Positions 1 to 64,000 of a stretch of DNA of 64,000 bases are shown one piece after another. How positions within the stretch are numbered: position 1 is the stretch's first letter; every line of letters begins with the position of its first letter. The notes under the pieces were generated by a model that worked only from the letters and a program-made list of their open reading frames with translations, made no database searches and was not told the DNA's origin. Where the stretch lies: positions 1-64,000 of the IMG/VR virus record IMGVR_UViG_3300045952_000124; one strand, 5' to 3'. The DNA comes from a virus. Both the position numbers and the translations under genes were made by a program.

Positions 1-605
1 CAAGCCTGTCAAATCCTGCAACCTCTTACAATACAGAGACTACAAGCATAGACTACGCAGAGACTACACTTGCGGCAGGGGCGCGAGAGCCTGCGGCGGC
101 GGCTGCACCTGCACCTGCGGCGGCTGCGGCTGCGCCTGCTCCGCGTATCCCGTTCTATGTGGTGCAGCAAGCGGCGACGCTGTACAGGGACGGCTTGACG
201 GACGGGCATACCGCGACGCTGCTGGAATGGTGGGCAGGACTGCCGCCGCAGGAGCGGGAGGCGTACGTCGGCAGCATGGCGGTATACGCAGCGCGTGAGA
301 CGGCGAAGTACACTGGCGGCGGTCCGGTGCTGCGGTACTTCTGCACGGTGTTGCGTCGCTGCCTGCAGCATCCAACCGATTACGATGAGCGGCAGAGGGC
401 GGAAGCGGAAGGACGCCCGGCTCCTGCACCGAAGCGCGGCGCAAGACAGACCGCGATACCAACGAAGCAGGACGGCACGATTGACGAGAGCCAACTAAGC
501 CCGATTATGCGTGGTATCCTTGAACAGTCGAAGGAGCAGGCGGCGGAGCGCCGGGCAGCACGCGAACGCGCAGCCGGAGCCGGAATGAAGGGAGACACGA
601 ATTGA
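1..605 (+). CDS. Unrecognised protein, 5' end cut by window edge
   Basis: The frame beginning at base 3 is open from the window edge to the TGA at 603-605, so about 200 residues are visible and the real start lies outside; GTG 159 is only an internal alternative. The visible part begins Ser/Thr-rich, passes through a Pro/Ala linker that carries two CCTGCGGCGG motifs (90, 114), then a compact segment with a WW pair and several tyrosines, and ends in a charged helical tail. I recognise no domain. It overlaps the next gene by 4 bases, suggesting coupled translation. Confidence 0.7.
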   Translation, partial: SLSNPATSYNTETTSIDYAETTLAAGAREPAAAAAPAPAAAAAAPAPRIPFYVVQQAATLYRDGLTDGHTATLLEWWAGLPPQEREAYVGSMAVYAARETAKYTGGGPVLRYFCTVLRRCLQHPTDYDERQRAEAEGRPAPAPKRGARQTAIPTKQDGTIDESQLSPIMRGILEQSKEQAAERRAARERAAGAGMKGDTN

Positions 606-1045
606 ACGACGAAGCCAACGCGCATCCTGTAACGGGCTACTATGAGCCGACCTGTCAAGCCCGGCAGAAGGACGGGTCGCGGTGCAAGCGGTACGCTACG
701 TTCGCCGCGTGTGGTCCGACCTTCTTCTGCGGCACGCATATCAAGTCGTACAGGGCGGCTCCTGACGACGTGATGCGGCAGGTTTATCCTGAGCCGGCCT
801 TTGACCCGCGTGCGGTTAGCATACCGTGGCTTATGGCGGTCGCGGACATGGAAGCGGAGCAGGCGAAGCACAAAGAGCGGCAGGCTGCGGCATACGACAC
901 CAAAGCGGCAATCCTGCGGCGGCAGGCGATTGAAGCGCGCGCAAGAGCGACGCACTACAGGGGCATCTTGAAGGGGCGCATGACTTACACTCCGCAGGAA
1001 CAGGAAGCGCCGGAAGGAGGGAGCGATGGATCCGCAGTCGGATAG
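602..1045 (+). CDS. Small Cys-rich (zinc-finger-like) protein
   Basis: 147 residues, TTG start at 602 behind GAAGGGAG and overlapping the upstream stop. Residues 18-45 contain four cysteines and a histidine (C18, C27, C36, C42, H45) in a G-x-R-C-K-R ... F-C-x-x-H pattern typical of small phage zinc-binding domains that follow a basic loop. The C-terminal half is a long charged helix. Zinc and nucleic acid binding are inferred from the pattern only. It overlaps the next gene by 20 bases. Confidence 0.65.
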   Translation: MNDEANAHPVTGYYEPTCQARQKDGSRCKRYATFAACGPTFFCGTHIKSYRAAPDDVMRQVYPEPAFDPRAVSIPWLMAVADMEAEQAKHKERQAAAYDTKAAILRRQAIEARARATHYRGILKGRMTYTPQEQEAPEGGSDGSAVG

Positions 1046-1508
1046 GTTCGCGCTGGCGGCTGTGGCGGTCGGCTACTTGGACCTAATAGCGAAGCTACCG
1101 CGACCTGCGCCGCCGCAGGCTGTAGTAACCCTGCTTGACGCGGCTCTCGGGGCGCAGATACGCTGGTATCACAGGGTCTACAGGATACACGCCTGCGCCG
1201 CCGATGAGCAAGCCAACATAATCGCAGCCGCCCGGCAGTTGCTTGAGCTTGCGGGTCGGCAGGACATACACATCATGGAAGCAACGGACCCAACCGGACG
1301 GGGCGGCGTGTACGGCGAAGGGGAGCCGGAGCCGACCGACCGCGATAGCGGCGACGAACACAGAGAGCCGGGGCCGGAGCAGGTGCAGGCTTCTACTCTG
1401 CCGTTCAAGGTACGACCGAAGCCGACCGACGATCCGGTGTGGGACGCGATTGTGCGCGTTGGTGCGTCGCACGACCTGCCCGGCTTCGCCAATCCTAGCA
1501 GGAATTGA
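1026..1508 (+). CDS. Hypothetical protein
   Basis: 160 residues, ATG preceded by an excellent GGAAGGAGGG site inside the previous gene. The N-terminal 80 residues look globular and helical (Ala/Leu-rich, a WYHR motif), followed by an acidic, Pro/Glu/Arg linker and a short hydrophobic C-terminal segment. No family recognised. It contains one CCGCCGCAGG motif at 1110. Confidence 0.65.
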   Translation: MDPQSDRFALAAVAVGYLDLIAKLPRPAPPQAVVTLLDAALGAQIRWYHRVYRIHACAADEQANIIAAARQLLELAGRQDIHIMEATDPTGRGGVYGEGEPEPTDRDSGDEHREPGPEQVQASTLPFKVRPKPTDDPVWDAIVRVGASHDLPGFANPSRN

Positions 1509-1547
1509 GTAAAATACAGGTACAAACACACATGCAGAGGTGTAAAG

Positions 1548-2099
1548 ATGCGGCAGAATGGCTCTCAGAGCGTCCTATCTATCGAAGAACAGCTTGCGGC
1601 GGCGGGCGCGACCCGGAAAGATATGCACATCGGTTCCACCGGAGCCGGGCGCGACCGCAAGTACGGCAATGAGATTGTGGATAACCTTGACGGGCGGTTT
1701 GATAGCATTGTAGAATACAGGTCGTATGTAGGACTTCGGACACGCGAAGCCGCAGGAGAGATAACGGACCTGCGGCGGCAGGTGCAATTTGAAATCTACG
1801 TGAACGGTGTTTGGGTATGCGGTTGGAAGGCGGACTTTGTGTTTACGGAAGCGGGCAAGCTGGTAATCGCGGACGCTAAAGGGCGGCTTGACCGGGAGTT
1901 CACACGACTGTACAGGCTGTTCTATGCCCTGACGGGTATCCGCATACGCATCTACACGGAGAAGGGAATTGCGTCGGACCTGCCGCTCCGCTTTGAACGC
2001 GGGGCAGGGCGCGCCGAAGGGCTACAGAAGCGAAGTGGCAAGAGGCAATACACGGTAATCCGAAAGGGGGCAAACGGTGAAAGCGACAGTTACCTATAG
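1548..2099 (+). CDS. DUF1064-type phage nuclease (Holliday-junction-resolvase-like)
   Basis: 183 residues. The core follows the DUF1064 pattern: KYGNE (38-42), then FDS-x-x-E (E56), a GEI-x-DL strand before Q80-x-x-F, Y/W-x-ADF (D96) and V-I-A-D-A-K-G (D109, K111). This E...D...D-x-K arrangement is the active site of a PD-(D/E)XK-like endonuclease fold used by phages to resolve branched DNA or debranch it before packaging. It is of the family's usual size. The start region (MRQNGSQSVL) is encoded by a copy of the GAATGGCTCTCAG sequence also found in the interspersed noncoding element, so the first residues may be recent additions; a downstream start is possible. Overlaps the next gene by 23 bases. 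Confidence 0.8.
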   Translation: MRQNGSQSVLSIEEQLAAAGATRKDMHIGSTGAGRDRKYGNEIVDNLDGRFDSIVEYRSYVGLRTREAAGEITDLRRQVQFEIYVNGVWVCGWKADFVFTEAGKLVIADAKGRLDREFTRLYRLFYALTGIRIRIYTEKGIASDLPLRFERGAGRAEGLQKRSGKRQYTVIRKGANGESDSYL

Positions 2100-2634
2100 G
2101 CGGCTAGTACCGCTCCGGCAGTACGAGAACGAAGCGTATGAGCTAACGTTGGAGGTAGACACGGGCGGAGAGGAGCCTTATTCGCAGGCGCACATTGACG
2201 AAGCGTTCCAACAGGTGCGCCGAGACGTGATCCGGCAGTGTCCGCCGAACGTGCAGGCGTATGAGGGGATTGAACGGGAGCAGGAGCCACAGGCGCAGGT
2301 CGCGCAGGCTGCAGACCCGCCGTTCAATGAGGGTGGCGATGCGCCGTACGTTCCGGCGTGGGCTCCGCAGAAGCAAGTCATTACAGCGCCGCCGCAGGTC
2401 GCAGGCTCCAACGGCTACGACAGGTCGGAGCGGGCAGGGGTGAGCAGCACGCCCGGCAACCCTGCGTCCGAGAAGCAGTGGAAGCTACTTGACAAGCTAT
2501 GCGCGGAGCAGGGCATCGTGCTTGACACTCTGCTCTATGAGCGCGGGCTTGACCCGAACAGCCTGTCAAGCCGGGACGCAAGCGCGACGATTGAGGCGCT
2601 TATGCCTATGAGCAAAGGTCCGGGGCGGCGCTAA
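2077..2634 (+). CDS. Hypothetical protein, possible DNA-transaction accessory
   Basis: 185 residues, GTG start after AAAGGGGG. The N terminus (about 1-60) is a strand-rich domain with a QYENEAYEL motif; a disordered Pro/Gln/Ala middle follows; the last 55 residues read SEKQWKLLDKLCAEQGI ... ASATIEAL, a small helical module that I have seen at the C terminus of phage recombination and ssDNA-binding proteins. Position directly after the nuclease fits such a role, but the assignment is inference. Confidence 0.6.
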   Translation: MKATVTYRRLVPLRQYENEAYELTLEVDTGGEEPYSQAHIDEAFQQVRRDVIRQCPPNVQAYEGIEREQEPQAQVAQAADPPFNEGGDAPYVPAWAPQKQVITAPPQVAGSNGYDRSERAGVSSTPGNPASEKQWKLLDKLCAEQGIVLDTLLYERGLDPNSLSSRDASATIEALMPMSKGPGRR

Positions 2635-2879
2635 TGGGCGCCCTCTCCTACGCGGAAGTGTTCAACGCGGTCCGGGCGGAGATGCCGGACGCAGATTGGA
2701 CGGACGTTACAGTAGAAGCGCAGCGCAGGTTTCACGGCGACGTTGTAATGGCCCTGATAAGGGACGCGGCGACGGCGCAAGAGATGTTCGGAGACGATGA
2801 GCTAGAAAGGTTCGCATCGGAATACAAGAGAGCGCAGTTAGAAAAGACGGCAGTCTTGCCGCCTGCGGACGATCTGTAG
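2634..2879 (+). CDS. Hypothetical protein, 81 aa
   Basis: Starts in a TAATG overlap with the previous stop, so it is translationally coupled. Mostly helical, acidic C terminus, no Cys, no recognised motif. Confidence 0.6.
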   Translation: MGALSYAEVFNAVRAEMPDADWTDVTVEAQRRFHGDVVMALIRDAATAQEMFGDDELERFASEYKRAQLEKTAVLPPADDL

Positions 2880-2973
2880 ATCGCGGCAGTTAGAAGCCGC
2901 GAGACACGCGGCAGGTTGCGGAGTAGCGTCGCCCGGCAGAACAGAGGACAGGAGCCGGGAAGGGGTACGCGGA

Positions 2974-3255
2974 GTGAGCGCGACGGTGATAGACTTTAGC
3001 GAACATGCGCGACGGCGCGGGCGGGCGGTATGCCCGGACCCGGAGCCGATACCGATCCCTGATGCTATGGATCAGGGCTTGATGCTGTTGCTCCGCGTCC
3101 TGCCGGACCTGCAAGACAAGCCTGCGGACTTTGAGAGCCTGCTGGAGCGGCTGTCGGAAGCGGCGCGGGGCGAATTGCTAGCGGGGCGGCTTGAAGGCAG
3201 CACGGCGATTATGGCAGTCCGGCTCCTGCTTATGGCAGGGACCGGGAGAGGGTGA
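2974..3255 (+). CDS. Hypothetical protein, 93 aa
   Basis: GTG start behind GGAAGGGG. A basic patch (HARRRGR) precedes a Pro/Asp-rich segment and two amphipathic helices. No recognised family. The 94 bases before it hold no gene and no clear promoter. Confidence 0.55.
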   Translation: MSATVIDFSEHARRRGRAVCPDPEPIPIPDAMDQGLMLLLRVLPDLQDKPADFESLLERLSEAARGELLAGRLEGSTAIMAVRLLLMAGTGRG

Positions 3256-3647
3256 GAGGGCGCACGATGTACCCAAACCTGAACCCGGAGCAGATGCGGC
3301 AGGCTGCAGATGAAATCCTGCGGGCGGCGGTTGAGTACGCGGTCGTAGCGGGGCGGCTCCGCGACACGAAGGCGTACAGAGAGCCGTCAACCGATGCGGA
3401 CGTGCATAACGCATACCGCGACCGCAGGGGAGCCGCCGCCGCAAGCAATCGGCTAATTGACACGGTTCAACACTGGATGCGGCTAGGCATAGGCACGCTA
3501 GGCACACTACAAGGAGGCAACACACATGGCACAGGACAACCGGAAGAACGACGGCTTATTCCGACCGCCGACGAACCTGCTGATACCTACATCGGCATTG
3601 AGGCGGGCGGAGCGCGAGAAGGAGTTGAGCCAAGAGGAGCAGAATAA
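3252..3647 (+). CDS. Hypothetical protein overlapping the next gene by 122 bases
   Basis: Start is GTG 3252 (overlapping the upstream stop) or ATG 3267, which has an AGAGGG site. The first 80 residues look like a real helical protein. The last 40 residues are encoded inside the start of the next gene, whose own ribosome site (AAGGAGG, 3510) is much stronger. Either this is a genuine long overlap or the C terminus is an accident of a frame lacking stops. Function unknown. Confidence 0.5.
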   Translation: MRGRTMYPNLNPEQMRQAADEILRAAVEYAVVAGRLRDTKAYREPSTDADVHNAYRDRRGAAAASNRLIDTVQHWMRLGIGTLGTLQGGNTHGTGQPEERRLIPTADEPADTYIGIEAGGAREGVEPRGAE

Positions 3648-4017
3648 GGCGCAGTTAGAAGCGACCGCGCAGGTGGAAAACATCGGGCTTGACCCGGCGA
3701 CTTTGACGGGCGGCAGGGGCGTCGCAAGGCTATCGTTTGGCGACCCTTCGGAGTTGTACGCCGGATTGGTGTGCGACATGGGGCATCGTAAGACCGTGCC
3801 GTTGGTCGAGTACATACGCGGGCTAGAAGAACGCAGCATGGCTATATGTCACAACCCGGAACACGGTACAGCGCTGCACCAGATCAGGGCGGCAACGGGG
3901 CGCGTACCGCATGAGCTAGCGTTGAAGCAGCAATTCCGCATAATGACGGTCGCGGTCGCGGCTGTGCAGGAGCAGGGCGCGCAGGAGCAGGTCGCGACGG
4001 AAGGGGCGACAGAATGA
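3526..4017 (+). CDS. Hypothetical protein, 163 aa
   Basis: Very strong ribosome site (AAGGAGG, 9 bases before ATG). Charged N-terminal helix (residues about 25-50), a central region with a single C-D-M-G-H and C-H-N-P-E-H pair (Cys and His spacing compatible with a metal site), and a helical Ala/Gln tail. No family recognised. Confidence 0.6.
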   Translation: MAQDNRKNDGLFRPPTNLLIPTSALRRAEREKELSQEEQNKAQLEATAQVENIGLDPATLTGGRGVARLSFGDPSELYAGLVCDMGHRKTVPLVEYIRGLEERSMAICHNPEHGTALHQIRAATGRVPHELALKQQFRIMTVAVAAVQEQGAQEQVATEGATE

Positions 4018-4313
4018 GCGGCATACACGTTGCATCGCAGGTGAACAGCAGAGACAAGTCGCCGGGCGTAATGCTCCGCGTCAATGAGGACTTCGTGATA
4101 CTTACACCTGCGGACGCCCGGAAGGTCGCGGCGGACCTGCTTGAAGCGGCGCAGGCGGCGATTGGCGACGCCTTTATCTACAACTTCCTGCAGTCGCACG
4201 GCTTCTCGGTTGGGCAGTCGGTCGCGGCGATACAAGCGCTCCGCGACTACAGGCAAGGGTTGGAGAAGTCGGCAGGGGCAGAGGAAGCAGAGGAAGCAGA
4301 GGAACAGGAATAG
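4014..4313 (+). CDS. Small phage protein with LTPxDA helix motif
   Basis: 99 residues, ATGA overlap with the previous stop. Contains VILTPADARKVAADLLEAA, a helix-start pattern (L-T-P-x-x-A-x-x-x-A) common in short uncharacterised phage proteins, followed by aromatic residues and a strongly acidic EEAEEAEEQE tail. Confidence 0.55.
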   Translation: MSGIHVASQVNSRDKSPGVMLRVNEDFVILTPADARKVAADLLEAAQAAIGDAFIYNFLQSHGFSVGQSVAAIQALRDYRQGLEKSAGAEEAEEAEEQE

Positions 4314-4365
4314 GCGCATAGGCGCGTCGCATATCCGACCTGCGACCGATTGACAGGAGTTCAGC

Positions 4366-4905
4366 ATGAGGTACGATGTACGGTGTTTATCGCTTACGCA
4401 GCCGTGGGCGACTTTGATGGTCATAGGAGCGAAGCGGATTGAAACGCGGAGTTGGTACACGGCGTATCGCGGGCTAGTCGGCATACATGCGTCAAAGGGC
4501 TATCCGCCCGATGCGCGCAACTTCGCGAAGTCTCGCCCGGTCTATGAGCTGCTTCTGGACGGCGGTTTCAGCACAATATCGTCGCCGGGCGTGCAGGAGC
4601 CGCTTGACATGACTTCGCGGGGCTTCGGTGAGGTGCAGCCGATGCCGTTCGGCTCAATCGTAGCGGTCGGCAGGCTTGACGAGTGTAAGAGTACGGAAGC
4701 GTTGCTATACGCCGACGCTGTGACGAAGCAGGAGCGGCTACTAGGCAACTACCAACCGGGGCGGTACGGCTTCCTGATAGGCGATATAGTGCGCCTGCCG
4801 GAGCCGATACCCGCGAGAGGCATGTTAGGACTGTGGACACCGGACGCAACAACAGCAGAGCAGTTGGTATCGTTCTGGACAGGGAGAGCGCAGTCCCGGC
4901 TATGA
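4366..4905 (+). CDS. ASCH-domain protein
   Basis: 179 residues behind a TTGACAGGAG leader. The first 50 residues match the ASCH domain closely: L-S-L-T-Q-P-W-A-T-L, G-A-K-R-I-E-T-R-S-W, Y-R-G-x-V-x-I-H-A-S-K, and G-S-I-V-A-V-G-R-L further on. ASCH domains share the PUA-like fold and bind RNA or modified bases; phage members are common but their substrate is unknown. Given the modification-enzyme cluster downstream, a role in recognising a modified nucleotide is possible (inference). Confidence 0.85.
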   Translation: MRYDVRCLSLTQPWATLMVIGAKRIETRSWYTAYRGLVGIHASKGYPPDARNFAKSRPVYELLLDGGFSTISSPGVQEPLDMTSRGFGEVQPMPFGSIVAVGRLDECKSTEALLYADAVTKQERLLGNYQPGRYGFLIGDIVRLPEPIPARGMLGLWTPDATTAEQLVSFWTGRAQSRL

Positions 4906-5258
4906 TACTGCTCCTGCGCTTGAACGAAGTCAGATACGTGGGCGACGCGGTGTCTCCGCCCGATCCGCACCTGTACCGCCTGCGGCTTGGCGACCGCCTG
5001 TACGTGTGGCTAGGCATCGGGGAAGACTTGCTGCCGGAAGTCGGCACGAAGCTAATCACCGTATGGGAAACGGCGGGCGACGCGGCGCTAGCGCAGGAGC
5101 ATCCGGTCGCGGTAGAAGTTGAATGGCCTCTGCCGTCCGGCGCGGTCGTGAAAATGCGCTGGCGCATCGGGCAGCGCTGCGTTCTGCTGCCGCCCGGACA
5201 TAAATTGGGCGCAGGGGAGCAGGCAGCGCCGCCGCCGCAGGCTTCAAGGCAAGTTTAG
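4902..5258 (+). CDS. Hypothetical protein, 118 aa
   Basis: I choose ATG 4902, which forms an ATGA overlap with the ASCH gene stop; a GTG/ATG further up (4833) would overlap by 73 bases. The product is strand-rich (alternating hydrophobics, WLGIGEDLLPEVG) and ends in an AAPPPQA tail encoded by a CCGCCGCAGG copy. Last gene before the promoter at 5323. Confidence 0.55.
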   Translation: MILLLRLNEVRYVGDAVSPPDPHLYRLRLGDRLYVWLGIGEDLLPEVGTKLITVWETAGDAALAQEHPVAVEVEWPLPSGAVVKMRWRIGQRCVLLPPGHKLGAGEQAAPPPQASRQV

Positions 5259-5260
5259 AG

Positions 5261-5314
5261 CGCGTGAGATGACACAGGGCGCGTCAGGTGCGTTGCGGCA
5301 GTATAAACGCACCT
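5261..5314 (+). repeat. 3' element with GAGATGACAC and a following hairpin
   Basis: GAGATGACAC (5266-5275), followed by AGGGCGCGTCA, directly after the previous stop codon; the same string recurs at 51749, 55050, 60088 and 62532. Eleven bases later AGGTGCGTT (5286-5294) and AACGCACCT (5306-5314) form a perfect 9 bp stem with an 11-base loop. No U-run follows. Probable transcript 3' end or processing element. Confidence 0.6.
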
Positions 5315-5322
5315 GTGAGCGC

Positions 5323-5373
5323 TTGACAGCCGTCCTGCGGCGGCGGTATAATGTCGTAGTCGCGGAATACGAC
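5323..5373 (+). promoter_or_regulatory. Promoter with operator-like box (P1)
   Basis: TTGACA (5323-5328), 18-base spacer containing CCTGCGGCGG, TATAAT (5347-5352). The operator-like dyad GTCGTA (5353-5358)-N9-TACGAC (5368-5373) begins at the base after the -10, so it should cover the start site. The same box follows eight other promoters in the window. A small CCCG-CGA-CGGG hairpin (5375-5385) lies in the leader. Confidence 0.8.
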
Positions 5374-5411
5374 ACCCGCGACGGGCAAGAACACACAAGG
5401 AGGCAATCGGA

Positions 5412-6620
5412 ATGACCGAATTACTGGTAAGGGACGGGCATTTGACCGAGAAGATCGTGTTTACCGGACCTGCGGTGTATCAGGGCGAAGCGGAAGCGGA
5501 CCCGGCTGTGGCTGTGCTGCCCGCGAAGACGCTCCGCAAGTACATCGCGGTCGTTGAAGCAGTCTCGGCGGCATCGGGCATTGTAACGGACCGCCCGAAG
5601 TGGCACGACGCGATGCAGAGTTGGGTCCGGTCGGCGGCTCCGGCGAAGGGCATGCTGCTAATTAGCAACGATGAGTACAACACGCTTGCGAATAAGCACT
5701 CCAACCTGCGGAGCGACCTGAACGATTGGTACTCTGAGCTACGCGCCGACATGAACGTGCCGGGCAGTCCGTACGACATGAGCGATGAGGAAATGATCGG
5801 CTACTTGAAGGCGCACGTCGCGACGTACATGAGCAAGAAGCAGCCGCCGCAGGGCGACGCCGAGACGCTTCTTATCGGCATGCCGCACCTGTTGGATTTA
5901 GCGGCGCAGTTGGGCATTGAGAACCCTGCGGCGGCGGCGAAGCACCTGTTTGAGCAGATAATAAACATGACGGCGCATCTGCGGAAGCGGCTTGACGATT
6001 GCAAGGCGGCAAGCGACGAAGTTGACCGGACATGGAAGGAAGTCCGCCGACACCTGCGCGACATTGACGGCGATCTGCGCCCGCACGACCCACTGTACGC
6101 CGCGTCGGTTGACCACCCGGACGAAGCGCAGGGCATATTCGTTGACTACGTGCTGCAAGAGGTTGCCCGCGCCGTGCGGCGGCTCCTGCAGGACTTGGCG
6201 GACGTGAAGCACGCTGCAGAGATAGGCGCAAGGGAGCGCACGGCGTTTGAGGTCGCGCTTAGGGTCGCAACGGCGGACTTGAAGGAGGCGCGGGGCGACG
6301 TGCTGCAGGACTTGAACAACATGATAACCGAAATTGAGACGGTGCTTGAAGTGCGCGAACCTCTGCGACCGCACGCGGAGCAGGAGCCGGGCGCGCAGCA
6401 AACAGCGCCGCCGCAGGCTGTTGAGTTGCAGGTGACAACTGCGTCCTACTATCCGGGCGACCGTTGCCCGCGCTGCCCCGGCACGCTTGTGAGGACCGTT
6501 GCATCGGATGGTGTTAGTGCGGGCGTCTACGTTGAGTGCGATAGCTGCCACCACGCTTACACGATAGCGCCGGGCTATGAGCCGCCGCAGGCTCCGCGTG
6601 CGCTGCCGATTGAGGACTAA
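5412..6620 (+). CDS. Large hypothetical protein with C-terminal zinc ribbon
   Basis: 402 residues, AAGGAGG site, first gene behind promoter P1. Residues about 130-320 are long charged helices (coiled-coil-like heptads around 185-215 and 250-310). A Pro/Gln linker precedes a C-terminal C352-P-R-C355 ... C376-D-S-C379 zinc ribbon. No family recognised; the architecture (helical body plus nucleic-acid-type ribbon) suggests a DNA-associated role, which is inference. Confidence 0.65.
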   Translation: MTELLVRDGHLTEKIVFTGPAVYQGEAEADPAVAVLPAKTLRKYIAVVEAVSAASGIVTDRPKWHDAMQSWVRSAAPAKGMLLISNDEYNTLANKHSNLRSDLNDWYSELRADMNVPGSPYDMSDEEMIGYLKAHVATYMSKKQPPQGDAETLLIGMPHLLDLAAQLGIENPAAAAKHLFEQIINMTAHLRKRLDDCKAASDEVDRTWKEVRRHLRDIDGDLRPHDPLYAASVDHPDEAQGIFVDYVLQEVARAVRRLLQDLADVKHAAEIGARERTAFEVALRVATADLKEARGDVLQDLNNMITEIETVLEVREPLRPHAEQEPGAQQTAPPQAVELQVTTASYYPGDRCPRCPGTLVRTVASDGVSAGVYVECDSCHHAYTIAPGYEPPQAPRALPIED

Positions 6621-6634
6621 CGGAGAAAGCCGGA

Positions 6635-7171
6635 ATGACTGCCGCAGGTCGGATCGTCGCCGTCTACAGCGACGGCGGAGTGGTGTTGAAAAACCCGTCG
6701 CCGTGGGCAGGTACGTGGGCATGGGTCCACGTAGACGAAGCCGGGCAGGTCGTGAACGAAGGGAGCGGCGTCCTGCCCGGCTCCGCCGCCCGCCCGGTAT
6801 CAAACAACGTCGCGGAGTTGGAAGCAGCCGTGCGGGGCATTGAGGCGCTGCCTGCGGGCTGCACGCCCTTCGCCCTGTACACGGATAGCGATGTGACCGC
6901 AGGGCGCATATCAGCTACGTACAGTGGCACGGGCTACACGTACGCCTACAGGGGCATATCCGACGCCCTGCGAGAGCGGGCGCAGGCGTGCATCGCCCGG
7001 TATGAATACGGTGTGGTGCTATTAGCCGGACACCCAACACGCGCAGAGTTGGCGGCAGGCAGGAGCCGGGGCGGACTGCCCGTCTCGCCGCATAACGTGC
7101 GGTGCGATGCGCTGTGCAAGGAGCGCGCGATTGAGTTCCTAGACGAATTGAGGGAGTTAGGCTTGCTATGA
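6635..7171 (+). CDS. rnhA: RNase HI-like ribonuclease
   Basis: 178 residues. The RNase HI active site is present in order: D13 in Y-S-D-G-G, E61 in N-N-V-A-E-L-E-A, D84 in Y-T-D-S-D, a flexible-loop histidine in A-G-H-P (H133) and D158 in N-V-R-C-D-A-L. Such enzymes cut the RNA strand of RNA-DNA hybrids, for example primers or R-loops. Length is slightly above the 150-residue bacterial enzyme, owing to an insert around 98-112. It overlaps the next gene by 4 bases. Confidence 0.85.
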   Translation: MTAAGRIVAVYSDGGVVLKNPSPWAGTWAWVHVDEAGQVVNEGSGVLPGSAARPVSNNVAELEAAVRGIEALPAGCTPFALYTDSDVTAGRISATYSGTGYTYAYRGISDALRERAQACIARYEYGVVLLAGHPTRAELAAGRSRGGLPVSPHNVRCDALCKERAIEFLDELRELGLL

Positions 7172-7755
7172 TAGACACTGAAACGAAAGAAGCGTTTGCG
7201 CGCAACCTGCCGACTACGATTGACGAGTTTCGCAGAGGGACGGGCCAAAAGCCCGCCTTCGTGTTCGTATCGGCGGCGGATTGGACGGTCAACGAAGTGC
7301 AGGAGCGCGGGCTACACCGATGGGGCTTGCACGTCCGCATAGACAAGACCCTGCCGTCAGGTATGGTGCTTGTGACCGGGCCGCGACCGGACCGGGCGGC
7401 GTATGAGCAGGGCATCGGCGCAGCGAAGGCGGACCCGGACAATACCGTGCTGTTTGACACGCTTGAGGAGAACCTTCGCGACGTGCTGCACGAAGTAGCC
7501 CGAGAGCGCCGCAGGCAGGAAGCGAAGTTCGGCTACCACGAACACTATCCTATGGAGTACCTGAGCATAATCGGAGAGGAGTACGGCGAAGCGTGCCGGG
7601 CGGCTAACACGTCGCATTGGAACGCAGAGAGCCTAGCCGCCTACAGGGAGGAGCTAGTGCATCTGGCGGCGACGACGATACAGGCGATACAGGGGCTTGA
7701 CATGGCGGGCGAAGAACACGACTTTACGCCTGCGGAGCGGGAGGCGCGGGTATGA
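7168..7755 (+). CDS. MazG-like NTP pyrophosphohydrolase with N-terminal extension
   Basis: 195 residues. The C-terminal half (about 105-185) follows the phage MazG-like pattern: E-R-R-R-Q-E-A-K-F-G, then I-I-G-E-E-Y-G-E (E137, E138, E141) and Y-R-E-E-L-V-H-L-A-A-T-T (E161, E162), the two-helix metal-binding arrangement of all-alpha NTP-PPases that cleave dNTPs or modified nucleotides to monophosphates. The N-terminal 100 residues are unrelated and unrecognised. A pyrophosphatase fits a nucleotide-modification pathway, where it would remove the unmodified or toxic triphosphate. Overlaps neighbours on both sides (ATGA). Confidence 0.78.
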   Translation: MIDTETKEAFARNLPTTIDEFRRGTGQKPAFVFVSAADWTVNEVQERGLHRWGLHVRIDKTLPSGMVLVTGPRPDRAAYEQGIGAAKADPDNTVLFDTLEENLRDVLHEVARERRRQEAKFGYHEHYPMEYLSIIGEEYGEACRAANTSHWNAESLAAYREELVHLAATTIQAIQGLDMAGEEHDFTPAEREARV

Positions 7756-8039
7756 CCGAAGGTGGGCAGGAAGTCATGGGACCGCCCGCGAAGCAGAAGC
7801 GCAAGCATCGGCGGTTGGGACACCTGCCGCCGTATGAGCCGTACGTGCGGCGCAGGTGGCACGACGGAGAGCGGATAACGCTGTCAATACTGTGCGGCTG
7901 CGGCGCGGAGCAGTTACAATATGAGCATGTCTTCCGGGGCTGCGGCAAGCGCTGCGAAGAATGCGGCGGCAAGATTACCAACCGGGGCGCGTACATACCG
8001 CCGCAGGTCGCGCCCGTTCAACAGGAGCAGAACGCATGA
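7752..8039 (+). CDS. Small zinc-finger-like protein
   Basis: 95 residues, basic N terminus (KQKRKHRR) followed by C-G-C-G ... C-G-K-R-C-E-E-C-G-G, giving five closely spaced cysteines that could form one zinc site. Overlaps both neighbours by 4 bases. Function unknown. Confidence 0.6.
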   Translation: MTEGGQEVMGPPAKQKRKHRRLGHLPPYEPYVRRRWHDGERITLSILCGCGAEQLQYEHVFRGCGKRCEECGGKITNRGAYIPPQVAPVQQEQNA

Positions 8040-8230
8040 AGCCGCCGCCGATACCGTTGATACCGCCGATACCTACAGCGCAGCCGCAAGACTTCCTGCC
8101 GCCGCCGCAGGTTCTTTCCGGCAGCACGGAAGCATTGGGCTTGACCCTGCTAATCCTGCTCTGCATGGTGTGCTTCGTCGCGCTTGCGCTTGTGGTCGTA
8201 GCGGGAGAACGCGACAGAAGCAGGAGTTGA
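8036..8230 (+). CDS. Small single-pass membrane protein
   Basis: 64 residues from ATG 8036, overlapping the previous stop as ATGA. A proline-rich N terminus (PPPIPLIPPIP) is followed by one long hydrophobic segment (about residues 34-56, LTLLILLCMVCFVALALVVV) and a short charged tail. Probable inner-membrane protein; it is far from the lysis region, so a role in lysis is not implied. Confidence 0.6.
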   Translation: MKPPPIPLIPPIPTAQPQDFLPPPQVLSGSTEALGLTLLILLCMVCFVALALVVVAGERDRSRS

Positions 8231-8282
8231 CAGGCGGGCAACGTTCGGATAACATTAGGCCAATCTAGCGGGAGGTACAGGT

Positions 8283-8531
8283 TTGGACAGTAGACAGAAC
8301 AGGAGCGACAGGAGCGGGCGGCAGAGGGATGAGCCGGAAGAACCGCCCGAAGTCGCGATGCTTGCGGCGTTCGCGGACAGTGGCAACCCGATAGCCTTCA
8401 ACGCGCACGGCGACGGGGCGTACCTGCGGATACAGGTCCCACGCTCCGACGATGAGAACGTGTTGCTGTTGAAGAAGCACTACATGGAGCGAACGTTCCT
8501 GTTGATATTCAAGCCTGTACCGGACCGCTAG
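8283..8531 (+). CDS. Hypothetical protein, 82 aa
   Basis: TTG start after GGGAGGTACAGG. Basic/acidic N-terminal tail, then a short strand-rich domain (YLRIQVP, TFLLIFKP). No recognised family. Confidence 0.5.
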   Translation: MDSRQNRSDRSGRQRDEPEEPPEVAMLAAFADSGNPIAFNAHGDGAYLRIQVPRSDDENVLLLKKHYMERTFLLIFKPVPDR

Positions 8532-8566
8532 ATAGCCCAACTAGGAGCATAGGAGCAAGAAAAAGC

Positions 8567-9427
8567 ATGGACAAAGGCAGCATAATCGGCGGCGACTTGA
8601 CGGAGCGCATCGCCCGGCAGAGCCGCATGTACGAAGACGGACCGCTTGCAATCGTGGAGCCTGCGCGTGTTGACACGGCGGTCGCGTATGACATGATCGC
8701 GCCGGAGTACGACGCGACGTTCTCAACGCCGCTTGCGCTTGCGGAGAACACGGTCGCGTTTGAATGGGTCAACAGGCACTACCGCGAATTGTGTGAGCTT
8801 GCGGCGGCTGCGCGACCGCAATACCCGGTGAACGTGCTTGACGTAGCCTGCGGTACTGGCCTGCTGCTTGACTACATAGACATACCGGGCAGCACGTATC
8901 AGGGGATTGACATATCGCACGGCATGCTGGCGCAGGCGCGCCGGAAGCATCCGCGCCACATGTTCTATGCGTTTGAGGCGGAGCATCTGGCGGCGCTGCC
9001 GATGCGGAGCGGCTACGCTCTGGCAGTCAGCATGTTCGGCAGTTGGTCGCACTTCGATGCGGCGCGGGTCGTTGACCAGTTGTGGCGCGTTATGCGGAGC
9101 GGCGGGCGCGTCCTGATCATGGCTATGAGCAGGCGGTACGCGCATCGCGAGAGCTACATTCTGCAGAAGAAGGGTTTGAAGGTTGATCGCAGGCTGTGGC
9201 GCTCCGACGATCTGCGGAACCTGTTTGAGCGCCGGGGCTTCGCGCAGGTGAAGATCCACGGCATGGACGGCTACGCCGACCCGCACATGGAACGTTGGGG
9301 TTGGTCGCAGCCTGCGATTGAACGATACCTGCGGGCGGAGCGGGCGACTTTGGGCCGGCTCTTACCGGACAGGTGTTTCAACCTGTGCCTTGAAGCGGTG
9401 CGCCCGTACACCGGAGTTGAGGAATGA
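8567..9427 (+). CDS. Class I SAM-dependent methyltransferase
   Basis: 286 residues. Motif I is V-L-D-V-A-C-G-T-G (residues 90-98), with the acidic end of strand 2 in Y-Q-G-I-D-I-S (111-117) and a motif around LAVSMFGSWSHF. The layout is that of UbiE/Methyltransf_11 enzymes acting on small molecules rather than the DPPY/NPPY of DNA N-methylases, so the substrate is not obvious. It overlaps the PAPS-reductase-like gene by 4 bases, implying a shared pathway. Confidence 0.8.
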   Translation: MDKGSIIGGDLTERIARQSRMYEDGPLAIVEPARVDTAVAYDMIAPEYDATFSTPLALAENTVAFEWVNRHYRELCELAAAARPQYPVNVLDVACGTGLLLDYIDIPGSTYQGIDISHGMLAQARRKHPRHMFYAFEAEHLAALPMRSGYALAVSMFGSWSHFDAARVVDQLWRVMRSGGRVLIMAMSRRYAHRESYILQKKGLKVDRRLWRSDDLRNLFERRGFAQVKIHGMDGYADPHMERWGWSQPAIERYLRAERATLGRLLPDRCFNLCLEAVRPYTGVEE

Positions 9428-10644
9428 GCGCCGCCGCAGGTCGCGCCGGGACCGGGGCAGGCTCCGGCACTACGGTCAAAGGCATGTCGCACGGCTCCGG
9501 GTCGTACCAACGCCGGGGCAACCTGACGACGAACGTGTACGAAGAAGCGCTCTCCCGGCTAGTAGGACTGTACGCTGCAGGGGAGCGCGTGGTCGTAGCG
9601 TTCTCGGCGGGCAAGGATTCGGGCGTGTGCCTTGAGCTGTGCATAGAAGCCGCCCGGATAACCGGACGCCTGCCCGTTGACGTAGTAATGCGCGATGAGG
9701 AGATAATGTTTCCCGGCACGTTTGAGTACGCGGAGCGTGTGGCGAACCGACCGGAAGTAAACTTCAAGTGGCTAGTCGCGCACCAACCGATCATAAATTG
9801 CTTCAACCGGGCGGAGCCGTACTTCTGGGCGTTTGACCCGCTCCTGCCGCCCGATAAATGGGTCCGCACTCCGCCGCCGTTCGCTGAGGAAATGGGCGTT
9901 ATGCACATTGAGACAATGGTGCATCCTGACAGGTTCCCGATTGAGAGCGGGCAGACTTTGTTCTCGGTCGTAGGGCTGCGCGTGCAGGAGAGCCGGAACC
10001 GCCTGTACTCTATATTTTCCTCACGCGGACACCTGACGAAGCCCAACGCTTACGGCGTGCGGAATTGCCGCCCGATCTACGATTGGAAGCACGGCGACGT
10101 TTGGAAAGCAATCCACGAAAAGGGGTGGGACTACAACCGGGCGTACGATGTGATGCTCCGCTTCGGAGTGAAGCAGTACGCCATGCGAATAGGACCGCCG
10201 ACCTTGAACCCTCTCGGTGCGCGCATCTTGAAGCCTGCGGCGTCCGCTTGGCCCCGCTGGTTCGACAAGGTATGCGACAGGTTGCCGGGCGTGCGTCAGG
10301 TGGCGCTGTTCGGCTTGCGCGTCGTGCAGCCGGACAGGAGACAGGGCGAACACTGGCAGCAAACGTTCCAACGCGAATGTATTGACAACGCGCCCGGCTG
10401 GATAGCGGAGCGGGCAGTCGCTTACTCCAACGCTATCCTAAAAGCGCACTCAAAGCACAGCACCGGACCACTGCCGGAGAAGATACCCTGCAGGATACAC
10501 AAAGGCAACATCGGCAGTTGGAGGGCGCTGACGCACGCCCTGTACAACGGCGATCCGTTCGCCCTGCGGACCGACCTGCCCGTCATAGAGCCGGAGTTCT
10601 TCCGGCAGGGAGCCGGAACGTGGGGCGGCAAGCCGACCTTTTAG
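9424..10644 (+). CDS. PAPS reductase / IbrA-like PP-loop enzyme
   Basis: 406 residues. PP-loop pyrophosphatase motif V-V-V-A-F-S-A-G-K-D-S (56-66), followed by DEEIMFP, W-x-x-A-H, and later Y-D-V-M-L-R-F-G-V-K-Q-Y-A-M-R-I-G, features I associate with the phosphoadenosine-phosphosulfate-reductase superfamily members that phages and islands carry (IbrA/DUF3440 type, related to DndC). Family members activate a nucleotide or sulfur donor by adenylation; the phage substrate is unknown. IbrA-like genes usually accompany a ParB-like IbrB; one is present at 13360. ATG 9424 overlaps the methyltransferase stop; M21 is an alternative start. Confidence 0.8.
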   Translation: MSAAAGRAGTGAGSGTTVKGMSHGSGSYQRRGNLTTNVYEEALSRLVGLYAAGERVVVAFSAGKDSGVCLELCIEAARITGRLPVDVVMRDEEIMFPGTFEYAERVANRPEVNFKWLVAHQPIINCFNRAEPYFWAFDPLLPPDKWVRTPPPFAEEMGVMHIETMVHPDRFPIESGQTLFSVVGLRVQESRNRLYSIFSSRGHLTKPNAYGVRNCRPIYDWKHGDVWKAIHEKGWDYNRAYDVMLRFGVKQYAMRIGPPTLNPLGARILKPAASAWPRWFDKVCDRLPGVRQVALFGLRVVQPDRRQGEHWQQTFQRECIDNAPGWIAERAVAYSNAILKAHSKHSTGPLPEKIPCRIHKGNIGSWRALTHALYNGDPFALRTDLPVIEPEFFRQGAGTWGGKPTF

Positions 10645-10654
10645 GTCGCGGAGT

Positions 10655-10674
10655 ATTGTTGTCATGACAACAAT
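10655..10674. promoter_or_regulatory. Perfect 20 bp palindrome
   Basis: ATTGTTGTCA followed by its exact reverse complement TGACAACAAT, ten bases after the stop codon of the PAPS-reductase-like gene. A-T rich in a GC-rich genome. Could be a dimeric repressor operator or a replication/partition site; as RNA it would be a hairpin without unpaired loop. No second copy seen. Confidence 0.6.
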
Positions 10675-10705
10675 CGCTAGCAAAGATGTTCTAATTCACC
10701 CGGCA

Positions 10706-10842
10706 ATAACGCTCCGCAGAGCCGCCGCAGGAAAAGCCCTGAAACGCTCTGAGAGCCATTCAGCCGCGTCAATACCGCGAATGAGTACACTTATAGTCAT
10801 GCTGCTATTCTGACGATTTCGTGCGTGATATTAGAACATGAG
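10706..10842 (+). repeat. Interspersed noncoding element, copy A
   Basis: Begins CGCTCCGCAGAGCCGCCGCAGG, continues through GCTCTGAGAGCCATTCAGCCGCGTCAATACC and ends CTATTCTGACGATTT-CGTGCGTG-ATATTAGAACATG (written in pieces). Copies at 35464 (inverted), 47653 and 55005 share the order of these blocks. ATGTTCTAAT at 10685-10694 is the exact inverse of ATTAGAACAT at 10831-10840, bracketing most of the copy. It fills the gene-free stretch 10645-10910. Confidence 0.8.
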
Positions 10843-10910
10843 TGTCGCAAACGCGACAGGGCGAAGTGAGGGCGGCGGAGCGGTGAGGGAACAGTTGTTC
10901 TAACGTCTAC

Positions 10911-11780
10911 ATGGGGGGGATGAGCGACATGGCGGATTTAGTAGTGACGCAGGCGGACTTAGCGCAAGTGTATCAGGGGCTATACCGACCGGGCAACAAG
11001 AGGATCGCGGTAGACGGCTACACGGTACTTGACGGGCTTGACCTGACATTACCAAGCCTGTTCCCTGCGGCATGGGCGGGAGAGCTTGCGGCGGCGGCTG
11101 CGCTGCGCGGCAGGAAGGTCGAGAAGAAGGGGCGCGGACCGGGCAGTTTGGAGGGCGACGAAACGGCGGGCTTGGACTACCGGGTATTGACAATGAGCGG
11201 CATAAAGGACGCCTGCCCGTGGCTGTACATACTGTACCAATCGCCGCTCCTGCGGGCGGTCGTAGCGCACGAAGTTGGGGAGCCTGTTGACATAGCGCAG
11301 GACGAATGGGCGTTGAACGTCAACCTGCTATTAGGCGGCGGCGGGCGGTACGAATGGCACGTTGACGGGCAACCGTACACGCTCCTGCTATACCCGGAGA
11401 CGTTCTCGCATGAGGAAGGCGGCGCGCTCCTGTTGGCTCCGGGCATCAACCCGGACGGCACGACGCGGCAGTTGGCGGACTATACGCACAGGTACGCGCA
11501 GAAGAAGATCGGCGGGCGGGCGGAGCGCATAGACCACTACCCCAATTGGGTGCAGACGGTGCGACCTGTCGCCGGGCGCTGCGTGATCTTCGATGGGAGC
11601 AGGATACCGCACGCGGTTGAACCCGTGTTCGTTGAGCGGAGCCGGGTGAGCGTGCCTATGGTGTACCTGCCCGCCACAGCCGCAGCAGCCGCCGCAGCCG
11701 CCGCAGGTCGCGACGATACGCTCTCGGGCTATCTGTACGCAGAGCAGGAGCAGGAAGCGGAGCCGGAAGGGGACGCATGA
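10911..11780 (+). CDS. 2OG-Fe(II) oxygenase, HalD/BesD-like hydroxylase
   Basis: 289 residues. The double-stranded beta-helix iron site is visible: R-Y-E-W-H150-V-D152-G (H-x-D), distal H234 in R-I-P-H-A-V-E-P and the 2-oxoglutarate-binding R245 in R-S-R-V-S-V. LNVNLLLGGGGRYEW before the H-x-D resembles the BesD/HalD amino-acid halogenase family, but here the Asp is kept, which predicts hydroxylation rather than halogenation. Substrate unknown: free amino acid, nucleobase or protein. Start is uncertain: ATG 10911, 10920 and 10929 are in frame, and the GGGGGG run best serves 10929. An Ala run (about 257-265) precedes the acidic tail. Overlaps the next gene by 4 bases. Confidence 0.8.
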   Translation: MGGMSDMADLVVTQADLAQVYQGLYRPGNKRIAVDGYTVLDGLDLTLPSLFPAAWAGELAAAAALRGRKVEKKGRGPGSLEGDETAGLDYRVLTMSGIKDACPWLYILYQSPLLRAVVAHEVGEPVDIAQDEWALNVNLLLGGGGRYEWHVDGQPYTLLLYPETFSHEEGGALLLAPGINPDGTTRQLADYTHRYAQKKIGGRAERIDHYPNWVQTVRPVAGRCVIFDGSRIPHAVEPVFVERSRVSVPMVYLPATAAAAAAAAAGRDDTLSGYLYAEQEQEAEPEGDA

Positions 11781-12613
11781 TACAGGGCAGTTTGGCGCCC
11801 GTGCGAATATCGGTCGCGGTGACGCACCACCCGGCGCGGGCGCACTGGATAGAGGGCGTAGTCAGTCGCTTCTCGGACGCGGAGCGGCGCGTGTATCCGG
11901 TCGTATATGAGGACACGGATAGCCGGGGCTTGTGGCACATAGCGCGGCAGGCTTGGCTAGGCTACGACCCGCAGGCTGACTATCACATCGTCACAGAGGA
12001 CGACGTGCTAGCCTGCTCCGGCTTCGTCGGCATGGCTATTGAGGCGCTTACGGCGTTGACGGCGGCACGGGGCGAGACGCTGCCTGCCTGCTTCTACTGC
12101 CCACGCGGAGCGGTCGCGGAAGCGCAGGCACGCGGGCATAGCTGGCTTTTGATTGACGACGGCTTTTGGGGGCAAGCTCAGGTATTGCCGACGCGGATGA
12201 TTGAAGGGATGATTGAATGGGTAGACCGGGTATGGTTGCCGGGCATAAAGAACCGGGGCGACGCCCGCCCGTGCATGTTTATCATGGAGCAGGGCATGCC
12301 CGTGCATGTCAGCGTGCCGTCGCTGGTCGAGCATGCGGGCTTTGACGCATCGCTAATGGGACACGCGGGCAGGATGGGGTCGCACATTCGCCGGGCGCAT
12401 CGGCTGATCGGGAAGGGGGAGCGCCCGGATTGGGAAGCAGGGCTGCGACCGGGCGAAGTCCTGTACAGGCAATCGGCTTCACTGCGAAGCTACACCGAGA
12501 AGTACCGCACGTCGCTTCGCCCGGAGTACGTGGCATGGGTAGAAGCGGGCAGGGAGGGACTAACTTATGACAACTACCTCACGCAGCACGTCGCCCAAAG
12601 CGCCCAATCCTAA
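11777..12613 (+). CDS. Glycosyltransferase-like protein (GT-A type)
   Basis: 278 residues. A Rossmann-like start (RISVAVTHHPAR), then Y-H-I-V-T-E-D75-D76-V-L-A-C, which resembles the D-x-D nucleotide-sugar site of GT-A enzymes, and later V-P-S-L-V-E-H-A-G ... S-x-M-G-H, a pattern seen in phage and LPS glycosyltransferases. It follows the oxygenase by an ATGA overlap, so hydroxylation followed by glycosylation of one substrate is an attractive, unproved idea. Confidence 0.65.
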   Translation: MIQGSLAPVRISVAVTHHPARAHWIEGVVSRFSDAERRVYPVVYEDTDSRGLWHIARQAWLGYDPQADYHIVTEDDVLACSGFVGMAIEALTALTAARGETLPACFYCPRGAVAEAQARGHSWLLIDDGFWGQAQVLPTRMIEGMIEWVDRVWLPGIKNRGDARPCMFIMEQGMPVHVSVPSLVEHAGFDASLMGHAGRMGSHIRRAHRLIGKGERPDWEAGLRPGEVLYRQSASLRSYTEKYRTSLRPEYVAWVEAGREGLTYDNYLTQHVAQSAQS

Positions 12614-13394
12614 GCACCTGTACGGCGACGCTGGCGACCGATACCCGGTTGAGGTTGGCGACGTGTGGCAGATCGGCAAGCACATCCTAGCCTGCGGCGA
12701 CCTTGAGATGGGCGCGGGCGTTGAGTTCCTTGCGACGTACGTGCGCGGCGGCAGACCGGACGTGAGCTTCGTTGACCCGCCGTGGAACGCGGGCAACGCG
12801 AGAAGCTTCCGCACGAAGGCAGGCGTCGGCAGGGCAGTCAACTTCTACCGCCTGATAAGCAAAGTATTGGAGACGCTTGCGAAGTCGCGGCGCGACGTGT
12901 TCATAGAGATGGGCGTCTCGGAGTGCGACAATGTGCGGGCGCGGCTTGAAGAATACGGGGCGCGCCTGCTTGACACATGGGACATAACGTACTACCGCAA
13001 GAACCCGTGTCGGCTCCTGTGGGGCACGTTCACGGGGCAGGCATACCCGCGCCTGTTGGACTGCAACCGACTGGACGACGAAGTAGCCACGCCGAAAGTA
13101 ATCGCCGCCGCCGCAGGCAGGGGTGATATAGTCTTTGACCCGTGCATGGGCAGGGGGTTGTCGGCGGTATCGGCGCTCCGGGCAGGGGCGACGGCGGCAG
13201 GGCTTGAGTTGAACCCGCGACGGCTAGCGGTTACTATTGACAAGCTTGCCTCATTAGGGGCAGGGGCGGAGCGCGGGCAGGAGCCGCGCCGGATCGCCGT
13301 CCTCTCCTGCATGACAGGGGCGGCAGAAGCAACCGAAGCAGACAAGGAGCATCCCACCAATGGCAACCCGCACGCAGACGCAGAAGAAGACTAA
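12567..13394 (+). CDS. DNA N4/N6 methyltransferase (beta class)
   Basis: 275 residues. Catalytic motif IV is V-D-P-P-W (69-73, DPPW) and precedes the SAM-binding motif I, V-F-D-P-C-M-G-R-G (189-197, then a G-L-E-L-N-P strand), the beta-class order. N-terminal W-Q-I-G-x-H-x-L-x-x-G-D is motif X. It would methylate an exocyclic amino group of adenine or cytosine; no target-recognition domain is obvious and specificity cannot be read off. Start ATG 12567 has a GGGAGGG site and overlaps the previous gene by 47 bases. Confidence 0.85.
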   Translation: MTTTSRSTSPKAPNPKHLYGDAGDRYPVEVGDVWQIGKHILACGDLEMGAGVEFLATYVRGGRPDVSFVDPPWNAGNARSFRTKAGVGRAVNFYRLISKVLETLAKSRRDVFIEMGVSECDNVRARLEEYGARLLDTWDITYYRKNPCRLLWGTFTGQAYPRLLDCNRLDDEVATPKVIAAAAGRGDIVFDPCMGRGLSAVSALRAGATAAGLELNPRRLAVTIDKLASLGAGAERGQEPRRIAVLSCMTGAAEATEADKEHPTNGNPHADAEED

Positions 13395-14277
13395 AGGCAA
13401 GGCAGAGGTAGAGCGCAGGTTCGCGAAGCTGGAGCGCTTGAACGTCATATACGTGCCGATTGACAGCATCAGGTACAACGGCTACAACCCGAACAGGCAG
13501 TCAGATCACGACTTTGACCTGCTCTGCAAGAGCATGGAGGAAGACGGGTTCACGCAGCCGATACTGGTAAACGACGGCAGCACGGCTCCGCAGCACTTGA
13601 ACGAAATAGTTGACGGAGAACACCGTCACAGGGCGGCGCGGGTCTTAGGCTACGAAGAAGTGCCAATCGTGTACGTGCCGTTCACTGCGGAGCAGATGCG
13701 TATCTCAACGCTCCGGCACAACCGGGCGCGGGGCAGTGAGGACATGGAGCTATCCGCCGAAGTCCTGCGCGACCTGCAGCGACTAGGCGCGCTTGACATG
13801 GCTCAGGACAGCCTCATGATGGACGACATTGAGATGCAGCACCTATTGGACGACATAGGAGCCGCCGAAGCGCTGGCAAGTGAGGAGTTCTCAACAGCGT
13901 GGGAGCCTACTTCGGCGCAGGACACGACGCTTGACGGCAAGATGAAGCCGGAACACGGCGTCCGGCAAGACAGCATGACGCCGGAAGCAGCCGACGCGAT
14001 CCGCGAGAACGAACGGCGCATACAGGAAGCAAAGACCGACGAAGAACGCGCCCTTGCCCGGCGCGACGCCGACCTGTTCCGTATAACGCTCTTGTTCGCC
14101 GGAGAGCAAGCCCGCATCGTCCGCGCCGTTCTCGGCTCCGAAGCCGCGCCCGCCCTGCTCCGGCTCTGCACGGCGGAGTTGGCACGGCTTGAAGCCGAAG
14201 CCGCATCCCTGCAGGCGGAGCGCGACGGCTTGACCATAGAGCAGGCGCAGGAAGAAGCGGCAACCGCCGCCGCGTAG
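13360..14277 (+). CDS. ParB/Srx-fold (IbrB-like) protein
   Basis: 305 residues. The N-terminal domain has the ParB/sulfiredoxin pattern: V-P-I-D-S-I-R-Y-N-x-x-N-P-N, ...S-M-E-E-D-G-F-T-Q-P-I-L-V and I-V-D-G-E-H-R-H-R-A-A (83-93). The C-terminal half is long charged helices. In phages, such proteins lie next to terminase and DNA methylase genes; some ParB-fold domains bind nucleotides or nick DNA. With the IbrA-like gene at 9424 it could form an IbrA/IbrB-type pair. Overlaps the methyltransferase gene by 35 bases; AAGGAG site. Confidence 0.8.
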   Translation: MATRTQTQKKTKGKAEVERRFAKLERLNVIYVPIDSIRYNGYNPNRQSDHDFDLLCKSMEEDGFTQPILVNDGSTAPQHLNEIVDGEHRHRAARVLGYEEVPIVYVPFTAEQMRISTLRHNRARGSEDMELSAEVLRDLQRLGALDMAQDSLMMDDIEMQHLLDDIGAAEALASEEFSTAWEPTSAQDTTLDGKMKPEHGVRQDSMTPEAADAIRENERRIQEAKTDEERALARRDADLFRITLLFAGEQARIVRAVLGSEAAPALLRLCTAELARLEAEAASLQAERDGLTIEQAQEEAATAAA

Positions 14278-14338
14278 CCGCGTAGCCGCGTAGCAGCGTA
14301 GCATAACACCACAACACAGCAAGCCCGCAGCAAGCACC

Positions 14339-14363
14339 AGATGACACAGGAGCGCCGCCGCAG
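14339..14363 (+). repeat. AGATGACACAGGAGCGCC element
   Basis: A copy of the GAGATGACAC element (first G replaced by C) followed by AGGAGCGCC and a CCGCCGCAGG motif. Unlike the copy at 62523, the left stem arm is missing. It lies in the 113-base gap before the terminase small subunit gene. Confidence 0.5.
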
Positions 14364-14390
14364 GGCGCGCAGCGCTAACAGGATACAAAC

Positions 14391-15365
14391 ATGGCTACAA
14401 GCCCGCAAAATGGCTCTCAATCGCAGGAGCCTCAACCGCCGCCGACACAAGCGACAGGCTCCGACATTGTGCCAGCGCAACAAAGGTTCGTAGCGAAGCC
14501 GGGGCCAGCGCCGGAAGCAGGGACGAAGGTCTTTGTAGGCGACGCATGGGAGATGCAGGAGTGGGAAACGGAAGCATCGTTCCGGGCGTTCAAGACGTTC
14601 CTAGACCTGCCGCGTGGCAAAAGGTCGCTAGCGGAAGCGTACCGCGTCGCATACGCGAAAGATGCGGGAACCGAGGCAGCGCCCTTCTTGCGGGATTGGG
14701 CGCGGCAGAACCTATGGTTTGACCGGGCGCGGGCGTGGGACAATCACCTGCTGGCGGCGGAGCGCGAAGCGGAAGTTGAAGCGGTCAAGAAGTCGGCTGA
14801 TAGCAGGGTCGGCGCGTACCGGGCGATGCTTGGAGCCGGGCTACAAATAATCCGGGCATCGAAGCTTGACGACAAACTGACCGAGTGGCAAGCGCGTCGG
14901 TTGCTGCCGACCGCAATCTCTGCGATAAACGCCGCCGCCGCAGGCTTGCGGGTAGAAATGGGGGAGCCTGAAAGCATCCTGCAGGCGCGCATCGTCGGAG
15001 CGGACGGCACGTCACCCGTTGGCATGAACGTGCATCACACCGGGATGCCGGAGCAGGGCGACGTAAACGCGCTGATAATGAACATCGGCGCGGTCCTCAA
15101 CAATGCGACGCCGGAAGAACGGGAGGGCATTATCGCGTCGTACCGCACGATTATGGCGGCAAGCACAGCCATGTCGGAGCGGCTATTCCAAGCGGCGAAC
15201 GGGCTTGACGACCTGTCCGACGCGGGCGACTTTGACGGCATGTTGGAGAGCATCGGCTTGCCGACGCCGCAGGAGTTCTCTCCGGCGATGCAGGAGCCGA
15301 CCCAAGCGCCCGAAGCGGGCGAAGTTACACAGGAACAAGGAGGTTACACACATGGCGAACAGTAA
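14391..15365 (+). CDS. Terminase small subunit-like protein
   Basis: 324 residues. Residues about 55-125 match the pre-terminase pattern E-T-x-A-S-F-x-A-F-x-x-F-L-D-L ... R-S-L-x-E-A-Y-x-V-A-Y ... L-R-D-W-A-R-Q-N-L-W-F-D-R-A-x-A-W-D, a helix-turn-helix-type region found in DNA-recognition subunits. The rest is helical with an acidic Pro-rich tail. Located three genes before the large subunit. Its start region encodes an AAATGGCTCTCAA sequence resembling part of the interspersed element. Confidence 0.72.
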   Translation: MATSPQNGSQSQEPQPPPTQATGSDIVPAQQRFVAKPGPAPEAGTKVFVGDAWEMQEWETEASFRAFKTFLDLPRGKRSLAEAYRVAYAKDAGTEAAPFLRDWARQNLWFDRARAWDNHLLAAEREAEVEAVKKSADSRVGAYRAMLGAGLQIIRASKLDDKLTEWQARRLLPTAISAINAAAAGLRVEMGEPESILQARIVGADGTSPVGMNVHHTGMPEQGDVNALIMNIGAVLNNATPEEREGIIASYRTIMAASTAMSERLFQAANGLDDLSDAGDFDGMLESIGLPTPQEFSPAMQEPTQAPEAGEVTQEQGGYTHGEQ

Positions 15366-16122
15366 GAAGAAGACGCACTACACGCCGGAGCGGGCGCAAG
15401 CCGTGCAGCGTCAACTACTTGAGGATAGCGTGTACGACCGCGCCGCGCTAATGAGGCGGTACGATAAGCAGAGCGGAGCGGTCAGCATCAAGGGAGTTGG
15501 CGAAGTGTACAGCGACCTGCTCCGCGAAGCCATGAACGAATGGACGCGGGATGAGTGGAACGAACGCTTCCCTCACGTCCCGTGGTACGACGAACAGCCG
15601 TCTTCCGATCCGACTGCTCCGCAGGCAGCGCACAATGCGGACGCGCAGGCAGAGGGCGGGACCGTGTTTGAGAACGCGGACACTAACCCGGCGCTTCGCC
15701 CGGACTTCAACGCTAACGAGCCGCGCAAGTCACCTCAGGAGCGCTCAGAGCATGCTGAACAGGGCAGCAAGCTATTAGCGCCGCCGCAGGAGCAGGTTGA
15801 CGCGCAGGCGGAGCGCATCGCGGCGGAAGCCGAAGAAAAAGCGCAGGCGGCAAAGACGATAGGCGGGCTGCTCTCGCCGCGTGTGCTGGAAGTAGCGCGG
15901 GCGGTCGTGCGGGAAAGGCAGCGAGGCAAGCCGAACGACGCGCTTGAAACCCGGCTCCTGCAACTGACCGTCAATTCCCCACTGCACGACGCGGCTATTG
16001 AGCAGGCGACGGCGCAGCTTGAACAGGGCATCGGCGCGCAGGGCGAGAGCTACTTGGGCGAGAGTTCGGAGCCTGCACCTGCGGCGGCTCCTGCTTCGGA
16101 GCCTGCGGAAGAAGGGAGCTAG
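15352..16122 (+). CDS. Hypothetical protein of the packaging region
   Basis: 256 residues from ATG 15352 (AAGGAGG, 8 bases upstream), overlapping the terminase small subunit gene by 14 bases. N terminus is basic (SKKKTHYTPERAQAVQRQL), then a helical region with WTRDEWNERFPHVPW, a disordered middle and helical Glu/Ala/Gln-rich segments. No family recognised. Confidence 0.6.
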   Translation: MANSKKKTHYTPERAQAVQRQLLEDSVYDRAALMRRYDKQSGAVSIKGVGEVYSDLLREAMNEWTRDEWNERFPHVPWYDEQPSSDPTAPQAAHNADAQAEGGTVFENADTNPALRPDFNANEPRKSPQERSEHAEQGSKLLAPPQEQVDAQAERIAAEAEEKAQAAKTIGGLLSPRVLEVARAVVRERQRGKPNDALETRLLQLTVNSPLHDAAIEQATAQLEQGIGAQGESYLGESSEPAPAAAPASEPAEEGS

Positions 16123-16126
16123 AAGG

Positions 16127-16810
16127 ATGGGTAATTACCTGTACACGCAGGACGGGCGCAAGCTTGACCCGGAAGATGTAGCGCGGGCGACTGCGGACCG
16201 GGGCGACATGCTGCTGACGACGGCGGACCTGCCCGCAGGCAGCATACAGCCGGGCGAGACATTCGATTTGGAGCGGGCGTATCGCAACTTCCGGGGCGAG
16301 ATAGTGAGGCGCAACACGGCGTACGCTCTGCGAGACGACCGCATGACGAAGCCGGACGCGCAAGCCCTGCTAATCCACATACCGGACGTGTGGGAGCCGG
16401 GGCGGGTAGAAGGTTGGTTCAATGACTGCCTGTTCGCGGACGAAGTAGCCCGGAGCGAAGCGGCTCCAAAGATGTACGTGCCGGGCGACGTGCGGGTTGA
16501 GATTACATACCCGGCGCTTCGCGACGTTACTGAGGCTGTGCAGGTCGTGTACGTCGCGTGGAAGGGCAAGCTTCGTTGGCTGCATCTTGCAAGCGCGGTC
16601 GCGGAGCTAACTATGGACGCCTTGTCGGACATGGACGAAGCCGCCGCCGCAGGGATGAAGGCGGGCGCGTTCTACCTGTGGGTGTTCGCGACGCCTTTCC
16701 CGGTCGCCAATAACCCTGTGCCGGGCGACTTGCGTGGCGGCTTTATACCAACGTCGGCGCTTCGGGGCAGTCTTGCCGACCTGCAGGAAGCGCGACCGCG
16801 TTGGCTATAA
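16127..16810 (+). CDS. Hypothetical protein before terminase large subunit
   Basis: 227 residues from ATG 16127 (GAAGGGAGCTAGAAGG site). Mixed alpha/beta with several Trp residues (DVWEPGRVEGWF, VVYVAWKGKLRWL). No cysteine motif. It overlaps the terminase gene by 10 bases, so the two are probably made together. Confidence 0.6.
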   Translation: MGNYLYTQDGRKLDPEDVARATADRGDMLLTTADLPAGSIQPGETFDLERAYRNFRGEIVRRNTAYALRDDRMTKPDAQALLIHIPDVWEPGRVEGWFNDCLFADEVARSEAAPKMYVPGDVRVEITYPALRDVTEAVQVVYVAWKGKLRWLHLASAVAELTMDALSDMDEAAAAGMKAGAFYLWVFATPFPVANNPVPGDLRGGFIPTSALRGSLADLQEARPRWL

Positions 16811-18645
16811 ACCGGGTTGACATAAGAGGCGCAGCCGGAGCAGGAGCCGATGATGCGTACGCCCGGCTGCGTGAGATTATAGCGCTGCAGGAGCGGCGGC
16901 GGCAGGCTATGGAGTGGCACTCCTGCTTTGAGTGGGCGCGTCGCATCGGCGTGCGGACCGAGAGCGGCGAAGTCCTGCACAACCGCGATATGCCGTGGCG
17001 CGAACAGCTTTGGCAGGAGACGCACGGGCGCATCGTTATGGAGAAGCCGACGCAGATCGGCGCGACCACGTTTGAGTACGTGTGGGCGATGCACCGGGCG
17101 GCGGTCCGGGGCAATACCGTGATCTACACGATGCCAACAGGCTCCGACGTAACGGACTTTATAAAGGGCCGGCTCAACAAAGTAATCGAGTTTACGCCGG
17201 AGTTGGCGGCTATGGTCGGCAGAGGTACGCGGGTCCGCGACAAGATAGACGGCTCCGGCATGAAGTCGTTCGGCAGAGGCATGATCTACTTCCGTGGCAC
17301 GTTCACAGAACGGGCGGCTATCTCGGTCCCGGCGCACGCCCGCGTGCATGACGAAGTAGACTTCTCGGTCGCGGAAGTATTGGAGATGTACAGGCGCAGG
17401 TTGTCCGCTCTCCCGGCGTCGCAGCATCAGGAGCTATTCGCAAGCACTCCGACCGTTGAAGGCTTCGGCATAGACAAGTTGCTGCAGGAGAGCGACTATA
17501 AGGAATGGCTTGTCAAGTGTCCTAGTTGCGGCAAGTGGGAGAACGGGTCGCTGGATTACTGGACGCACACGGACGGCGTGCTTCTATTCCTTCAATGCCG
17601 CTTCTGCAAACAGAAGCTTGACCCGCGACACGGCGCTTGGGTCGCCCGATACCCGGAGCGGAGCAAGAACATTCTGCGGAGCCGGGGCTACAAGATAGTG
17701 CGAATGATGGCAGTCCTACCCGATGCGCGGGGGGAGGAGCTGCTAACCGACCTGCACACGGCGCGGGCTAACGCGCAATTTCAACGGCACTTCTACAACA
17801 TGGACTTGGGCGTTACATCGTCGGAAGGCACGACCGCGCCGACTATGGAGGGCGTGCTAGCTGCCTGCTACTCCGGCTTCCCACATTACGGCATGACGCA
17901 AATCCCGGTCGCAGAGACAGGCACGGGGCCATACTACGCAGGTGTAGACGTAGGGAGCGAATTGAACGTTTGGGTAGCGCGCTGCGACCCGTACAAAGAC
18001 GGGAAGCGCATGCGGTTGGTGTACGCGGACAGGCTATCCGACCCGTCGCGTGGTAGCGGGGCTTGGGGCGAGATCCAACAGAGCGGCAAGCCGGGGCTAG
18101 CGGGCATCATGCAGCGCTTCGGGATACGCAAGCTAGTGATAGACGGGATGCCGGAGAGCGCATTGTCGCACGACTTCGCGCAGAGGTTCCCCGGCAGGGT
18201 GCTTGTGTGCTACTATAGAGAAAACCAACGGGCGGAAGTTAGCGCATCGTCGGATGTGATACGGCGGGCGACGGGCATTGAAGCAGGCGCAACGGATAAC
18301 GCGGAGCGGTTTGACGTGAACGTAGACAGGACCGAAAGTCTTGACCGCACGATAGGCGAGATATTAGGCGGCGGCTGGATGTTTCCGGGCGAACCGCCCG
18401 TGCTGCATCGCGAAGTCGAAGAAAGCATAATGCACCTTACGAACCTGCTCCGCAAGCCGGAAGACCAGAAGCGCAACGGCTTGATTGTAGGCACGGTGTA
18501 CAGATGGAGCCACAGAGGACCGGACCACTACGCGCACGCCGCGAATTACTGCCGGATAGCCCGCGATGAGGACCGCCGCCTGTCCGCAATCAACCCGCCG
18601 TCAACCGCTCCGATAGGGATAACGGGCGTCAACTTCGCACGGTAG
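16801..18645 (+). CDS. terL: Terminase large subunit (GpA-like)
   Basis: 614 residues, TTG start overlapping the previous gene. Packaging ATPase: deviant Walker A E-K82-P-T-Q-I-G-A-T-T-F with the lysine at the front, as in lambda gpA, and Walker B A-R-V-H-D183-E184-V. A zinc-ribbon-like insert has C239-P-S-C and C265-R-F-C. The nuclease half shows Y-A-G-V-D382-V-G-S, V-I-D-G-M and a late H-Y-A-H-A pattern. It drives DNA into proheads and cuts concatemers. Length is normal for gpA-type enzymes. Confidence 0.88.
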   Translation: MAINRVDIRGAAGAGADDAYARLREIIALQERRRQAMEWHSCFEWARRIGVRTESGEVLHNRDMPWREQLWQETHGRIVMEKPTQIGATTFEYVWAMHRAAVRGNTVIYTMPTGSDVTDFIKGRLNKVIEFTPELAAMVGRGTRVRDKIDGSGMKSFGRGMIYFRGTFTERAAISVPAHARVHDEVDFSVAEVLEMYRRRLSALPASQHQELFASTPTVEGFGIDKLLQESDYKEWLVKCPSCGKWENGSLDYWTHTDGVLLFLQCRFCKQKLDPRHGAWVARYPERSKNILRSRGYKIVRMMAVLPDARGEELLTDLHTARANAQFQRHFYNMDLGVTSSEGTTAPTMEGVLAACYSGFPHYGMTQIPVAETGTGPYYAGVDVGSELNVWVARCDPYKDGKRMRLVYADRLSDPSRGSGAWGEIQQSGKPGLAGIMQRFGIRKLVIDGMPESALSHDFAQRFPGRVLVCYYRENQRAEVSASSDVIRRATGIEAGATDNAERFDVNVDRTESLDRTIGEILGGGWMFPGEPPVLHREVEESIMHLTNLLRKPEDQKRNGLIVGTVYRWSHRGPDHYAHAANYCRIARDEDRRLSAINPPSTAPIGITGVNFAR

Positions 18646-18687
18646 CAGGACAGGAGCGCAGGGCAGGAGCAGGAGCAGGAGGTAGGC

Positions 18688-20601
18688 ATGGACACAACAG
18701 CGCAGGAGCATGAGCCGCCGCAGGCGACAGAAGTTCGCAACCGCCCTCTGTCGCCGGAGCAGGTCGCGGCGATAATAGACTTCAACCCGGACGAAGAAGC
18801 GCGGGCGGCGGCTCCGGGCATCGGGCAAGCGATGCGCCCCTTCCTGTCGCCGGGCAGGGAAGTCGAGACGGTTGACCCCCACAAGTTCTACATGCAGGGC
18901 ATGGGGCTTGCGTCCGTGCCGCGCCAACCCGGTCGCGAAATAGACCTGTTGAAAATGCTCAAGTTGCTCCGCACGTACGACGCGGACGCAGCCGCAGCCG
19001 TGACGACAGCGCTCCGCATCGCCAATTCCGGGCATACGGTAGAAGTGCTGACACGCGACGGCGCTGCTCACCCGGAAGGCACGACCCGCGTCAACACGCT
19101 TGCGAAACGGGTATGGGAGCCGGGCGGCGGCGGCACAGATGCGCTTGTAAACTGTCTCAACCTGTCTCAAATGACCTACGGCGGCACGGGCATAGACGTT
19201 GCTCCGCTTCCTAGCCTAATGGAAGTGAGGGACGCATACCCGTTTACGCCTGCTGAGATAGACTTCCGCACGGTGTTCAACGAAGCGACGCAGGAGCCGG
19301 AGCAGGTCGCGTACCCACGCGAGACGATACCCGGCAGGGACGCCGCGCCGATAAACATGAATCAGGTGCGATACCTGCCGATTGACGCGGAGCCTGACGA
19401 CCCGTACGGCACGCCCCAAATCCTGCCCGGAGTATCGTCGCTGATCGGTCTAATATCTCTGCTGCATGAGGTGCAGTCGGTCGCGAAGATCGCCGGGTAT
19501 GGGCAGCGCGACGTTGTGATAAGCGAAGCGGCGGCAAAGGCGTCGGCTCCGGCATACCTGCACCAACCCGGCAGCGAAGCGGGCATGTCATCCTACTTGA
19601 CCGCGCTCCGCAAAGAGATAGAGAAGGCGATAAAGGATATTAGGGCGACCGACGCTTACGTGCATTATGACAACCTTGTGGTCAACACGACGCAGCCTAG
19701 CGTCCGGGGCATACCGCTTGACCCTGTAATGCTGCAGTACGGTCGGCGCATTGTGACGGGCCTCAAGACGATGCCGTTCCTGTTAGGAGCCGCAGAGGGA
19801 ACGCAGACCCAAAGCACGGTGCAGTGGCAGGTGTACGCGATTGGCCTGCAGACCATGACCAACAACACGGAGCGGTTGTTGGAGTTCATGTACAACGTAG
19901 CGCTTACGCTGTGGGGAATAGACGCCCACGCGAATGTAACGTTCAACCCGATACGCAAAACGGACCGGGTAATGGACGCAAGCGCGCAGGCGTCGGAGGA
20001 CACCAATTCGTACAATCGCTACTATTGGGGCATAGACTCACACAAGACGTTCGCGAACAGGGTCGCGGAGCATGACCCGGAAGGACCGCCGCCGCCGACT
20101 GCGGCTGACGTGTTCGCGGCAGGCCAATTCGCTTCGCTGTTCCCGGCTTCGGAGATAGGCGGAGAGATACCGGACGCGCCCGGCACGATAGCGCCCGCGA
20201 CGCCTGCAGAGGGAACGGCGCAGCCCGGCACGGACGCCGGAGTGACGGCGGAAGAAGGCGCTGCGCTGGACGGCATAAGCACGGGCGCGGGCGCTCCTGC
20301 ACCTGCGGACGCTGCCAACGTCGCGCCTGCACCTGCGTTGCCTGCGGCGGCTCCGGCTCCGGCTCCGGCTCCTGCCCCGAGACGATACAAGCGGGCAACC
20401 GAAGTGCTTGACGACGGCACGGTTGTGCCGGACTTGGGCGAGAACGCCGCCGACGTGTTAGGCAAGGACATAGTTGAGGATACCCGCAACACGCTCCGCG
20501 ATCTTGGCGCGTCAGAGCTAATCAACTTCCTAGACGCCGGGCTTGACGAAGCGATTGAAGCGGCGCAGGAGCAGGAGCAGGCAGAGGACGAAGCGGAATG
20601 A
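18688..20601 (+). CDS. Portal protein
   Basis: 637 residues directly after terminase. The middle holds portal-type features: MLKLLRTYDADAAAAVTT, the helix-strand region Y-L-P-I-D-A-E-P-D-D-P-Y-G-T-P and a long helix with SSYLTALRKEIEKAIKD. The last 150 residues are disordered Ala/Pro/Gly/Asp repeats (APAPAPAPAP) followed by an acidic helix. Twelve copies should form the DNA channel at one capsid vertex. The assignment rests mostly on position, size and partial motifs. Confidence 0.78.
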   Translation: MDTTAQEHEPPQATEVRNRPLSPEQVAAIIDFNPDEEARAAAPGIGQAMRPFLSPGREVETVDPHKFYMQGMGLASVPRQPGREIDLLKMLKLLRTYDADAAAAVTTALRIANSGHTVEVLTRDGAAHPEGTTRVNTLAKRVWEPGGGGTDALVNCLNLSQMTYGGTGIDVAPLPSLMEVRDAYPFTPAEIDFRTVFNEATQEPEQVAYPRETIPGRDAAPINMNQVRYLPIDAEPDDPYGTPQILPGVSSLIGLISLLHEVQSVAKIAGYGQRDVVISEAAAKASAPAYLHQPGSEAGMSSYLTALRKEIEKAIKDIRATDAYVHYDNLVVNTTQPSVRGIPLDPVMLQYGRRIVTGLKTMPFLLGAAEGTQTQSTVQWQVYAIGLQTMTNNTERLLEFMYNVALTLWGIDAHANVTFNPIRKTDRVMDASAQASEDTNSYNRYYWGIDSHKTFANRVAEHDPEGPPPPTAADVFAAGQFASLFPASEIGGEIPDAPGTIAPATPAEGTAQPGTDAGVTAEEGAALDGISTGAGAPAPADAANVAPAPALPAAAPAPAPAPAPRRYKRATEVLDDGTVVPDLGENAADVLGKDIVEDTRNTLRDLGASELINFLDAGLDEAIEAAQEQEQAEDEAE

Positions 20602-21215
20602 GCTACACATGGGACGCATCGGCGCGACGCTACAGGGATGGGAGCGGTCGGTTTGTGCCGCAGTCGGTCGTACGCTCCATGATGGACCAGCTATGGCAGG
20701 GCGGGCGGCGCGAGAACATGAAGCTAACGCGGCAATTCGTCCGGGGCGAGATAGGGGCGGACGAATGGAACAAAGGTATGCGGAGCATCGTAAAGGGCAT
20801 CCACTCTGCGGCGGCAGTGTTTATGCGGGGCGGCTTCCTGAACATGACGCGCTCCGATTGGGGCTTCGTCGGAAGCCGGGTAAAGGCGCAGTACCGCTTC
20901 GTTGACAGGTTTGAGGGCGACATAACGCACACGCTTGAAGACCTGCCCGCCGATGCGGACCTGCCGGAAGGGGCGATGCTGCAGAGAGCAGGGATGTACT
21001 CCGACGCAGGGCGCGGCACGATGCAGCAGATGGGGCGCAGGGTTGCCCGGCAGAGCGGTCTGACAGAGGAGCGGCGGATACTGCGACCCGGAGCCGAACA
21101 CTGTACGGACTGCAAGGAAGCCGCCGCCGCAGGGTGGCAGGAAATCGGCACTCTCCCGGTTATAGGCGACAGCGCTTGCGTTACCAACTGTGAGTGTGAG
21201 TTTGGGTACAGGTAG
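20598..21215 (+). CDS. Minor head protein, Mu F-like C terminus
   Basis: 205 residues, ATGA overlap with the portal. The C terminus reads R-x-L-R-P-G-A-E-H-C-T-D-C-K ... A-G-W-Q-E-I-G-T-L-P-x-x-G-D-S-x-C-x-x-N-C-E-C, the Cys/His pattern of the phage Mu F / SPP1 gp7 head-morphogenesis family. Shorter than classical members, so only the C-terminal domain and a helical N-terminal part are present. Confidence 0.8.
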   Translation: MSYTWDASARRYRDGSGRFVPQSVVRSMMDQLWQGGRRENMKLTRQFVRGEIGADEWNKGMRSIVKGIHSAAAVFMRGGFLNMTRSDWGFVGSRVKAQYRFVDRFEGDITHTLEDLPADADLPEGAMLQRAGMYSDAGRGTMQQMGRRVARQSGLTEERRILRPGAEHCTDCKEAAAAGWQEIGTLPVIGDSACVTNCECEFGYR

Positions 21216-21275
21216 ACCGCCCTGTTCGCTGTTATGCACACCCTTGACATAATGGTCGCAGATAGGATATAAACT

Positions 21276-21683
21276 ATGCCAAACACACGCGACGCGGAAG
21301 CACGCGCAGCCGACCGCAACCCGGACCCAAGAAACCTGCAACTTCGTGACAAGCTAGCGGTTCTCGCGGAAGGGCAACGGTCGCTGCAGGAGCAGGGCGA
21401 GAAGCCCGTCAAAGTACCTCCCGAATGGCCTGCGGAAATCGTCTGCCCAAACTGCGAGAACAGGCAACCGACCGGAGCCTACACGATACTTGGCAGACGC
21501 GGACCAAACCGCCGCCGCAGGCGCTTGCTGAACCGGGTGTGCATCTGCCCGCAACCGATGTGCCGACACATATTCTCGCCGTCGTTTGCGTACTTTAGGG
21601 AGACTTGCCCTGACCTAGCGGGGCGCACGACCAACGGAGCGCATGCAGGAACAGGAGCCGAAGCAGGAGCAGGTCGCCCATGA
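21276..21683 (+). CDS. Small zinc-ribbon protein
   Basis: 135 residues. C-P-N-C ... C-I-C-P-Q-P-M-C-R-H supplies four or more metal ligands around a very basic loop (GPNRRRRRLL). The last 25 residues are Gly/Ala/Thr rich. AGGA precedes the ATG. A TTGACA (21244)-18-TATAAA (21268) pair lies immediately before it, but its expected start site would fall inside the gene. Confidence 0.6.
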   Translation: MPNTRDAEARAADRNPDPRNLQLRDKLAVLAEGQRSLQEQGEKPVKVPPEWPAEIVCPNCENRQPTGAYTILGRRGPNRRRRRLLNRVCICPQPMCRHIFSPSFAYFRETCPDLAGRTTNGAHAGTGAEAGAGRP

Positions 21684-23734
21684 CCCCCAAGCTGTTAGAA
21701 AGAAACAAGTTTGTCCGCGAAGGAGAGCCGACCGCCGATGAGATTGCGGCGGCAGGTCGCGGCACGTTCAAGGCGCGCATCGGCTCCAACTTAGGCCAAC
21801 CGTCCGACGCTGTAGCCCGCATGCTGCATGACGTGTACGGCGAACCTATGGATCCAACGCGGCTGTTCCTAGTGCCTGCAGAGCTATCAAACAACCTGCC
21901 CGATAGCTATTACACTTACATGCTTCCTGAGACGCTTGAGCGCTACGTCGTGCAGGCGAAGCAGGGGCGCGCGCTCATGCTGGCGCACGATTACATGGAC
22001 CTGCCTGTAGGACAGTCGTTTGACGGCACGACGGAGAAGCTACAGGAAGCGGAGAGTACGCGGCTCCTGCGCGATTGGTTCCTGTCGCATCGGCGGAGCG
22101 CCGGGCTAGACATGGGCAGGTGGGCGGGCGGCGTCCTGCAAAACTTCTACTGCGTGTGGTACATCACACGGGGCGGAGCCGGGGCAAACAAGCCTAACGA
22201 CGCCGTAATTGACAGCATTGAGACGCGGACGTACCGCGACGTGTCCATAGGGTTCACGCCGGGGCGCATGCGCTGCGACCTGTGCGGCGAGAACATCATG
22301 TCGTGGGACTGCCCGCACCTGCCGGGCGCGGAGTACGACGCCAACAATGGCACAGACCAGACGGTTATCTGTTTAGCGGGCGTCGAGAACGGCGACATGA
22401 ACGAAGGTTCGTTCGTCGTAAAGGGCGCCACGCCGGACGCGGCAGTAATCCCGGTCAAGGCGCGCATGATAGCCGCGACCCAACGTTTATCGCAGGACGA
22501 AGCCCGCGTTGTCTCGGAGTTGGAGATGCGCGTCGGCGTGCGCCTGCTGGACCCGCGACACCTAGAACGGGCTTGGACGGTAATACCGTTGAGCAATATC
22601 GCGCAAGCACCGGAGCATACAGGCACAGGCACAACAGGCACACAGCACAAGGAGGCTTCAATGGTCAAGCGAACGGGCGGCACGACTGCCGCAGGAGCAG
22701 GAGCAGGCGCAGGGACACGCGGCACGCGCCAAACCGATCCGGCTGCGGTAGAGGACGCTGTAGCGCAGGCTGCGGAAGACGTAGCGCAGGCGCTAGCGGA
22801 CCGGATACCGGAGTTGGACACGCAGATAGCCGCGTTGGAGCAGGAGATCGTCGGCGTGCAGGAGCAGATTGACGGGCTATCCGCCGCGACCGAAGTGGAC
22901 AACACGGAGGCAATCGCCGGACTGCAGACGCAGAAGCAGGCGCTTGAAATCCAGTTGGACGCATTGAAAGCGGAGCGCGACACCGTGCAGGCGGAGTTGG
23001 ACGCGCAGAACGGGCTAGCGGAAGCGACTGGCGGCACGCCCGTTGAAGCGCCCGCCGCCGACGCTCCTGCCGCGACCGAGACACCAGCAGCGCCGCCGCA
23101 GGGCAACACAATCGCGTCGTCACCCGCCGCCCGCATGCGCGCCGCGCTGACGCAGGCATTGGGCATCGTGCGGAATAACGTGCTGCCCAACCGGGTCGCG
23201 TTGAAGCGGATAACGACCGAAGAAGCGCAGCCTATACTTGACCTGCTCAATCAGTTGACGGCGGAAGTGCAGGCGCTCATTACGGATGCAGGGGCGGAGC
23301 CGCCCGTCACGAACGGCGTCCGCATCATACTTGACAAGCTTCGCGCCGCGACGGGAGAGCGCAGCCTGTCATTTACAGGAGTAACCCGCATGGTAAACGA
23401 CGCAGCCGCAGGCAAGCATTATCTAGCCCGGCTCCGCGATGAGTGCGCCCGCGCCTATGTGCGGTCCCACCCGCACGGCTCCGGCGACGTGGAGCGCTAC
23501 AAGCGCATGATAGCCACACTGCCCGCGTCCGACTTGGAGAAGGAGTTGGAGGACGGGCTGCAGTCGGCGGGCGATCACTTCACAGCCGGGCGGAGCGTCC
23601 TGTCCGCACTCATTCCGCAGGACGCGACCGCGACCGACAAAGACCCGGCTCCGAAGCCCGTGAACAACGGCAACGGGGCGCACGACAGGATACCGACGTT
23701 GGCGGAGCAGACCAACGCGGGCAGCAAGTTCTAA
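21680..23734 (+). CDS. Prohead protease fused to scaffold
   Basis: 684 residues. The first 220 are protease-like: A-L-M-L-A-H103-D-Y (candidate catalytic His), T-Y-R-D-V-S189-I-G-F (candidate Ser), then C-D-L-C-G and D-C-P-H-L-P-G-A-E-Y, the pattern of phage prohead proteases of the U9/S78-like group. A low-complexity linker leads into a coiled-coil region (about 370-440) and a helical C terminus, as in scaffolding proteins. An in-frame internal start at codon 328 is described separately. Confidence 0.75.
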   Translation: MTPKLLERNKFVREGEPTADEIAAAGRGTFKARIGSNLGQPSDAVARMLHDVYGEPMDPTRLFLVPAELSNNLPDSYYTYMLPETLERYVVQAKQGRALMLAHDYMDLPVGQSFDGTTEKLQEAESTRLLRDWFLSHRRSAGLDMGRWAGGVLQNFYCVWYITRGGAGANKPNDAVIDSIETRTYRDVSIGFTPGRMRCDLCGENIMSWDCPHLPGAEYDANNGTDQTVICLAGVENGDMNEGSFVVKGATPDAAVIPVKARMIAATQRLSQDEARVVSELEMRVGVRLLDPRHLERAWTVIPLSNIAQAPEHTGTGTTGTQHKEASMVKRTGGTTAAGAGAGAGTRGTRQTDPAAVEDAVAQAAEDVAQALADRIPELDTQIAALEQEIVGVQEQIDGLSAATEVDNTEAIAGLQTQKQALEIQLDALKAERDTVQAELDAQNGLAEATGGTPVEAPAADAPAATETPAAPPQGNTIASSPAARMRAALTQALGIVRNNVLPNRVALKRITTEEAQPILDLLNQLTAEVQALITDAGAEPPVTNGVRIILDKLRAATGERSLSFTGVTRMVNDAAAGKHYLARLRDECARAYVRSHPHGSGDVERYKRMIATLPASDLEKELEDGLQSAGDHFTAGRSVLSALIPQDATATDKDPAPKPVNNGNGAHDRIPTLAEQTNAGSKF
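22661..23734 (+). CDS. Nested scaffold protein (internal in-frame start)
   Basis: ATG 22661 is codon 328 of the protease gene and is preceded by AAGGAGG at 22649-22655, five bases away, as good as any gene start in the window. The resulting 357-residue protein contains only the coiled-coil and helical C-terminal part, the arrangement of lambda C/Nu3, where the scaffold is made in excess from inside the protease gene. Inferred, but the ribosome site in a coding region is hard to explain otherwise. Confidence 0.75.
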   Translation: MVKRTGGTTAAGAGAGAGTRGTRQTDPAAVEDAVAQAAEDVAQALADRIPELDTQIAALEQEIVGVQEQIDGLSAATEVDNTEAIAGLQTQKQALEIQLDALKAERDTVQAELDAQNGLAEATGGTPVEAPAADAPAATETPAAPPQGNTIASSPAARMRAALTQALGIVRNNVLPNRVALKRITTEEAQPILDLLNQLTAEVQALITDAGAEPPVTNGVRIILDKLRAATGERSLSFTGVTRMVNDAAAGKHYLARLRDECARAYVRSHPHGSGDVERYKRMIATLPASDLEKELEDGLQSAGDHFTAGRSVLSALIPQDATATDKDPAPKPVNNGNGAHDRIPTLAEQTNAGSKF

Positions 23735-23830
23735 CGCTTCGCTTGACTTGCTTCTTAGTGTTACGCGGACCGGACCGCATAGCCGCGTACAATCAGGGCC
23801 ACAACAGCACACAATGCAGGAGTTAGAACC

Positions 23831-24928
23831 ATGAGCCGAAGAACAGCAGCGAAAGCCCGCAAGTATGACTACACCAACAAGCGGTATGTAGGCGACGGGC
23901 ATAACATGGAACGGGACTTCGTTGAAGTCCCTGTAGGCGACGAGATGGTGCTTGAGCTGCGCCGCCTGTCGAAGAAGTGGGATAGCTCACATGTCGCAAA
24001 CTTCCTAGAGGAGCGTGGCACGACGTTGCCCGCCCTGTACGAAGCGCTGGACATAAAGCCCGAGAAGCTTCGCGGGATGATGGTTCGCGAGATGATCACA
24101 TCGGACGAATTGTCACCCCTGTTCGTCGCTACGACGGAGGACGGCTTCCGCACGGGCATCAACGAAGTCGCCACGAAGTGGGAGCCGCTAATCGGCACGA
24201 CCGTGACGATTGACAAGTCCGCCGCCAAGTGGTTCAACCTTGAAGGGGCGAACACTTCCGACGATTACACGTTGAAGGCGGTCGCGCAGGGTTCAGAAAT
24301 CCCGGTCGCTACGCTCACCCTGTCGGAGCGCGAGATACACCTGACCAAGAAGGGCAGGGGCATCCAGTGGACGGACGAAGCGGACATTTACATGCCCGTC
24401 TCGCTTGCCCAACTGTACTTCCGCGTGTTGGGTATCCGCATCGGGCAGTCGTACTTCCGCATGGTCGCGACGCGCATCATGAACGGGTATTTGGACGACG
24501 GCTCCGACGCTCCGACCGTAATCAACACGCTGACAGCCGGGACGTTCGTCTATCAGGACGTGCTGCGCGGCATTGACACGTTGCAGGAAGAAAACGGTTT
24601 TCCTGCAACCGACATGATTATGTCGCCTACGCGCATGATCGCTATGAAGGTAATGGAGACACCTGCGGGTGACTACCTGATACCGAACGGCGACATAGCC
24701 GCGTTCTTCGGACTGCAGGCGGTCCACAGGTCCGCCGCGATACCGGACGATGTGATCGTGATCTTCAACCGCTCCGCCGCTCTGACGCGGTACGTCGCGA
24801 AGCCGTTCAGCACCGAGGAAGCCCGGTATGAGTCGCGGCAGATAAACGCGATCTATGGCACGCTGATCGACCAAGTTGTTCCGGCAATTCCGAACAGCCG
24901 CGTCGTAGTTGACAGCACTTGGGTATAA
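23831..24928 (+). CDS. Major capsid protein (HK97-fold)
   Basis: 365 residues directly after the scaffold. Features fitting HK97-type capsids are the helical N terminus, I-T-S-D-E-L-S-P-L-F, the E-x-x-L-T-K-K-G-R-G-I-Q-W-T-D-E strand-loop, M-I-M-S-P-T-R-M spine segment and a C-terminal strand (VVVDSTWV). Residues about 80-250 contain the alternation expected for P domain. TTAGAAC precedes the ATG. TACAAT at 23786 may be a weak -10. Confidence 0.85.
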   Translation: MSRRTAAKARKYDYTNKRYVGDGHNMERDFVEVPVGDEMVLELRRLSKKWDSSHVANFLEERGTTLPALYEALDIKPEKLRGMMVREMITSDELSPLFVATTEDGFRTGINEVATKWEPLIGTTVTIDKSAAKWFNLEGANTSDDYTLKAVAQGSEIPVATLTLSEREIHLTKKGRGIQWTDEADIYMPVSLAQLYFRVLGIRIGQSYFRMVATRIMNGYLDDGSDAPTVINTLTAGTFVYQDVLRGIDTLQEENGFPATDMIMSPTRMIAMKVMETPAGDYLIPNGDIAAFFGLQAVHRSAAIPDDVIVIFNRSAALTRYVAKPFSTEEARYESRQINAIYGTLIDQVVPAIPNSRVVVDSTWV

Positions 24929-24995
24929 CCCAAGCCGACCTACGCTAACCCTGTAGGCGGACCGGACCACCGACCGGACCGTCTTGTGTGGAAAG

Positions 24996-25040
24996 CCTGC
25001 GGCGGCGGCGCTTTGGAGAGGGGCGTGGGACCGCCGCAGG
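24996..25040 (+). terminator. Hairpin built from opposite copies of the 10-mer motif
   Basis: CCTGCGGCGG (24996-25005) and CCGCCGCAGG (25031-25040) can pair into a perfect 10 bp stem with a 25-base loop, in the 199-base gap after the capsid gene. No U-run follows. It could limit transcription past the capsid or stabilise its mRNA. Confidence 0.45.
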
Positions 25041-25127
25041 CAGGGGCAACGGGCAACAGACAGGGCAAGTTGATTGACACACCACATCTAACAGCGCGCA
25101 GGAACAACAGCGCGGGAGGAACATACA

Positions 25128-25571
25128 ATGCCTACTGAATACTTTGGCATGGCAAGCGGCGCGAAGCAGGGGATGCACCTTGGCGACACGACCACGAAGC
25201 AGGCTCCGTCAGACCTGTCGGAGAGCGTCGTAATCGTGCAGGGGGAGCCGCTCCGCTTCGGACGTGAGGGCGCTTCGGGCGTCGGCGTAACGGTTGTGAA
25301 GTGCGAGGACGACGATGTGCCGGAGTGCATCGCTATTGAGCGCTGCGCTATCGCAAATCACCCGATTGGGGTGCGTCTTATTCCGAACGCGGTCGCAGCA
25401 AGCGCCAACGCAGCCGCCTTCATAGATGAGCTTGTGTATACCGGGGCGGTCCCTGCGGGCGACGATCTTGGTGTGCTTGCGAACGGCGCGGGCGCTTGGA
25501 AGATTGTCGCGGCGGGCGGCATCGGCAAGGTAATCTCTGCTGCGGGCGGGCTTGCGATAGTCCAGTTCTAA
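25128..25571 (+). CDS. Probable capsid decoration protein (DUF2190-like)
   Basis: 147 residues, GGGAGGAAC site. Small, strand-rich and Gly/Ala/Val-rich, with G-A-G-A-W-K-I-V-A-A-G-G-I-G-K-V-I-S-A-A-G-G-L-A-I-V at the end, a repeat-like pattern typical of capsid cement proteins. Position right after the capsid supports this. Confidence 0.6.
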   Translation: MPTEYFGMASGAKQGMHLGDTTTKQAPSDLSESVVIVQGEPLRFGREGASGVGVTVVKCEDDDVPECIAIERCAIANHPIGVRLIPNAVAASANAAAFIDELVYTGAVPAGDDLGVLANGAGAWKIVAAGGIGKVISAAGGLAIVQF

Positions 25572-25589
25572 ACCTGCCGTCTTTACGGT

Positions 25590-25674
25590 ATGTGGGTGGC
25601 TGTACGACCGGGCAGGTACAACACGGTAAACCTGACCGTCAGGAGCCGCCCGCCAAGACAGCCGCCGCCCACAT
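25590..25674 (+). promoter_or_regulatory. Long-range RNA stem in leader of next gene
   Basis: ATGTGGG (25590-25596) and GGCTGT (25598-25603) pair with ACAGCC (25658-25663) and CCCACAT (25668-25674), enclosing a nested ACGGT-N7-ACCGT stem (25623-25639). The structure ends about 40 bases before the ATG at 25714. A structured 5' leader; purpose unknown. Confidence 0.45.
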
Positions 25675-25713
25675 ATTAGCCTGACGCAACCATGACACCG
25701 GGAGGTACACACA

Positions 25714-26343
25714 ATGGGATTTTACGTGCAACTGACAAATCCGACGCAGGTCTACCGCTCCTACGATCACCAGATCGTAGTAAGGGGCAACGCGGTCGTA
25801 GAAGTGCCGAACCCTCTGCCGGACGATATAAAGAACAAGCTTGCGGGCGGCATGCTGCAGTTGGTTGAAGGTCCGGCGAAAGACAACGACCTGCCGCCCG
25901 CGCATCGCGCCGCGAACGCTGAACCCGCCGTCCCTGTATGGCGCAAAGACAGCCTAGCGACCGGGCGTCCTTCGGGCGGCGACGGCGGGCTAACGCCAAG
26001 CATGCAGCCGCATCCCGGCACGCCGGGCGTGGCAGGCGTCGGCACTCCCAAAGCATCGCCGGAAGGGGCGACTTCGGGACCGAACATACCCGGACCCGCT
26101 TCAACGACCGACCTTGACGCCGAAATCAAAGCGAAGCACGGAAGCGCCGCCGCCGCAGGCTCCGCAGACGCCGGGTCAAACGCCCTCACTGCGCCTGCGC
26201 CGGGCGCGGATGCTGTAGCAGGCACAGCCCCGTCCTCAGAAGCCCTCACAGCCGATGCTCCGCCCGATGCGACGGAAGATACCGACGATGGGGGTAAGAC
26301 GCCGCCTAGTGGCGCTCAGGGGCGCAGGGGGCGCGGTAACTAA
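25714..26343 (+). CDS. Hypothetical head-region protein with disordered tail
   Basis: 209 residues, GGGAGG site. A short N-terminal domain (about 1-55, strand-rich, VQLTNPTQVYRSYDHQIVV) is followed by 150 residues of Gly/Pro/Ala/Asp/Ser low complexity. Overlaps the next start (TAATG). Function unknown; possibly a capsid-surface or neck accessory. Confidence 0.55.
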   Translation: MGFYVQLTNPTQVYRSYDHQIVVRGNAVVEVPNPLPDDIKNKLAGGMLQLVEGPAKDNDLPPAHRAANAEPAVPVWRKDSLATGRPSGGDGGLTPSMQPHPGTPGVAGVGTPKASPEGATSGPNIPGPASTTDLDAEIKAKHGSAAAAGSADAGSNALTAPAPGADAVAGTAPSSEALTADAPPDATEDTDDGGKTPPSGAQGRRGRGN

Positions 26344-26840
26344 TGCCGCAGATAATAACCGCAGCCGAAGTAAGCAGCCTCAATTCGTTCCCTCAAAACG
26401 TGCCGTCCGAAGCGATAGATAAATGGATACTGGCACGGCAGGGCGAATTGTTCACAATGCTTCGGCTGCGGGGCTTTACTGACGCGACGCTGCCGCCGTA
26501 CGGCGCGCCTGTCTCGCAGGTCCGGGCGGACTTCCTTGAGAACCTGCGTCTGATCGTCATGTACGGGGCGGCGGCTATGGTCGAGAGCGCTCCGCCGATT
26601 GGACACAGCCCGGACGAATATGCGGCGGCGGTCGCAAGCTGGCTATCGGAGTATGCGCGCCTGTACAACAACCTTGCGGCGCTTACTCTGGAAAACTTCG
26701 TCGCTATGGGCCTGATACCGCCCGTGGTAAGCGTTGAAGGCTACGACCTGTCGGCGGTATCGCTTGGGGTCGTGCGTCACGCAAGCATGGAGCCGCGACC
26801 CGCGACCGACTTCTACCCGTGGCGTCTAATTGAAAACTAA
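26343..26840 (+). CDS. Probable head-tail connector protein
   Basis: 165 residues, nearly all helical (LENLRLIVMYGAAAMVES, SWLSEYARLYNNLAAL), the profile of the adaptor proteins that sit under the portal. Assigned by position between capsid and HK97 gp10-like gene. Confidence 0.55.
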   Translation: MPQIITAAEVSSLNSFPQNVPSEAIDKWILARQGELFTMLRLRGFTDATLPPYGAPVSQVRADFLENLRLIVMYGAAAMVESAPPIGHSPDEYAAAVASWLSEYARLYNNLAALTLENFVAMGLIPPVVSVEGYDLSAVSLGVVRHASMEPRPATDFYPWRLIEN

Positions 26841-26866
26841 CGGACCGAACGACCGAACGGACGAAC

Positions 26867-27370
26867 ATGGACCCGCTACCATTCCCCAACCTAGAGCTAC
26901 TTGGCAGGCGCTACCTGACGCTCCTGCAGGCAGGGCTTCCGACGTACATCGGGCAGGTTGAAGCATGGTGGGCGGATGCAGGCGCGCCGATGGTGCTGCC
27001 CGCAATCGCGCAGTGGGAGCGGGGCATGATACCGTTGGAGAACGTCGGCAAAGTGCTACAGGCGTTTCCGGCATGCACGGTTGAGATAACCGGGATGACT
27101 ACGACGCCGCCGCCGCAGGCTCCTATTCGGACCGTGCCTCAACTGTTAGTGAAGACGTACGTAATCGGCACGACGCCGACCGAGACGGACGATCTAAACC
27201 ACAGGTACGGTTTGGCTGTCAGCCTGTTCCTGCAGGAGAACAAAGTGCAGGGCATAAAGAACGCGGGCGACGTAAGCATTGACGTAAGCGAGACGCTAAT
27301 CGCTTCTGCCGCGATGTACTTCAAAATGGCAGCATGCGTGCAGCCGCTTGTGCTTGGGGGTATCCGGTAA
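26867..27370 (+). CDS. Probable neck or tail-completion protein
   Basis: 167 residues. Alpha/beta layout with a PPPQAP linker in the middle encoded by a CCGCCGCAGG copy. Placed between the connector and gp10-like genes where head-closure proteins occur. Stop overlaps the next ATG (TAATG). Confidence 0.5.
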   Translation: MDPLPFPNLELLGRRYLTLLQAGLPTYIGQVEAWWADAGAPMVLPAIAQWERGMIPLENVGKVLQAFPACTVEITGMTTTPPPQAPIRTVPQLLVKTYVIGTTPTETDDLNHRYGLAVSLFLQENKVQGIKNAGDVSIDVSETLIASAAMYFKMAACVQPLVLGGIR

Positions 27371-27864
27371 TGGCTCCGCCTACGACTCTCGCGGGCGGGC
27401 TTGCAATCGTCCTGAAGTTCCCAACACGCGGAGCGCGCAAGGCTTTACAGGCGACCGCCGCCCGGTTGCCGCGTGGCTTCGGCATCCTGTTAGACCGGGG
27501 CGCAGCGATCCACAAAGAGGAATTGGAGAAGCGGACGCCGATTGGCAAAGGGCTTACATCGGGCGAGACGCGCCGGAGTTGGTTCGTGCGTAAGGTCGGA
27601 GCCGGAGCCGGAGCGCGCCGGGTCGTAGCGAACAAGAAGAAGCACATCATTTTCCTGTTCCGGGGCAGGGGCGCGATTGACAACACCGGGAGGGGCTACC
27701 CGCTACACTTCTGGATAAGCGGCAAGGAGTTCTACAGGTGGAAAGTCGGACCTGCACGCGCCAACCCGTTCCACAAGCACGCCGCCCGTGCTGCCCGCCG
27801 TCGCATCGTGCAACTGATGCCCGGAGAGGTCGCACGGTTGATAAGCGTGCGGGGCGCGAAGTAA
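27370..27864 (+). CDS. HK97 gp10-like neck/minor tail protein
   Basis: 164 residues from ATG 27370. Basic protein with E-L-E-K-R-T-P-I-G-K-G-L-T-S-G-E-T-R-R-S-W, the signature of gp10-like tail-completion proteins, and N-P-F-H-K-H-A-A-R near the C terminus as usual. It joins head and tail. Confidence 0.75.
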   Translation: MAPPTTLAGGLAIVLKFPTRGARKALQATAARLPRGFGILLDRGAAIHKEELEKRTPIGKGLTSGETRRSWFVRKVGAGAGARRVVANKKKHIIFLFRGRGAIDNTGRGYPLHFWISGKEFYRWKVGPARANPFHKHAARAARRRIVQLMPGEVARLISVRGAK

Positions 27865-27915
27865 CAGGTTAGAATAGCAACATCAACGAACCGACAGAAG
27901 CAGGAGGCAGCAACA

Positions 27916-28392
27916 ATGGCAGACAACACGACTAACACGACCGGAGCCGCCGCAGGCAACGCAGGAGCCAACACGACGCCCGTTCCAAGCCGCGCAAGCG
28001 CTAACGCCGCCGCAGGCTCCCCAACCCGCGCAGGGTCCAGTACAGCCGCTAGCGGAGCCGCAGGAGCCGGGGCAGGCGCGACGGGCGCGAACGCTGGCGA
28101 AGTGGGCTCCGACGCGGATAGCCTGCAGGAAGTCGCGGGTCTTTCGGGCGCGAAGCTTCGCAACGCGGAGTACAGCGCCGCCGCAGAGGTAGCAATCGCT
28201 ATGAAGCAGGCGGACGATCTGCAAGCCTTCCGCGTAGCGAAGCGAAAAGGCAGGGGCAAGAACACACGCGGCACGCACCTTGAAGTTGCGGGCATGCAGG
28301 TTCCGTTCGGACACGCCCTGATAGTAACGGCTGACGAAGCCGCGAAACTACAGGACGCCGATCTTGGCGACTACGAATGGCACGCGGAGTAA
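27916..28392 (+). CDS. Hypothetical protein with low-complexity N terminus
   Basis: 158 residues, GGAGG site. The first 65 residues are almost only Ala, Gly, Thr, Asn and Ser and carry two CCGCCGCAGG motifs; the C-terminal 90 residues form a small domain with a basic patch (VAKRKGRGKN) and end in DYEWHAE. Possibly a tail terminator or head-surface protein from its place before the tail tube gene; not recognised. Confidence 0.5.
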   Translation: MADNTTNTTGAAAGNAGANTTPVPSRASANAAAGSPTRAGSSTAASGAAGAGAGATGANAGEVGSDADSLQEVAGLSGAKLRNAEYSAAAEVAIAMKQADDLQAFRVAKRKGRGKNTRGTHLEVAGMQVPFGHALIVTADEAAKLQDADLGDYEWHAE

Positions 28393-28495
28393 TCACCGCT
28401 CCGCTCCGGCGCAACAGGACGCGACGCATTAGTGATACCCGGTCCTAGCGGGCAGAGACGATAGCACGTAGCACGACACGACAGGAGCAGCAACA

Positions 28496-29119
28496 ATGGC
28501 AAACTTCAAACAATTTGATGAGCGTGCCGAGACTGCCGGACCGGGCCGCATCGGAGTAACACCAACCGTAATCGTGGCTGATCCGGGCGACATGGCAGAC
28601 ATAATGACGGTCGCGGACTTTGAGTTCGTCGCGCCGTTTGAGGACGTAGGAGCAACGGACGGCGGCATCGCCGTGAGCAAAGGCTTTGAGGAAACCGGGT
28701 ATCGTGTTGACCAGTCGGAAGCCGACTTCAAGACGGAGAACACCGGGCATAGCCTGACGGTCACGACGAACCTTGCCGCGACGGGCGACATTGAGACGTT
28801 CGTCCTAGCGTGGGTGCTGCCTACAGCCACGACAATCGTAGCGGGTCCGCCGGAAGGCAGGAAGAAGGGGCTTGCGGCGAAGCGGATCGTACCGCGCCGG
28901 AGCGTCGCCGTTATGGAGATAGACGAAGAAGACAAGCTTCGCTCCTACTTCATTCGCGACATGGGCAACGCGGCAGGCGACAGCGCAATCAACCTTGCGC
29001 CGGGCGCTCTGCACGTAATCGCCATGACCCTGCGGGGCTTCACGAAGTCGGCGGCTGCGGATGAGGAGTTCGGCTTCATAATCGAAGATGACGGATTTGG
29101 TGGGTTTGACAACGCCTAA
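28496..29119 (+). CDS. Major tail (tube) protein
   Basis: 207 residues, ACAGGAGC site. Strand-rich throughout, with F-E-F-V-A-P-F-E-D-V-G, long beta stretches and a helix near residue 120-140, the layout of siphovirus tube proteins. It immediately precedes the frameshifted chaperone genes, the canonical order. Confidence 0.72.
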   Translation: MANFKQFDERAETAGPGRIGVTPTVIVADPGDMADIMTVADFEFVAPFEDVGATDGGIAVSKGFEETGYRVDQSEADFKTENTGHSLTVTTNLAATGDIETFVLAWVLPTATTIVAGPPEGRKKGLAAKRIVPRRSVAVMEIDEEDKLRSYFIRDMGNAAGDSAINLAPGALHVIAMTLRGFTKSAAADEEFGFIIEDDGFGGFDNA

Positions 29120-29134
29120 TCCGGCGACTATAAT
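29106..29134 (+). promoter_or_regulatory. Perfect consensus promoter at the end of the tail tube gene
   Basis: TTGACA (29106-29111), exactly 17 bases, TATAAT (29129-29134). The -35 overlaps the last codons of the tail tube gene. It lacks the operator-like box shared by the other promoters, so it may be constitutive or late. Transcription should start near 29141, just before the hairpin at 29149. Confidence 0.75.
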
Positions 29135-29148
29135 CTAGCCAAGCCCGG

Positions 29149-29182
29149 CGACTGTGGGGGCTGCAGCCTGCTCCCACAGTCG
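29149..29182 (+). terminator. Strong GC hairpin
   Basis: CGACTGTGGG (29149-29158) pairs perfectly with CCCACAGTCG (29173-29182); loop of 14 bases. No T-run follows. It could end the tail tube transcript, or as the first structure of the new transcript protect or attenuate it. Confidence 0.6.
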
Positions 29183-29250
29183 CTAGCCCGTCGCCCGGCA
29201 CACCTGCGGCGGCAGTGGGCAATAAGTTACACGTAAGGGAGTTTAGCCTT

Positions 29251-29907
29251 ATGACAACCGCAACACGCGGAAGCGGCAAAAGAGCCGCAGCGCCGCCGCA
29301 GGCGCAGGAGCAACAGCCGGAGCAGGTGCAGGAGCCGGAGCGGAAGTACCCAAGCCCGCAGGAGCGCGCAGAGGCGCAGGCGAAGCAAACGCAGGAGCAG
29401 GACCGCGCAAGCCGGGCAGCGCTCCGCAATGACGACCCGTATCTGCTGGACAGCATAACGATTACGCGACCGCGCAAGAGGTCGGACCCGGACGATGAGG
29501 GCGAGAGCCGCACTTATACGTTTGAGGAGTTGACCATGCTCCGCACGTCCGAAGTAGGGGAGCTAATCGCTGAGAACCTCAACGCGCTGGTCGCAGAGGG
29601 CATACTAACGCAGGAGACTTGGGACAAGCTTGACCCGTCCAATCTCATACAGCTAGCCGACCTGCTCCGCAAAGTATGGGTAAAGATACCGGACCTGATC
29701 AGGAAGCTTCTCGGGCTAATCCTGTCGGCAGAGGACGAAGCGGACGAAGCGTTCATATTCTCATGGTTGAAGGTAACACAGTTACCGCACGTCCTAGACG
29801 GGTTCTTTGCGGCGAATGAGGTTGCTGACATAGCAGACAGTTTTTTTCGGTCGGGTCAGAAAGTTCTGGGAGCGGTCCGGGCAGCAAGGGAGCCGCGACC
29901 TACCTAG
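29251..29907 (+). CDS. Tail assembly chaperone (lambda G-like)
   Basis: 218 residues from ATG 29251 (AAGGGAG site; GTG 29215 is a weaker option). Acidic, helical, with a disordered Gln/Glu-rich N terminus (PPQAQEQQPEQVQEPE). It sits between tube and tape measure genes and contains a T7 slippery run near its end (29841), so it is the short product of a G/GT pair that chaperones the tape measure protein. Confidence 0.8.
   Translation: MTTATRGSGKRAAAPPQAQEQQPEQVQEPERKYPSPQERAEAQAKQTQEQDRASRAALRNDDPYLLDSITITRPRKRSDPDDEGESRTYTFEELTMLRTSEVGELIAENLNALVAEGILTQETWDKLDPSNLIQLADLLRKVWVKIPDLIRKLLGLILSAEDEADEAFIFSWLKVTQLPHVLDGFFAANEVADIADSFFRSGQKVLGAVRAAREPRPT
29841..29847 (+). other. Programmed -1 frameshift site (T TTT TTT)
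   Basis: Seven T residues read AGT TTT TTT CGG in the chaperone frame. Slipping back one base gives TCG GTC GGG and then a frame that stays open into the next gene's 29940 ATG and to 30401. Frame arithmetic (start classes 1 to 0 modulo 3) fits a -1 shift exactly, as in lambda G-T. Confidence 0.8.
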
Positions 29908-30401
29908 AAGAAGGGCATTTACTGAGCGTATGTACGGAATTGACGATGCACGGCTTCGGGCCGAACCCGGCGTCAGTCCTGCGTTGGAGGCAGTTTTGGT
30001 ACGCATGGGCGCACATCTACCTGAAGGACAGCCGGACCTATTTGAGATCCCGTCACGATCTGCTTTACGCGGCGGTCCTGCCGCACAGCAAAAAGGCGGA
30101 CGAATTTCTCGCCCGATTGGAGGCGCAGCAAAGAGCAAGCGACACACAACTACGTAAGATACTCCGAAGGTATCTCCCGCGAAGCGTAGCGCGTCTGATA
30201 AACGCTCCGCAGCCGATAGCCCGCACAATGGGCGAATGGTACGACATGTGGATTGCGGAGCAACGGACGCCGGGAAGGAAAGCCTTCGTAGAAGCCGCGA
30301 AGCGGGCGTACATGCGCCGTAAGCGGAGTGGCCGACAGTTAGATCGGCAGGTCATAATCGGCGGCGTCGCGGTATCCCCACATGCCGCAACCGTCAATTG
30401 A
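29847..30401 (+). CDS. Tail chaperone C-terminal extension (GT, by frameshift)
   Basis: Read as a continuation of the 29251 gene after the -1 slip. The extension is about 184 residues; the part from ATG 29940 is basic, helical and Trp/Tyr-rich (WRQFWYAWAHIYLKDSRTYL), with a Lys/Arg-rich end (AYMRRKRSGRQLDRQ), in contrast to the acidic first half. The 153-residue ATG 29940 form has no good ribosome site. The full fusion would span 29251-30401. Confidence 0.75.
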   Translation, partial: SVGSESSGSGPGSKGAATYLEEGHLLSVCTELTMHGFGPNPASVLRWRQFWYAWAHIYLKDSRTYLRSRHDLLYAAVLPHSKKADEFLARLEAQQRASDTQLRKILRRYLPRSVARLINAPQPIARTMGEWYDMWIAEQRTPGRKAFVEAAKRAYMRRKRSGRQLDRQVIIGGVAVSPHAATVN

Positions 30402-30574
30402 CCTTTAGTCCTTAGCGAACCTACCGCCCGGAATTAGCCGACGCGCAGAGGGGCAGTCCTCCACCCGATGCGCCCGGCTATTTCCATTGTCCGACCGGGC
30501 AGCTCAGGCGAAGCAGAGCAGGCAGGAGCCGCCGCAGGGCCGCAGGTCGCGCAAGGCAACAGGAAGCAAAAGAT

Positions 30575-33500
30575 ATGGCAGATAACACGATACACGAAAC
30601 AGTAATATTGGACGGCAATTCCGCAGGGGCGGAGCGTGCTATCGTGCGAACAGCCGACAGTATGGGCGTTGCTGAGAAGAAGGCAACTAGCTTCGGGGCG
30701 CGCATCAAAGCGTGGGGGCAGAACGTATCGCAGGCTGTTACCCGCACAGCAACGGGCGTAAAGAAGGCAGGCTCCGACCTTAGTAGCGGTCTGGACAAAG
30801 CGGAGCGCAGCACGTCCAAGATGAGCAAGGTTGCGCCCGGATTTATTCGCGGTCTAACCGGGATGAAGCTAGGCATCTTAGGAGCCGCGCTTGCCGCAGC
30901 GAAGTTGATAAAGGGTCTGATTGACATAGCAGGGCAGTCGGACCAAGCGCGGGAATTAGGCGAAACATGGAAGAAGTTGAAGGCGCAGATGGTCGCGCCG
31001 TTCGTGCATTTCCTAGCCGCAGCGTTCTCAATATTGAACCGGGTCATGTCCGACCCGGCTGTGCAGAGGCTAATCGGTTGGTTCGCGGACCTTGCCCGGA
31101 TCGTCCTGTCCGCCGTGCTGCCTGCAATCTCTGCGCTTGCCGGAGCCTTTCAAGGCTTCGCCGCCGCAGTCGTATCGGGCGATTGGGCAAACATATTCAC
31201 ACGGACTTGGGAAGGCTTCGTCGCAGGTTGGAACGATGCGGGCAAGGCGGGCGGCGTCGCTGCAGGAGCATCGTTCAATAAAGCGTTTGAGGCGGAAGCG
31301 GCAAAGGCGGCGGGCGGCGGCGGCGGCGGCAAGGCTGCGGGCGGTTTCCTGCGGAAGATAGGCGACTTGGGAACGGCTGCGGTTGACAGCCTGCTCTCCG
31401 CGTTCAGCAAGCCGGACCTAGATGTACTCGACCAAGCAGCCGCAGCGATAAAGAGCCGGCTTGAAACGCTGTTCAAGCGGGGCGATATTGCGGAGGTAAA
31501 CATAATCCCGGCGCAGATTGCCGGAGAGAACGCGGTCGCGTTCGCTCTTGCCGAAGCGAACAAGGCGGGAGCCGACACGGAGAAGATCGTCGCCCGCGTC
31601 CGCGCCCGGTTGGTTACTCTCGGACCTGCCGTGCAGGACTACGTTGAGAACCTAATCCGCGCCCGCGAAGCGATGCGCCAACTGGAAGCCGCGACCGCCG
31701 ACCTTGAAGAAGTGCAGTCGGAGCTAACGCGGGCGCAGGCTGAGTTCGCCGCAGCGCAATTGAGACAGGCTCAGGAAGCCGCAAAGCTGCTGCCTATATC
31801 AGACGCCCTGCGCGACAATGAGCAGGCTTTACAGCGCCTCACAATCGCGCAGACGGCGGACCGCGAGAAGATTACAAGTCTAGCGGAAGAACAGGAGGAC
31901 GCGGAGCGGGAGATAGCCCGGCTGCAGGGCGAACAGGCGGCGAAGCTTGCGGCATTGAAGCCGCTCCGCGACGCTGTGACGGCGGCGGCGGAAGCGCAGG
32001 CTGCGGCGGAGCGCAAAGTCAGGGACGCTCAGGATGAGCTAATCCCGTTGCAGGACAAGCTATATGAGCAGAACAAGGCAATCGCCGCCGCCGCAGAAGG
32101 GGTCACTGCAGCATCGGCGGAGCTAGCGGACCTGCAGGAGCGTATTGGCGAAGCGCAAGCCGCCCGGCAGGAAGAAATATCGGACCTGCAGCAGCAGATT
32201 GAGGAAGCGGTACTGACGCAGGAAGCGGCGTTGAAGCAGGTCGCGGAGCATTACGCCCGGCAGATCGCGGACCAACAGAAGATCGTTGACGATGTAGACG
32301 CCCGTTGGAAGCGTGAGATAGACGGCGCGACCGAAGCGTACCGGGCGGCGCAGCGCATACTTGCGTTGGAGGACAGGCGGCTCCGCATCGCCAATCTGCA
32401 GTACGCAAGGGAGCGGCTTGCGGCGCAGGGCATTACTGACCCCAACAAGCGGATCGCCGCGCTAGCGAAAATCAACCGGGCGCAGGAGCAATACAACGAC
32501 CGGACGAAGGATGGGTACGAAGTCGCCCAACTTGCGGCGCAGGTCGCGGAGGAAGAACTCAAGCTAAAGCAGGAAGCGGTTGACGCGGAGAAGGCGGAAG
32601 CGGTCGCGACGATAGCCCGCTTACAGGAAGCGCTTGAAAAAGAGCAGAAGTCGGCGGCGGAGCGGATCGCCAGCATCAGGGAGCAGGGCGCGATCCGGCT
32701 CCGCGACCTGCAGAGGGCGAACGACGAACAGACGAAGATAGAGCAGTCGGCAGTAAAGGAAGCGCAGGCGCGGGTAGAAGCGGCTCAGGCTGTGCAGGCG
32801 GCGGCGCAGGAGCAGGCTGACGCGACGGCGGCAAGCATTGAGGAAGGGAGCCGCCGCATCGAATTGCTCTCCCGAGAAGCCGAAGCAGCCCGGCGCACGG
32901 CAGAGGACGCCCGCACGCTATTGGAGAAGCGTGAGGCGGCGGTCCTGTCCGAGACGCAGGGAGCAATTGAAGCGGCGGAAGTGCGGGCTAAGAGCCTGTC
33001 GGACCAGCGCGCCGAAATTGAGGACCGACTAGGCGACGAAGCGCGGGCGCTTGAAGAACGCATATCGCGTGAGCAAAACGCGCTAGCGCTCCGCAAGTCG
33101 GAGTTGGAGGAACAGGCGGAGATTGAGAACCGCCCACTACAGGCACGGCTTGATGCGTTAGGGCAGGAAGAAGCAGGGGCGCAGAAGCGCGTTGACGACG
33201 CGCAGGCGCTTGTAGATAAATATACCCTTGTCGCAGAGTTGGCGCAGGCGCGGGCGGAAGCCGAAGCCCGGAGCGCGGAGAGCATCGCGGCGCAGCGACA
33301 GGTGCTTGACGAAATGATAGCGGCAGCGCAAGCCGCAGGCGGAGGGGGAGCCGCCGCAGGACCGGACCTGTCCGGGTTCAACAGTGAGCTATCAAAGCTA
33401 ATACAGGGCAGCAAGCCGCTTATAACCGACTTCTGGCAGGGCTTCATAGATGAGCTTGTCAAGCGCAACCCGGACATTGTAAAAGCTTGGGATGATCTGG

Positions 33501-35395
33501 TCGCAAGGTTCAGCCTGTCCGGGCTTGGCACGTTCCTAGACGAATTAGGCAAGACAGGCACATGGGCGTCGTTCGGCGGCTTTGAAGAAACGTTCACCGA
33601 CATTGAAAACTTCCTTGCCGATCCGGGCAAGCAGTTTACCAAGTGGTGGGACGATATAGGGAAGCAGTGGGAGGAGTTCGGCAAAGGCGAAGCGGCTACC
33701 AGCTTCAACAACACTTTGAAGGGCATCGGAGACTCAATAGGGGATAGCTTCTCCAAAGTCGGCACGGCTTTTGTATGGCTGTGGGAAACGCTAGTCGGAG
33801 CGTGGAACGGCGGCACGCAATTCATAGGCGACGCCGGGGCGTACATCGGTGACATGGCGGCGCGGCTGTGGCAATCCCTGTCGCAGACTTGGACCGACAT
33901 AACGCAGGGAGCAAAGAACCTTTGGTCCGACGTTACAGGTTGGTTCAAGCAGATTTGGGACGATCTGGTAGGCAACAGCATCGTACCGGACATAGTTGAC
34001 GACGTTATGGAATGGTTCGGCAAGCTGCCGGGCAAGCTTATTGAAGTAGGCAAGAAAATCCTAGACGGCGCGACGCAGCCGTTCAAGGACGCAGCGAAGA
34101 ACATAGTCGGCGCAGGCTCCGCAGTCGGCGGCTTCATAGGCGACATTTACAAGGGAGTAACGGGCGGCTTTACGGACGTGAAGGACGATACCGGACCCCT
34201 GATAAAGACCTTCTTGGACGGCGCGCAGGACATGTTCAAGGGAGCGCGTGATGTTGTCGTAGGAGCGACCGGGCAGGGCGGCGTAATCCAAACCGTAAAA
34301 GAGGGCGTGCAGTCCGGGTTCTCCGCTATGAAGGAGCAGGCGGTCGGCACGGACGGCAAGAGCGGGCTAGTCGGTGGGCTGATCGCGGGCGTCGGCAGCA
34401 TGTTCGGGCTAATGAAGGATGAGGTTGCAGGACCGACGAACAGCAAGCTAGCGCAGCTCAAGTCGGACGCCGGGACGCGCCTGCAGGAGTTCAAGACCGA
34501 AGCGGAAACAAAGACCGGAGAGATAAAGACGTCGGTCACAGGCAACCTAGCGACGGCGCAAACAGAGGGGTCGGCGTCGTTCAACACGTTGAAGAACGAT
34601 GTTGTGCTTGTGTTGACTAACCTGCCGGGCGCAATCGGTCCGCTCCTGATAGCGATTATGAACGCCTTCAAGGTAGTGTTCGGACCGAAGGAGCAGAACG
34701 GCACGATACTTTGGATGATGACGCACGGCGACCAACCGAACGGCAACATAGCGGGCGGCTTCTTCCCGATGCTGGAATACTGGATCAGGTACTATCTGGA
34801 CTACCAGCGCAACAGCGTGTGGGTCGCAAGCTTCGATGCCTTGTTCGGCGCGCTAAAAACGTTCCTAGACCCGGAAGGGCATAAAGCGATTGAGCTACTC
34901 GGTTGGGTAGAAAGTCTAGGCACGAAGATCGGAGAGGCGCTAGCGAAGGGCATCCTATCGCAGAAGCAGGCGACGTACGACGCAGGCAAGGCGATAGTTG
35001 ACAGCGCGAAGCAGGGCGCGGACGATGCGGCGGGCAACCCTCAATCGCCTGCTCCTGCGTTTATACCGCTAGGCAAGCAGAGCGGCGAGGGCTACGAATA
35101 CGGGCTATTGAGCATGCTCCGGCGCATCGCTTCGGCAGGTCGCGCAATGGTCACAGTCGCAGCCGCCGCCGCAAGCGGGGGAGGAAGCTTCGGACCAATG
35201 CCTATGCCCGCTCTTGCCGGAGCCGCAGGACGGGGCGCAATCGGAGTGAGCGGCATAGCCGGAGTAGCGGTAGCGCCTCTGCCGTCGCGGGCGCAGGCTC
35301 CGGTGCATACCCACATCGGAGTGCAGCACGTCCACAACAACAACCCGTACACGGACCTGTCGGAGCAGGAGCGGCTTGGCGGACTGGTCAGGTAG
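30575..35395 (+). CDS. Tail tape measure protein
   Basis: 1606 residues, the largest gene. Long alpha-helical coiled coil (about 330-960, dense in Ala, Glu, Gln, Arg), a hydrophobic segment near residues 90-112 (LGILGAALAAAKLIKGLIDI), and a C-terminal half with repeated W-x-x-I/F helices and LAKGILSQKQATYDAGKAI. At the usual 0.15 nm per residue it predicts a tail near 240 nm. It sets tail length and is ejected with the DNA. The 173 bases before it hold only weak structure. Confidence 0.9.
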   Translation: MADNTIHETVILDGNSAGAERAIVRTADSMGVAEKKATSFGARIKAWGQNVSQAVTRTATGVKKAGSDLSSGLDKAERSTSKMSKVAPGFIRGLTGMKLGILGAALAAAKLIKGLIDIAGQSDQARELGETWKKLKAQMVAPFVHFLAAAFSILNRVMSDPAVQRLIGWFADLARIVLSAVLPAISALAGAFQGFAAAVVSGDWANIFTRTWEGFVAGWNDAGKAGGVAAGASFNKAFEAEAAKAAGGGGGGKAAGGFLRKIGDLGTAAVDSLLSAFSKPDLDVLDQAAAAIKSRLETLFKRGDIAEVNIIPAQIAGENAVAFALAEANKAGADTEKIVARVRARLVTLGPAVQDYVENLIRAREAMRQLEAATADLEEVQSELTRAQAEFAAAQLRQAQEAAKLLPISDALRDNEQALQRLTIAQTADREKITSLAEEQEDAEREIARLQGEQAAKLAALKPLRDAVTAAAEAQAAAERKVRDAQDELIPLQDKLYEQNKAIAAAAEGVTAASAELADLQERIGEAQAARQEEISDLQQQIEEAVLTQEAALKQVAEHYARQIADQQKIVDDVDARWKREIDGATEAYRAAQRILALEDRRLRIANLQYARERLAAQGITDPNKRIAALAKINRAQEQYNDRTKDGYEVAQLAAQVAEEELKLKQEAVDAEKAEAVATIARLQEALEKEQKSAAERIASIREQGAIRLRDLQRANDEQTKIEQSAVKEAQARVEAAQAVQAAAQEQADATAASIEEGSRRIELLSREAEAARRTAEDARTLLEKREAAVLSETQGAIEAAEVRAKSLSDQRAEIEDRLGDEARALEERISREQNALALRKSELEEQAEIENRPLQARLDALGQEEAGAQKRVDDAQALVDKYTLVAELAQARAEAEARSAESIAAQRQVLDEMIAAAQAAGGGGAAAGPDLSGFNSELSKLIQGSKPLITDFWQGFIDELVKRNPDIVKAWDDLVARFSLSGLGTFLDELGKTGTWASFGGFEETFTDIENFLADPGKQFTKWWDDIGKQWEEFGKGEAATSFNNTLKGIGDSIGDSFSKVGTAFVWLWETLVGAWNGGTQFIGDAGAYIGDMAARLWQSLSQTWTDITQGAKNLWSDVTGWFKQIWDDLVGNSIVPDIVDDVMEWFGKLPGKLIEVGKKILDGATQPFKDAAKNIVGAGSAVGGFIGDIYKGVTGGFTDVKDDTGPLIKTFLDGAQDMFKGARDVVVGATGQGGVIQTVKEGVQSGFSAMKEQAVGTDGKSGLVGGLIAGVGSMFGLMKDEVAGPTNSKLAQLKSDAGTRLQEFKTEAETKTGEIKTSVTGNLATAQTEGSASFNTLKNDVVLVLTNLPGAIGPLLIAIMNAFKVVFGPKEQNGTILWMMTHGDQPNGNIAGGFFPMLEYWIRYYLDYQRNSVWVASFDALFGALKTFLDPEGHKAIELLGWVESLGTKIGEALAKGILSQKQATYDAGKAIVDSAKQGADDAAGNPQSPAPAFIPLGKQSGEGYEYGLLSMLRRIASAGRAMVTVAAAAASGGGSFGPMPMPALAGAAGRGAIGVSGIAGVAVAPLPSRAQAPVHTHIGVQHVHNNNPYTDLSEQERLGGLVR

Positions 35396-35404
35396 AGGGC
35401 AAGT

Positions 35405-35644
35405 GTTCTAATTTTCTTACCTGCGGCGGCGGTCGCAGCAGGAGCAGCGCCCGGTCGCATAGTAGCAACCATGTGCTAATATCAGGCACGAAATCGTCAG
35501 AATATGGGCATGACTATAAACGTACTCTGCAGAGGTATTGACGCGGCTGAATGGCTCTCAGCGCGTCTCAAAGGGAATGACGGGAGCATGCGAAACAGCC
35601 GCCGCAGGGGTAAAATGGGGGCAGGCGGAGCGGAAAATTAGAAC
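35405..35644. repeat. Segment bounded by perfect 12 bp inverted repeats
   Basis: GTTCTAATTTTC (35405-35416) and GAAAATTAGAAC (35633-35644) are exact inverses 240 bp apart, enclosing copy B of the interspersed element and two 10-mer motifs (35420, 35599). No flanking target duplication and no transposase. It fills the gene-free stretch 35396-35671. Confidence 0.7.
35464..35572 (-). repeat. Interspersed noncoding element, copy B (inverted)
   Basis: Read on the minus strand it gives GACGCGCTGAGAGCCATTC, GCGTCAATACC, a CTCTGCAGAG palindrome, TTTATAGTCATGCC, ATTCTGACGATTTCGTGCC and ATATTAGCACATGG, in the same order as copy A. It is the only copy on the minus strand. Confidence 0.8.
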
Positions 35645-35671
35645 AGAATGTAAAGAAGTGAGGGACGCAGA

Positions 35672-37411
35672 ATGGCGGCACAACCGTACTCCGTGAAGAT
35701 AATTGACCCTGTGACGCTCGATGAGTTGGACATAGGAGACGATGTAAACTTTACATCGGAGACGTTCGGCTTGCATGACTACCCAACGGTTGAAGCGGTA
35801 ATCTCTGCCGGGCAGCGCGGGGCGAAGCTGGTAGATGCGCGGTACGTGCCGCGACAGTTCACACTCAACATAACGATTGAGGCAGGGGCGGACGTATGGC
35901 CCGTGAGGAACGCAGCTCATAACGTCGCCCGCGACCTGCTAATCCGCGCCCTGCCGCCCGGAGAGGAGCGCATCATCCGCACGCAGTATCTAGGCACGGC
36001 GGGCTTTTGGGACTGCCGGGCGGTCGTGAACAACATCGCTTGGCAGGTCGGCTCGCGGACGTACGCCGCAAGCTTTACGGCTCCTGACCCGGAGCTAGTC
36101 AACACGGCTGTGCAGGACGATACTCAGACTTTGCCTAGCGGAGCATCGCCGCAGAGGTCGTTCAATATTCCGGTCGGCGGCAACGTCGCGACGCGCCCAC
36201 AGCTTGTCATAACGCCGACCGCTCCGAAGCTTACGCGCTGGAACTGGCGGCGCGTGTACACGGTTGAGAACCCTGACAACATCTATGTGCGCGGGTATCC
36301 GGTGTGCATTGACATAGACTATGCCGCGCTGATCGGGGCGGGCAAGCTTGAAGCGGCGGCGGAAGACCTGCGCGTGATAGCGAACGGGATTATGTCAAAC
36401 TGGTGGGTCGGCAACTTCCCTGACGCGGACGGCAAGCTTTGGGTAGAGTTGGACATCCCGGCACTAGGCACGGTTGAGGTGCAGGTAATCTACGGCAACG
36501 CCAGCGCGGAAGAATGGGAGAACAGTTATCTAGGACCGTTGTTCAATACTAGCGACAGCACGAACCTTATGTGGCGGTACTTCGGGCGCTTCAAGGATGT
36601 TGCGGGCTTCGCATCGTCGCATACTTGGCAGTGGACGGAGCATACCGCGACGGCGCAGGGCATGCAGCCGATCCGGTCGCACAAGCCGCCGCCGTGGTAC
36701 GCGATTGACGCGGGCAAAGTCAATGCGGCGGGCGGAGAGGTTCCGGTCGCGGCGCAGATACAGGGCTACGCCGGGCTATCGCTGCACCACCCGCTAGGCT
36801 TCTGGAAGTATGACGTTGCGGGCTACACGCTGCTGGACCCGGACAATGCGAAGCTTGTCTCCCGGCTCCGCCCGTTTGACGGCACGCCGCAGGTTGACAC
36901 GGTGCTTGAAGATGCGGACACTTCCGGGGCGCTGACGCGGTTCCCTGCGGTCGGACTGGACACGTACACGCTGGCGCAGTCGTATGAGGCTATCACATTC
37001 GCCGTGCGCTCCGGCAGCGTGCATGCGGAGGAAGCGGGGCCAATCGGCGGCGTCGCGGAGTGCAACCTGTACATTGACGTTGACAAGGCTCCTATCGTAT
37101 CGGGCGGCGTCGAAGAACAGATATACATGCTTGAGTTCTCAATCACGAACGCCCGCACGGGCGATGTGGTGCGGCTGTTCGGAGTAATCACCAAGACGGG
37201 CGGCGTGTGGAACTCGGTCATTGTAGACTTCGATGAGCAGACGGCGACAATGGCGGGCGGCAACTTCTACTACGCCCTGTCGCTTGGCGTGCCGATCCGC
37301 TCCGATTGGTTCCGGTTGAAGCCGGGCGACAATAACGTTACCATACGGGATGAGGGGTCGGTCGGCGGCGGCTTGGAAGTCTACTTGGAGTGGCGGGAGC
37401 GCAGGTTATAA
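35672..37411 (+). CDS. Distal tail protein (Dit-like)
   Basis: 579 residues, first gene after the tape measure. The N-terminal 150 residues resemble the Dit hub domain (N-V-A-R-D-L-L-I-R-A-L-P-P-G, short strands, F-W-D-C-R). Residues 150-579 are strand-rich and resemble carbohydrate-binding or beta-sandwich inserts (a long Dit is common where receptor binding is built in). Stop is followed at once by GTG of the next gene. Confidence 0.7.
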   Translation: MAAQPYSVKIIDPVTLDELDIGDDVNFTSETFGLHDYPTVEAVISAGQRGAKLVDARYVPRQFTLNITIEAGADVWPVRNAAHNVARDLLIRALPPGEERIIRTQYLGTAGFWDCRAVVNNIAWQVGSRTYAASFTAPDPELVNTAVQDDTQTLPSGASPQRSFNIPVGGNVATRPQLVITPTAPKLTRWNWRRVYTVENPDNIYVRGYPVCIDIDYAALIGAGKLEAAAEDLRVIANGIMSNWWVGNFPDADGKLWVELDIPALGTVEVQVIYGNASAEEWENSYLGPLFNTSDSTNLMWRYFGRFKDVAGFASSHTWQWTEHTATAQGMQPIRSHKPPPWYAIDAGKVNAAGGEVPVAAQIQGYAGLSLHHPLGFWKYDVAGYTLLDPDNAKLVSRLRPFDGTPQVDTVLEDADTSGALTRFPAVGLDTYTLAQSYEAITFAVRSGSVHAEEAGPIGGVAECNLYIDVDKAPIVSGGVEEQIYMLEFSITNARTGDVVRLFGVITKTGGVWNSVIVDFDEQTATMAGGNFYYALSLGVPIRSDWFRLKPGDNNVTIRDEGSVGGGLEVYLEWRERRL

Positions 37412-38431
37412 GTGCTGAACTTCTCCGGCGAATTGAGGGTGTTTGACCCGTTCGGCAAGCCAGTCGGAAGCCTGCCCGCGACGGGCATCGCGGTCGGTTG
37501 GAGCCTTGACGGGGCGGACCAAGCAAGCTTCGCCGTGCCTGCGGTTGGGCAGAAGTACGCGACGCAATACCTGCAGGAATTGAACCGGGTTGAGTTTCAC
37601 CATGAAGCGCTGCCGCAGGTGTGGACAGGCGTTATCCTAAACACGAAGCCGGGCGGCGGCGTCCTGTCCGCGTCGTGCATATCGGCGGAGTGGTATTACC
37701 AGAAGCGGCACACGGAAGTCTGGACGCAAATCATAGGCACGGGCGGAGCGATAGCGCAGGAGCTACACGCGCAGGCGGTCCGCAGGGAGCCGTTGGGCAT
37801 CGTGTGCGGAGAGGTAGACAGGTCCGGCGCGGAGTATTACTTTGAGGCCAGCTTGAAAAGCACGTACGACGCCCTGCAGGAATTGAAGGAAATGGCGGGC
37901 GGCTACTATTGGGTAGAGAAGACCGGGCATCTGCACTCCGACCTGTGGCAATTGCGATGGGCGAAGCATCGCGGAGTGAGGCGGGTCGCGGACGTGCTGC
38001 TCTGCGGAGAGGTAATCGCGGAGCCGGACTTCAACCGGAGCGCCGCCGACGTTGCCACGTTCGCCTACGTGTTAGGCGGCGGCACAGGCAGCGAAATATG
38101 GCAGCGCTTGAACGTTGAGATGGTCAACCGGAGCGCCCGGCAGCAGTACGGGCTAATGGAGACGGTCATAGAATACCCGGAAGTTATAGACCTGACGCTG
38201 TTGCAGGACGCGGGCGGGCGCGACTTGGCGAAGCGGGGCAAAGTCGCAAAGACATTAGGCGTCTCGGTAGATAACAGGCGCAACATATTCGGCACATTTT
38301 GGGTAGGAGACACGGTACGGGCGCTCCTGTCCGGCGTAAACTTCTCCGGCTTCGATGGATCCGTGTTCGTCCGGGGCGTACAGTACAACACAGACACGGA
38401 AGCGCTTGGTTTAGTAGTGGAGATCGTCTAA
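37412..38431 (+). CDS. Tail-associated baseplate protein (Tal/gp27-like)
   Basis: 339 residues, GTG start adjoining the Dit stop. Begins F-S-G-E-L-R-V-F-D-P-F-G-K-P and has Y-D-A-L-Q-E-L-K-E-M-A-G-G-Y-Y-W-V, the pattern of siphovirus Tal N-terminal hub domains (gp27/Gp44 fold). It has no C-terminal lytic domain, so it closes the tail tube only. Confidence 0.72.
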   Translation: MLNFSGELRVFDPFGKPVGSLPATGIAVGWSLDGADQASFAVPAVGQKYATQYLQELNRVEFHHEALPQVWTGVILNTKPGGGVLSASCISAEWYYQKRHTEVWTQIIGTGGAIAQELHAQAVRREPLGIVCGEVDRSGAEYYFEASLKSTYDALQELKEMAGGYYWVEKTGHLHSDLWQLRWAKHRGVRRVADVLLCGEVIAEPDFNRSAADVATFAYVLGGGTGSEIWQRLNVEMVNRSARQQYGLMETVIEYPEVIDLTLLQDAGGRDLAKRGKVAKTLGVSVDNRRNIFGTFWVGDTVRALLSGVNFSGFDGSVFVRGVQYNTDTEALGLVVEIV

Positions 38432-41400
38432 ATGGCTATAGTAATTCGGGATGAGCGCCTGAACAGGTCGCAGATCGCGCAGGTGCAGTACCCAAACAAC
38501 ATATTTTCCCGGCTTGCGGACCTAGAATTGGGCGCGCGCCTGCCGCATGGCGGCGTCCGGGGCGGCGGCGACCCAAACGCGGGCGGCACGCTTGAAACTC
38601 CGCGCATAACGGCGGTCGCGCCGCAGTACGCATGGGACCCGGAGCTATCGCGGTGGGTAATTTCGCTGTCAGTGACCTTTGCCTACGCTCCGCCGTCCGA
38701 TTTCATGCACCTGCACGTAGAAATCAACGGTCCGGGCGGATTTTACTACCCGGTTTTCATATACCCGCCCTACGCAAGCCCGTCCGTCATAAGCGACGTT
38801 GGCCTGCAGTTCAACGGCGACTACTTCCTGCGGGTAAGGGCGGCGACGCGGAGCCGGGGCTACACGGAATGGTCGGACTTCGCCGGACCGTACCACATTG
38901 ACGCCGATCCGCGCCGCCCGGAAGCGCCGACGAACGTCCGGCGAGACATGACTATCAATCCGCCGTTCGGCTATACGTACGCTCCGGCAGGCGGCGGCGT
39001 CGTGCGCGGCGAAGTGGGCATACTGTGGGATTGGGACGGCGGCAGCATCGCTAACCCGGACGAATGGGAGTTCAAGTTCTGGCACGACGGGCAGGTTGAG
39101 GCGGACGCTATAATCTGGTCACTGCCGGGCGTGTGGCGCGGCGTCTACGTGCAGAACCTTCAGCTACCGCATACTTGGCACTTCCGCGTGCGCGGTCGGT
39201 TGGGACCGCTATGGGGCGACCTGTCCGGCGATTACAACTTCCTCTTTCCCGCGTTCGTCTCGCAGCCGCCGACGCTGTTCACCCGCGACACTGCAGCCGG
39301 GCAGAACGGTTGGGCGTACCCTTCGCCGGGCGTCGCCGGGATACACTTGAAGTTTGTTGCTCCTGCGCTGCAGCCGGACCAATACCACCTGCACGAATAT
39401 GTGACGGGCAGTCCGACGCCGATCCGGTCGTTCACTGTGGCAGGCGACGCGACAACAGCCTTCATAACAGGGCTATCGGTCGGCACGAATTACACGTACA
39501 AGATTGTCGCGATAAAGTTTGGCGCCCCTTCGGTCGGCGTGGATTACGTCGCGGGCGTCGTGCCGGACCCGCCGAACCCAAGCCCGCCGACTTGGAACGT
39601 TCCGGCAATCCTGTACGCCGGGCAAGACCCGATTACGGGCAAGAGCAACCTGCACCTTCAATGGGTACACGCGGTCGGCAGCACGGAGCTAGACCACGCA
39701 TGGTACGACCTGTGGTGGCAGCAGGCGGCGAACGGCAAATACTATGAGGACGGCGACGCCTACACGCCGCCCGTGCATGGGGTGAGGGTGCAGGGCTTCC
39801 GGGTCGCGGAGACGATAGTCGGCAGGTTTGACCGGGGCGTGCAATACAACTTCTGGATAAACGCAGAGAGCGCCGCAGGGGGATACTCCGCGAACAGCGC
39901 CGTCCAGTCCTTCACAATCGCTGCCCCGGCTCCGCCGCCGCCGCCGACTGACGACACGTTCACGAAGCAGACTGACAACCCGATAGGCACGCTTGTGCCG
40001 GACCCGGCAGGAGACGTGTTCAGCGTTGAGCTATCCAACGATGTAACGTTCGCCGGGGCGCAGTCCATGTTTGCGAAGTTCACCGGGCTATCGTTCATAC
40101 TTGGCGGACCGCCGTACCAAGCGGAGCAGTTTTTCTACGGGCCTTACTACAAGGCGGAGCCGGGGCGCGTGTACAATGCGCGGAGCGCGGCTCACAAGAG
40201 TACCGCATCGGGCATCTATGAAACGGACTTCCGCGACTTCGTTGAGTTCTACGATGAGGGCGGGTCGTTCGTAAGTGAGGTAGACGTGCAGGCGGCAGTG
40301 ACGCTTGCGGACGATACCGACACATTCTTTGAGGCGAAAGTTGAGGCTCCTGCGGCGGCGCGCATAATGCGCCGGGTCTACTGGCTAGGCATCGCTGTGG
40401 CAACATCGGGCGTGGAGCAGGATGTGTATCTAGGCTCCCCCCACATAGAGGAAGAAACGACGGCTCCTAAACTGTCGCTGCTCCTGCCGTACAAAGGCAC
40501 GATGCAGCTCATAGACACCGGGCTGTTAGAAGCGGGCAAGGTATCCCTGTCGGAAGACGGTCAATTTGTGCAGGCGGACGCAGCGTCTACCGGGTCGCAG
40601 GTCACGTTCCTGACGGACGAAGTGCCGCCGCGAGAGTACGGGCGTCTTGCCGGAGTAGGCGGCGGTTTGGAGTGGAATGTCGGCTTTGACCTGCTACACC
40701 CGGACGCGCTAGGACAGGTCAACTTCGTCAACACGATAGACGGGCGCGTGCAATTCCTTAGTTCGTCAACCTTCTTCTTTGAGGTTACAGGCTTCGGCTC
40801 CGCCCGCTTCGGGTCGGAGTTGTGGGCGACCAACACGCTCCGGGCATCGGGCGAAGTGAGCGGCTACTCACACAGCGTCAGGCTGCGAATAGGCAACTAT
40901 GCCTACTCCGGCTTGGACCGGGCGGCTGTGCGGTTTGAGGGCGTTGCTGCGGGCAGCACGTTTACCCTGTTGAACGATTACACGGCGGTCGCGATGCGGC
41001 TCCTGTTGAACACGACAGAGGTATTGCGGGTAGAGAGCGACGGCGACTTGGTAGCGCTGCAGGACGTGTACGCCCGCGACTTCGTAGCGTCTCGGGAAGT
41101 GCTTGCGACGGGCGACGTTGAGACGCAAGCCAACTTCCGGGGCGCGAACGGCACGGTCCTTTGGTGGGGGTCTGACACGAACCTGTACAGGTCGGCGGCG
41201 GGCTACTTGAAGTCGGATAGCGGTTTCTCAATGACGGGCAAGTTCGCATCGGGCGGAGTGCTTGACGGAACCTATTGGGCGCGCATCTACTCAACGCTAA
41301 AGGTAGACGGCGTGATTACAACAGGTGCTTCGTACCAAGCGGGCGGCGAGATACAGATGTTCGGCTACGGAGTGTACACGTCATACGACACGATGCACGG

Positions 41401-41758
41401 TATGGTACAGGACGCCGGGATAAACGGTCCGAAGGTAATGGGGTGGGCGGCGGTAGACATAGGCACGAATGAGAGCGGGTGGACACCGATACTGAAGATA
41501 AAGTCGGACCGGGTAGACGCGACCGCCGACTACTGGCGGAACGGCACAAAGGTGCTAGGCACACGGGCGACGGGCTGGACGGGCGATCCGACAGGCACGC
41601 TCAACCGCACGACGTTCGTCTCCTACGCCGGAGCGACGCATGGGTTGTCCTACTCTGCAGGGTTGGTGCAGGCGCTTGACAACGCGGTACGGGATAACAG
41701 CCGCCGATTAGCCGCCCTCATAGTAGACCTGCGGGCGCACGGCATGATAAACACGTAG
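38432..41758 (+). CDS. Tail fibre / receptor-binding protein with Fn3-like domains
   Basis: 1108 residues. N-terminal anchor, then several immunoglobulin/Fn3-like segments (about 60-160, 165-285, 290-385, 390-500) with W-S-D-F and Y-x-x-K-I-V-A-I strand patterns, a middle beta domain, and a C-terminal region with repetitive fibre motifs (VYARDFVASREVLATG, SAAGYLKSD, DTNLYRS) seen in host-specificity proteins. The last 60 residues may be a trimerising chaperone tail (YAGATHGLSYSAGL, RDNSRRLAALI). Confidence 0.75.
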   Translation: MAIVIRDERLNRSQIAQVQYPNNIFSRLADLELGARLPHGGVRGGGDPNAGGTLETPRITAVAPQYAWDPELSRWVISLSVTFAYAPPSDFMHLHVEINGPGGFYYPVFIYPPYASPSVISDVGLQFNGDYFLRVRAATRSRGYTEWSDFAGPYHIDADPRRPEAPTNVRRDMTINPPFGYTYAPAGGGVVRGEVGILWDWDGGSIANPDEWEFKFWHDGQVEADAIIWSLPGVWRGVYVQNLQLPHTWHFRVRGRLGPLWGDLSGDYNFLFPAFVSQPPTLFTRDTAAGQNGWAYPSPGVAGIHLKFVAPALQPDQYHLHEYVTGSPTPIRSFTVAGDATTAFITGLSVGTNYTYKIVAIKFGAPSVGVDYVAGVVPDPPNPSPPTWNVPAILYAGQDPITGKSNLHLQWVHAVGSTELDHAWYDLWWQQAANGKYYEDGDAYTPPVHGVRVQGFRVAETIVGRFDRGVQYNFWINAESAAGGYSANSAVQSFTIAAPAPPPPPTDDTFTKQTDNPIGTLVPDPAGDVFSVELSNDVTFAGAQSMFAKFTGLSFILGGPPYQAEQFFYGPYYKAEPGRVYNARSAAHKSTASGIYETDFRDFVEFYDEGGSFVSEVDVQAAVTLADDTDTFFEAKVEAPAAARIMRRVYWLGIAVATSGVEQDVYLGSPHIEEETTAPKLSLLLPYKGTMQLIDTGLLEAGKVSLSEDGQFVQADAASTGSQVTFLTDEVPPREYGRLAGVGGGLEWNVGFDLLHPDALGQVNFVNTIDGRVQFLSSSTFFFEVTGFGSARFGSELWATNTLRASGEVSGYSHSVRLRIGNYAYSGLDRAAVRFEGVAAGSTFTLLNDYTAVAMRLLLNTTEVLRVESDGDLVALQDVYARDFVASREVLATGDVETQANFRGANGTVLWWGSDTNLYRSAAGYLKSDSGFSMTGKFASGGVLDGTYWARIYSTLKVDGVITTGASYQAGGEIQMFGYGVYTSYDTMHGMVQDAGINGPKVMGWAAVDIGTNESGWTPILKIKSDRVDATADYWRNGTKVLGTRATGWTGDPTGTLNRTTFVSYAGATHGLSYSAGLVQALDNAVRDNSRRLAALIVDLRAHGMINT

Positions 41759-41777
41759 CGCACGGGCGCGCAAAGTG

Positions 41778-41809
41778 TGGTATACTGCGTCACATGCAGG
41801 ACGTACGAC
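41778..41809 (+). promoter_or_regulatory. Extended -10 promoter with degenerate operator-like box (P2)
   Basis: TGG-TATACT (41778-41786) with no recognisable -35. Two bases later GTCACA (41789-41794)-TGCAGGACG-TACGAC (41804-41809) matches the right arm and spacing of the shared box. It would drive the block of genes after the fibre. Confidence 0.6.
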
Positions 41810-41839
41810 ACACGACACGACTTGACAGGAGCGCACCAT

Positions 41840-42211
41840 ATGGCAACTAGAGCGCCAAACGCAGCGAACGCGCCGAACGCGCCGGGCGGACCGACCGGAC
41901 CGGGCGCACCTGACCCGGCTAACCCGCCGCCGCCAAGCTACGCGGTCATTCTAGCGGGCAAGAGGTACAGGGTCGCGGGCGCGGTCCTGCTGGCTTACAC
42001 GGAAGCGGCAGAGGAGCCGCAGTCGCGCCCGTCAAGCTACCTGTACCGGACGCAGCGAGACAACTACTTTCACGTACACCGGACGCCGAACGGCACGTAT
42101 GAAGCGGGCGCGCTGCTGCCGCCGCAGGCGTTGAACGCCTATCTGCAGCACCTTGTTACGATGCTGCCGGAGCAGGCGGCGTTTCCGGGGCTTGTCATTG
42201 AGGAAGGTTGA
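41840..42211 (+). CDS. Hypothetical protein, 123 aa
   Basis: ATG 41840 follows ACAGGAGC. N-terminal 35 residues are Asn/Ala/Pro/Gly repeats; the rest is a small alpha/beta domain (YAVILAGKRYRVAGAVLLAY). Not recognised. Confidence 0.55.
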   Translation: MATRAPNAANAPNAPGGPTGPGAPDPANPPPPSYAVILAGKRYRVAGAVLLAYTEAAEEPQSRPSSYLYRTQRDNYFHVHRTPNGTYEAGALLPPQALNAYLQHLVTMLPEQAAFPGLVIEEG

Positions 42212-42217
42212 GGGTCC

Positions 42218-42541
42218 ATGATAGACGAACGCAGAGTGAGTGCCGCAGGGCAGGTAATACAGCGAATAGCGCCGCTCCTGTCGCCGGGAGAATTGCTGTT
42301 CTTTGAGGACTTTCTGAACGACGTGTACGCGATGCTGCCGAAGCCTACTGAGAAGCCGCAGCCGTTGGAGCCCATGCCTGCGCCGCCGCCCGTGCCTGCT
42401 ATGAAAGCGCCGGAGCCGGAGCCGGAGCCGGAAGAAGCGCCTGCGGCGGCGGCGGTTGAGGCTGCAATCGAAGCGGCGGCGGCAAGGAAAAGCCCCGGCA
42501 AGCAACAGCCGGGGCATCAACCGCAGGGCAGGGCGGGATGA
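42218..42541 (+). CDS. Hypothetical protein with Pro/Glu/Ala tail
   Basis: 107 residues. A 45-residue helical head (VIQRIAPLLSPGELLFFEDFLNDV) followed by a disordered tail rich in PEPEP and alanine. Confidence 0.5.
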   Translation: MIDERRVSAAGQVIQRIAPLLSPGELLFFEDFLNDVYAMLPKPTEKPQPLEPMPAPPPVPAMKAPEPEPEPEEAPAAAAVEAAIEAAAARKSPGKQQPGHQPQGRAG

Positions 42542-42549
42542 TTTACGGG

Positions 42550-43077
42550 TCAGGGCAGGACATGCACCTGCAGGGCGCGGACGCGGAGAGCGGAGCCGCC
42601 CGGCGTCGCCTGCCCGCTAATCACTACCCCAATCGGATCGGGTCCGTACGTGCGCTCCAACTGTACGGTTACATTCGTCCACACGCCCGGCTGCGCGACT
42701 TCGCATTGAGTATCGCCCGGCACAGTTTGCAGGCATACCGTACCGTCGCCTTCTACCTGCGCCTGCATCTTGTAGACGTTATACCCGGAGAAGATCGGCT
42801 GCTGCCAATCGTAGTACCGGGCAAGCTCAACGTTGCTGCCGGGCGGCACGACCTGCTCCGCGACCTGCTCAATCGGCAGCACGACGGGCGCGCCTTCCGC
42901 GCAACAGCCGACCGGACCGCCCTTCCCGCTATCAGCGCTTACGTGCGCCGATACTCCCACGCCTGCGGACGCGACCCGCCCGGCTCCGCTATCCGCCGTC
43001 ATTGTTCCTGCGACCGCCCCAAACAGCAGGGCAACGGCACAAGCTACGACGGGTATCCTTCCATGCTTCCTGTCCAT
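42550..43077 (-). CDS. Secreted protein on the minus strand (possible moron)
   Basis: 175 residues from ATG at 43077, with a textbook AAGGAGGTG site on the minus strand (complement of CACCTCCTT, 43083-43091). The N terminus is a signal peptide: M-D-R-K-H-G-R, then IPVVACAVALLFGAVAGTM. The mature part contains CC and two further Cys (possible disulfide CLQTVPGDTQC) and a strand-rich C-terminal domain (VTVQLERTYGPDPIGVVISG). It is the only minus-strand gene, has its own promoter (43132) and faces the fibre-side genes: typical for a moron or lysogenic-conversion factor. Function unknown. Confidence 0.72.
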   Translation of the reverse strand: MDRKHGRIPVVACAVALLFGAVAGTMTADSGAGRVASAGVGVSAHVSADSGKGGPVGCCAEGAPVVLPIEQVAEQVVPPGSNVELARYYDWQQPIFSGYNVYKMQAQVEGDGTVCLQTVPGDTQCEVAQPGVWTNVTVQLERTYGPDPIGVVISGQATPGGSALRVRALQVHVLP

Positions 43078-43131
43078 TAGAACACCTCCTTTGCACTTCG
43101 CCATTATGTAAACTAGCACTCCGCCGACGAA

Positions 43132-43161
43132 AGTATACTGAAAGTCGGATGCCGGACGCAA
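43132..43161 (-). promoter_or_regulatory. Minus-strand promoter of the secreted-protein gene
   Basis: On the minus strand TTGCGT (complement of 43156-43161), 18 bases, TATACT (complement of AGTATA, 43132-43137). About 55 bases upstream of the ATG. AGTATACT is itself palindromic. The sequence after the -10 only loosely recalls the shared operator box. Confidence 0.5.
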
Positions 43162-43186
43162 GCCCACATAGGACAGGAGCCGCAGA

Positions 43187-43540
43187 TTGACAACACCGGA
43201 CCTGCTGAACAAAGCTTTTGAAGCTGCCTTACTGACAACCGCCTACTTTATGCAGACATTGACACCGGAAAATTGGTTCGCGGTCCTGCTTAGTTGGGGA
43301 CCGCCAAGCGTCGTGTTAGGGGTCGCGCTATGGACGATATACACCGGGCGCTTTCACACGCGGGCATCGGTAAACGCGCTCATAAAGCTGTACGAAGGGC
43401 AGATCGTGGAGTTGAAAACCGACCGCGACGATTACAAACAGATAGCACGGGACGCGACAGAGGCGCTAGCGGAGCTAACCCGCCCGGCGAACATCGCAAA
43501 GACGCAGCCGCCGCAGGCTCCGCGCAAAGTATCGCGGTGA
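43187..43540 (+). CDS. Small membrane protein (holin-like)
   Basis: 117 residues, TTG start after ACAGGAGC. One clear transmembrane segment (about 32-52, FAVLLSWGPPSVVLGVALWTI) followed by a coiled-coil C-terminal helix (LIKLYEGQIVELKTDRDDYKQIARDATEALAEL). This topology is common in phage holin or lysis-accessory proteins. Its start lies just upstream of, and divergent from, the minus-strand gene promoter. Confidence 0.6.
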   Translation: MTTPDLLNKAFEAALLTTAYFMQTLTPENWFAVLLSWGPPSVVLGVALWTIYTGRFHTRASVNALIKLYEGQIVELKTDRDDYKQIARDATEALAELTRPANIAKTQPPQAPRKVSR

Positions 43541-43548
43541 GGTCAATC

Positions 43549-43776
43549 ATGAAACTGTTCAAGTGGATAATTAGTAAGGTGTGGAGCATGCCAATCGTAG
43601 TGCCTGTGCGACTTACGCCCGATGAGAAAGCGGACAGGGAAAAAGAGGCGATGCGTAGGAAGGTGCAGGTCGCGAAGGCGCGGGTCGCGACGCTTGGCGA
43701 TGAGGTTGACATAAAGCTACGACGGGGCGCGGAGCCGGGCGCGTCGCCGCAGGAGCAACCGCAGGGGAGCCAATGA
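43549..43776 (+). CDS. Small protein with hydrophobic N terminus
   Basis: 75 residues from ATG 43549. N terminus MKLFKWIISKVWSMPIVVPV is amphipathic to hydrophobic, the remainder a charged helix with Arg/Lys/Glu. Overlaps the next ATG by 4 bases. Perhaps a lysis-region membrane-associated protein. Confidence 0.5.
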   Translation: MKLFKWIISKVWSMPIVVPVRLTPDEKADREKEAMRRKVQVAKARVATLGDEVDIKLRRGAEPGASPQEQPQGSQ

Positions 43777-44414
43777 GTACCGAGATAAACCTTGAAGTAA
43801 TACTGCGACTGTTCTGGACAGCCTATTGCGGAACAGCCGCCGTCGCCTGCGTAATATTTGGGTACGTTGAGGCGCAGGGCGACTTGGACGCGCTTGACGA
43901 TCAGGGCGTGCGAAACGGCAGGCGCACGCAGGCATTGGGCAATCGCCGGGGCGAACTGGTAAAGGTGCTAATCTGCGTGTTCTTCTGCACGATTGGTATC
44001 CTTCTCCTGATGCGCGGACCTGCGCCGCCCTCAGACGTGCCTGTAACCCGTGAGGTAAACGTATGGCTTGGGCTGTACACGGGCTTGGGCTTCGTCGGCA
44101 TTGTTACGATGCTCCTGTACGACACGGTAAAGGGCGCGTCGGAGCGTAGGTCAATCCGGCGCGGCAAGATAGCGGAGCATGAGCTTGAAGAAGCGGCGGC
44201 GGCGGTCGCTGCGCTTGCCGAAGAAAACGCGGTCAAGCTTGCGGCGGCGGAAGCGGCTCCGTCAAACGTGCCGGGCGTGGAACCTGCTCCTGCGGCGGCT
44301 CTGCGTGAGGCGATTGATGTCAATGTTGTAAACACGGAGCGGGCAGTCCCGGTAGAAGTACGGGAAGAAAAGCCCAAGCCCGAAACTACAGGAGCGAACG
44401 ATGAACACAGTTGA
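43773..44414 (+). CDS. Membrane protein with three TM segments (possible holin)
   Basis: 213 residues. Hydrophobic segments near 9-31, 64-81 and 97-118 followed by a cytoplasmic-type charged coiled coil (ERRSIRRGKIAEHELEEAAAAV) and a disordered tail. Located directly before the amidase and overlapping it by 14 bases, so it is a candidate holin, though longer than most. Confidence 0.6.
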   Translation: MSTEINLEVILRLFWTAYCGTAAVACVIFGYVEAQGDLDALDDQGVRNGRRTQALGNRRGELVKVLICVFFCTIGILLLMRGPAPPSDVPVTREVNVWLGLYTGLGFVGIVTMLLYDTVKGASERRSIRRGKIAEHELEEAAAAVAALAEENAVKLAAAEAAPSNVPGVEPAPAAALREAIDVNVVNTERAVPVEVREEKPKPETTGANDEHS

Positions 44415-45087
44415 GATGCTCATAGAGCGATACTTGCGGAGCATCGGGCTTCCTAACCTGCCGGAATACTTGAAGCGCATTATCGTGATCAACGTCTTTG
44501 AGCGGGGCAACCCGTCCGGCGTAGTCACGCAATCGAAGCTATACTGGAAGTGGCCTGCGAAGCCGATTGGCGGGCTGCGGCACGGCACGGTCGGCTCAAA
44601 CAGCCTGCGCTACCTTGCCGGACCTAACGACCGCGACGTGTGCGCGCACCAGCTTATCCCACGCGACCCGTTCACGATCTACGCGCTTGTGCCGCCCGGC
44701 TACGCCTGCGGGCATGCTGGCGTAAGCGTTTGGCAGGGGCGCAGGAATTGCAACGACTTCATGTACGGCTACGAATTGGAGAGCCTGCAGCGCGGTCGGT
44801 TTGACGACTATTCGTTCTGGCAGTACATGAAGCTTGCGGCGACGTGGGCGTACCGCTCCGCCGCCGAGAAGCTATCCGACAACAATTTCACCGACCACGC
44901 GGACGTTGCGATCTACGGCTCCGGCATACCGGGGCATAATCCAAACGATAAGGGGCGCAGGTCCGATCCGACGTTCTTCAATCACATGCTGCTAGGCGGC
45001 GTCCTGTCGGCAATTCGCAAGCCGGAAGTATGGCCGGACTTCTGGCATCTGGAGCTATGGGACGGCGGTCCGCAGTTTGGCGTGTAG
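44401..45087 (+). CDS. Endolysin, N-acetylmuramoyl-L-alanine amidase (Amidase_2-like)
   Basis: 228 residues. Amidase-2 pattern: V-C-A-H83-Q-L-I, then G-H105-A-G-V-S-V-W, N-D-F-M-Y-G-Y-E125-L-E-S, and G-H179-N-P-N-D-K-G-R-R-S-D189-P; H83, H179 and D189 would hold the zinc. It cuts the bond between muramic acid and the stem peptide. No separate cell-wall-binding domain is seen; the N-terminal 50 residues may replace it. ACAGGAGCG site. Confidence 0.75.
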   Translation: MNTVEMLIERYLRSIGLPNLPEYLKRIIVINVFERGNPSGVVTQSKLYWKWPAKPIGGLRHGTVGSNSLRYLAGPNDRDVCAHQLIPRDPFTIYALVPPGYACGHAGVSVWQGRRNCNDFMYGYELESLQRGRFDDYSFWQYMKLAATWAYRSAAEKLSDNNFTDHADVAIYGSGIPGHNPNDKGRRSDPTFFNHMLLGGVLSAIRKPEVWPDFWHLELWDGGPQFGV

Positions 45088-45192
45088 CCTGCCGCTCCGC
45101 CGCATCGCGTAGCCCGAGAAGCACAATCTACCTGCAGCGCATCGGCGCAGAGCCGCCGCCGCAGGCAACCCAAAGAACAGGAGTGACACACA

Positions 45193-45588
45193 ATGGACCC
45201 AGAGACATTTCTACAGGCTATGGCAACGGCATTGAACAACCCAACCCACCCGCTAGCGGTTGCGGTATCGAAGATGATCAAGAACAATTCACAGATCGGC
45301 GCGTTCCGGGCGCTGACCAACGGCGAAGCCGACGCCGCCCTGCTCGATGAGGGTGAGCTGAACGAAGCGCTTGCGGGCATGTTCACCGGACCGACAGAGG
45401 GCGCGGGCGGAGAGTTCTACGAAGGGCATGGTCCGTTCAAGCGCATCGAAGAAACCGTGTACGGCACGGTCGGTAAGGTGCTTGACGAGCGCGGCTTCCC
45501 CAAAAAGCCCGGACCGACAGGCGGACCAATCGGCGGCTCCGGCTCCGCGTCCGGCGGCAGTGGCGGCGGCGGCGGCAACGCAGAGTAA
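45193..45588 (+). CDS. Hypothetical protein of the lysis region
   Basis: 131 residues, helical N-terminal 60 residues (FLQAMATALNNPTHPLAVAVSKMI) and a Gly/Ser-rich flexible tail (GSGSASGGSGGGGG). Not recognised; a virion-surface or linker-type protein is possible. Confidence 0.55.
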   Translation: MDPETFLQAMATALNNPTHPLAVAVSKMIKNNSQIGAFRALTNGEADAALLDEGELNEALAGMFTGPTEGAGGEFYEGHGPFKRIEETVYGTVGKVLDERGFPKKPGPTGGPIGGSGSASGGSGGGGGNAE

Positions 45589-45735
45589 CCCTGTAGAAAG
45601 GGGGTGACGCCGCGCAAACAGCGAAGCGCAAAGGGTGCGGAGCGGCAAACAGCGCCGGGCCGTGCCTCTGATAAGGGACCGCCTGCGGTTCGCGCCTCTC
45701 TCACAGGTACGAACACACAGGCACTAGCTATAGCG

Positions 45736-45770
45736 GGCTTCTGAGGGCTTCTCAAACGCTCTCAGAAGCC
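45736..45770 (+). terminator. Terminator-like hairpin
   Basis: GGCTTCTGAG (45736-45745) pairs perfectly with CTCAGAAGCC (45761-45770) around a 15-base loop; flanking AGCG/GCT extends the stem with one bulge. No U-run. It lies in the 211-base gap 45589-45799, which holds no gene. Confidence 0.55.
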
Positions 45771-45799
45771 GCTAATACGCCCGAAAGTGAGGATTTAGC

Positions 45800-46669
45800 A
45801 TGCTACTGACGATTATTGGGGCAATTCTGCTCCGCCTGCTCCTGCAGGCAAACGAAGGCACGCCCGTTGAATGGCTTGGCGAAGCGCTAGGCAACATCTT
45901 GAAGCAGGGCGGCACGCTTGGGGCTGTGTCATGGGTCGTAATCGGCGGCGTTATAACCGCGTGGAAGGACCGTTGGGGGGAGCCGACTAACCTTACGAAG
46001 AACATCATATCAATTGCGGCTCCGGTCGTAATCGTGTTCGCCGCCTACTTCTTCGGCGTGTTCGCGGGCTACTGGCCTTACGACCGCACAAGCTTCGTGA
46101 ACGCAATCTCGGTGCTGGCGGTTGAGATAGCAGGCAGCAAGACAATATTCGTAACGTCGCGGGGCATTGAAACGATGCGCGAAGGCAACCGGGCGAACGT
46201 ACTGGCGAAACACCCTGACGCGGCGCTCATGCATCCCGATGCGACCGTGCAGCCTGCGGCGGCGCTCCTGCCGGGCGTGACTACTTTGGGCGCGGTCGCG
46301 GAGCCTGCACCGGAGCCGGAGCCTGACGCCTATGGCGACGTTATACAGCCGACCGCGTACGCCTCAATCGTGCAGGGTGGTAGGCCAAGCGTAACGGTAT
46401 TGGGCGCGCCGCCGCCGCCGCCGCAGGATTGGCCTGTAGTTGAGGATGCGCGCATCGTCCTAGACTTGGACGACCCGGCGCTCTATGTGCCGGACTTCGG
46501 AGAGGCTACACCGGAGCCGGGCGGCGAGACGGTTGCGGAGCAGGTCGTCAACGCGCAGGCGGAAGCGCTTACACCTGTTGAGCCGGCTGAGGATCCAAGC
46601 GCTTCTCCTGCTCCTGCTTCGCCTGCGGCGGCTCCTAAGACTACGAAGAAGAAGGCGACGCATGGATAA
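45800..46669 (+). CDS. Membrane protein with long disordered C terminus
   Basis: 289 residues. Hydrophobic segments near 2-16, 38-54 and 70-90 with a W-K-D-R-W loop, then a Pro/Glu/Ala-rich tail with a PPPPPQ run and a Lys-rich end (KTTKKKATHG). Topology resembles phage holins of the r1t/phi29 group but with a long extension. It overlaps the following hydrolase gene by 8 bases, suggesting a second lysis pair. Confidence 0.6.
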   Translation: MLLTIIGAILLRLLLQANEGTPVEWLGEALGNILKQGGTLGAVSWVVIGGVITAWKDRWGEPTNLTKNIISIAAPVVIVFAAYFFGVFAGYWPYDRTSFVNAISVLAVEIAGSKTIFVTSRGIETMREGNRANVLAKHPDAALMHPDATVQPAAALLPGVTTLGAVAEPAPEPEPDAYGDVIQPTAYASIVQGGRPSVTVLGAPPPPPQDWPVVEDARIVLDLDDPALYVPDFGEATPEPGGETVAEQVVNAQAEALTPVEPAEDPSASPAPASPAAAPKTTKKKATHG

Positions 46670-47651
46670 GCGTAGTTGGACGCTAGACTTCTCAATGCCT
46701 CTGTCGCCGGAGCGCGACCGACCGAACCTTGCCCGCTCCGGCGTCAAGCGCGTCATGCTGCCGTTCGCTATCGCGGCGCGCCACCCTGATCAGGTCGCAT
46801 GGCTAGGACAGAACGGCTACGCTGTAATCCTGCGTATGGAGCAGGAGAGCTATCACGCCGACCTGTCGTACACCAACGGGCGCATCGTGCCGACGCCGGG
46901 CGGCAAGTCGGAGCATGACAAAGCGGCAGAGGCATTGACGTACCTGCACCGGGCGGTCCGCGACGCTCCGATTGAGGGCGTCGCAATCGGAGTTGAGCCG
47001 GACCTTCCTAGACTGCCGTACTACAACTATCGCGGTTGGCTCGATGATAAGGTCAACGGCGACGGCAGCGTATCGGCAGGAGCGAAGCGGCACAAGGTCT
47101 ACTTCGCGACGATGCACCGGGCTATAAAGGGCGCCTTCCCGCAGATGCACACCATAAGCGGCGGGCTGTCTTGCCCGTTCCGGGCAGAGGGCGACATGCC
47201 TTATCCGGGCTACGTCGCGTGGCGGGACGAAGTTGCGGAAGTCTACTCCGAAGCGGACACCAACGCTTTCCACGCTTACACCTACAATGCTATCTCGCCC
47301 TGCCCGGACCAACTTCGCCTGCAGTTCATAGTCCAGTTCGGCGCAAGCATGTGGCACAAGCGGATAGACCTGTTGGAGCTAGGCGTCCTGTTTGAGCCGG
47401 AGAACGGAGTGCGGAAGCTTGGCCTAGAGTGGCAGCTACGCCGCATGCAGGCTTACATAGACTTCGCCAACTGGCTTGACCTGCCGTGGCAGCGCGACGT
47501 AGATCAGGACGGGCATCCATACAAGACGGGCGGCAGGGTCCGCCTGTACTCCCCATTCGTGAGCAACGGCGTGCCGTCCGCATGGCCCGAAGAATACCTT
47601 TTGGACCGCCCGGAAGTGTACGACCTGCTCCGCAGGCACGTAGACCAGTAA
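46662..47651 (+). CDS. Glycoside hydrolase-like TIM-barrel protein
   Basis: 329 residues from ATG 46662. Repeating strand-helix units fit a TIM barrel of clan GH-A: R-V-M-L-P-F-A, Y-A-V-I-L-R-M-E, G-V-A-I-G-V-E112-P-D (acid/base on strand 4), N-A-F-H204-A-Y-T-Y and I-D-L-L-E239-L-G-V (nucleophile on strand 7). It may cut peptidoglycan glycan strands or a host capsule polysaccharide. Placed after a holin-like gene and at the end of the lysis block. Confidence 0.65.
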   Translation: MDKRSWTLDFSMPLSPERDRPNLARSGVKRVMLPFAIAARHPDQVAWLGQNGYAVILRMEQESYHADLSYTNGRIVPTPGGKSEHDKAAEALTYLHRAVRDAPIEGVAIGVEPDLPRLPYYNYRGWLDDKVNGDGSVSAGAKRHKVYFATMHRAIKGAFPQMHTISGGLSCPFRAEGDMPYPGYVAWRDEVAEVYSEADTNAFHAYTYNAISPCPDQLRLQFIVQFGASMWHKRIDLLELGVLFEPENGVRKLGLEWQLRRMQAYIDFANWLDLPWQRDVDQDGHPYKTGGRVRLYSPFVSNGVPSAWPEEYLLDRPEVYDLLRRHVDQ

Positions 47652-47652
47652 C

Positions 47653-47765
47653 CACTGAGACGCGCTGAGAGCCATTCAGCCGCGTCAAGCGGTGGCAGAG
47701 CTATGTTTATAGCCATGCCCCTATTCTGACGATTTCACGCACGATTTTAGCTACCATGTTCTAAC
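47653..47765 (+). repeat. Interspersed noncoding element, copy C
   Basis: ACTGAGACGCGCTGAGAGCC, ATTCAGCCGCGTCAA, TATGTTTATAGCCATGCCC, CTATTCTGACGATTT, then CACGCACG instead of CGTGCGTG, then ATTTTAG and GTTCTAA. The octamer is exactly the reverse complement of that in copy A. Starts two bases after the hydrolase stop codon and begins the gene-free stretch up to 47954. Confidence 0.8.
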
Positions 47766-47812
47766 CTATGCCGGGCAACCTGCAGCCGCCGCAGGCTCCG
47801 CCCGGCATAGAT

Positions 47813-47839
47813 ATTGGTCCGACCAATTGCCTAGATTGG
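47813..47839 (+). promoter_or_regulatory. ATTGG-type sites upstream of P3
   Basis: ATTGGTC-C-GACCAAT (47813-47827) is a perfect 15 bp dyad; another ATTGG follows at 47835. The -35 of P3 starts at 47852. Similar ATTGG sites precede four other promoters. Confidence 0.6.
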
Positions 47840-47851
47840 CCTAGAATTACC

Positions 47852-47902
47852 TTGCGCTGCCTGCTGCCCCTTGCTATAATTGTCGTAGGTCGGACATACA
47901 AC
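47852..47902 (+). promoter_or_regulatory. Promoter with operator-like box (P3)
   Basis: TTGCGC (47852-47857), 17 bases, TATAAT (47875-47880), one base, then GTCGTA (47882-47887)-GGTCGGACA-TACAAC (47897-47902). The poor -35 together with the ATTGG sites suggests activator dependence. Confidence 0.75.
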
Positions 47903-47907
47903 ACGGC

Positions 47908-47925
47908 GGCGCAAAACTTAGCGCC
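47908..47925 (+). promoter_or_regulatory. Leader hairpin, octaloop variant
   Basis: GGCGC (47908-47912), loop AAAACTTA, GCGCC (47921-47925), 28 bases before the ATG at 47954. Same stem as several pentaloop hairpins further right but a different loop. Confidence 0.5.
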
Positions 47926-47953
47926 CCGATAGCAACACATGGAGGCAAACACT

Positions 47954-49555
47954 ATGGCAGGCACAAGCAAGAAGCAGGCTCCGCAGGCAGAGGTAGTAGC
48001 CGGACACATCGCCGGGATTGACGATTGGAAGACGCAGGTCGTTGACTTCGGATCGGGCGATTACGGCGCGAAGGTATGGCACGGTCTGACGGGTATACAC
48101 GTCGGAGCGTGGACGACGTACGCAAGCGCGGAGTTGGCGCAGAAGGCTATGGATCGCATCGTCCGCGACCGGAAGGCGCAGAACGTGAGGATAATCCGGG
48201 CGCTGGACGTGCTGCAGGAGAAGCGCGGCAACGTTCGGATAATAGACTTCGCTGACAGCACTTGGATTTTCGGGGCGGCGCTAGAAGGCGGAGCCGACTA
48301 TGAGATCGTCCGCGATTACGTAGCCGCGCGGTTGGGACACCTGTTTGACGTGCAGGTAGTTGAGACTGCTCCGAAGCCGAAGCCCGAGAAGCCTGCGGCG
48401 GCGGCTCCTGCGGCTGATGCTTCCGATACGGATGCGCCCGCGACCGAGAAGCCGAAGAAGGGCAAGAGCGGCACGGCAGGCAAGACGCCTGCCGCCGCGC
48501 CTGCCGCGACACCGAAGCCGAAGCGCGAGAGTGCGCTTCGGTCGCAACAGAGGGCGGCTGCGGCTGAGATGCAGGTCGGCATCGCGAAGAAGAACAGAGG
48601 CACGGGTCCGGTCGCGGACGTTACGCCCGGCAAAGAGGTTACAGGCGTGGCGGTATCGCGGGCGGACGTGACGGCGGAGTTGGTGCTTATGTCCTACAGG
48701 GAGCGCGACCTGTTGAACCTGCCCGATGATAGCCTGCGGAAGTTGTACTCCGCCGCCCTGTCGGAGCGGCTGAACAACACATGGTCGGAATTGCCGCAAA
48801 CGGTTGAGCGGCAGATAGCGGAGGGGCGGCAGATCGCCCGCCCCTCCGTGCCGCGACGCGCTGACGACGGCAAGCCGATTGACGGTGTGCAGTCCGCCCG
48901 CCCCTCCGCGCAGCCGAACGCCTATGAGCGGGCAGCGCAGGAGCAGGACGTGAAGCAGGCAGGCGCGGCGCTCCTGCAGTTGGAGCGCGACGCGGACGCA
49001 GAGCAGAGCGAAGCAGGGACGATAATGGACAGGTACGCAGAGTGGAACCCGGTTGACACGGCTCCGATGCACGAAGGGCTTGACGAAGCGGAGCAGGACG
49101 AAGCTGACGCGCTTGCGGCACGCGCCGGGCTTGAAGTGCCGAACGACTTGGGACCGGGCGGGCAGTACGTCGGCAAGACGGGCGCGGCAATCGGCATTGA
49201 GCCTGACAGCCCGTTCGCGGACATGGAAATCATTAGCGCCTACAGCGCGGAAGATGCGCTCCGCGACGGCGACTTGGTAGACGTGAGCAGCATCGCGAAG
49301 ACGCGGGGCTTTACAATCCGCACGATGGTAAGCAGGAGCATACACGACGCCTGTGAGCGCGGGCAGGGCAAAGACCCGGCTTCCTACACGGCGCGTATGG
49401 GCGACGTGCTGCACATGCTGTACATGGCAATCAAGGCGGGCGGCGGCGATGACGACAGGTTGAATTACGGCGTCCGCGTCGGCAAGACAACGCTGCACCT
49501 GCAGGCGATAATGGACGGCGCTGGCATAACGATTGTGCAGGCAGGGGAGCGGTAG
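47954..49555 (+). CDS. Large protein with DUF6573-like C terminus
   Basis: 533 residues from ATG 47954, chosen because GGAGG (47941) is 8 bases upstream; ATG 47939 overlaps that site. The first 120 residues form an alpha/beta domain, then a 90-residue Pro/Ala/Lys linker, a helical middle, and a C-terminal domain (about 425-533) with ISAYSAEDALRDGDLVDVS and DVLHMLYMAIKA ... ITIVQAGE, which I recall from small phage/plasmid DUF6573 proteins. First gene of the right-hand region; function unknown. Confidence 0.62.
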   Translation: MAGTSKKQAPQAEVVAGHIAGIDDWKTQVVDFGSGDYGAKVWHGLTGIHVGAWTTYASAELAQKAMDRIVRDRKAQNVRIIRALDVLQEKRGNVRIIDFADSTWIFGAALEGGADYEIVRDYVAARLGHLFDVQVVETAPKPKPEKPAAAAPAADASDTDAPATEKPKKGKSGTAGKTPAAAPAATPKPKRESALRSQQRAAAAEMQVGIAKKNRGTGPVADVTPGKEVTGVAVSRADVTAELVLMSYRERDLLNLPDDSLRKLYSAALSERLNNTWSELPQTVERQIAEGRQIARPSVPRRADDGKPIDGVQSARPSAQPNAYERAAQEQDVKQAGAALLQLERDADAEQSEAGTIMDRYAEWNPVDTAPMHEGLDEAEQDEADALAARAGLEVPNDLGPGGQYVGKTGAAIGIEPDSPFADMEIISAYSAEDALRDGDLVDVSSIAKTRGFTIRTMVSRSIHDACERGQGKDPASYTARMGDVLHMLYMAIKAGGGDDDRLNYGVRVGKTTLHLQAIMDGAGITIVQAGER

Positions 49556-49563
49556 GAAGGCAC

Positions 49564-49602
49564 ACCTGCGGCGGCGGAGCCGGGCGCGCCGCCGCCGCAG
49601 GT
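49564..49602 (+). terminator. 13 bp hairpin made of two motif copies
   Basis: ACCTGCGGCGGCG (49564-49576) and CGCCGCCGCAGGT (49590-49602) are exact inverses with a 13-base loop, in the 72-base gap between two genes. Very stable; a terminator-like or mRNA end structure, again formed from the recurring 10-mer. Confidence 0.5.
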
Positions 49603-49627
49603 ACAAACACACAGGAGAGGCAATAAC

Positions 49628-50140
49628 ATGAGCGCAGAAGCCACTACAGGAGCGCAGGACGCGCAGGCAGAGGGGCAATCGCAGGAGCCGACAATGAAGC
49701 GGTTCGTCGTGATTGGCAAGTGCAAGATGAAAGGCGGCGGCATCGGAGTAGTCGTGCAGCCGATTGACGCGGATGGTGCATACGTCGGTCCTGAGGAAGT
49801 CTACCCTGCGGCTGGACGGATCGCGTTGAAGGTCGCGGTCGGAAGCATCTACAGCGTGATAGGAACAGCCAGTGGGATACGCCCGGCGACGGCGAAGTTT
49901 GAGCGGCAGTGGCCTGATAACCGGGCGCTCCTGCGCTGGCAGTCGGCGGCGCGGGCGTTTGACGACGTGCAGGCGGCGATCCGGTCGGAGAAGAAAGCGG
50001 TCAGCAGGGACGCGATGCGCGCACAGTTGGAACCTATGGTCGCCGCGTACCGCAGGTTGAACACGGCTGCGGAGCGCATCGCGTTTGAGGTCCGCGTGCT
50101 ATCGGTCCTGCGCGAGACGCGGTTGGACCGCGAAGGCTAA
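49628..50140 (+). CDS. Hypothetical protein, 170 aa
   Basis: GGAGAGG site. N-terminal Gln/Ala tail, a beta domain (KRFVVIGKCKMKGGGIGVVVQPIDADGAYVGP, shown in part) like a small SH3/OB barrel, and a C-terminal helical hairpin rich in Arg. No family recognised. Confidence 0.5.
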   Translation: MSAEATTGAQDAQAEGQSQEPTMKRFVVIGKCKMKGGGIGVVVQPIDADGAYVGPEEVYPAAGRIALKVAVGSIYSVIGTASGIRPATAKFERQWPDNRALLRWQSAARAFDDVQAAIRSEKKAVSRDAMRAQLEPMVAAYRRLNTAAERIAFEVRVLSVLRETRLDREG

Positions 50141-50211
50141 CAGGCAGCAGTACGCCGGGCGGCTCCGCGTCACCCGGCACAAGTCACTACAGACGAACAG
50201 GAGCGAACACA

Positions 50212-50448
50212 ATGGCTTATGGAACACTGCCGAAGCCCGGCACGAAGCTTGGCCCCTGCCTGAACCGGGGCTGCAATCACCGGGACTGCGAAGCGACGCG
50301 GCAAATGGCGGCGCAGGGCTGCAGCCTGTGCAACAAAGAAATCGGCTACGACACACCGTTCTATGACGACCCTCTGCGGCATCGCGACTGCAGTGAGGAC
50401 GCGGCGGAGCAGGAGCGCCGGGCGGCATCGGGCGCGGAGGGCAAGTAG
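50212..50448 (+). CDS. Small zinc-binding protein
   Basis: 78 residues with C-L-N-R-G-C-N-H-R-D-C and C-S-L-C ... H-R-D-C, two clusters suited to one or two zinc ions. Stop adjoins the next ATG. One of a series of Cys-rich proteins in this region. Confidence 0.6.
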   Translation: MAYGTLPKPGTKLGPCLNRGCNHRDCEATRQMAAQGCSLCNKEIGYDTPFYDDPLRHRDCSEDAAEQERRAASGAEGK

Positions 50449-51057
50449 ATGCCGTACCACGGAATGACAAGCAAGCCGTGCGAAGGCTGCGGCGAAGGCG
50501 GCGGGCGTCCGGTCGGCAAGCTGTGCGCCGCCTGCACGCGCAAGTTGAAGAAGGCGGATGAGCTAGTCGCGGCGGAGCAGGCGCGGGGCGACTTGAAGGA
50601 ATACAAGCGCGACCCGCACGGCTATGGGTACTATTACAGTCACCCGGACGCCGCCCGCAATTACACTGGCACAAGCGGTCCGGGGCGGCAGGTGCAGGAA
50701 GCATGGCGCGACCTGCTGTTGGCTATGGAGACGCCGCCCGTATCTGATAACTACTTCGACCACATGAAGGCGGAGCGGTTGATGCAGGGCGTCGGCAGGC
50801 GGTCGGACAATGAGACCAAAGTAATCCGCCTGCCGGAAGCGGTCGCGCTTGAGCTGCGTCGGCTTGACAAAGCGCTACACCTGCTAATCGTGCAGACGTA
50901 CGGCGAAGGCTTCCGCGACGGCACGGCGATGCTGCGGCGACTGGCGACAGGCAACCTAACTGTAGACGAATTGAACAAAGTCACTGCACCTGCTTACGCG
51001 GAGCCGGAGCCGCCGCAGGTGCAGGAAGCGAAAGGAGCGGACACCAATGGCAAGTAA
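50449..51057 (+). CDS. Protein with N-terminal zinc ribbon and basic helix domain
   Basis: 202 residues. C-E-G-C-G ... L-C-A-A-C (residues 11-30) is a compact four-Cys ribbon; then Tyr-rich and helical regions with V-I-R-L-P-E-A-V-A-L-E-L-R-R-L, resembling a ribbon-helix-helix-type start. DNA binding is plausible but inferred. Confidence 0.55.
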   Translation: MPYHGMTSKPCEGCGEGGGRPVGKLCAACTRKLKKADELVAAEQARGDLKEYKRDPHGYGYYYSHPDAARNYTGTSGPGRQVQEAWRDLLLAMETPPVSDNYFDHMKAERLMQGVGRRSDNETKVIRLPEAVALELRRLDKALHLLIVQTYGEGFRDGTAMLRRLATGNLTVDELNKVTAPAYAEPEPPQVQEAKGADTNGK

Positions 51058-51730
51058 AACAGCGAAGCCGAAGCAGGCAGAGGAAGCGCAGGAGCAGGAG
51101 CAGGAGCGCGACCCATACGGACCCGGACCGAAAGAGTACACGTTGGAGGACGTGGCGTATTGGTGCTATCTCCCGGCGTCGCACGACCTGCCGACTGGCA
51201 AGATCGTGCAGTTGGGCATCAACAGGCTGCGGGTCGTAGGGGCGCAGATTGAGCTATGCAGCGTGGGCGTAGGCTCCGCGACCGCAAAGGCTTCCTCTGC
51301 CTGCGGCTATTACCCGCACGTCCGCATCTTCGCCTACGATTGGGCGGGCGCGCTCCGGCAACTACACCCCTCAACGCAGGTGAAGTACGCACGGGCAGTA
51401 CCGCCCGGCGACGTGGTGCTTGCCCCGGTCGGAGAGGACGTTGGGTCGCACGGCGTAGGGGAGCCAATGAAGCGCGGCGGCTACGTCGTGCCGTCCGACG
51501 CGCTCCGCGACTGGATAGCCACACTGCCAATCGTGCTGCATCGCTTTGAGGTTGACCGGACATACGACCCTTCGGCGCTGCCCGGCTACATCGGCGTCTC
51601 GGACGCCCTGCGGCAGCAGGTCGTGAGGCAGGCGACTTGGGCGTGCGACTTGGTAGACGGCGTGCTTGACCCGCCGAAGCCGACGATCTACCTCTCCGCC
51701 GACCTGCAGGAGCAGCCAGCGCCCTACTAA
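51047..51730 (+). CDS. Hypothetical protein, 227 aa
   Basis: Overlaps the previous gene by 11 bases (GGAGCG site). Mostly beta with several conserved-looking Gly/Pro/Val turns (VGEDVGSHGVGEPMKRGGYVVP). No family recognised. Contains GGACATACGAC (51558), by chance or not identical to the core of the operator box, without a -10. Confidence 0.5.
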   Translation: MASKTAKPKQAEEAQEQEQERDPYGPGPKEYTLEDVAYWCYLPASHDLPTGKIVQLGINRLRVVGAQIELCSVGVGSATAKASSACGYYPHVRIFAYDWAGALRQLHPSTQVKYARAVPPGDVVLAPVGEDVGSHGVGEPMKRGGYVVPSDALRDWIATLPIVLHRFEVDRTYDPSALPGYIGVSDALRQQVVRQATWACDLVDGVLDPPKPTIYLSADLQEQPAPY

Positions 51731-51741
51731 CGCCCAAAACG

Positions 51742-51765
51742 GCGCTCTGAGATGACACAGGGCGC
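51742..51765 (+). repeat. 3' hairpin with GAGATGACAC loop
   Basis: GCGCTCT (51742-51748) pairs with AGGGCGC (51759-51765, one G-U) around the conserved loop GAGATGACAC. It starts 12 bases after the stop codon. The stretch 51731-52030 holds this hairpin, a 10-mer motif (51842), ATTGG sites, P4 and a leader hairpin but no gene. Confidence 0.6.
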
Positions 51766-51888
51766 GTCAGAATAGCCCTGCGTGTATGTTCGCCTGCGTG
51801 AACTACTGCAGGGCTTCTCTGTTGCCTGTCGTGCGCCGCCGCCGCCGCAGGCTCCGCGACCTGCGCCCGGCAGAGAGCCGGCCACGCG

Positions 51889-51921
51889 CCAATATTGGTG
51901 CGAATATTGGTAGCGGATTGG
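51889..51921 (+). promoter_or_regulatory. ATTGG-type sites upstream of P4
   Basis: CCAATATTGG palindrome (51889-51898), ATTGG at 51906 and 51917: steps of 12 and 11 bases, one helical turn each, ending 12 bases before the -35. Confidence 0.6.
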
Positions 51922-51933
51922 TCCCGAAACAGG

Positions 51934-51983
51934 TTGATACCCCACGCAGGACTTGCTATAATGTCTTAGGTAGGACATACGGC
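51934..51983 (+). promoter_or_regulatory. Promoter with operator-like box (P4)
   Basis: TTGATA (51934-51939), 17 bases, TATAAT (51957-51962), then GTCTTA-GGTAGGACA-TACGGC (51963-51983), the box with one change in each arm. Confidence 0.8.
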
Positions 51984-52000
51984 AGGCACACAGCGAAGCA

Positions 52001-52015
52001 GGCGCGGATAGCGCC
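52001..52015 (+). promoter_or_regulatory. Leader hairpin, GGATA pentaloop
   Basis: GGCGC-GGATA-GCGCC, followed by GGAAGGG and the ATG 15 bases after the stem. Confidence 0.65.
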
Positions 52016-52030
52016 GGAAGGGACACGAAA

Positions 52031-52303
52031 ATGGATAAGCAGATTGAGGACGTAACGACGTTTGAGCAGATCGCGGACGGGCAGGTGTTGCATGAGGATT
52101 TAGGCGACTATGACGGGCGCTGGTGGCTTATGCTTGAGCCGATTGTGCGCTTGAACGGAGTGGTCTACTTCCGGTCGGCGGTCGTATCTGAGGACTGCGA
52201 AGCGTACTTGGACCTGCCGCATCTGAACACGAAAGAGAGCGCGGTCGCACTGGCCCCGCAGTACATCGCAGACTATGAGTGGAAGCACGGGCGACGCGGA
52301 TAA
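52031..52303 (+). CDS. Hypothetical protein, 90 aa
   Basis: First gene of the P4 transcript, AAGGG site. Acidic, mixed alpha/beta with GRWWLMLEPIVRLNGVVYF. No family recognised. Its leader (GCGCCGGAAGGGACACGAAAATG, in part) is nearly repeated before the next gene. Confidence 0.55.
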   Translation: MDKQIEDVTTFEQIADGQVLHEDLGDYDGRWWLMLEPIVRLNGVVYFRSAVVSEDCEAYLDLPHLNTKESAVALAPQYIADYEWKHGRRG

Positions 52304-52346
52304 GAAGTCAACAGGCTCCGCAGGTCGGAGCCGCGAGAACACAAGC

Positions 52347-52361
52347 GGCGCGAACAGCGCC
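52347..52361 (+). promoter_or_regulatory. Leader hairpin, GAACA pentaloop
   Basis: GGCGC-GAACA-GCGCC, followed by GGAAAGGG; ATG 16 bases after the stem. Confidence 0.65.
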
Positions 52362-52377
52362 GGAAAGGGACACGAAA

Positions 52378-52800
52378 ATGAGCGAGAAGTTTTACGGCAC
52401 GAACGGCACGATGTACACCGAAGTGGAGTGGGCAGGGCTTATGAAGCTAGCGAACGTTTTGGGCGGAGTTCTCGGAAGGATAACGGACGCCGCCGCCGCA
52501 GGCAGGTCGCACGACGCGCTTGACAGGCAGAGCATCGCCGCCCTGAACGCGATGCGCCGCTTGGAAGCTTCGGGCAAGGCACGCGCCGCCGAACACTCCT
52601 GCAACGCCTGCGTTGAGACGCCCGGCTGCTGGCGGCTAGACGGCAAGGAAGTAACCTGCGTGTGCTGCGACGGTCGCGGGTGGTACACACCGGAGCAGGA
52701 AGCGGAGCATCTGGATATGCTCCGCGAGATGCAGGCGGAGCGCACGGCGGAGCGCCGGAACGAAGAAGCGCTGTACAAGTACGAATTGCCTGCCGACTGA
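52378..52800 (+). CDS. Cys-rich (DnaJ-type CxxCxGxGW) protein
   Basis: 140 residues from ATG 52378. C-N-A-C ... C-V-C-C-D-G-R-G-W resembles half of a DnaJ zinc centre. N-terminal 60 residues helical; C-terminal acidic helix. ATTGG sites begin two bases after the stop. Confidence 0.58.
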   Translation: MSEKFYGTNGTMYTEVEWAGLMKLANVLGGVLGRITDAAAAGRSHDALDRQSIAALNAMRRLEASGKARAAEHSCNACVETPGCWRLDGKEVTCVCCDGRGWYTPEQEAEHLDMLREMQAERTAERRNEEALYKYELPAD

Positions 52801-52801
52801 T

Positions 52802-52817
52802 ATTGGTCGCAGATTGG
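52802..52817 (+). promoter_or_regulatory. ATTGG-type sites upstream of P5
   Basis: ATTGG at 52802 and 52813, 11 bases apart. Confidence 0.55.
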
Positions 52818-52840
52818 TCCTGCGGACCGGGCAGATCGGC

Positions 52841-52891
52841 TTGACGCCCCTCCGCAGGACTTGCTATAATGTCGTAGGTAGGACATACGAC
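52841..52891 (+). promoter_or_regulatory. Promoter with operator-like box (P5)
   Basis: TTGACG (52841-52846), 18 bases, TATAAT (52865-52870), then the full box GTCGTA-GGTAGGACA-TACGAC (52871-52891) in the same register as P1. Confidence 0.82.
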
Positions 52892-52913
52892 GGCGGCAAC
52901 GCAAGAACACACC

Positions 52914-52926
52914 GGGCGAACAGCCC
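52914..52926 (+). promoter_or_regulatory. Leader hairpin, GAACA pentaloop
   Basis: GGGC-GAACA-GCCC: the stem differs from its relatives by paired changes. AAAGG follows; ATG 15 bases after the stem. Confidence 0.65.
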
Positions 52927-52941
52927 TGAAAGGAAAAGACA

Positions 52942-53712
52942 ATGACGAACGAAATGAGCAGCGACATGAGGAAGCGACAGCAGGTGCGGAGCGGTGGCAA
53001 GTATGCGAAGTATGACGTAACGTGTGAGTTGTGCGGCAGGGGCATAAATGAGGACACTATGGAGACGCCGAACGGGTTGTACTTCGCGACCGATGAGTTG
53101 GGCTTTGTACCCTGCATCTGCGAGAAGTGCATCCCGGTGTTTGATTGGATGAAAGAGCCGGAAGCGGTCGCGTACCTGTTGAAGTACGGAGACGGCACGC
53201 AGAAGCCCGGCAAGAAGGCGGCGGATTGGGTGTTCGTCGCGGAGCCTGCGGTTGAGGCTCCTGCGGCGGCGGCTCCGGTTGAGGTTGAGGACATGCCTGC
53301 CCCTGAGAAGGGCGACACGTTTGAGTACAGGAACGCATACGCGGCGGCGCAGGCAGAGGCGCGGGCGCAGGTCGCAGCGATTGAGAAGCGCCGGGCGCAC
53401 ATGCTAGCCTGTGAGCGGCTTGTACACTTCGCCCGCGAAGCGGAGCAGGCAGCGCGAGACGCCGGGTTCTCTAACACAGCCGACGTGATGCACAAGGAAT
53501 ATGCGTTCGGCGTTACGATGCTGGCGAAGGCTATGGACGACCTGCACGCGCTAGGCGTGCCGATGAGCTTGATGTTAGACACGCAGGGGCTTGGCAAGGC
53601 TCCTGCGGCGGCTGCGCCCGGCTCCGGCTCCGCAGGTGCAGGTCGCGAGATGCCTGCAGGCTTCGGACCGATACGCACGATGAAGGTAGTTGAGCGAGAG
53701 GACGGCAGGTAG
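52942..53712 (+). CDS. Zinc-finger-like protein with coiled coil
   Basis: 256 residues, first gene after P5. C-E-L-C (28-31) and C-I-C-E-K-C (about 59-64) form a plausible zinc knuckle; a Pro/Ala linker precedes a long helix (EYRNAYAAAQAEARAQVAAIEK) and a Gly/Ala tail. Function unknown. Confidence 0.55.
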   Translation: MTNEMSSDMRKRQQVRSGGKYAKYDVTCELCGRGINEDTMETPNGLYFATDELGFVPCICEKCIPVFDWMKEPEAVAYLLKYGDGTQKPGKKAADWVFVAEPAVEAPAAAAPVEVEDMPAPEKGDTFEYRNAYAAAQAEARAQVAAIEKRRAHMLACERLVHFAREAEQAARDAGFSNTADVMHKEYAFGVTMLAKAMDDLHALGVPMSLMLDTQGLGKAPAAAAPGSGSAGAGREMPAGFGPIRTMKVVEREDGR

Positions 53713-53940
53713 ATGAGCTACAAGACTTTTGCGGAATTGTGCGCGGACCGCGACGGCGAGAAGTACGCCGAGAAGCCGCGCACGTTCCGGCGAGGGCAGG
53801 CGGTCCGGTACGGCACGCTGCAGGGTAAGGTCCGCAGGTTGACCGGGCGCATGTTGACGATAGACTTGGACGGCGGAGCCGGGCGGATACAGGCAAGGAT
53901 AAGCGACTGCGTAGCGGTCGGAGAGGACGGCACAGCATGA
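53713..53940 (+). CDS. Small SH3-like barrel protein
   Basis: 75 residues, ATG directly after the previous stop. The second half alternates Gly and hydrophobics (G-Q-A-V-R-Y-G-T-L-Q-G-K-V-R-R-L) as in KOW/SH3-type small barrels. Inferred fold only. Confidence 0.5.
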   Translation: MSYKTFAELCADRDGEKYAEKPRTFRRGQAVRYGTLQGKVRRLTGRMLTIDLDGGAGRIQARISDCVAVGEDGTA

Positions 53941-54236
53941 AGGCATTTACTGAGCAGCAGAAGCAACTAGCGTTTGAGCTGGTCAAGACGGAGAGCGCCC
54001 GCAACGTCGCAGGCAACAAGGCGCGCAAGCGCCCGGCGCAGGACGCGGAATGGCACAGCCTGCACGGGTCGGTCGCACGGCTTCTGGACACAGAGGAAGC
54101 TTTGGAGAAGCGCCTGTTGGACCTGCTGCGGCAGGACGGCGCAGGAGCCTCCGCGAATTACTACCTGAGCGAGTTGAAGATGATCGGGCGCGACCGGATG
54201 CGGCGTGAGGGTTCGCCCTACGTTTGGGCGAAGTAG
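53937..54236 (+). CDS. Hypothetical helical protein, 99 aa
   Basis: ATGA overlap with the previous gene. Highly charged helices (basic 25-35, acidic 45-65). No recognised family. Confidence 0.5.
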   Translation: MKAFTEQQKQLAFELVKTESARNVAGNKARKRPAQDAEWHSLHGSVARLLDTEEALEKRLLDLLRQDGAGASANYYLSELKMIGRDRMRREGSPYVWAK

Positions 54237-54253
54237 TCTCCCGGCACAGTATT

Positions 54254-54266
54254 GCGCGAACAGCGC
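54254..54266 (+). promoter_or_regulatory. Leader hairpin, GAACA pentaloop
   Basis: GCGC-GAACA-GCGC, then GGAAAGGA; ATG 17 bases after the stem. Confidence 0.65.
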
Positions 54267-54283
54267 GGAAAGGACGGCACACG

Positions 54284-54886
54284 ATGAGGGACGAAGGCAT
54301 GCACACACACTTGGCAGTAACAGTCAGGGCGGGCGCGGAGTTGACCGACGTAAAGACCGGGGCGCGGCTCCGGCTTGCGGAGCCGATTGAGACGGCAGTG
54401 ATAGCAGTAACGGCTACGACCTGCTTCGCCTATGACAGCCGCATATACGCAGTCTCGGCGGAGTACGTGACGATAGACGGCATATGGAGCGGAGCCTTTG
54501 CGCGGGCGGCGGCGGAGCGGCACGCGGCAGGCATGGACCGGATCGGCTTGAAGACGGCACGATACCCGGCTCCGCAAGGGGAGCCTCTGCAGGCTCCGAC
54601 CTGCCCGGCATGCGGAGCGGCGCTTGACCCCTCTGTGCGGCACACCTGCGGCGGCACGTTGGCGGAGTTGGAAGCCCTGCAGCATGAACACATGGCAGGA
54701 CAGGTCCGGGTCCGGGCAAGGGCGAACGCCGTCGCGGAGCGCATCGCAGAGGGCAGGGCGGCGGGCGTTGAGCCGACGATCTGCAAGTCATGCAAGGCGG
54801 AGTGTCCTGCCGGGGCGACGATGTGTTGGTGCTGCCGCAACTGGACGGACGGCATGATCCGGGGCATGACGAACGATAGCGACTGA
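54284..54886 (+). CDS. Double zinc-ribbon protein
   Basis: 200 residues from ATG 54284, the start that fits the leader hairpin. C-P-A-C-G ... H-T-C-G-G (about 107-125) and C-K-S-C ... C-W-C-C (about 168-185) give two metal sites separated by an Arg-rich helix. Stop overlaps the next start. Confidence 0.58.
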   Translation: MRDEGMHTHLAVTVRAGAELTDVKTGARLRLAEPIETAVIAVTATTCFAYDSRIYAVSAEYVTIDGIWSGAFARAAAERHAAGMDRIGLKTARYPAPQGEPLQAPTCPACGAALDPSVRHTCGGTLAELEALQHEHMAGQVRVRARANAVAERIAEGRAAGVEPTICKSCKAECPAGATMCWCCRNWTDGMIRGMTNDSD

Positions 54887-55008
54887 TGCGATTGCGAACC
54901 TTCCTGCGGCTTGCCGGAGTAGCGTTGGTGCTGCTCCGCTTGCCGTTTCTTTGGTTCTTCTGCGGCTTCGCGGGTGGCCTGTTATTCGCCCTTTTGCTGC
55001 TGCAATAG
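54886..55008 (+). CDS. Very small hydrophobic membrane protein
   Basis: 40 residues, ATG overlapping the previous TGA by one base. Three Arg at the N terminus, then almost entirely hydrophobic to the stop (RLAGVALVLLRLPFLWFF, GGLLFALLLLQ): one or two membrane helices. Its stop falls within the left edge of repeat copy D. Confidence 0.55.
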   Translation: MRLRTFLRLAGVALVLLRLPFLWFFCGFAGGLLFALLLLQ

Positions 55009-55147
55009 CGCTCCGCAGAGCCGCCGCAGGACACGCCCTGAGACGCGCTGAGATGACACAGGACGCATCAATACCCCTCTGTGGCTATGTATGCAGCCGT
55101 GCCGCTATTCTGACGATTTTGTGCGTGATTTTAGAACGTGGTTGCTA
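55005..55147 (+). repeat. Interspersed noncoding element, copy D
   Basis: CGCTCCGCAGAGCCGCCGCAGG as in copy A, then GACGCGCTGAGATGACACAGG (in pieces; the GAGATGACAC sequence at 55050-55059), CATCAATACC, CTATTCTGACGATTT-TGTGCGTG-ATTTTAGAAC and GTGGTTGCTAC, the last shared with copy B. Opens the gene-free stretch 55009-55331, which also holds ATTGG sites and P6. Confidence 0.8.
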
Positions 55148-55206
55148 CATCTGCTCCGCTCCTGCGGACCTGCAGCAGCGACGCCGCCCGGCTCCGGCAG
55201 GCGCAA

Positions 55207-55233
55207 ATTGGGCGTAGATTGGCGGCAGATTGG
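55207..55233 (+). promoter_or_regulatory. Three ATTGG sites upstream of P6
   Basis: ATTGG at 55207, 55218 and 55229: two exact 11-base steps, 13 bases before the -35. The most regular of the five arrays. Confidence 0.65.
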
Positions 55234-55245
55234 GCGCGGAGCGGC

Positions 55246-55297
55246 TTGACCCTGCTCCGCCGACCATGCTATAATTGTCGTAGGTCGGACATACAAC
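55246..55297 (+). promoter_or_regulatory. Promoter with operator-like box (P6)
   Basis: TTGACC (55246-55251), 18 bases, TATAAT (55270-55275), one base, GTCGTA-GGTCGGACA-TACAAC (55277-55297), identical to the P3 box. Confidence 0.8.
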
Positions 55298-55302
55298 ACA
55301 CG

Positions 55303-55315
55303 GCGCGGATAGCGC
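55303..55315 (+). promoter_or_regulatory. Leader hairpin, GGATA pentaloop
   Basis: GCGC-GGATA-GCGC, then AGAAGGAG; ATG 16 bases after the stem. Confidence 0.65.
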
Positions 55316-55331
55316 AGAAGGAGCAAACGGG

Positions 55332-55871
55332 ATGGACAGTCCTGAGCGGACAATCGAATTGACGAACGGCAAGCAGGTCGCTATTGACCCTGCGGATTAC
55401 GACTTGGTATCGGGGCTGCGCTGGTACGAAGTGCGCGGGTATGCTGCGGCGAGAGTACGGGGCGGCGGAGTAGTGCTGATGCACGTCTACATAATGACGG
55501 GCGGCGACTACAATGGGGCGCGGCAAGAGTCGGTCGTAGATCACAAGGACGGCGACAGGCTCCGCAATACCCGCGACAATCTGCGTTGGGCGACATACAG
55601 GCAGAACGGCTACAACAAAGGCAAGGCGTCCGGCAAGTCTAGCGCGTACAAGGGCGTGAGCAAGTGTTCGGACCGCGACAGGTGGCTTGCCTGCGTACAC
55701 GTCGGCAATAAGAGCATAACGCTTGGGCGCTTCGCTACTGAGCTAGAAGCGGCGGCGGCGTACAATGAGGCGGCTTGCGCCCTGTTCGGCAAGTGGGCGC
55801 GGTTGAACAACCTGCGGGCGTCGGAGCCGTGCTTGGTTCCCGCAGATGAGATTGACGACCTGCCGTACTAA
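55332..55871 (+). CDS. HNH endonuclease with AP2 DNA-binding domain
   Basis: 179 residues. V-V-D-H-K-D-G-D-x-L-x-N-T-R-D-N-L-R-W-A-T (68-90) is the HNH core; residues about 105-160 are an AP2 domain (Y-K-G-V-S, R-W-x-A, L-G-R-F, E-A-A-A-A-Y-N-E-A-A). This is the homing-endonuclease architecture found free-standing in phages. It has its own promoter, ATTGG sites and leader hairpin, so it is regulated like its neighbours rather than being a silent insertion. Confidence 0.88.
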   Translation: MDSPERTIELTNGKQVAIDPADYDLVSGLRWYEVRGYAAARVRGGGVVLMHVYIMTGGDYNGARQESVVDHKDGDRLRNTRDNLRWATYRQNGYNKGKASGKSSAYKGVSKCSDRDRWLACVHVGNKSITLGRFATELEAAAAYNEAACALFGKWARLNNLRASEPCLVPADEIDDLPY

Positions 55872-55890
55872 TCGGGCGGCAGGCTTGAAC

Positions 55891-55903
55891 GTGCGAACAG
55901 CAC
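55891..55903 (+). promoter_or_regulatory. Leader hairpin, GAACA pentaloop
   Basis: GTGC-GAACA-GCAC: another stem variant with compensated bases. AAGGAGG follows directly; ATG 14 bases after the stem. Confidence 0.65.
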
Positions 55904-55917
55904 AAGGAGGCTATACA

Positions 55918-56241
55918 ATGGCTACAATACCCGGACTGGCCCTATTGGACACGTTCTGCGAAGCGGCGATGAAAGCCTGCGTCCTGCAGGCGCGGAGCCG
56001 CAACTTGGAGGTAGACGCGGAGTTGGTGATCGGTCCTCTGCGCGTGCAGACTGCGGAGCAGTACAATAACCTGTTGGCGGACGTGAAGCACGCCGCCGCC
56101 GCAGGCGGAGTAAGCGTTGAGCGCGCTTTGGAGATGCTGCCGGGCGACATGCTCCGCGACCTGACTAACAGTCGCGCTAACGTGGCGGGCGTGCAGGCTT
56201 TGATAGCGGCGGGCTACATTCCCGCCGAAGGAGGACAGTAG
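55918..56241 (+). CDS. Hypothetical protein, 107 aa
   Basis: ATG 55918 with AAGGAGG. Helical, Leu/Ala rich, two Cys (ATFCEAAMKACVLQ region), with AAAAGG encoded by a motif copy. No recognised family. Two bases separate its stop from the next ATG. Confidence 0.55.
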   Translation: MATIPGLALLDTFCEAAMKACVLQARSRNLEVDAELVIGPLRVQTAEQYNNLLADVKHAAAAGGVSVERALEMLPGDMLRDLTNSRANVAGVQALIAAGYIPAEGGQ

Positions 56242-56243
56242 AC

Positions 56244-56720
56244 ATGGCGGCAAAGAAGGCTTGGGGCGACGCGATTGCCCCGGACAGTGGGCAGGCGGCT
56301 ATGGGGCTGCAGTCGGAGTTGACGATACCGCAGAAGGTCGTAATTGACAACGCGCTTGCGCTTCTGAAAGAGCCAAGCAACTTCTGCAAGGGACGCCCGG
56401 CAGTTGACATACACGGGCGGCGCGTCTCTCCGACCGACCGCGAAGCCGTGCGTTGGGACATTCTAGGAGCGCTCCGCAGGGCAGCAACTATGCCGCCCGG
56501 CGCGACCGAGAACGACTTGAAGGCGGTTGAGGCTGTGCTGTACGAGAAGATACGGGCGAATGAGGCGTACGCGAAGTGGGACCTGCTAGGTTTGAACGAC
56601 CACAGGGGTTACTACTTCGTCGTGTCTCTCCTGCAGGCGGTCCGCGACGGCTCCGCGTGGCAAGTGCCGGATACCGCGCAGGACCGCCGCAACGCCCGGA
56701 AGAAGGCGGCAGCGAAATGA
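56244..56720 (+). CDS. Hypothetical protein, 158 aa
   Basis: Helical with a basic end (RRNARKKAAAK). The segment VDIHGRRVSPTDREAVRWDILGALRRAA recalls small phage or bacterial proteins of unknown role seen near restriction or regulatory genes; no firm family. ATGA overlap with the next gene. Confidence 0.5.
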   Translation: MAAKKAWGDAIAPDSGQAAMGLQSELTIPQKVVIDNALALLKEPSNFCKGRPAVDIHGRRVSPTDREAVRWDILGALRRAATMPPGATENDLKAVEAVLYEKIRANEAYAKWDLLGLNDHRGYYFVVSLLQAVRDGSAWQVPDTAQDRRNARKKAAAK

Positions 56721-57118
56721 GGACAGGGGCGATACCCGCGCAGGACTACGAAGGGGAGCAGGATTGGCAATCCGTTCTCCCGCGACCGGGCTTCTGCCGG
56801 GTAAAAGAGGCGTTTCTGTGGAGTACCGCTAAATCGCTGTTTGTGCCGTGGCATGCGTTCGGCTTCGTTTGGGAGTTGCGGCTTGAATGCGGGCGCGTGC
56901 ATGATACGTATCGTCCGCGCTACGTGCCGGAGCGCGAGAGCAAGCACCGGAGCGTCGCCCACATACGCGCCGCAGGTGACGTGCTGCCGCCGCCAGCGCA
57001 GGTGAAATGCTCCTGCGGATTGAACCCGGACTATGGACGCTGCAAAGGCTGCGGTCGCAAGCTAAAGAACCCGTACTACTGCGACGGCTGCGGGCGGAAA
57101 AAGGACCCGGCGAAGTAG
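56717..57118 (+). CDS. Zinc-ribbon protein
   Basis: 133 residues. The C terminus C-S-C-G ... C-K-G-C-G-R-K ... C-D-G-C-G-R-K has six cysteines in three CxC/CxxC pairs with basic residues between, a nucleic-acid-type zinc ribbon. The N-terminal half is Trp/Phe-rich. Confidence 0.58.
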   Translation: MRTGAIPAQDYEGEQDWQSVLPRPGFCRVKEAFLWSTAKSLFVPWHAFGFVWELRLECGRVHDTYRPRYVPERESKHRSVAHIRAAGDVLPPPAQVKCSCGLNPDYGRCKGCGRKLKNPYYCDGCGRKKDPAK

Positions 57119-57119
57119 C

Positions 57120-57168
57120 TTGACACACCTGCGGCGGCGGCGTATACTTCGCAGGTCGGACACACGAC
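57120..57168 (+). promoter_or_regulatory. Promoter with variant operator box (P7)
   Basis: TTGACA (57120-57125), 17 bases containing ACCTGCGGCGG, TATACT (57143-57148), then TCGCA-GGTCGGACA-CACGAC (57149-57168). The whole region is nearly duplicated at P9. No ATTGG sites. Confidence 0.75.
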
Positions 57169-57200
57169 ACACGACACGGACAGGAAGGGGGGTGATAGGC

Positions 57201-57374
57201 ATGAAGGAACGGGCGATGTACTGGCTTCGGCAGGCGGCATGGGCTGCGATATGCGTCTCGGCTGCGTTGCTGGTGCTGTTCGGTTTAGCGCGCCTGATGT
57301 ACATCGGCTTGCCTGTGGCGGCGGATTGGCTCCGGGCGTTCTGCATAGTGCAGGACGGATGCCCCGGACACTAG
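57201..57374 (+). CDS. Small membrane protein
   Basis: 57 residues from ATG 57201 (GAAGGGGGG site). One transmembrane segment (about 14-35, AWAAICVSAALLVLFGLARL) and two Cys near the C terminus. First gene after P7; role unknown. Confidence 0.58.
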   Translation: MKERAMYWLRQAAWAAICVSAALLVLFGLARLMYIGLPVAADWLRAFCIVQDGCPGH

Positions 57375-57437
57375 CGGAAAGATGCGTCCTAGTGGCTCTC
57401 AGGAGCCGGGGCGCGGAGCGAATTGGAGGCAATACAC

Positions 57438-57665
57438 ATGGCTAGATACGTGCCTATAACAGAAGCGGAGCGCATGCGGCGTGCGTCGGAGTTGATAACA
57501 GAGACGACGAACGCTTACGAGAGGTTTATGCTCCTGTCCACAGATGAGGCGTTGAACGCTAGCAAGCGGGCGGACATGTTGATAGAAGCGCGGAAGTGCT
57601 TGGAGCTTCTAGGCAAGCTTACGGGCGCGCTTCCGGTCGCGCCGACCGCAGAGGAGTACAACTAA
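57438..57665 (+). CDS. Hypothetical helical protein, 75 aa
   Basis: ATG 57438, GGAGG site. Nearly all helix (AERMRRASELITETTNAYERF). TAATG overlap with the next start. Confidence 0.55.
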   Translation: MARYVPITEAERMRRASELITETTNAYERFMLLSTDEALNASKRADMLIEARKCLELLGKLTGALPVAPTAEEYN

Positions 57666-58618
57666 TGAGCGGCATTGGAGCGATACCCGTCAAGCGCGGC
57701 TGCGGCACGCGGCAGGCGGGCGGAGTGTATTGGGAGTTGGGTATAGGTCCGGGCGGCGCGCCTGCAGAGGCGTTTCTGGTAGACGCTCCGCAGCTTCTAC
57801 CGGAAGGGTACGTGCTACCAAACCGGGGCGTCGGCATACTGGAGCGGGGCGCAGTAACGCACTTGGTAGACCGGATCGGGCTGTCGGATTACCCTAACAC
57901 GCTGGACTACTTTTTGGAGGGCAAGGAGTACGGCTACAGCCGCCGTCTCCCGGCGACGCTTGACTACAGCGTGCTAGGAGAAGCGTCGCGGCTCCTGCCC
58001 GTGCATGACCGCGCGTTCCTGCACAACTATGCGGACCTGTGCGCGGCGAACGTGACGCTGCCCTCTGTAATCTGCCCGAAGGGGTTGCCGCACCACCCGC
58101 TATGGTGCGCTATCGGCAGGGCGGAGCAGGTCGGTTGGCAGGAGTACGGAATAGAATTGGAGCCGCCGCAGGAGTTGAGGTCGTTCGGCACGATTGAGCG
58201 GGTCGGAGTAATCCTGCCGACGCAGCGCGTGAACCCTTTGTACGTGCGTGAGGACGCGCTTGCGGCGTCGGCACGCGGAGAGGCGTACGAACACTACCAC
58301 ATCGAAGTCGTGCCGCCTGAACCGATGTGCTGCTCCGCTTGGTGGAGCCTGCTTGACCCGGACACCTGCGAACCTGCGCCGCAGGTACACGGTTGGGGCG
58401 ACGGCTACAGCAAGCGGAAAATGCCGTCGTTTGAATACAACGCCTACAAGGTTCCGGGCGACTTCTCTCCGAAGTACGCCCCGGCGATATTTATGAGCCT
58501 GCCTGCTTCGCGGATCGTAATCGTCCGCGACGAAGACGACCCGCAGTACGCGGAGAAGGCGGAGCGCATAGACCGCATGCTTGACGGGCGGCTACACTTT
58601 ACGGAGGTAGATCAGTGA
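57665..58618 (+). CDS. Hypothetical protein, 317 aa
   Basis: Alpha/beta protein with several Cys (GCGTRQAGG, CAANVTLPSVICPKG, MCCSAW), a Trp-rich stretch and an HHPLW motif. The regular strand pattern suggests a single folded domain, but I do not recognise it. It overlaps the ParB-like gene by 4 bases and may act with it. Confidence 0.55.
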   Translation: MSGIGAIPVKRGCGTRQAGGVYWELGIGPGGAPAEAFLVDAPQLLPEGYVLPNRGVGILERGAVTHLVDRIGLSDYPNTLDYFLEGKEYGYSRRLPATLDYSVLGEASRLLPVHDRAFLHNYADLCAANVTLPSVICPKGLPHHPLWCAIGRAEQVGWQEYGIELEPPQELRSFGTIERVGVILPTQRVNPLYVREDALAASARGEAYEHYHIEVVPPEPMCCSAWWSLLDPDTCEPAPQVHGWGDGYSKRKMPSFEYNAYKVPGDFSPKYAPAIFMSLPASRIVIVRDEDDPQYAEKAERIDRMLDGRLHFTEVDQ

Positions 58619-60114
58619 GTGACAATCGGACGAACACGAACAGGAAGCAGGGTGAGGGGCAGGCTGCACAATCGGCGCTAGACCTGTCTCTCCTGCCGGG
58701 CAAGATGCCCGAACACATAGCGAACGCGAACATACCGCTCAACGTGCTGCCGCCCGATGCGGAGTTGATAGGACCGGAGCCGACGCCGGGCTTGATGCAG
58801 AGCCTTCGCGACTTCGGCGGCGTGCTTGTGCCGCTCCTGCTGATAGCGGAAGGGCAGCTACAGGGACCAACCGGATACATCGTAGTGGACGGCACGCGGC
58901 GCGTGAAGGGTATGCGGCGCTGGCAGCGCGAATGGGCAGAGGAAGCGGAGCGCATAGAAGCGAAGCACGGGCAGGTAGACGTTGACGCCGGAGAGGTCGC
59001 GGACTTCCGGGCGTCGCGCCCGCCCCAAACTGTTCCGGCGCGCATATTCCCGCCGGGTTGGAGCCGGGCAGAGGTGCTATCGGTCGTAGCGAATGAGGAG
59101 CGGTCGGAGAACCTGCCCCGGACGCTTGACAACCTGCGGCGGCTCCTGCAGGCAGGGGTTGACCCGGAAGAAGTGCGGCGCTCCTGCGGGCTTGACAAGA
59201 CGCAGTACAAACAGGTCGCGCAGTTGCTAGCCTTGAACGCGGTACTCCTGCAGGCGTTGATAGACGGCAAGCTTCCGGCAGGGCGGGCGCGTGAGATAGC
59301 GAGAATGCCCGTCGCCCGGCAGGATAAGCTTGCGGCGATGTACGAAGCAGAGGGCAAGCTATCGGCAGAGGACGTGCGAGAAGTGCGGTCGGTTGGATCT
59401 GCGGCGGCGGCGGCGCTAATCCCTGACGACGTGTTCAACACGCCCGGCGCTGATGCGTCGGCTCCGGCATGGGGCGCTATGGGGTTCACTCCGGGCGCTG
59501 TGTTGACGGCGCAGGGCATGGCGACAATCGTAGCCGTACCTGCCGGGCAGGAGCCTTCAATACCCTACGTGTACAGGGAAGTAGACACCGAACACTGGCT
59601 TGCGAAGGTCAACAGGCTTATAGCGGAAGCGCTTGACGCGACGCCTGCCGATGCTCCGCACGCGCACCAGCTAATCGCATCGCTTGCGCGGTCGGCAGAG
59701 GAAGCGGACTTCCTGCTGACGCTGTACGCGCACGGTGAGCCTAGCGGTCCTACTCCGCATGAGCAGCTAATGTCTGAGCTTGCGGCGGCGGAAGCGGAAG
59801 ACCTGCGGCGGCAGTCGGAGCAGGAGCCGGAGCGGAAGAAGAAGCCCAAGAAGGAACGGCGGGCGCTATCGTCCGAGACGTACGACAACATCCCGGCTGA
59901 TAGCCCGTTCTCTACGTCCGCCGATCCGACTACGCTCCCAACAGAAGTCGCGGAGCAGGTCGGCGTTGAAGACCTGCAGGTTGACGACTTCGCGTCGCTG
60001 GCGAAGGGCGTGCAGTCGGAGCGGGTCGCGCCCGCCGAACCTGTATGGAGGCGAAAGAAGCCTGCAGAGGCGGCAGGAGTAGCCCCTGAGATGACACAGG
60101 GCGCGTCAGAATAG
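58615..60114 (+). CDS. ParB/KorB-like DNA-binding protein
   Basis: 499 residues. ParB-type N domain: L-N-V-L-P-P-D, L-R-D-F-G-x-V-L-V-P-L-L, I-V-V-D-G-T-R-R-V-K-G-M-R-R-W (about 96-110), then V-A-N-E-E-R-S-E-N-L and a helix-turn-helix (A-G-V-D-P-E-E-V-R-R-S-C-G-L-D-K-T-Q-Y-K-Q-V) followed by L-P-A-G-R-A-R-E-I-A-R-M. A partition or transcription-control role is plausible; it is a candidate binder of one of the repeated sites described here. The C-terminal EMTQGASE is encoded by the GAGATGACAC repeat. Confidence 0.75.
   Translation: MSDNRTNTNRKQGEGQAAQSALDLSLLPGKMPEHIANANIPLNVLPPDAELIGPEPTPGLMQSLRDFGGVLVPLLLIAEGQLQGPTGYIVVDGTRRVKGMRRWQREWAEEAERIEAKHGQVDVDAGEVADFRASRPPQTVPARIFPPGWSRAEVLSVVANEERSENLPRTLDNLRRLLQAGVDPEEVRRSCGLDKTQYKQVAQLLALNAVLLQALIDGKLPAGRAREIARMPVARQDKLAAMYEAEGKLSAEDVREVRSVGSAAAAALIPDDVFNTPGADASAPAWGAMGFTPGAVLTAQGMATIVAVPAGQEPSIPYVYREVDTEHWLAKVNRLIAEALDATPADAPHAHQLIASLARSAEEADFLLTLYAHGEPSGPTPHEQLMSELAAAEAEDLRRQSEQEPERKKKPKKERRALSSETYDNIPADSPFSTSADPTTLPTEVAEQVGVEDLQVDDFASLAKGVQSERVAPAEPVWRRKKPAEAAGVAPEMTQGASE
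60082..60101 (+). repeat. GAGATGACAC hairpin inside a gene end
   Basis: CCCT-GAGATGACAC-AGGG (60084-60101) overlaps the last codons of the ParB-like gene, followed by CGCGTCAGAATAG as in the copy at 51742. Confidence 0.6.
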
Positions 60115-60138
60115 GTCGGCGCGTATGTTTGTATGCGT

Positions 60139-60168
60139 GAGGGGCGGGCGGCTGTCTGAGCGCCCCTC
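60139..60168 (+). terminator. Hairpin after the ParB-like gene
   Basis: GAGGGGCG (60139-60146) pairs with CGCCCCTC (60161-60168), 14-base loop. No U-run. Lies between the stop at 60114 and the next ATG at 60194. Confidence 0.5.
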
Positions 60169-60193
60169 AACAACACGAAAGGACGAAACACGA

Positions 60194-61021
60194 ATGGACG
60201 GCATAAGCGAACACTTTGGCGATGTAGACATGGACGAAGCAACGGATAACGGCTATCAGGGCGGCTCCGCCCGGAATTACGGCGATTGGTCGGCGCACGA
60301 CCTGCTAGCCCGGTCGGTTGAGCTGCAGGAGCAGCAGGTCGCGCAGTTGGCGCGGTCGGCGGCGGCTCAGGAGCGGATCGCGATACAGGAGACGCGCAAG
60401 AGCAACTATCTCGGCGGGATACTCCTGCTCCTGCACTCTGCGGCGGCGGCGCATCTGGACCCGATAGTAACCGACCGCATACCGTTCGGCTTTGACGACT
60501 ATGAGGAGCCGGGCGACGGTCCGGGCGGAGCCGGAGCAGGTGCAGGGGCAGCAGCCGCCGCAGGGCGGGAAGGACCGCAGGCTTCGGTGTCAATCGGGGC
60601 GCGCATCAACGAAGACGGCACAATGACGCCGATAGCTTGCCCGCACAACCCACTTGGACCGGAAGCTTGCGCGCTCTGCGCGGCAGCGTTTGAGGCTATG
60701 GCCCCGATGATGCAGGACGCGGCGGCGGACCTGCGGGCGCGGGCTGCTTCGGCAACGCAGGCGTACCAAGAGTACGTCGCAAGCGTCGGACCGGGGCAAC
60801 CGCTAATGACCCTGCAGGAATGGAACCGCCAAAACGCGGCGGCGTCTCCGGCTCCGCGCCGGGCAGGTGGCAGACCGCCGATCACTCCGACCGAAGCCGG
60901 GTGGCTATCCGACCTGTACGCGCAGGGACCCAAGCAGGCGCAGGAAGCGCACGACCGCCGCATGGCAGCGAAGCAGGACGAACACGCCGAGACACAGGAG
61001 CCTTTGCCGCCGCAGGCATAA
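60194..61021 (+). CDS. Hypothetical coiled-coil protein
   Basis: 275 residues from ATG 60194 (AAAGGACG). Acidic N terminus, a Gln/Ala coiled coil (VELQEQQVAQLARSAAAQER), a Gly/Ala linker, C-P-H ... C-A-L-C metal-site candidate and a basic Pro-rich tail ending LPPQA encoded by a motif copy. Confidence 0.5.
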   Translation: MDGISEHFGDVDMDEATDNGYQGGSARNYGDWSAHDLLARSVELQEQQVAQLARSAAAQERIAIQETRKSNYLGGILLLLHSAAAAHLDPIVTDRIPFGFDDYEEPGDGPGGAGAGAGAAAAAGREGPQASVSIGARINEDGTMTPIACPHNPLGPEACALCAAAFEAMAPMMQDAAADLRARAASATQAYQEYVASVGPGQPLMTLQEWNRQNAAASPAPRRAGGRPPITPTEAGWLSDLYAQGPKQAQEAHDRRMAAKQDEHAETQEPLPPQA

Positions 61022-61037
61022 ATTGGTAGCGGATTGG
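61022..61037 (+). promoter_or_regulatory. ATTGG-type sites upstream of P8
   Basis: ATTGG at 61022 and 61033, 11 bases apart, immediately after the previous stop codon. Confidence 0.55.
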
Positions 61038-61049
61038 CGGCGGAGCGGC

Positions 61050-61099
61050 TTGACGGCGGCTCCGCCTGCCGCTATAATGTCTGTAGTAGGACATACGAC
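61050..61099 (+). promoter_or_regulatory. Promoter with operator-like box (P8)
   Basis: TTGACG (61050-61055), 17 bases, TATAAT (61073-61078), then GTCTGT-AGTAGGACA-TACGAC (61079-61099); the left arm is degenerate, the right part intact. Confidence 0.75.
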
Positions 61100-61115
61100 G
61101 CGGGCATTGACCCGC
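61100..61115 (+). promoter_or_regulatory. Leader hairpin, hexaloop variant
   Basis: GCGGG-CATTGA-CCCGC, 22 bases before the next ATG, in the same place as the pentaloop hairpins but with a different loop. Confidence 0.5.
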
Positions 61116-61137
61116 TACACAGAAAGGTAGGTCGGAC

Positions 61138-61527
61138 ATGACGAACATAGGCAAGCTTGAAGGCGACACGTTTGGGAGCAGGCGCAGGCAGGCGGAAGAA
61201 AGCCGCTCCGCTACGTCTGCCTTCGCGCAGAAGCAACGCGACCGGGCGCAGGCTGTGCTTGACGGGTACACGCCGGAGCAGGTCGAGAAGCATCGGCGGT
61301 TGGGGCAGGTGCGTGAGGACGCGGCGCAGTTGGGGCAGGCGGCGTTCGTCCTGCAGAAGCGCGGCAAGGAGCGGCTTGGGCTGCAGGTCCGCCGCGAACA
61401 CCTGTTGGCGCTTGCGGAGCGCGACGCGCTGCAAGAGGAATTGGAGCGCACGACGGGCGGCGTGTGGGGCGTGCAGGCGTTGGGCGACGCGATACTCCGG
61501 TATGACCGGATTATGATCGAAGGGTAA
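61138..61527 (+). CDS. Hypothetical coiled-coil protein, 129 aa
   Basis: AAAGGTAGG site. Nearly all charged helix, Gln/Arg/Glu rich (FAQKQRDRAQAVLDGY, LLALAERDALQEELER). First gene after P8. Role unknown. Confidence 0.55.
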   Translation: MTNIGKLEGDTFGSRRRQAEESRSATSAFAQKQRDRAQAVLDGYTPEQVEKHRRLGQVREDAAQLGQAAFVLQKRGKERLGLQVRREHLLALAERDALQEELERTTGGVWGVQALGDAILRYDRIMIEG

Positions 61528-61549
61528 TCGGCGGCAGGTCGGATTGATT

Positions 61550-61562
61550 GCGCGAACAGCGC
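61550..61562 (+). promoter_or_regulatory. Leader hairpin, GAACA pentaloop
   Basis: GCGC-GAACA-GCGC, then AGAAAGG; ATG 18 bases after the stem. Confidence 0.65.
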
Positions 61563-61580
61563 AGAAAGGCAGGCAATACA

Positions 61581-62513
61581 ATGGCAATCGTATACACACT
61601 GGAGAACGGCGACAAGTGGGCGGCATTGAAGGCTCCGAAGCAGTACGTCGCGGAGCGGGCGGCAAGGTATCCGGGCGGCAACCTGCGCCTGCAGGTAGAA
61701 TGGGACGGCAATTGGCGGCGCATATCGCACAAGCATGACTGCCCGCACTACGTTGGGTACGGCGCGCTGCCTGACTATTACGACATAAACCGCCTGTACC
61801 CGGACTGCGTGAACTACGACAGTCAGCAGGCAGAGAACGGTCCTGCCTATGGCTGCGGTCCGTTCGGTCCGACCGTGCGCCTGATAGCGTGGGAAGGCTG
61901 CGTGCTTGAGGAGCGCGAGAGCAACTTCCTAGACGATAGCGACTTCTACGCCTACGTGTGGGACGCGGAGCGCGGCTGCACAATGTCGCATGAGTACGCT
62001 ACTACCCGCTTCGGCGGCGGCGGTTGGTGTTCGGTAGACGCTACTCCTGAAGTCAGGGCGGCGGCGGCGGAGTACACGAAGGGGCAACTTCTGAGCATAC
62101 TGCAGCAGGAGAACGAATTGCAGGCGACCTATCGGCAGGTCGGTCGTATCGTCCGCTTGAACATGGACGGTACGCTGCCCGTCCGCGACAAGGCGGCACG
62201 CGCAGAGTTGGAAAGCTACCGGGGCGCGCTTGGCGTGATCCGCTGGCAGGGCGAACGCAAGTATGGGCAGAGCCGATGGGCTCCGACCTACGTGCGGATC
62301 GGCGTTGAGATACTTGCGGACGAATTGCTCCTGCAGGGCGCTGGCTACGTGTTTATGGACCCGGACAATGTTGAGGTCGCGTTCCCTGATATGTACTTGG
62401 TCCCTGCGGAGCAGTTGGAGCGCGCAGCCGATAACGGCAAGGGACGCCCGTCCGCTCCTGCCGGGCTTATTATGAACCGGGTGGCTAGCAGGACGGGAAT
62501 GGTATACGTCTAA
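61581..62513 (+). CDS. Hypothetical protein, 310 aa
   Basis: ATG 61581. Aromatic-rich N-terminal domain with HKHDCPHY and several Cys (possible metal site), a WDAERGCTMSHEYATTRFGG segment, a helical middle and a C-terminal domain with YVFMDPDNVEVAFPDMY. No family recognised. Confidence 0.52.
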   Translation: MAIVYTLENGDKWAALKAPKQYVAERAARYPGGNLRLQVEWDGNWRRISHKHDCPHYVGYGALPDYYDINRLYPDCVNYDSQQAENGPAYGCGPFGPTVRLIAWEGCVLEERESNFLDDSDFYAYVWDAERGCTMSHEYATTRFGGGGWCSVDATPEVRAAAAEYTKGQLLSILQQENELQATYRQVGRIVRLNMDGTLPVRDKAARAELESYRGALGVIRWQGERKYGQSRWAPTYVRIGVEILADELLLQGAGYVFMDPDNVEVAFPDMYLVPAEQLERAADNGKGRPSAPAGLIMNRVASRTGMVYV

Positions 62514-62522
62514 CAGCGTGCG

Positions 62523-62550
62523 GGCGCTCCTGAGATGACACAGGAGCGCC
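62523..62550 (+). terminator. 3' hairpin with GAGATGACAC loop (perfect 9 bp stem)
   Basis: GGCGCTCCT (62523-62531) pairs exactly with AGGAGCGCC (62542-62550) around GAGATGACAC. It begins 10 bases after the stop codon. The best-formed copy of this element; no U-run follows. Confidence 0.65.
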
Positions 62551-62620
62551 GATCCGGGTGGGGCGTGTGTGTTTGTACCTGTGGGTACGCGCCGCCCGGC
62601 AGAAAGGAGCAGGTAACAGC

Positions 62621-62899
62621 ATGAACCTAGAAGAAGCGAGACGACAAACGATTGCGGTACGGCGGATCACACGGCTCCGCATCGCGGCGACGAAGATAGA
62701 TCGGCTCCGCGTGCAGGTGCTAGATGTGACTATGGAGACGAAGGATTACGCGGCGCGTGAATTCGTCGCGAAGGCGGCGGACTTTTTGAGGCGGGCGCAA
62801 GAGGAGTTGGAGCAGACGGCGACGCACGAAGCGCACAACCTGCAGGAGTTGCAGGAAGTGGCGCGGGTCAACGCGATGCGCGACAGGGGTGAGCTATGA
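62621..62899 (+). CDS. Hypothetical helical protein, 92 aa
   Basis: ATG 62621 with AAAGGAGC. Entirely helical, alternating Arg and Glu. Overlaps the next gene by 4 bases. Confidence 0.52.
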   Translation: MNLEEARRQTIAVRRITRLRIAATKIDRLRVQVLDVTMETKDYAAREFVAKAADFLRRAQEELEQTATHEAHNLQELQEVARVNAMRDRGEL

Positions 62900-63495
62900 G
62901 CACGACGGGCGCGCCCGGCTCCGGCAGCACGGGCAAAGGCTCCGCGAAGGTGCAGGTCAAGCGGCTGCTAGCGGAAGTTGAGATAGCGGTCGCAGGTCCG
63001 GTTGACATGGACGGGACGAAGTACCGCCCGGTCCCGTTCACCTACGACGCGATAGGCTACTGGCGGCAGGCGCAGTACACAAAGATACCAGTGCCGCCGA
63101 CCGACTTCTATTCGTACCTGCGCGCAAAGAAGCTGTGCTTTGAGTGCTGCGGTCGCGGGCAGAGGAACACGGTACAGCGCCCGGTGTTCGGTCGCAACAC
63201 GGCGAACAAGAACGGGCTTGACTACCTGTACACGCCCTGCGCGACCTGCGGCGGCAGTGGGAAGCTACAGCCGGAGCAGGAAGAAGGTTGGTGGGCCAAG
63301 CACTTCGCCTACAAACAGGCATTGGAGCAGGAAGCGGCAAGGCACGCGGCGCAACCGCCGCCGCAGGCTCCGCCGATGAGACAGATCATTATCGCTCCTG
63401 CGGTTGACCGGATGCTTGACCGGGTAGACCCTGAAACCGGAGAGATACGGGAGCCGGAAGAAGCAGAAGAAGCAGAAGAAGGGGAGGAAGAATAG
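62896..63495 (+). CDS. Protein with DnaJ-type zinc centre
   Basis: 199 residues. C-F-E-C-C-G-R-G-Q and C-A-T-C-G-G-S-G-K are two CxxCxGxG-like half sites about 36 residues apart, as in DnaJ central domains, which bind unfolded protein or nucleic acid. The C-terminal tail is very acidic. Beta domain at the N terminus. Confidence 0.6.
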   Translation: MSTTGAPGSGSTGKGSAKVQVKRLLAEVEIAVAGPVDMDGTKYRPVPFTYDAIGYWRQAQYTKIPVPPTDFYSYLRAKKLCFECCGRGQRNTVQRPVFGRNTANKNGLDYLYTPCATCGGSGKLQPEQEEGWWAKHFAYKQALEQEAARHAAQPPPQAPPMRQIIIAPAVDRMLDRVDPETGEIREPEEAEEAEEGEEE

Positions 63496-63497
63496 AC

Positions 63498-63782
63498 ATG
63501 GATAACACGCAGAAGGCGCGCCCGGACCCGGCGCAGGCGAAGCAGGTAAGCATGGACGCGGCAGAGAAGCTAGTCGCCCTTGAAGCGGCAGGGCGGGCGC
63601 TCCGCGATGCGCTGGTAGGCTGTGAGGAAGCAGTGGAGCGCGACCGCTTGAAGTCGGAGCTAACTAAGGTCCGGCAAGAGATACTTGAAGCGTCGGCGGT
63701 CGCACGCAACGTGCCTCTGCCCCAAACGACCGGACCGTACCACAAGCGGCAGGGGCGCACGGGGCAGGGCGGAGAGAAGTAG
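63498..63782 (+). CDS. Hypothetical coiled-coil protein, 94 aa
   Basis: Helical core (AAEKLVALEAAGRALRDAL, RLKSELTKVRQEILEA) with a disordered basic end. Last gene before the hairpin at 63787. Confidence 0.5.
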   Translation: MDNTQKARPDPAQAKQVSMDAAEKLVALEAAGRALRDALVGCEEAVERDRLKSELTKVRQEILEASAVARNVPLPQTTGPYHKRQGRTGQGGEK

Positions 63783-63786
63783 CCTG

Positions 63787-63810
63787 CCTGCGGCTCCGCT
63801 ACTCCGCAGG
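63787..63810 (+). terminator. Hairpin before P9
   Basis: CCTGCGG (63787-63793) pairs with CCGCAGG (63804-63810), 10-base loop, followed at once by the -35 TTGACA. Probable end of the preceding transcript. Confidence 0.5.
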
Positions 63811-63811
63811 C

Positions 63812-63861
63812 TTGACACACCTGCGGCGGCGGCGGTATACTTCGCAGGTAGGACACACGAC
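63812..63861 (+). promoter_or_regulatory. Promoter with variant operator box (P9)
   Basis: TTGACA (63812-63817), 18 bases containing ACCTGCGGCGG, TATACT (63836-63841), then TCGCA-GGTAGGACA-CACGAC (63842-63861). Nearly identical to P7 including the CACACGACAC leader. Confidence 0.75.
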
Positions 63862-63906
63862 ACACGGCACACGACACGGAACAGAACGGAAGGGGGATGC
63901 ACGGAT

Positions 63907-64000
63907 ATGGAAGGATACGAATTGGGCGCGGGCGCGGCTCCGGCATACAAGCTGGTTAGCGCGGGCTACGTGGCTAACGTCGCTGCTACAAGCACAAAGA
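63907..64000 (+). CDS. Protein cut off by the right edge
   Basis: ATG 63907, with GAAGGGGG about 10 bases upstream; 31 codons are visible (begins MEGYELGAGAAPAYKLVSAG) with no stop. First gene after P9. No function can be assigned. Confidence 0.55.
   Translation, partial: MEGYELGAGAAPAYKLVSAGYVANVAATSTK

Follow-up and report, generated by a model that had tools for sequence, protein, structure and literature searches.

Introduction

Some bacteria have strict DNA words that recur throughout the genome, among them Chi, uptake sequences and HIP1; in phages such words are known mainly as copies of the host's Chi. Chi of E. coli (GCTGGTGG, read by RecBCD) is an 8-mer that occurs about once per 5 kb and is polarised with replication (PMC8022716). 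Other known Chi-type sites are short as well. Chi-rich phages include lambdoid, T5-like and P1-like phages; Chi is present in phages dependent on host recombination, and it is over-represented in lambdoid phages without an annealing-type recombinase or RecBCD inhibitor (PMC3784561). The uptake sequences of Neisseriaceae and Pasteurellaceae occupy permissive regions and also occur as inverted pairs (PMC3630211, PMC2346458); CTG (+6 to +8) and A (+10) are kept in all Neisseriaceae dialects (PMC3630211). HIP1 (GCGATCGC) is a palindromic word iterated across the genomes of cyanobacteria, and in actinophages a single genome can carry numerous 12-14 bp stoperators or other repeated operators. Stoperators are repressor sites, fewer in number and mostly intergenic.

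Here we describe a phage in which a longer word recurs in 70 exact copies; we found this word at comparable density in no sequenced species scanned. The window we analysed (positions 1 to 64,000 of IMG/VR record IMGVR_UViG_3300045952_000124) is nearly all of a circular tailed-phage genome, whose unique length is 65,403 bp once a 127-bp terminal repeat is removed.

Results

An exact count over the window found 71 copies of the 10-mer on which the initial annotation had remarked from sequence alone, 45 as CCGCCGCAGG and 26 as CCTGCGGCGG, the first at 90 and the last at 63820. Its claims of about 70 copies, roughly one per kb, and of this span held, and its split into about 50 and about 25 was close. 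Since G precedes 69 of the 71 copies, the repeated unit is in fact the 11-mer GCCGCCGCAGG, which is non-palindromic and has 70 exact copies in the unique circular genome (44 on the + strand and 26 on the - strand), i.e., one per 0.93 kb or 1.07 per kb (Table 1). The 5' flank of the 11-mer reads R-S-H, with C or G at -2 in 68/70 copies and A or G at -3 in 61/70, a rule kept regardless of frame or strand and also in intergenic copies. Flank and 11-mer together form the 14-mer RSHGCCGCCGCAGG, the flank rules setting a 14-bp specificity. The eleventh base and the flank had been missed initially, as had the all-or-none character of the word and the extreme avoidance of restriction sites reported below.

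Table 1. Exact copies of GCCGCCGCAGG within the window
Position	Strand	Context
90..100	-	
114..124	-	
242..252	+	
913..923	-	
1109..1119	+	
1769..1779	-	inside resolvase-like gene
2388..2398	+	
5231..5241	+	
5334..5344	-	
5843..5853	+	
5925..5935	-	
6407..6417	+	
6581..6591	+	
8101..8111	+	
9430..9440	+	codon 3 of PAPS-reductase-like gene
10721..10731	+	between large genes
11697..11707	+	
13107..13117	+	inside DNA-methyltransferase-like gene
14354..14364	+	
14934..14944	+	
15780..15790	+	
16078..16088	-	
16643..16653	+	
18714..18724	+	near portal gene start
20341..20351	-	portal C-terminal part
21123..21133	+	
21511..21521	+	
23092..23102	+	
24996..25006	-	left hairpin arm downstream of capsid gene
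26149..26159	+	
27109..27119	+	
27946..27956	+	
28006..28016	+	
29203..29213	-	between genes
29292..29302	+	
30528..30538	+	between genes
33350..33360	+	only copy in 4.8-kb tape-measure gene
35420..35430	-	between genes
35598..35608	+	
40349..40359	-	
42118..42128	+	
42440..42450	-	
43507..43517	+	
44289..44299	-	
45155..45165	+	between genes
46253..46263	-	
46417..46427	+	
46622..46632	-	
47785..47795	+	between large genes, inside hairpin
48392..48402	-	
49565..49575	-	left arm of intergenic hairpin
49591..49601	+	right arm of 49565-49601 hairpin
51009..51019	+	
51841..51851	+	
52492..52502	+	
53260..53270	-	
53602..53612	-	
54645..54655	-	
55020..55030	+	between large genes
56095..56105	+	
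57128..57138	-	17-bp spacer of TTGACA...TATACT promoter-like site
58162..58172	+	
59133..59143	-	inside ParB-HTH-like gene
59802..59812	-	
60554..60564	+	
61006..61016	+	
63245..63255	-	
63357..63367	+	
63820..63830	-	18-bp spacer of TTGACA...TATACT promoter-like site

For the 10-mer, the Markov k-mer count that had been proposed as a check gave chance expectations of 0.65 (order 0), 1.4 (order 2) and 5.6 (order 3); the initial estimate of about one was fair for a composition model, and local word bias lifts the expectation to a few. For the 11-mer the corresponding expectations were 0.2, 0.56 and 2.2, against 70 observed. The genes used for synonymous-codon shuffling contain 51 of the 70 copies, while across 300 shuffles the mean was 6.5 and the highest count 14. 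Codon and dinucleotide bias alone, which the initial annotation had named as the explanation that would refute it, does not account for the count. The 33 one-mismatch neighbours of the 11-mer occurred 27 times against 25.6 expected, which is chance level with no excess, so that the word is all-or-none and near-copies are without value. No other common 10-12-mer of the genome exceeds its one-mismatch neighbours as far as GCCGCCGCAGG does.

Copies are evenly spread along the genome (KS p = 0.66) and, by the spacing statistics also proposed initially, slightly regular (CV 0.83 vs 0.98 for random, p = 0.07). The A/T skew is enough to explain their 44:26 orientation (p = 0.40), no bias remaining after skew correction. 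As claimed, all six relative frames have copies, as do stretches outside ORFs, and the claim of copies in promoter spacers held for the promoter-like sites at 57128 and 63820; that of intergenic copies held in part, those at 10722, 47786, 51842 and 55021 lying within short ORFs of doubtful reality. Recognised protein domains are depleted in copies about fourfold (3 vs 14.2 expected, p = 0.00026), which indicates that copies sit where proteins tolerate them. An inverted pair forms the intergenic hairpin at 49565-49601 (-36.2 kcal/mol, z -5.3), and the copy at 24996-25006 is the left arm of a hairpin downstream of the capsid gene, its right arm being the 10-mer at 25031-25040 with A for the first G. 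As only two intergenic inverted pairs were found, we rejected terminator function in general.

In the phage genome 34 of the 64 six-base palindromes are missing, a massive avoidance of restriction sites from which we infer that the phage has likely faced many restriction systems. A DNA-methyltransferase-like gene (12567-13394) lies beside a ParB_N gene (13360-14277), and glucosyltransferase-like, 2OG-Fe(II)-oxygenase and PAPS-reductase-like genes are also present. The protein encoded at 58615-60114 has weak ParB-type HTH similarity; its single-sequence fold failed (pLDDT 39.9) and lent no support. Among the phage genes scanned we recognised neither an annealing-type recombinase nor a RecBCD inhibitor, which is weak evidence because most of the phage proteins are without any match. 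The genome has no tRNA hinting at a host. Single-protein scans with TerL, capsid and the 38432-41758 protein identified no close kin, and TerL and capsid matches in the phage collection were only remote (<30% identity).

Searches for the motif elsewhere found no phage or sequenced species with it at comparable density in the collections scanned, and no phage with such a word in the literature searched; the initial statement that the word matches none known held within these collections. In about 440 genomes counted, the 14-mer never exceeded 56 copies, and none of them carries the motif even at modest density. When 84,980 species were scanned for the inverted pair, 22 matches turned up in 22 loci, mostly in unrelated species, and no species had repeated inverted pairs. 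A partial direct-pair scan of IMG/VR returned mostly tandem low-complexity coding repeats.

HIP1, Chi and uptake sequences, which had been offered initially as analogues, make a fair list. Chi and the phage word are alike in being strict, non-palindromic, genome-wide and over-represented at the DNA level. However, the phage word has 11 fixed bases plus a 3-base flank compared with 8 bp, is five times denser (1.07 vs ~0.2 per kb) and lacks orientation bias, whereas Chi is polarised in its host; Chi also has a known host, while no host genome carrying the phage word was found among those counted. All four differences count against a Chi-like reading. Uptake sequences resemble the word in length (10-12 bp), density (about one per kb), orientation neutrality, placement in permissive regions and occasional hairpin pairs, but they occur in bacterial chromosomes with a competence receptor rather than in a phage, and without the CTG and A core the word is no Neisseriaceae dialect. 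HIP1, likewise a genome-wide iterated word, was rejected, as the motif is non-palindromic and the phage genome has 0 copies of GCGATCGC. Stoperators and repeated operators share the many copies in one genome; the phage word does not fit mainly intergenic repressor sites with degenerate variants, as it has 70 strict copies mainly in genes and no excess of one-mismatch variants.

Discussion

Selection acts on DNA, not protein, to keep RSH-GCCGCCGCAGG, as the initial annotation had proposed; the claim held in every test run, with Markov models, synonymous shuffles, neighbours at chance level, the frame-independent flank and domain depletion all in agreement. It is well supported that RSH-GCCGCCGCAGG marks the phage's double-stranded DNA throughout the genome, roughly once in every kb. 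With 70 exact scattered copies and no excess of near-copies, some machine probably reads the word as a tag. We thus consider a sequence-specific, all-or-none reader likely, although it is inferred, and neither reader nor host has been identified.

The reading we favour, while recognising that it is more apt to be wrong than right, is that the word serves as a Chi-like self-tag and that its reader is an end-processing nuclease, encoded by an unsampled host or by the phage. Under this reading, in which attenuation of a helicase-nuclease is inferred, an enzyme entering from a DNA end would stop degradation on meeting RSH-GCCGCCGCAGG and the DNA would be spared; the enzyme would be the host's or, less likely, phage-encoded. 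For a phage exposed to many restriction systems, marks spaced roughly 1 kb apart and facing both ways would save most cut or replicating ends from being degraded. Given the massive restriction-site avoidance, cut ends are a plausible hazard for this DNA, and the fact that neither an annealing-type recombinase nor a RecBCD inhibitor was recognised, together with the lambdoid Chi precedent (PMC3784561), lends the Chi-like reading weak support. The 14-mer is a concrete probe for fishing out the reader; success would reveal either a recognition site new to end processing or a system by which a virus recognises itself. A bolder version, which we regard as unlikely, is a phage-private self-tag, where a phage-encoded reader (e.g., a nuclease-helicase or packaging motor) would spare or select RSHGCCGCCGCAGG DNA; if true, untagged DNA would be degraded or excluded, a viral self/non-self system with no host counterpart.

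Among the alternatives to the Chi-like reading, it is possible, though somewhat less likely, that the word is bound by a phage protein for DNA organisation, partition, replication or packaging that must load at intervals of about 1 kb. The even spread, orientation neutrality and slightly regular spacing would fit, as would the ParB_N and weak ParB-type HTH proteins encoded, and a private system would predict a motif found in no other phage or cell. However, graded-affinity binders normally have degenerate sites while one-mismatch copies here are at chance, ParB-type sites are palindromic and the phage word is not, and the ParB-HTH-like protein, whose fold failed, adds no support.

We consider it unlikely that the word belongs to the genome at large of an unsampled host bacterium, for instance as a DNA uptake sequence, and that the phage acquired it by living there. 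Its size, density and orientation neutrality match uptake sequences (PMC3630211, PMC2346458), and an inverted pair forms the 49565-49601 hairpin. Against this, the inverted-pair scan gave only 22 matches over all species, compared with the ~25 that we estimate for one 4-Mb genome at the phage's density; uptake has no clear benefit to the phage, and no other phage with the motif at such density was found. An unsampled host with a dense uptake motif is still possible.

That a DNA methyltransferase or another modifying enzyme recognises the word is a very improbable explanation. The methyltransferase-like gene and the genes listed with it above speak for it, but methyltransferase sites usually have 4-8 specified bases, and there is no evident cause for a roughly thirtyfold enrichment of a modification site.

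That the word merely follows from codon usage, from low-complexity proteins (PPQA, AAAG or PAAA linkers) or from GCC-repeat slippage is all but excluded: the copies do have slightly more A/P/G/Q/S/T/E-rich protein surroundings (0.54 vs 0.48, p = 0.007) and GCCGCCGC is enriched on its own too, yet such causes would raise the one-mismatch neighbours as well, and the shuffles, the copies in all frames and between genes, and the frame-independent flank rule speak against them. Markov models, synonymous shuffles and neighbour counts rule out a codon or composition artefact.

Recent segmental duplication was ruled out by flanks that are unique apart from a few pairs, and insertion of a mobile micro-element was rejected by inference from the 5' edge, which is graded (R-S-H) and not sharp. 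An RNA-level motif was rejected as well, since all recognised phage genes are on the + strand and 26 copies are therefore antisense to transcripts.

A strict 11-mer in the phage genome

The initial annotation had reported about 70 copies (close to 50 plus about 25) of a 10-mer in the window and had proposed that selection acts on DNA, not protein. The count held, as exact counting gave 45 + 26 copies. Since G precedes 69 of the 71 copies, we took the unit to be the 11-mer GCCGCCGCAGG, which has 70 copies per genome, compared with 0.2 (order 0), 0.56 (order 2) or 2.2 (order 3) expected by chance; the excess does not come from composition. Upstream of the 11-mer, G was never seen at position -1, C or G stood at -2 in 68/70 copies (background ~61%) and A or G at -3 in 61/70 (background ~58%), with no clear base preference on the 3' side. 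General avoidance of GGCC accounts for the missing G at -1 and leaves the preferences at -2 and -3 unexplained. Because this flank rule was kept in every frame, on either strand and by intergenic copies, we sharpened the specificity to the 14-mer RSHGCCGCCGCAGG, the 11-mer plus three upstream bases.

The 33 words one base away from the 11-mer totalled 27 copies versus 25.6 expected (order-3 model); near-copies are neither enriched nor retained. Codon bias, low-complexity coding and slippage were rejected as sources, as each would have raised these neighbours too, and the absence of a near-copy excess also sets the 11-mer apart from a graded-affinity operator family.

Selection on DNA and placement of copies

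Genes (a simple longest-ORF selection, without trained prediction) hold 51 copies, whereas 300 synonymous shuffles averaged 6.5 and never exceeded 14. All six relative frames contain copies. The claim of selection on DNA thus survived codon bias, which the annotation had named as a possible refutation, and with neighbours at chance the word is a strict mark acting at the DNA level. Segments with recognisable domains had 3 copies versus 14.2 expected (>4-fold depletion, p = 0.00026), and no copy fell within the domains of TerL, capsid, Dit or ParB_N. Copies had also been claimed in promoter spacers, which held for two promoter-like sites, where a motif copy forms the 17- or 18-bp spacer that separates TTGACA from TATACT. 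The word sits where protein or promoter can tolerate it. Copies were evenly distributed round the circle (KS p = 0.66), with spacing marginally more regular than random (CV 0.83 vs 0.98, p = 0.07), and their 44:26 orientation is explained by the A>T skew of the genome (p = 0.40).

Phage genome and restriction-site avoidance

The virus record is 65,530 bp long and its ends are identical over 127 bp, a direct terminal repeat that makes the assembled genome a complete 65,403-bp circle. It is a tailed phage encoding TerS, TerL, portal, major capsid, tape measure, Dit and minor tail proteins, as well as resolvase-like, HNH and RNase H-like proteins, with all recognised genes on the + strand. No near kin were found in collections (listed TerL matches were <30% identity in GenBank phages and at best 32% in IMG/VR); the searches may omit records very near the window, thus sister phages are possible despite this.

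Features and repeated elements
Feature	Position	Detail
Direct terminal repeat	window 1-127	= record 65404-65530
Gene block just upstream of TerS	8567-14277	methyltransferase, PAPS-reductase-like (IbrA-like), 2OG-Fe(II) oxygenase, glucosyltransferase-like, DNA-methyltransferase-like and ParB_N proteins; possibly a DNA or surface modification cassette
Strong hairpin, intergenic inverted motif pair	49565-49601	z -5.3
Strong hairpin, intergenic inverted motif pair	24996-25040	z -3.3
Promoter-like repeat family	47869, 51940, 52848, 55264, 57135, 61056, 63835	TATAAT/TATACT, then conserved GTCGTAGGTAGGACATACG-type segment downstream
Repeated element, ~55 bp	5264, 51747, 55048, 60086	contains CTGAGATGACACAGGGCGCGTCAGAATA
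CTAGACGTCTA repeats	L220 745-7857	remote TerL relative, IMG/VR

Of the 64 six-base palindromes, 34 are missing from the genome. Observed versus expected counts were 0 vs 100 for TTAA, 0 vs 140 for CCWGG, 46 vs 484 for GGCC and 37 vs 257 for TCGA (each ~0.1), 7 vs 210 for GANTC (0.03) and 6 vs 234 for GDGCHC; among non-palindromic words they were 7 vs 336 for CGAGC and 3 vs 140 for CCCAG (0.02 each). CTGCAG, AAGCTT and TGTACA were 3-4 fold over-represented in the window. The phage has likely lived alongside many restriction systems, site avoidance being a published viral anti-restriction strategy (PMC6286503). We infer that avoidance alone does not create the 11-mer, because its neighbours occur at the expected level.

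Candidate readers of the mark

That the mark has a reader, and what it might be, is inferred. Our leading reading, which we favour only weakly and consider less likely than not, is a Chi-like one, in which an end-entering helicase-nuclease of the host (or, less likely, of the phage) would recognise the 11-mer on phage DNA and spare it; the mechanism remains open. The strict word, the lack of near-copies, the even and dense coverage and the restriction pressure fit this. Its weak points are the length of the word, the absence of polarity and the fact that no host has been identified. Over-representation of Chi has been published for phages without recombinases and RecBCD inhibitors (PMC3784561); in E. 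coli the density of Chi is about 0.2 per kb, whereas the phage word has 70 copies per 65,403 bp. The main rival, which remains possible, is that a phage DNA-organising or packaging protein reads the word. Third comes a host-wide uptake-type motif, also conceivable; uptake sequences build up in permissive regions and can account for up to 1% of a chromosome (PMC3630211).

Search for other carriers

A scan of 84,980 species for inverted pairs returned 22 single matches, mostly in unrelated taxa. By our own estimate ~25 pairs would be expected in a 4-Mb genome as rich in the motif as the phage, so a host at that density is excluded from this set; one at Chi-like density is not. In direct counts of ~440 genomes (three phyla plus scattered others) the 14-mer never exceeded 56 copies, ~10 per Mb, which is ~hundredfold under the phage. 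Two arrangements of the inverted-pair scan in IMG/VR matched 11 and 13 contigs, never with more than 3 motif copies in the loci and those whole records counted. There was one copy in all in 80 loci with TerL relatives, and none in 15 with PAPS-reductase relatives. One locus with a remote TerL relative carries a different word, CTAGACGTCTA (palindromic core TAGACGTCTA), 15 times in 7 kb with near-copies absent, and these copies may represent an operator family.

Follow-up and report, generated by a model that had tools for sequence, protein, structure and literature searches.

A pentaloop hairpin recurs directly upstream of the Shine-Dalgarno sequence of seven unrelated non-structural genes in a tailed phage

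Repeats associated with translation starts are known in several clusters of actinobacteriophages, where their role has been left open (PMC3203893, PMC7302621). The SAS and ESAS elements of Cluster K mycobacteriophages (PMC3203893) and of Cluster EF Microbacterium phages (PMC7302621) recur many times per genome where the translation of certain genes begins; the SAS, 13 bp long, occupies the position of the ribosome-binding site, and for the ESAS the authors found little support for RNA pairing (PMC3203893). In the Cluster EG Microbacterium phages Hyperion, Squash and OneinaGillian, an 18-bp inverted repeat, GATCAACCNNGGTTGATC, lies 14-22 bp before starts (PMC7302621), and a 17-bp palindrome has been described in Cluster O (PMC4351075). 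Among regulators acting on RNA, gp43 of T4 and RB69 represses translation next to the ribosome site via a hairpin with a conserved loop, and RegA acts on about 30 mRNAs (PMC3014915). Proteins are known to read GNRA-like pentaloops in which one residue is looped out, as in P22 N-boxB and in a CRISPR RNA with an n4-n5 insertion (PMC12550061).

The window analysed here comprises 64,000 bases out of a 65,530-base IMG/VR record and belongs to an uncultured tailed phage, whose + strand carries nearly all genes. The genes for TerL (phrog_675), portal (phrog_3753) and major head protein (phrog_3922) fall in the interval 16.8-25 kb; from about 50 kb onward the genes form a non-structural block. The nearest known relatives are very distant, with TerL showing about 23-25% identity to Vibrio, Thermus and SPO1-like phages, and the capsid and portal proteins 27-31% identity to those of Enterococcus phage fHoEfm07. 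A small hairpin recurs in this phage before translation starts, and its nearest precedents are the start-associated motifs of the actinobacteriophages, with which it shares place and genomic habit. Like SAS/ESAS, it is a repeated motif close to where translation of some of the non-structural genes begins (seven copies, 14-18 nt before the ATG), but here it is an RNA hairpin upstream of an ordinary Shine-Dalgarno (SD) sequence. The Cluster EG repeat has a similar placement before starts; it is, however, an invariant, near-perfect DNA palindrome around a 2-bp centre, whereas the hairpins have variable stems and a fixed asymmetric loop. The SAS consensus, GGGATAGGAGCCC or GGGAAAGGACCCC, was absent from the window (best matches with at least 3 mismatches and away from the hairpin sites); neither the Cluster EG GATCAACCNNGGTTGATC (at least 4 mismatches) nor the sequence of the Cluster O 17-bp palindrome was found there. 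The gp43 operator is also a hairpin site of a phage protein with a conserved loop, but it serves one autoregulated gene and has a different loop, while the RegA sites are multi-gene but unstructured and AU-rich, overlapping the AUG or lying just before it. The element differs from the actinobacteriophage motifs in that it takes the form of a hairpin, its loop fixed and its stems compensated in part.

The seven stem-loop-stem units reported in the initial annotation were all recovered, with the same positions, stems and loops. All are located on the + strand, and a covariance model built from the seven sites and searched over the window recovers them at 34-43 bits. Hairpin 1 (52001..52015, GGCGC-GGATA-GCGCC; 39.5 bits) precedes gene 52031, coding for 90 aa. 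Hairpin 2 (52346..52362, CGGCGC-GAACA-GCGCCG; 40.2 bits), which consists of a core GGCGC-GAACA-GCGCC at 52347 and one more C-G pair at 52346, precedes gene 52378, whose product of 140 aa is cysteine-rich and Zn-ribbon-like. Hairpin 3 (52914..52926, GGGC-GAACA-GCCC; 40.3 bits) is found before gene 52942 (256 aa), and hairpin 4 (54252..54268, TTGCGC-GAACA-GCGCGG; 41.6 bits), with a core GCGC-GAACA-GCGC at 54254 extended by two outer U-G pairs, before gene 54284 (200 aa, cysteine-rich). The HNH-AP2 homing-endonuclease-like gene 55332 is preceded by hairpin 5 (55303..55315, GCGC-GGATA-GCGC; 33.9 bits) and gene 55918 (107 aa) by hairpin 6 (55891..55903, GTGC-GAACA-GCAC; 34.8 bits). Hairpin 7 (61548..61564, TTGCGC-GAACA-GCGCAG; 43.3 bits) has the core GCGC-GAACA-GCGC at 61550 with outer U-A and U-G pairs and precedes gene 61581 (310 aa). 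The common core of the seven is GC-[GAACA or GGATA]-GC, with stems of 4-6 bp; as annotated, the loop is always GAACA (five sites) or GGATA (two sites), and the distance of 14-18 nt to the ATG, counted from the end of the core stem, holds at every site. The SD starts 0-3 nt past the stem in all seven cases. All copies have the same orientation, on one strand only, and lie within 52.0-61.6 kb, outside the structural block.

The seven downstream proteins are non-paralogous, without relation to one another and mostly ORFans; the hairpins are therefore not by-products of gene duplication. The product of gene 55332 gave HNH_3 and AP2 matches, at least two of the proteins are cysteine-rich by inspection, and the remainder gave weak matches or none. 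Three hairpins are located 20-36 nt past the predicted transcription start of sigma-70-like promoters on the + strand, with predicted -10 elements at 51957..51962 (TTGATA and TATAAT; leader with hairpin 1), 52865..52870 (TTGACG and TATAAT; leader with hairpin 3) and 55270..55275 (TTGACC and TATAAT; leader with hairpin 5). The other four are internal to operons, where the closest promoter upstream is about 375 to 1,375 nt away; for hairpin 7, the operon has a predicted -10 at 61073..61078 on the + strand, about 460 nt upstream of the hairpin. Between 52.0 and 56.0 kb, a hairpin is present at all six gene starts that follow an untranslated gap of 46 nt or more, and none at the abutting or overlapping starts 53713 and 53937, nor at 56244, just beyond 56.0 kb. 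Right of 56.0 kb, only one of several such gaps contains a hairpin.

The whole 64-kb window was scanned for hairpins with a 5-nt loop and a stem of at least 4 bp, followed by an SD within 4 nt and then a start codon. On the + strand 41 pentaloop cases were obtained, and a GNRNA loop was present in seven of them, exactly the seven sites, which are thus the only GNRNA-pentaloop hairpins at the SD/start position on the coding strand; the other pentaloop sequences occurred once or at most twice each. When the 33 nt preceding the SD in 76 genes were shuffled with their dinucleotide composition preserved (2,000 trials), GNRNA hairpins numbered 0.97 on average and 6 at most, compared with 8 observed, seven being the sites described above. 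Recurrence of a single loop was likewise higher: GAACA was observed 5 times, whereas no loop occurred more than 3 times in the shuffles. For comparison, phage and bacterial DNA from elsewhere was examined in 341 locus-strands (1.6 Mb; 3.1 Mb over both strands), none of which contained three or more such hairpins sharing a loop. The next match of the covariance model in the window, at 25091-25130 (21.1 bits, E 4.5e-5), might be a degenerate eighth copy of uncertain membership: at 25095..25115 on the + strand, CGCGC-AGGAACAACA-GCGCG, with a 10-nt loop, precedes gene 25128 in the structural block. The model gave no additional hairpin in the last 1.5 kb of the record, past the end of the window.

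Pairing in the stems is kept, as had been proposed, but their covariation had been overstated. Counted from the loop, pairs 1, 2 and 4 are invariant at the seven sites, and pair 5, the outermost core pair, is paired in only four of them. Pair 3 is C-G in five sites, G-C in one and U-A in one, that is, two compensated changes in one core pair. The covariation score was reached by 4 of 500 column shuffles, although kinship of the sequences inflates such scores. Flanks are common to sites 52031/52378 (34 nt) and 54284/61581 (23 nt), so that the seven sites represent about five independent units. Covariation is thus real but thin, too thin for the strong evidence of a protein-bound hairpin that the initial annotation saw in it; protein binding is plausible. 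The loop constraint is stronger evidence than the stem covariation. GAACA and GGATA differ only at loop positions 2 and 4, with G1, A3 and A5 constant, and these two positions are the ones that a GNR(N)A fold leaves free. In the near-duplicates 52031/52378, whose common 34 nt are 91% identical, the loop is altered at precisely these two positions. By sequence, both loops fit the GNR(N)A pentaloop of lambda-type nut sites, and they would probably take that fold. The boxB of lambda and P22 likewise combines a short stem with a GNRA-like pentaloop from which one base is looped out (PMC12550061).

We investigated the predicted accessibility of the SD. In the predicted ensembles, the hairpin forms with high probability at the six sites for which this calculation was used; at the seventh, 52378, the hairpin appeared in separate folds. 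The mean unpaired probability of the SD is 0.69 at the hairpin genes versus 0.54 at other genes (p = 0.06, by prediction). Occlusion of the SD by the hairpin itself was rejected, the predicted SD staying open; by prediction, therefore, the hairpin alone does not repress. Folds of longer leaders were no more stable than those of shuffled sequences. The data support a conserved RNA hairpin at translation starts, on one strand only and with a GNR(N)A-type loop, and a post-transcriptional role at the ribosome site, which the initial annotation had suggested, is likely. One RNA site was found at the ribosome-binding regions of seven unrelated genes, as in a RegA-like multi-gene operator. The position at the edge of the footprint, the fixed loop, the one orientation and the many unrelated genes make a site for a trans-acting factor the best reading: the hairpins would be RNA operators of a translational or mRNA regulon of independently initiated non-structural genes, bound by a trans-acting, most likely phage-encoded protein. 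We give this reading about an even chance; that a protein binds, which kind of protein it would be and in which direction it would act are what we infer. More tentatively, and with somewhat less than even confidence, we propose a phage-wide post-transcriptional regulon, in which one phage RNA-binding protein would read the GNR(N)A-pentaloop hairpin at the 5' edge of the ribosome footprint in at least seven mRNAs, a start-associated element acting as RNA.

The operator reading supposes seven copies of one cis-acting RNA operator, each in the untranslated gap directly before the SD. In the mRNA, a stem of 4-6 bp capped by the GNR(N)A pentaloop would stand at the upstream edge of the 30S footprint, and a trans-acting RNA-binding protein, most likely encoded by the phage, would read the loop and the C-G/G-C closing pairs and so co-regulate the mRNAs. 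The effect we favour is competition with 30S binding, which would repress the gene set at a given stage, because T4 RegA and gp43 do so at comparable sites (PMC3014915). Stabilisation and protection of the mRNA, or activation, would be alternative effects, and the sequence would look alike. When most non-structural proteins were scanned with Pfam, PHROGs and PADLOC, no RNA-binding regulator was recognised. The 53713 protein was considered as a KOW/Sm-like binder and rejected, its best PDB sequence match, LSm4, being not significant (E 0.16). On the other side, covariation is seen in one core pair only, longer leader folds show no stability beyond that of shuffles, and the copies may share ancestry through cassette duplication. 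The same small hairpin before seven unrelated non-structural genes suggests a shared post-transcriptional switch, and since the loop constraint, the orientation and some compensated changes in the stems are signs of an RNA element, simple reporters would suffice to test what it does. Should the hairpin be read by a phage protein, the two would form a compact translational control module and possibly an orthogonal RNA-protein pair.

The main rival, which we consider rather unlikely, is a factor-independent structural cassette without a specific binder, spread as a ribosome-site cassette by local duplication; it might shield the SD from upstream pairing, stop the read-through of post-termination ribosomes or protect against 5' decay. 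Two site pairs have the hairpin together with the SD or spacer in common, and within 52.0-56.0 kb the hairpin occurs only at starts with an untranslated gap, both in favour of a cassette. When the left arm was broken in silico, SD accessibility fell at 54284 (0.63 to 0.32), 52942 (0.95 to 0.77) and 55918 (0.40 to 0.27), but the effect was small or reversed at 52031, 55332 and 61581. Stability alone moreover leaves unexplained the invariant loop G1, A3 and A5 and the invariant inner GC/GC while the outer pairs drift. No GNRA tetraloop hairpin, such as might be expected if stability alone mattered, was found at called gene starts, the single scan case falling within coding sequence; we count this for the operator reading. 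Improbable in our view is an endonucleolytic processing site, at which a nuclease reading the hairpin, as Cas6f does on pentaloop CRISPR repeats, would cut 3' of the stem and leave an mRNA 5' end at the SD. The SD 0-3 nt past the stem at every site would suit such a cut, as would the four hairpins between genes inside operons, and a known CRISPR RNA has the same n4-n5 looped-out pentaloop topology (PMC12550061). On the other hand, three hairpins follow a predicted transcription start by only 20-36 nt, so that cutting there would bring little gain, no Cas6-like or other candidate nuclease was recognised in the scans of most non-structural proteins (Pfam, PHROGs, PADLOC), and the region contains no CRISPR repeat in Rfam even at permissive thresholds.

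A DNA-level element, either a palindrome bound by a protein, which has been suggested for ESAS, or a stoperator, appears still more improbable. The stems are inverted repeats, the Cluster K authors judge their start-associated inverted repeats likelier to be DNA-binding sites (PMC3203893), and start-associated palindromes are present in Cluster EG (PMC7302621). The loop here is however fixed and asymmetric, the orientation is the same in all seven copies, outer U-G pairs occur, and the distance is fixed to the SD and ATG, not to promoters; sites far from promoters and in a single orientation fit RNA rather than DNA. Very improbable are lambda-type nut/boxB antitermination sites; the resemblance to boxB noted earlier is confined to shape, with a similar stem length and a loop of the GNR(N)A pattern. 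Lambda boxB functions in antitermination together with boxA in the leader RNA, whereas the phage hairpins have no boxA-like sequence within 60 nt upstream at any site (at least 4 of 9 mismatches), recur in several copies per operon and adjoin the SD each time; an N-like arginine-rich regulator was not recognised in the Pfam/PHROGs scans, though N proteins diverge strongly. The chances are slimmest for RNA anti-CRISPRs, that is, solitary repeat-like hairpins mimicking host CRISPR repeats. This possibility draws on the loop, which resembles the pentaloop of type I-F CRISPR repeats, but the stems vary among copies, whereas a mimic of a single host repeat would be expected to keep them constant, a ribosome site accompanies every copy, and Rfam gave no CRISPR-DR family match up to E 10. 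In Rfam as a whole there was no match at gathering thresholds and only chance matches below them.

Relatives of the phage and occurrences of the motif elsewhere were also searched. Megablast of the 45-64 kb region against phages gave no close relative in the collections searched, and tblastn, for which a ParB-like protein, TerL, capsid, portal, the 20598 protein and the PAPS reductase were used, produced either nothing or matches of no more than about 31% identity. In IMG/VR, no close relative was detected when the 61581 protein, TerL, capsid or a portal alignment served as query; the portal alignment gave one match of 22%, and a promoter-plus-start pattern search for relatives had zero matches. 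The motif as a general phage signal was rejected: GAACA followed by SD and ATG in IMG/VR was paired at chance level (1 of 120 with at least 4 bp). With GCGAACAGC followed by SD and ATG, 26 matches were obtained, 5 of them with at least 4 bp versus about 3.7 expected from a simple pairing estimate. One locus (L006) shares 22 identical nt, TTGCGCGAACAGCGCAGAAAGG, but in single copy and without relatives, and a further one (L178) is likewise single. Bacterial genome matches of GCGCGAACAGCGCNGAAAGG have flanks that by eye are unlike the SD-start arrangement of the window; in one of them (L153), an ATG lies 4 nt downstream.

The ribosome sites at 52001-52033 and 52346-52380 were found to be near-duplicates, with 91% identity across 34 nt, and to differ in the loop of their hairpins, GGATA versus GAACA. 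These two loop forms might correspond to two binding specificities. A candidate degenerate eighth hairpin, at 25091-25130, carries GAACA within a 10-nt loop and precedes a structural-block gene that starts at 25128. In other viral DNA, a hairpin (locus L006, also L161; G003:16582-16618, minus strand) shares the identical 22-nt stretch TTGCGCGAACAGCGCAGAAAGG with a hairpin site of the window; it is present in single copy on an unrelated viral contig of 17.5 kb, where TTGCGCGAACAGCGCAGAAAGG lies upstream of a gene for a 202-aa protein, and a capsid-like gene comes next.

A palindrome of the GTCGTA-N9-TACGAC type, imperfect in some copies, was present at 51963-51983, 52871-52891, 55277-55297, 47882-47902, 61079-61099 and 5353-5373, the copy at 5353 exhibiting a different centre with conserved arms. 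This palindrome, which directly follows TATAAT and extends across the predicted transcription start, is probably a transcription operator. Upstream of four of the palindrome-bearing promoters, we found also two or three ATTGG boxes per site (about 51888-51922, 52802-52820, 55207-55234 and 61018-61035), mostly spaced by about 11 bp, which are possible activator or repressor sites. Promoters of a class without hairpin leaders share the 25-bp promoter-region repeat GCTTGACACACCTGCGGCGGCGGCG, found in two identical copies at 57118-57142 and 63810-63834 and carrying a TATACT -10 motif.

The element CTGAGATGACACAGG is located at or after gene ends, at 5268, 14340, 51751, 55052, 60090 and 62534, with AGATGACACAGG invariant in the six copies. 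The copy at 62534 folds as a 10-bp hairpin. The conserved part of this element seems to be the sequence and not the hairpin, because no stem is left at 14340 and the stem is weak at 5268 and 55052.
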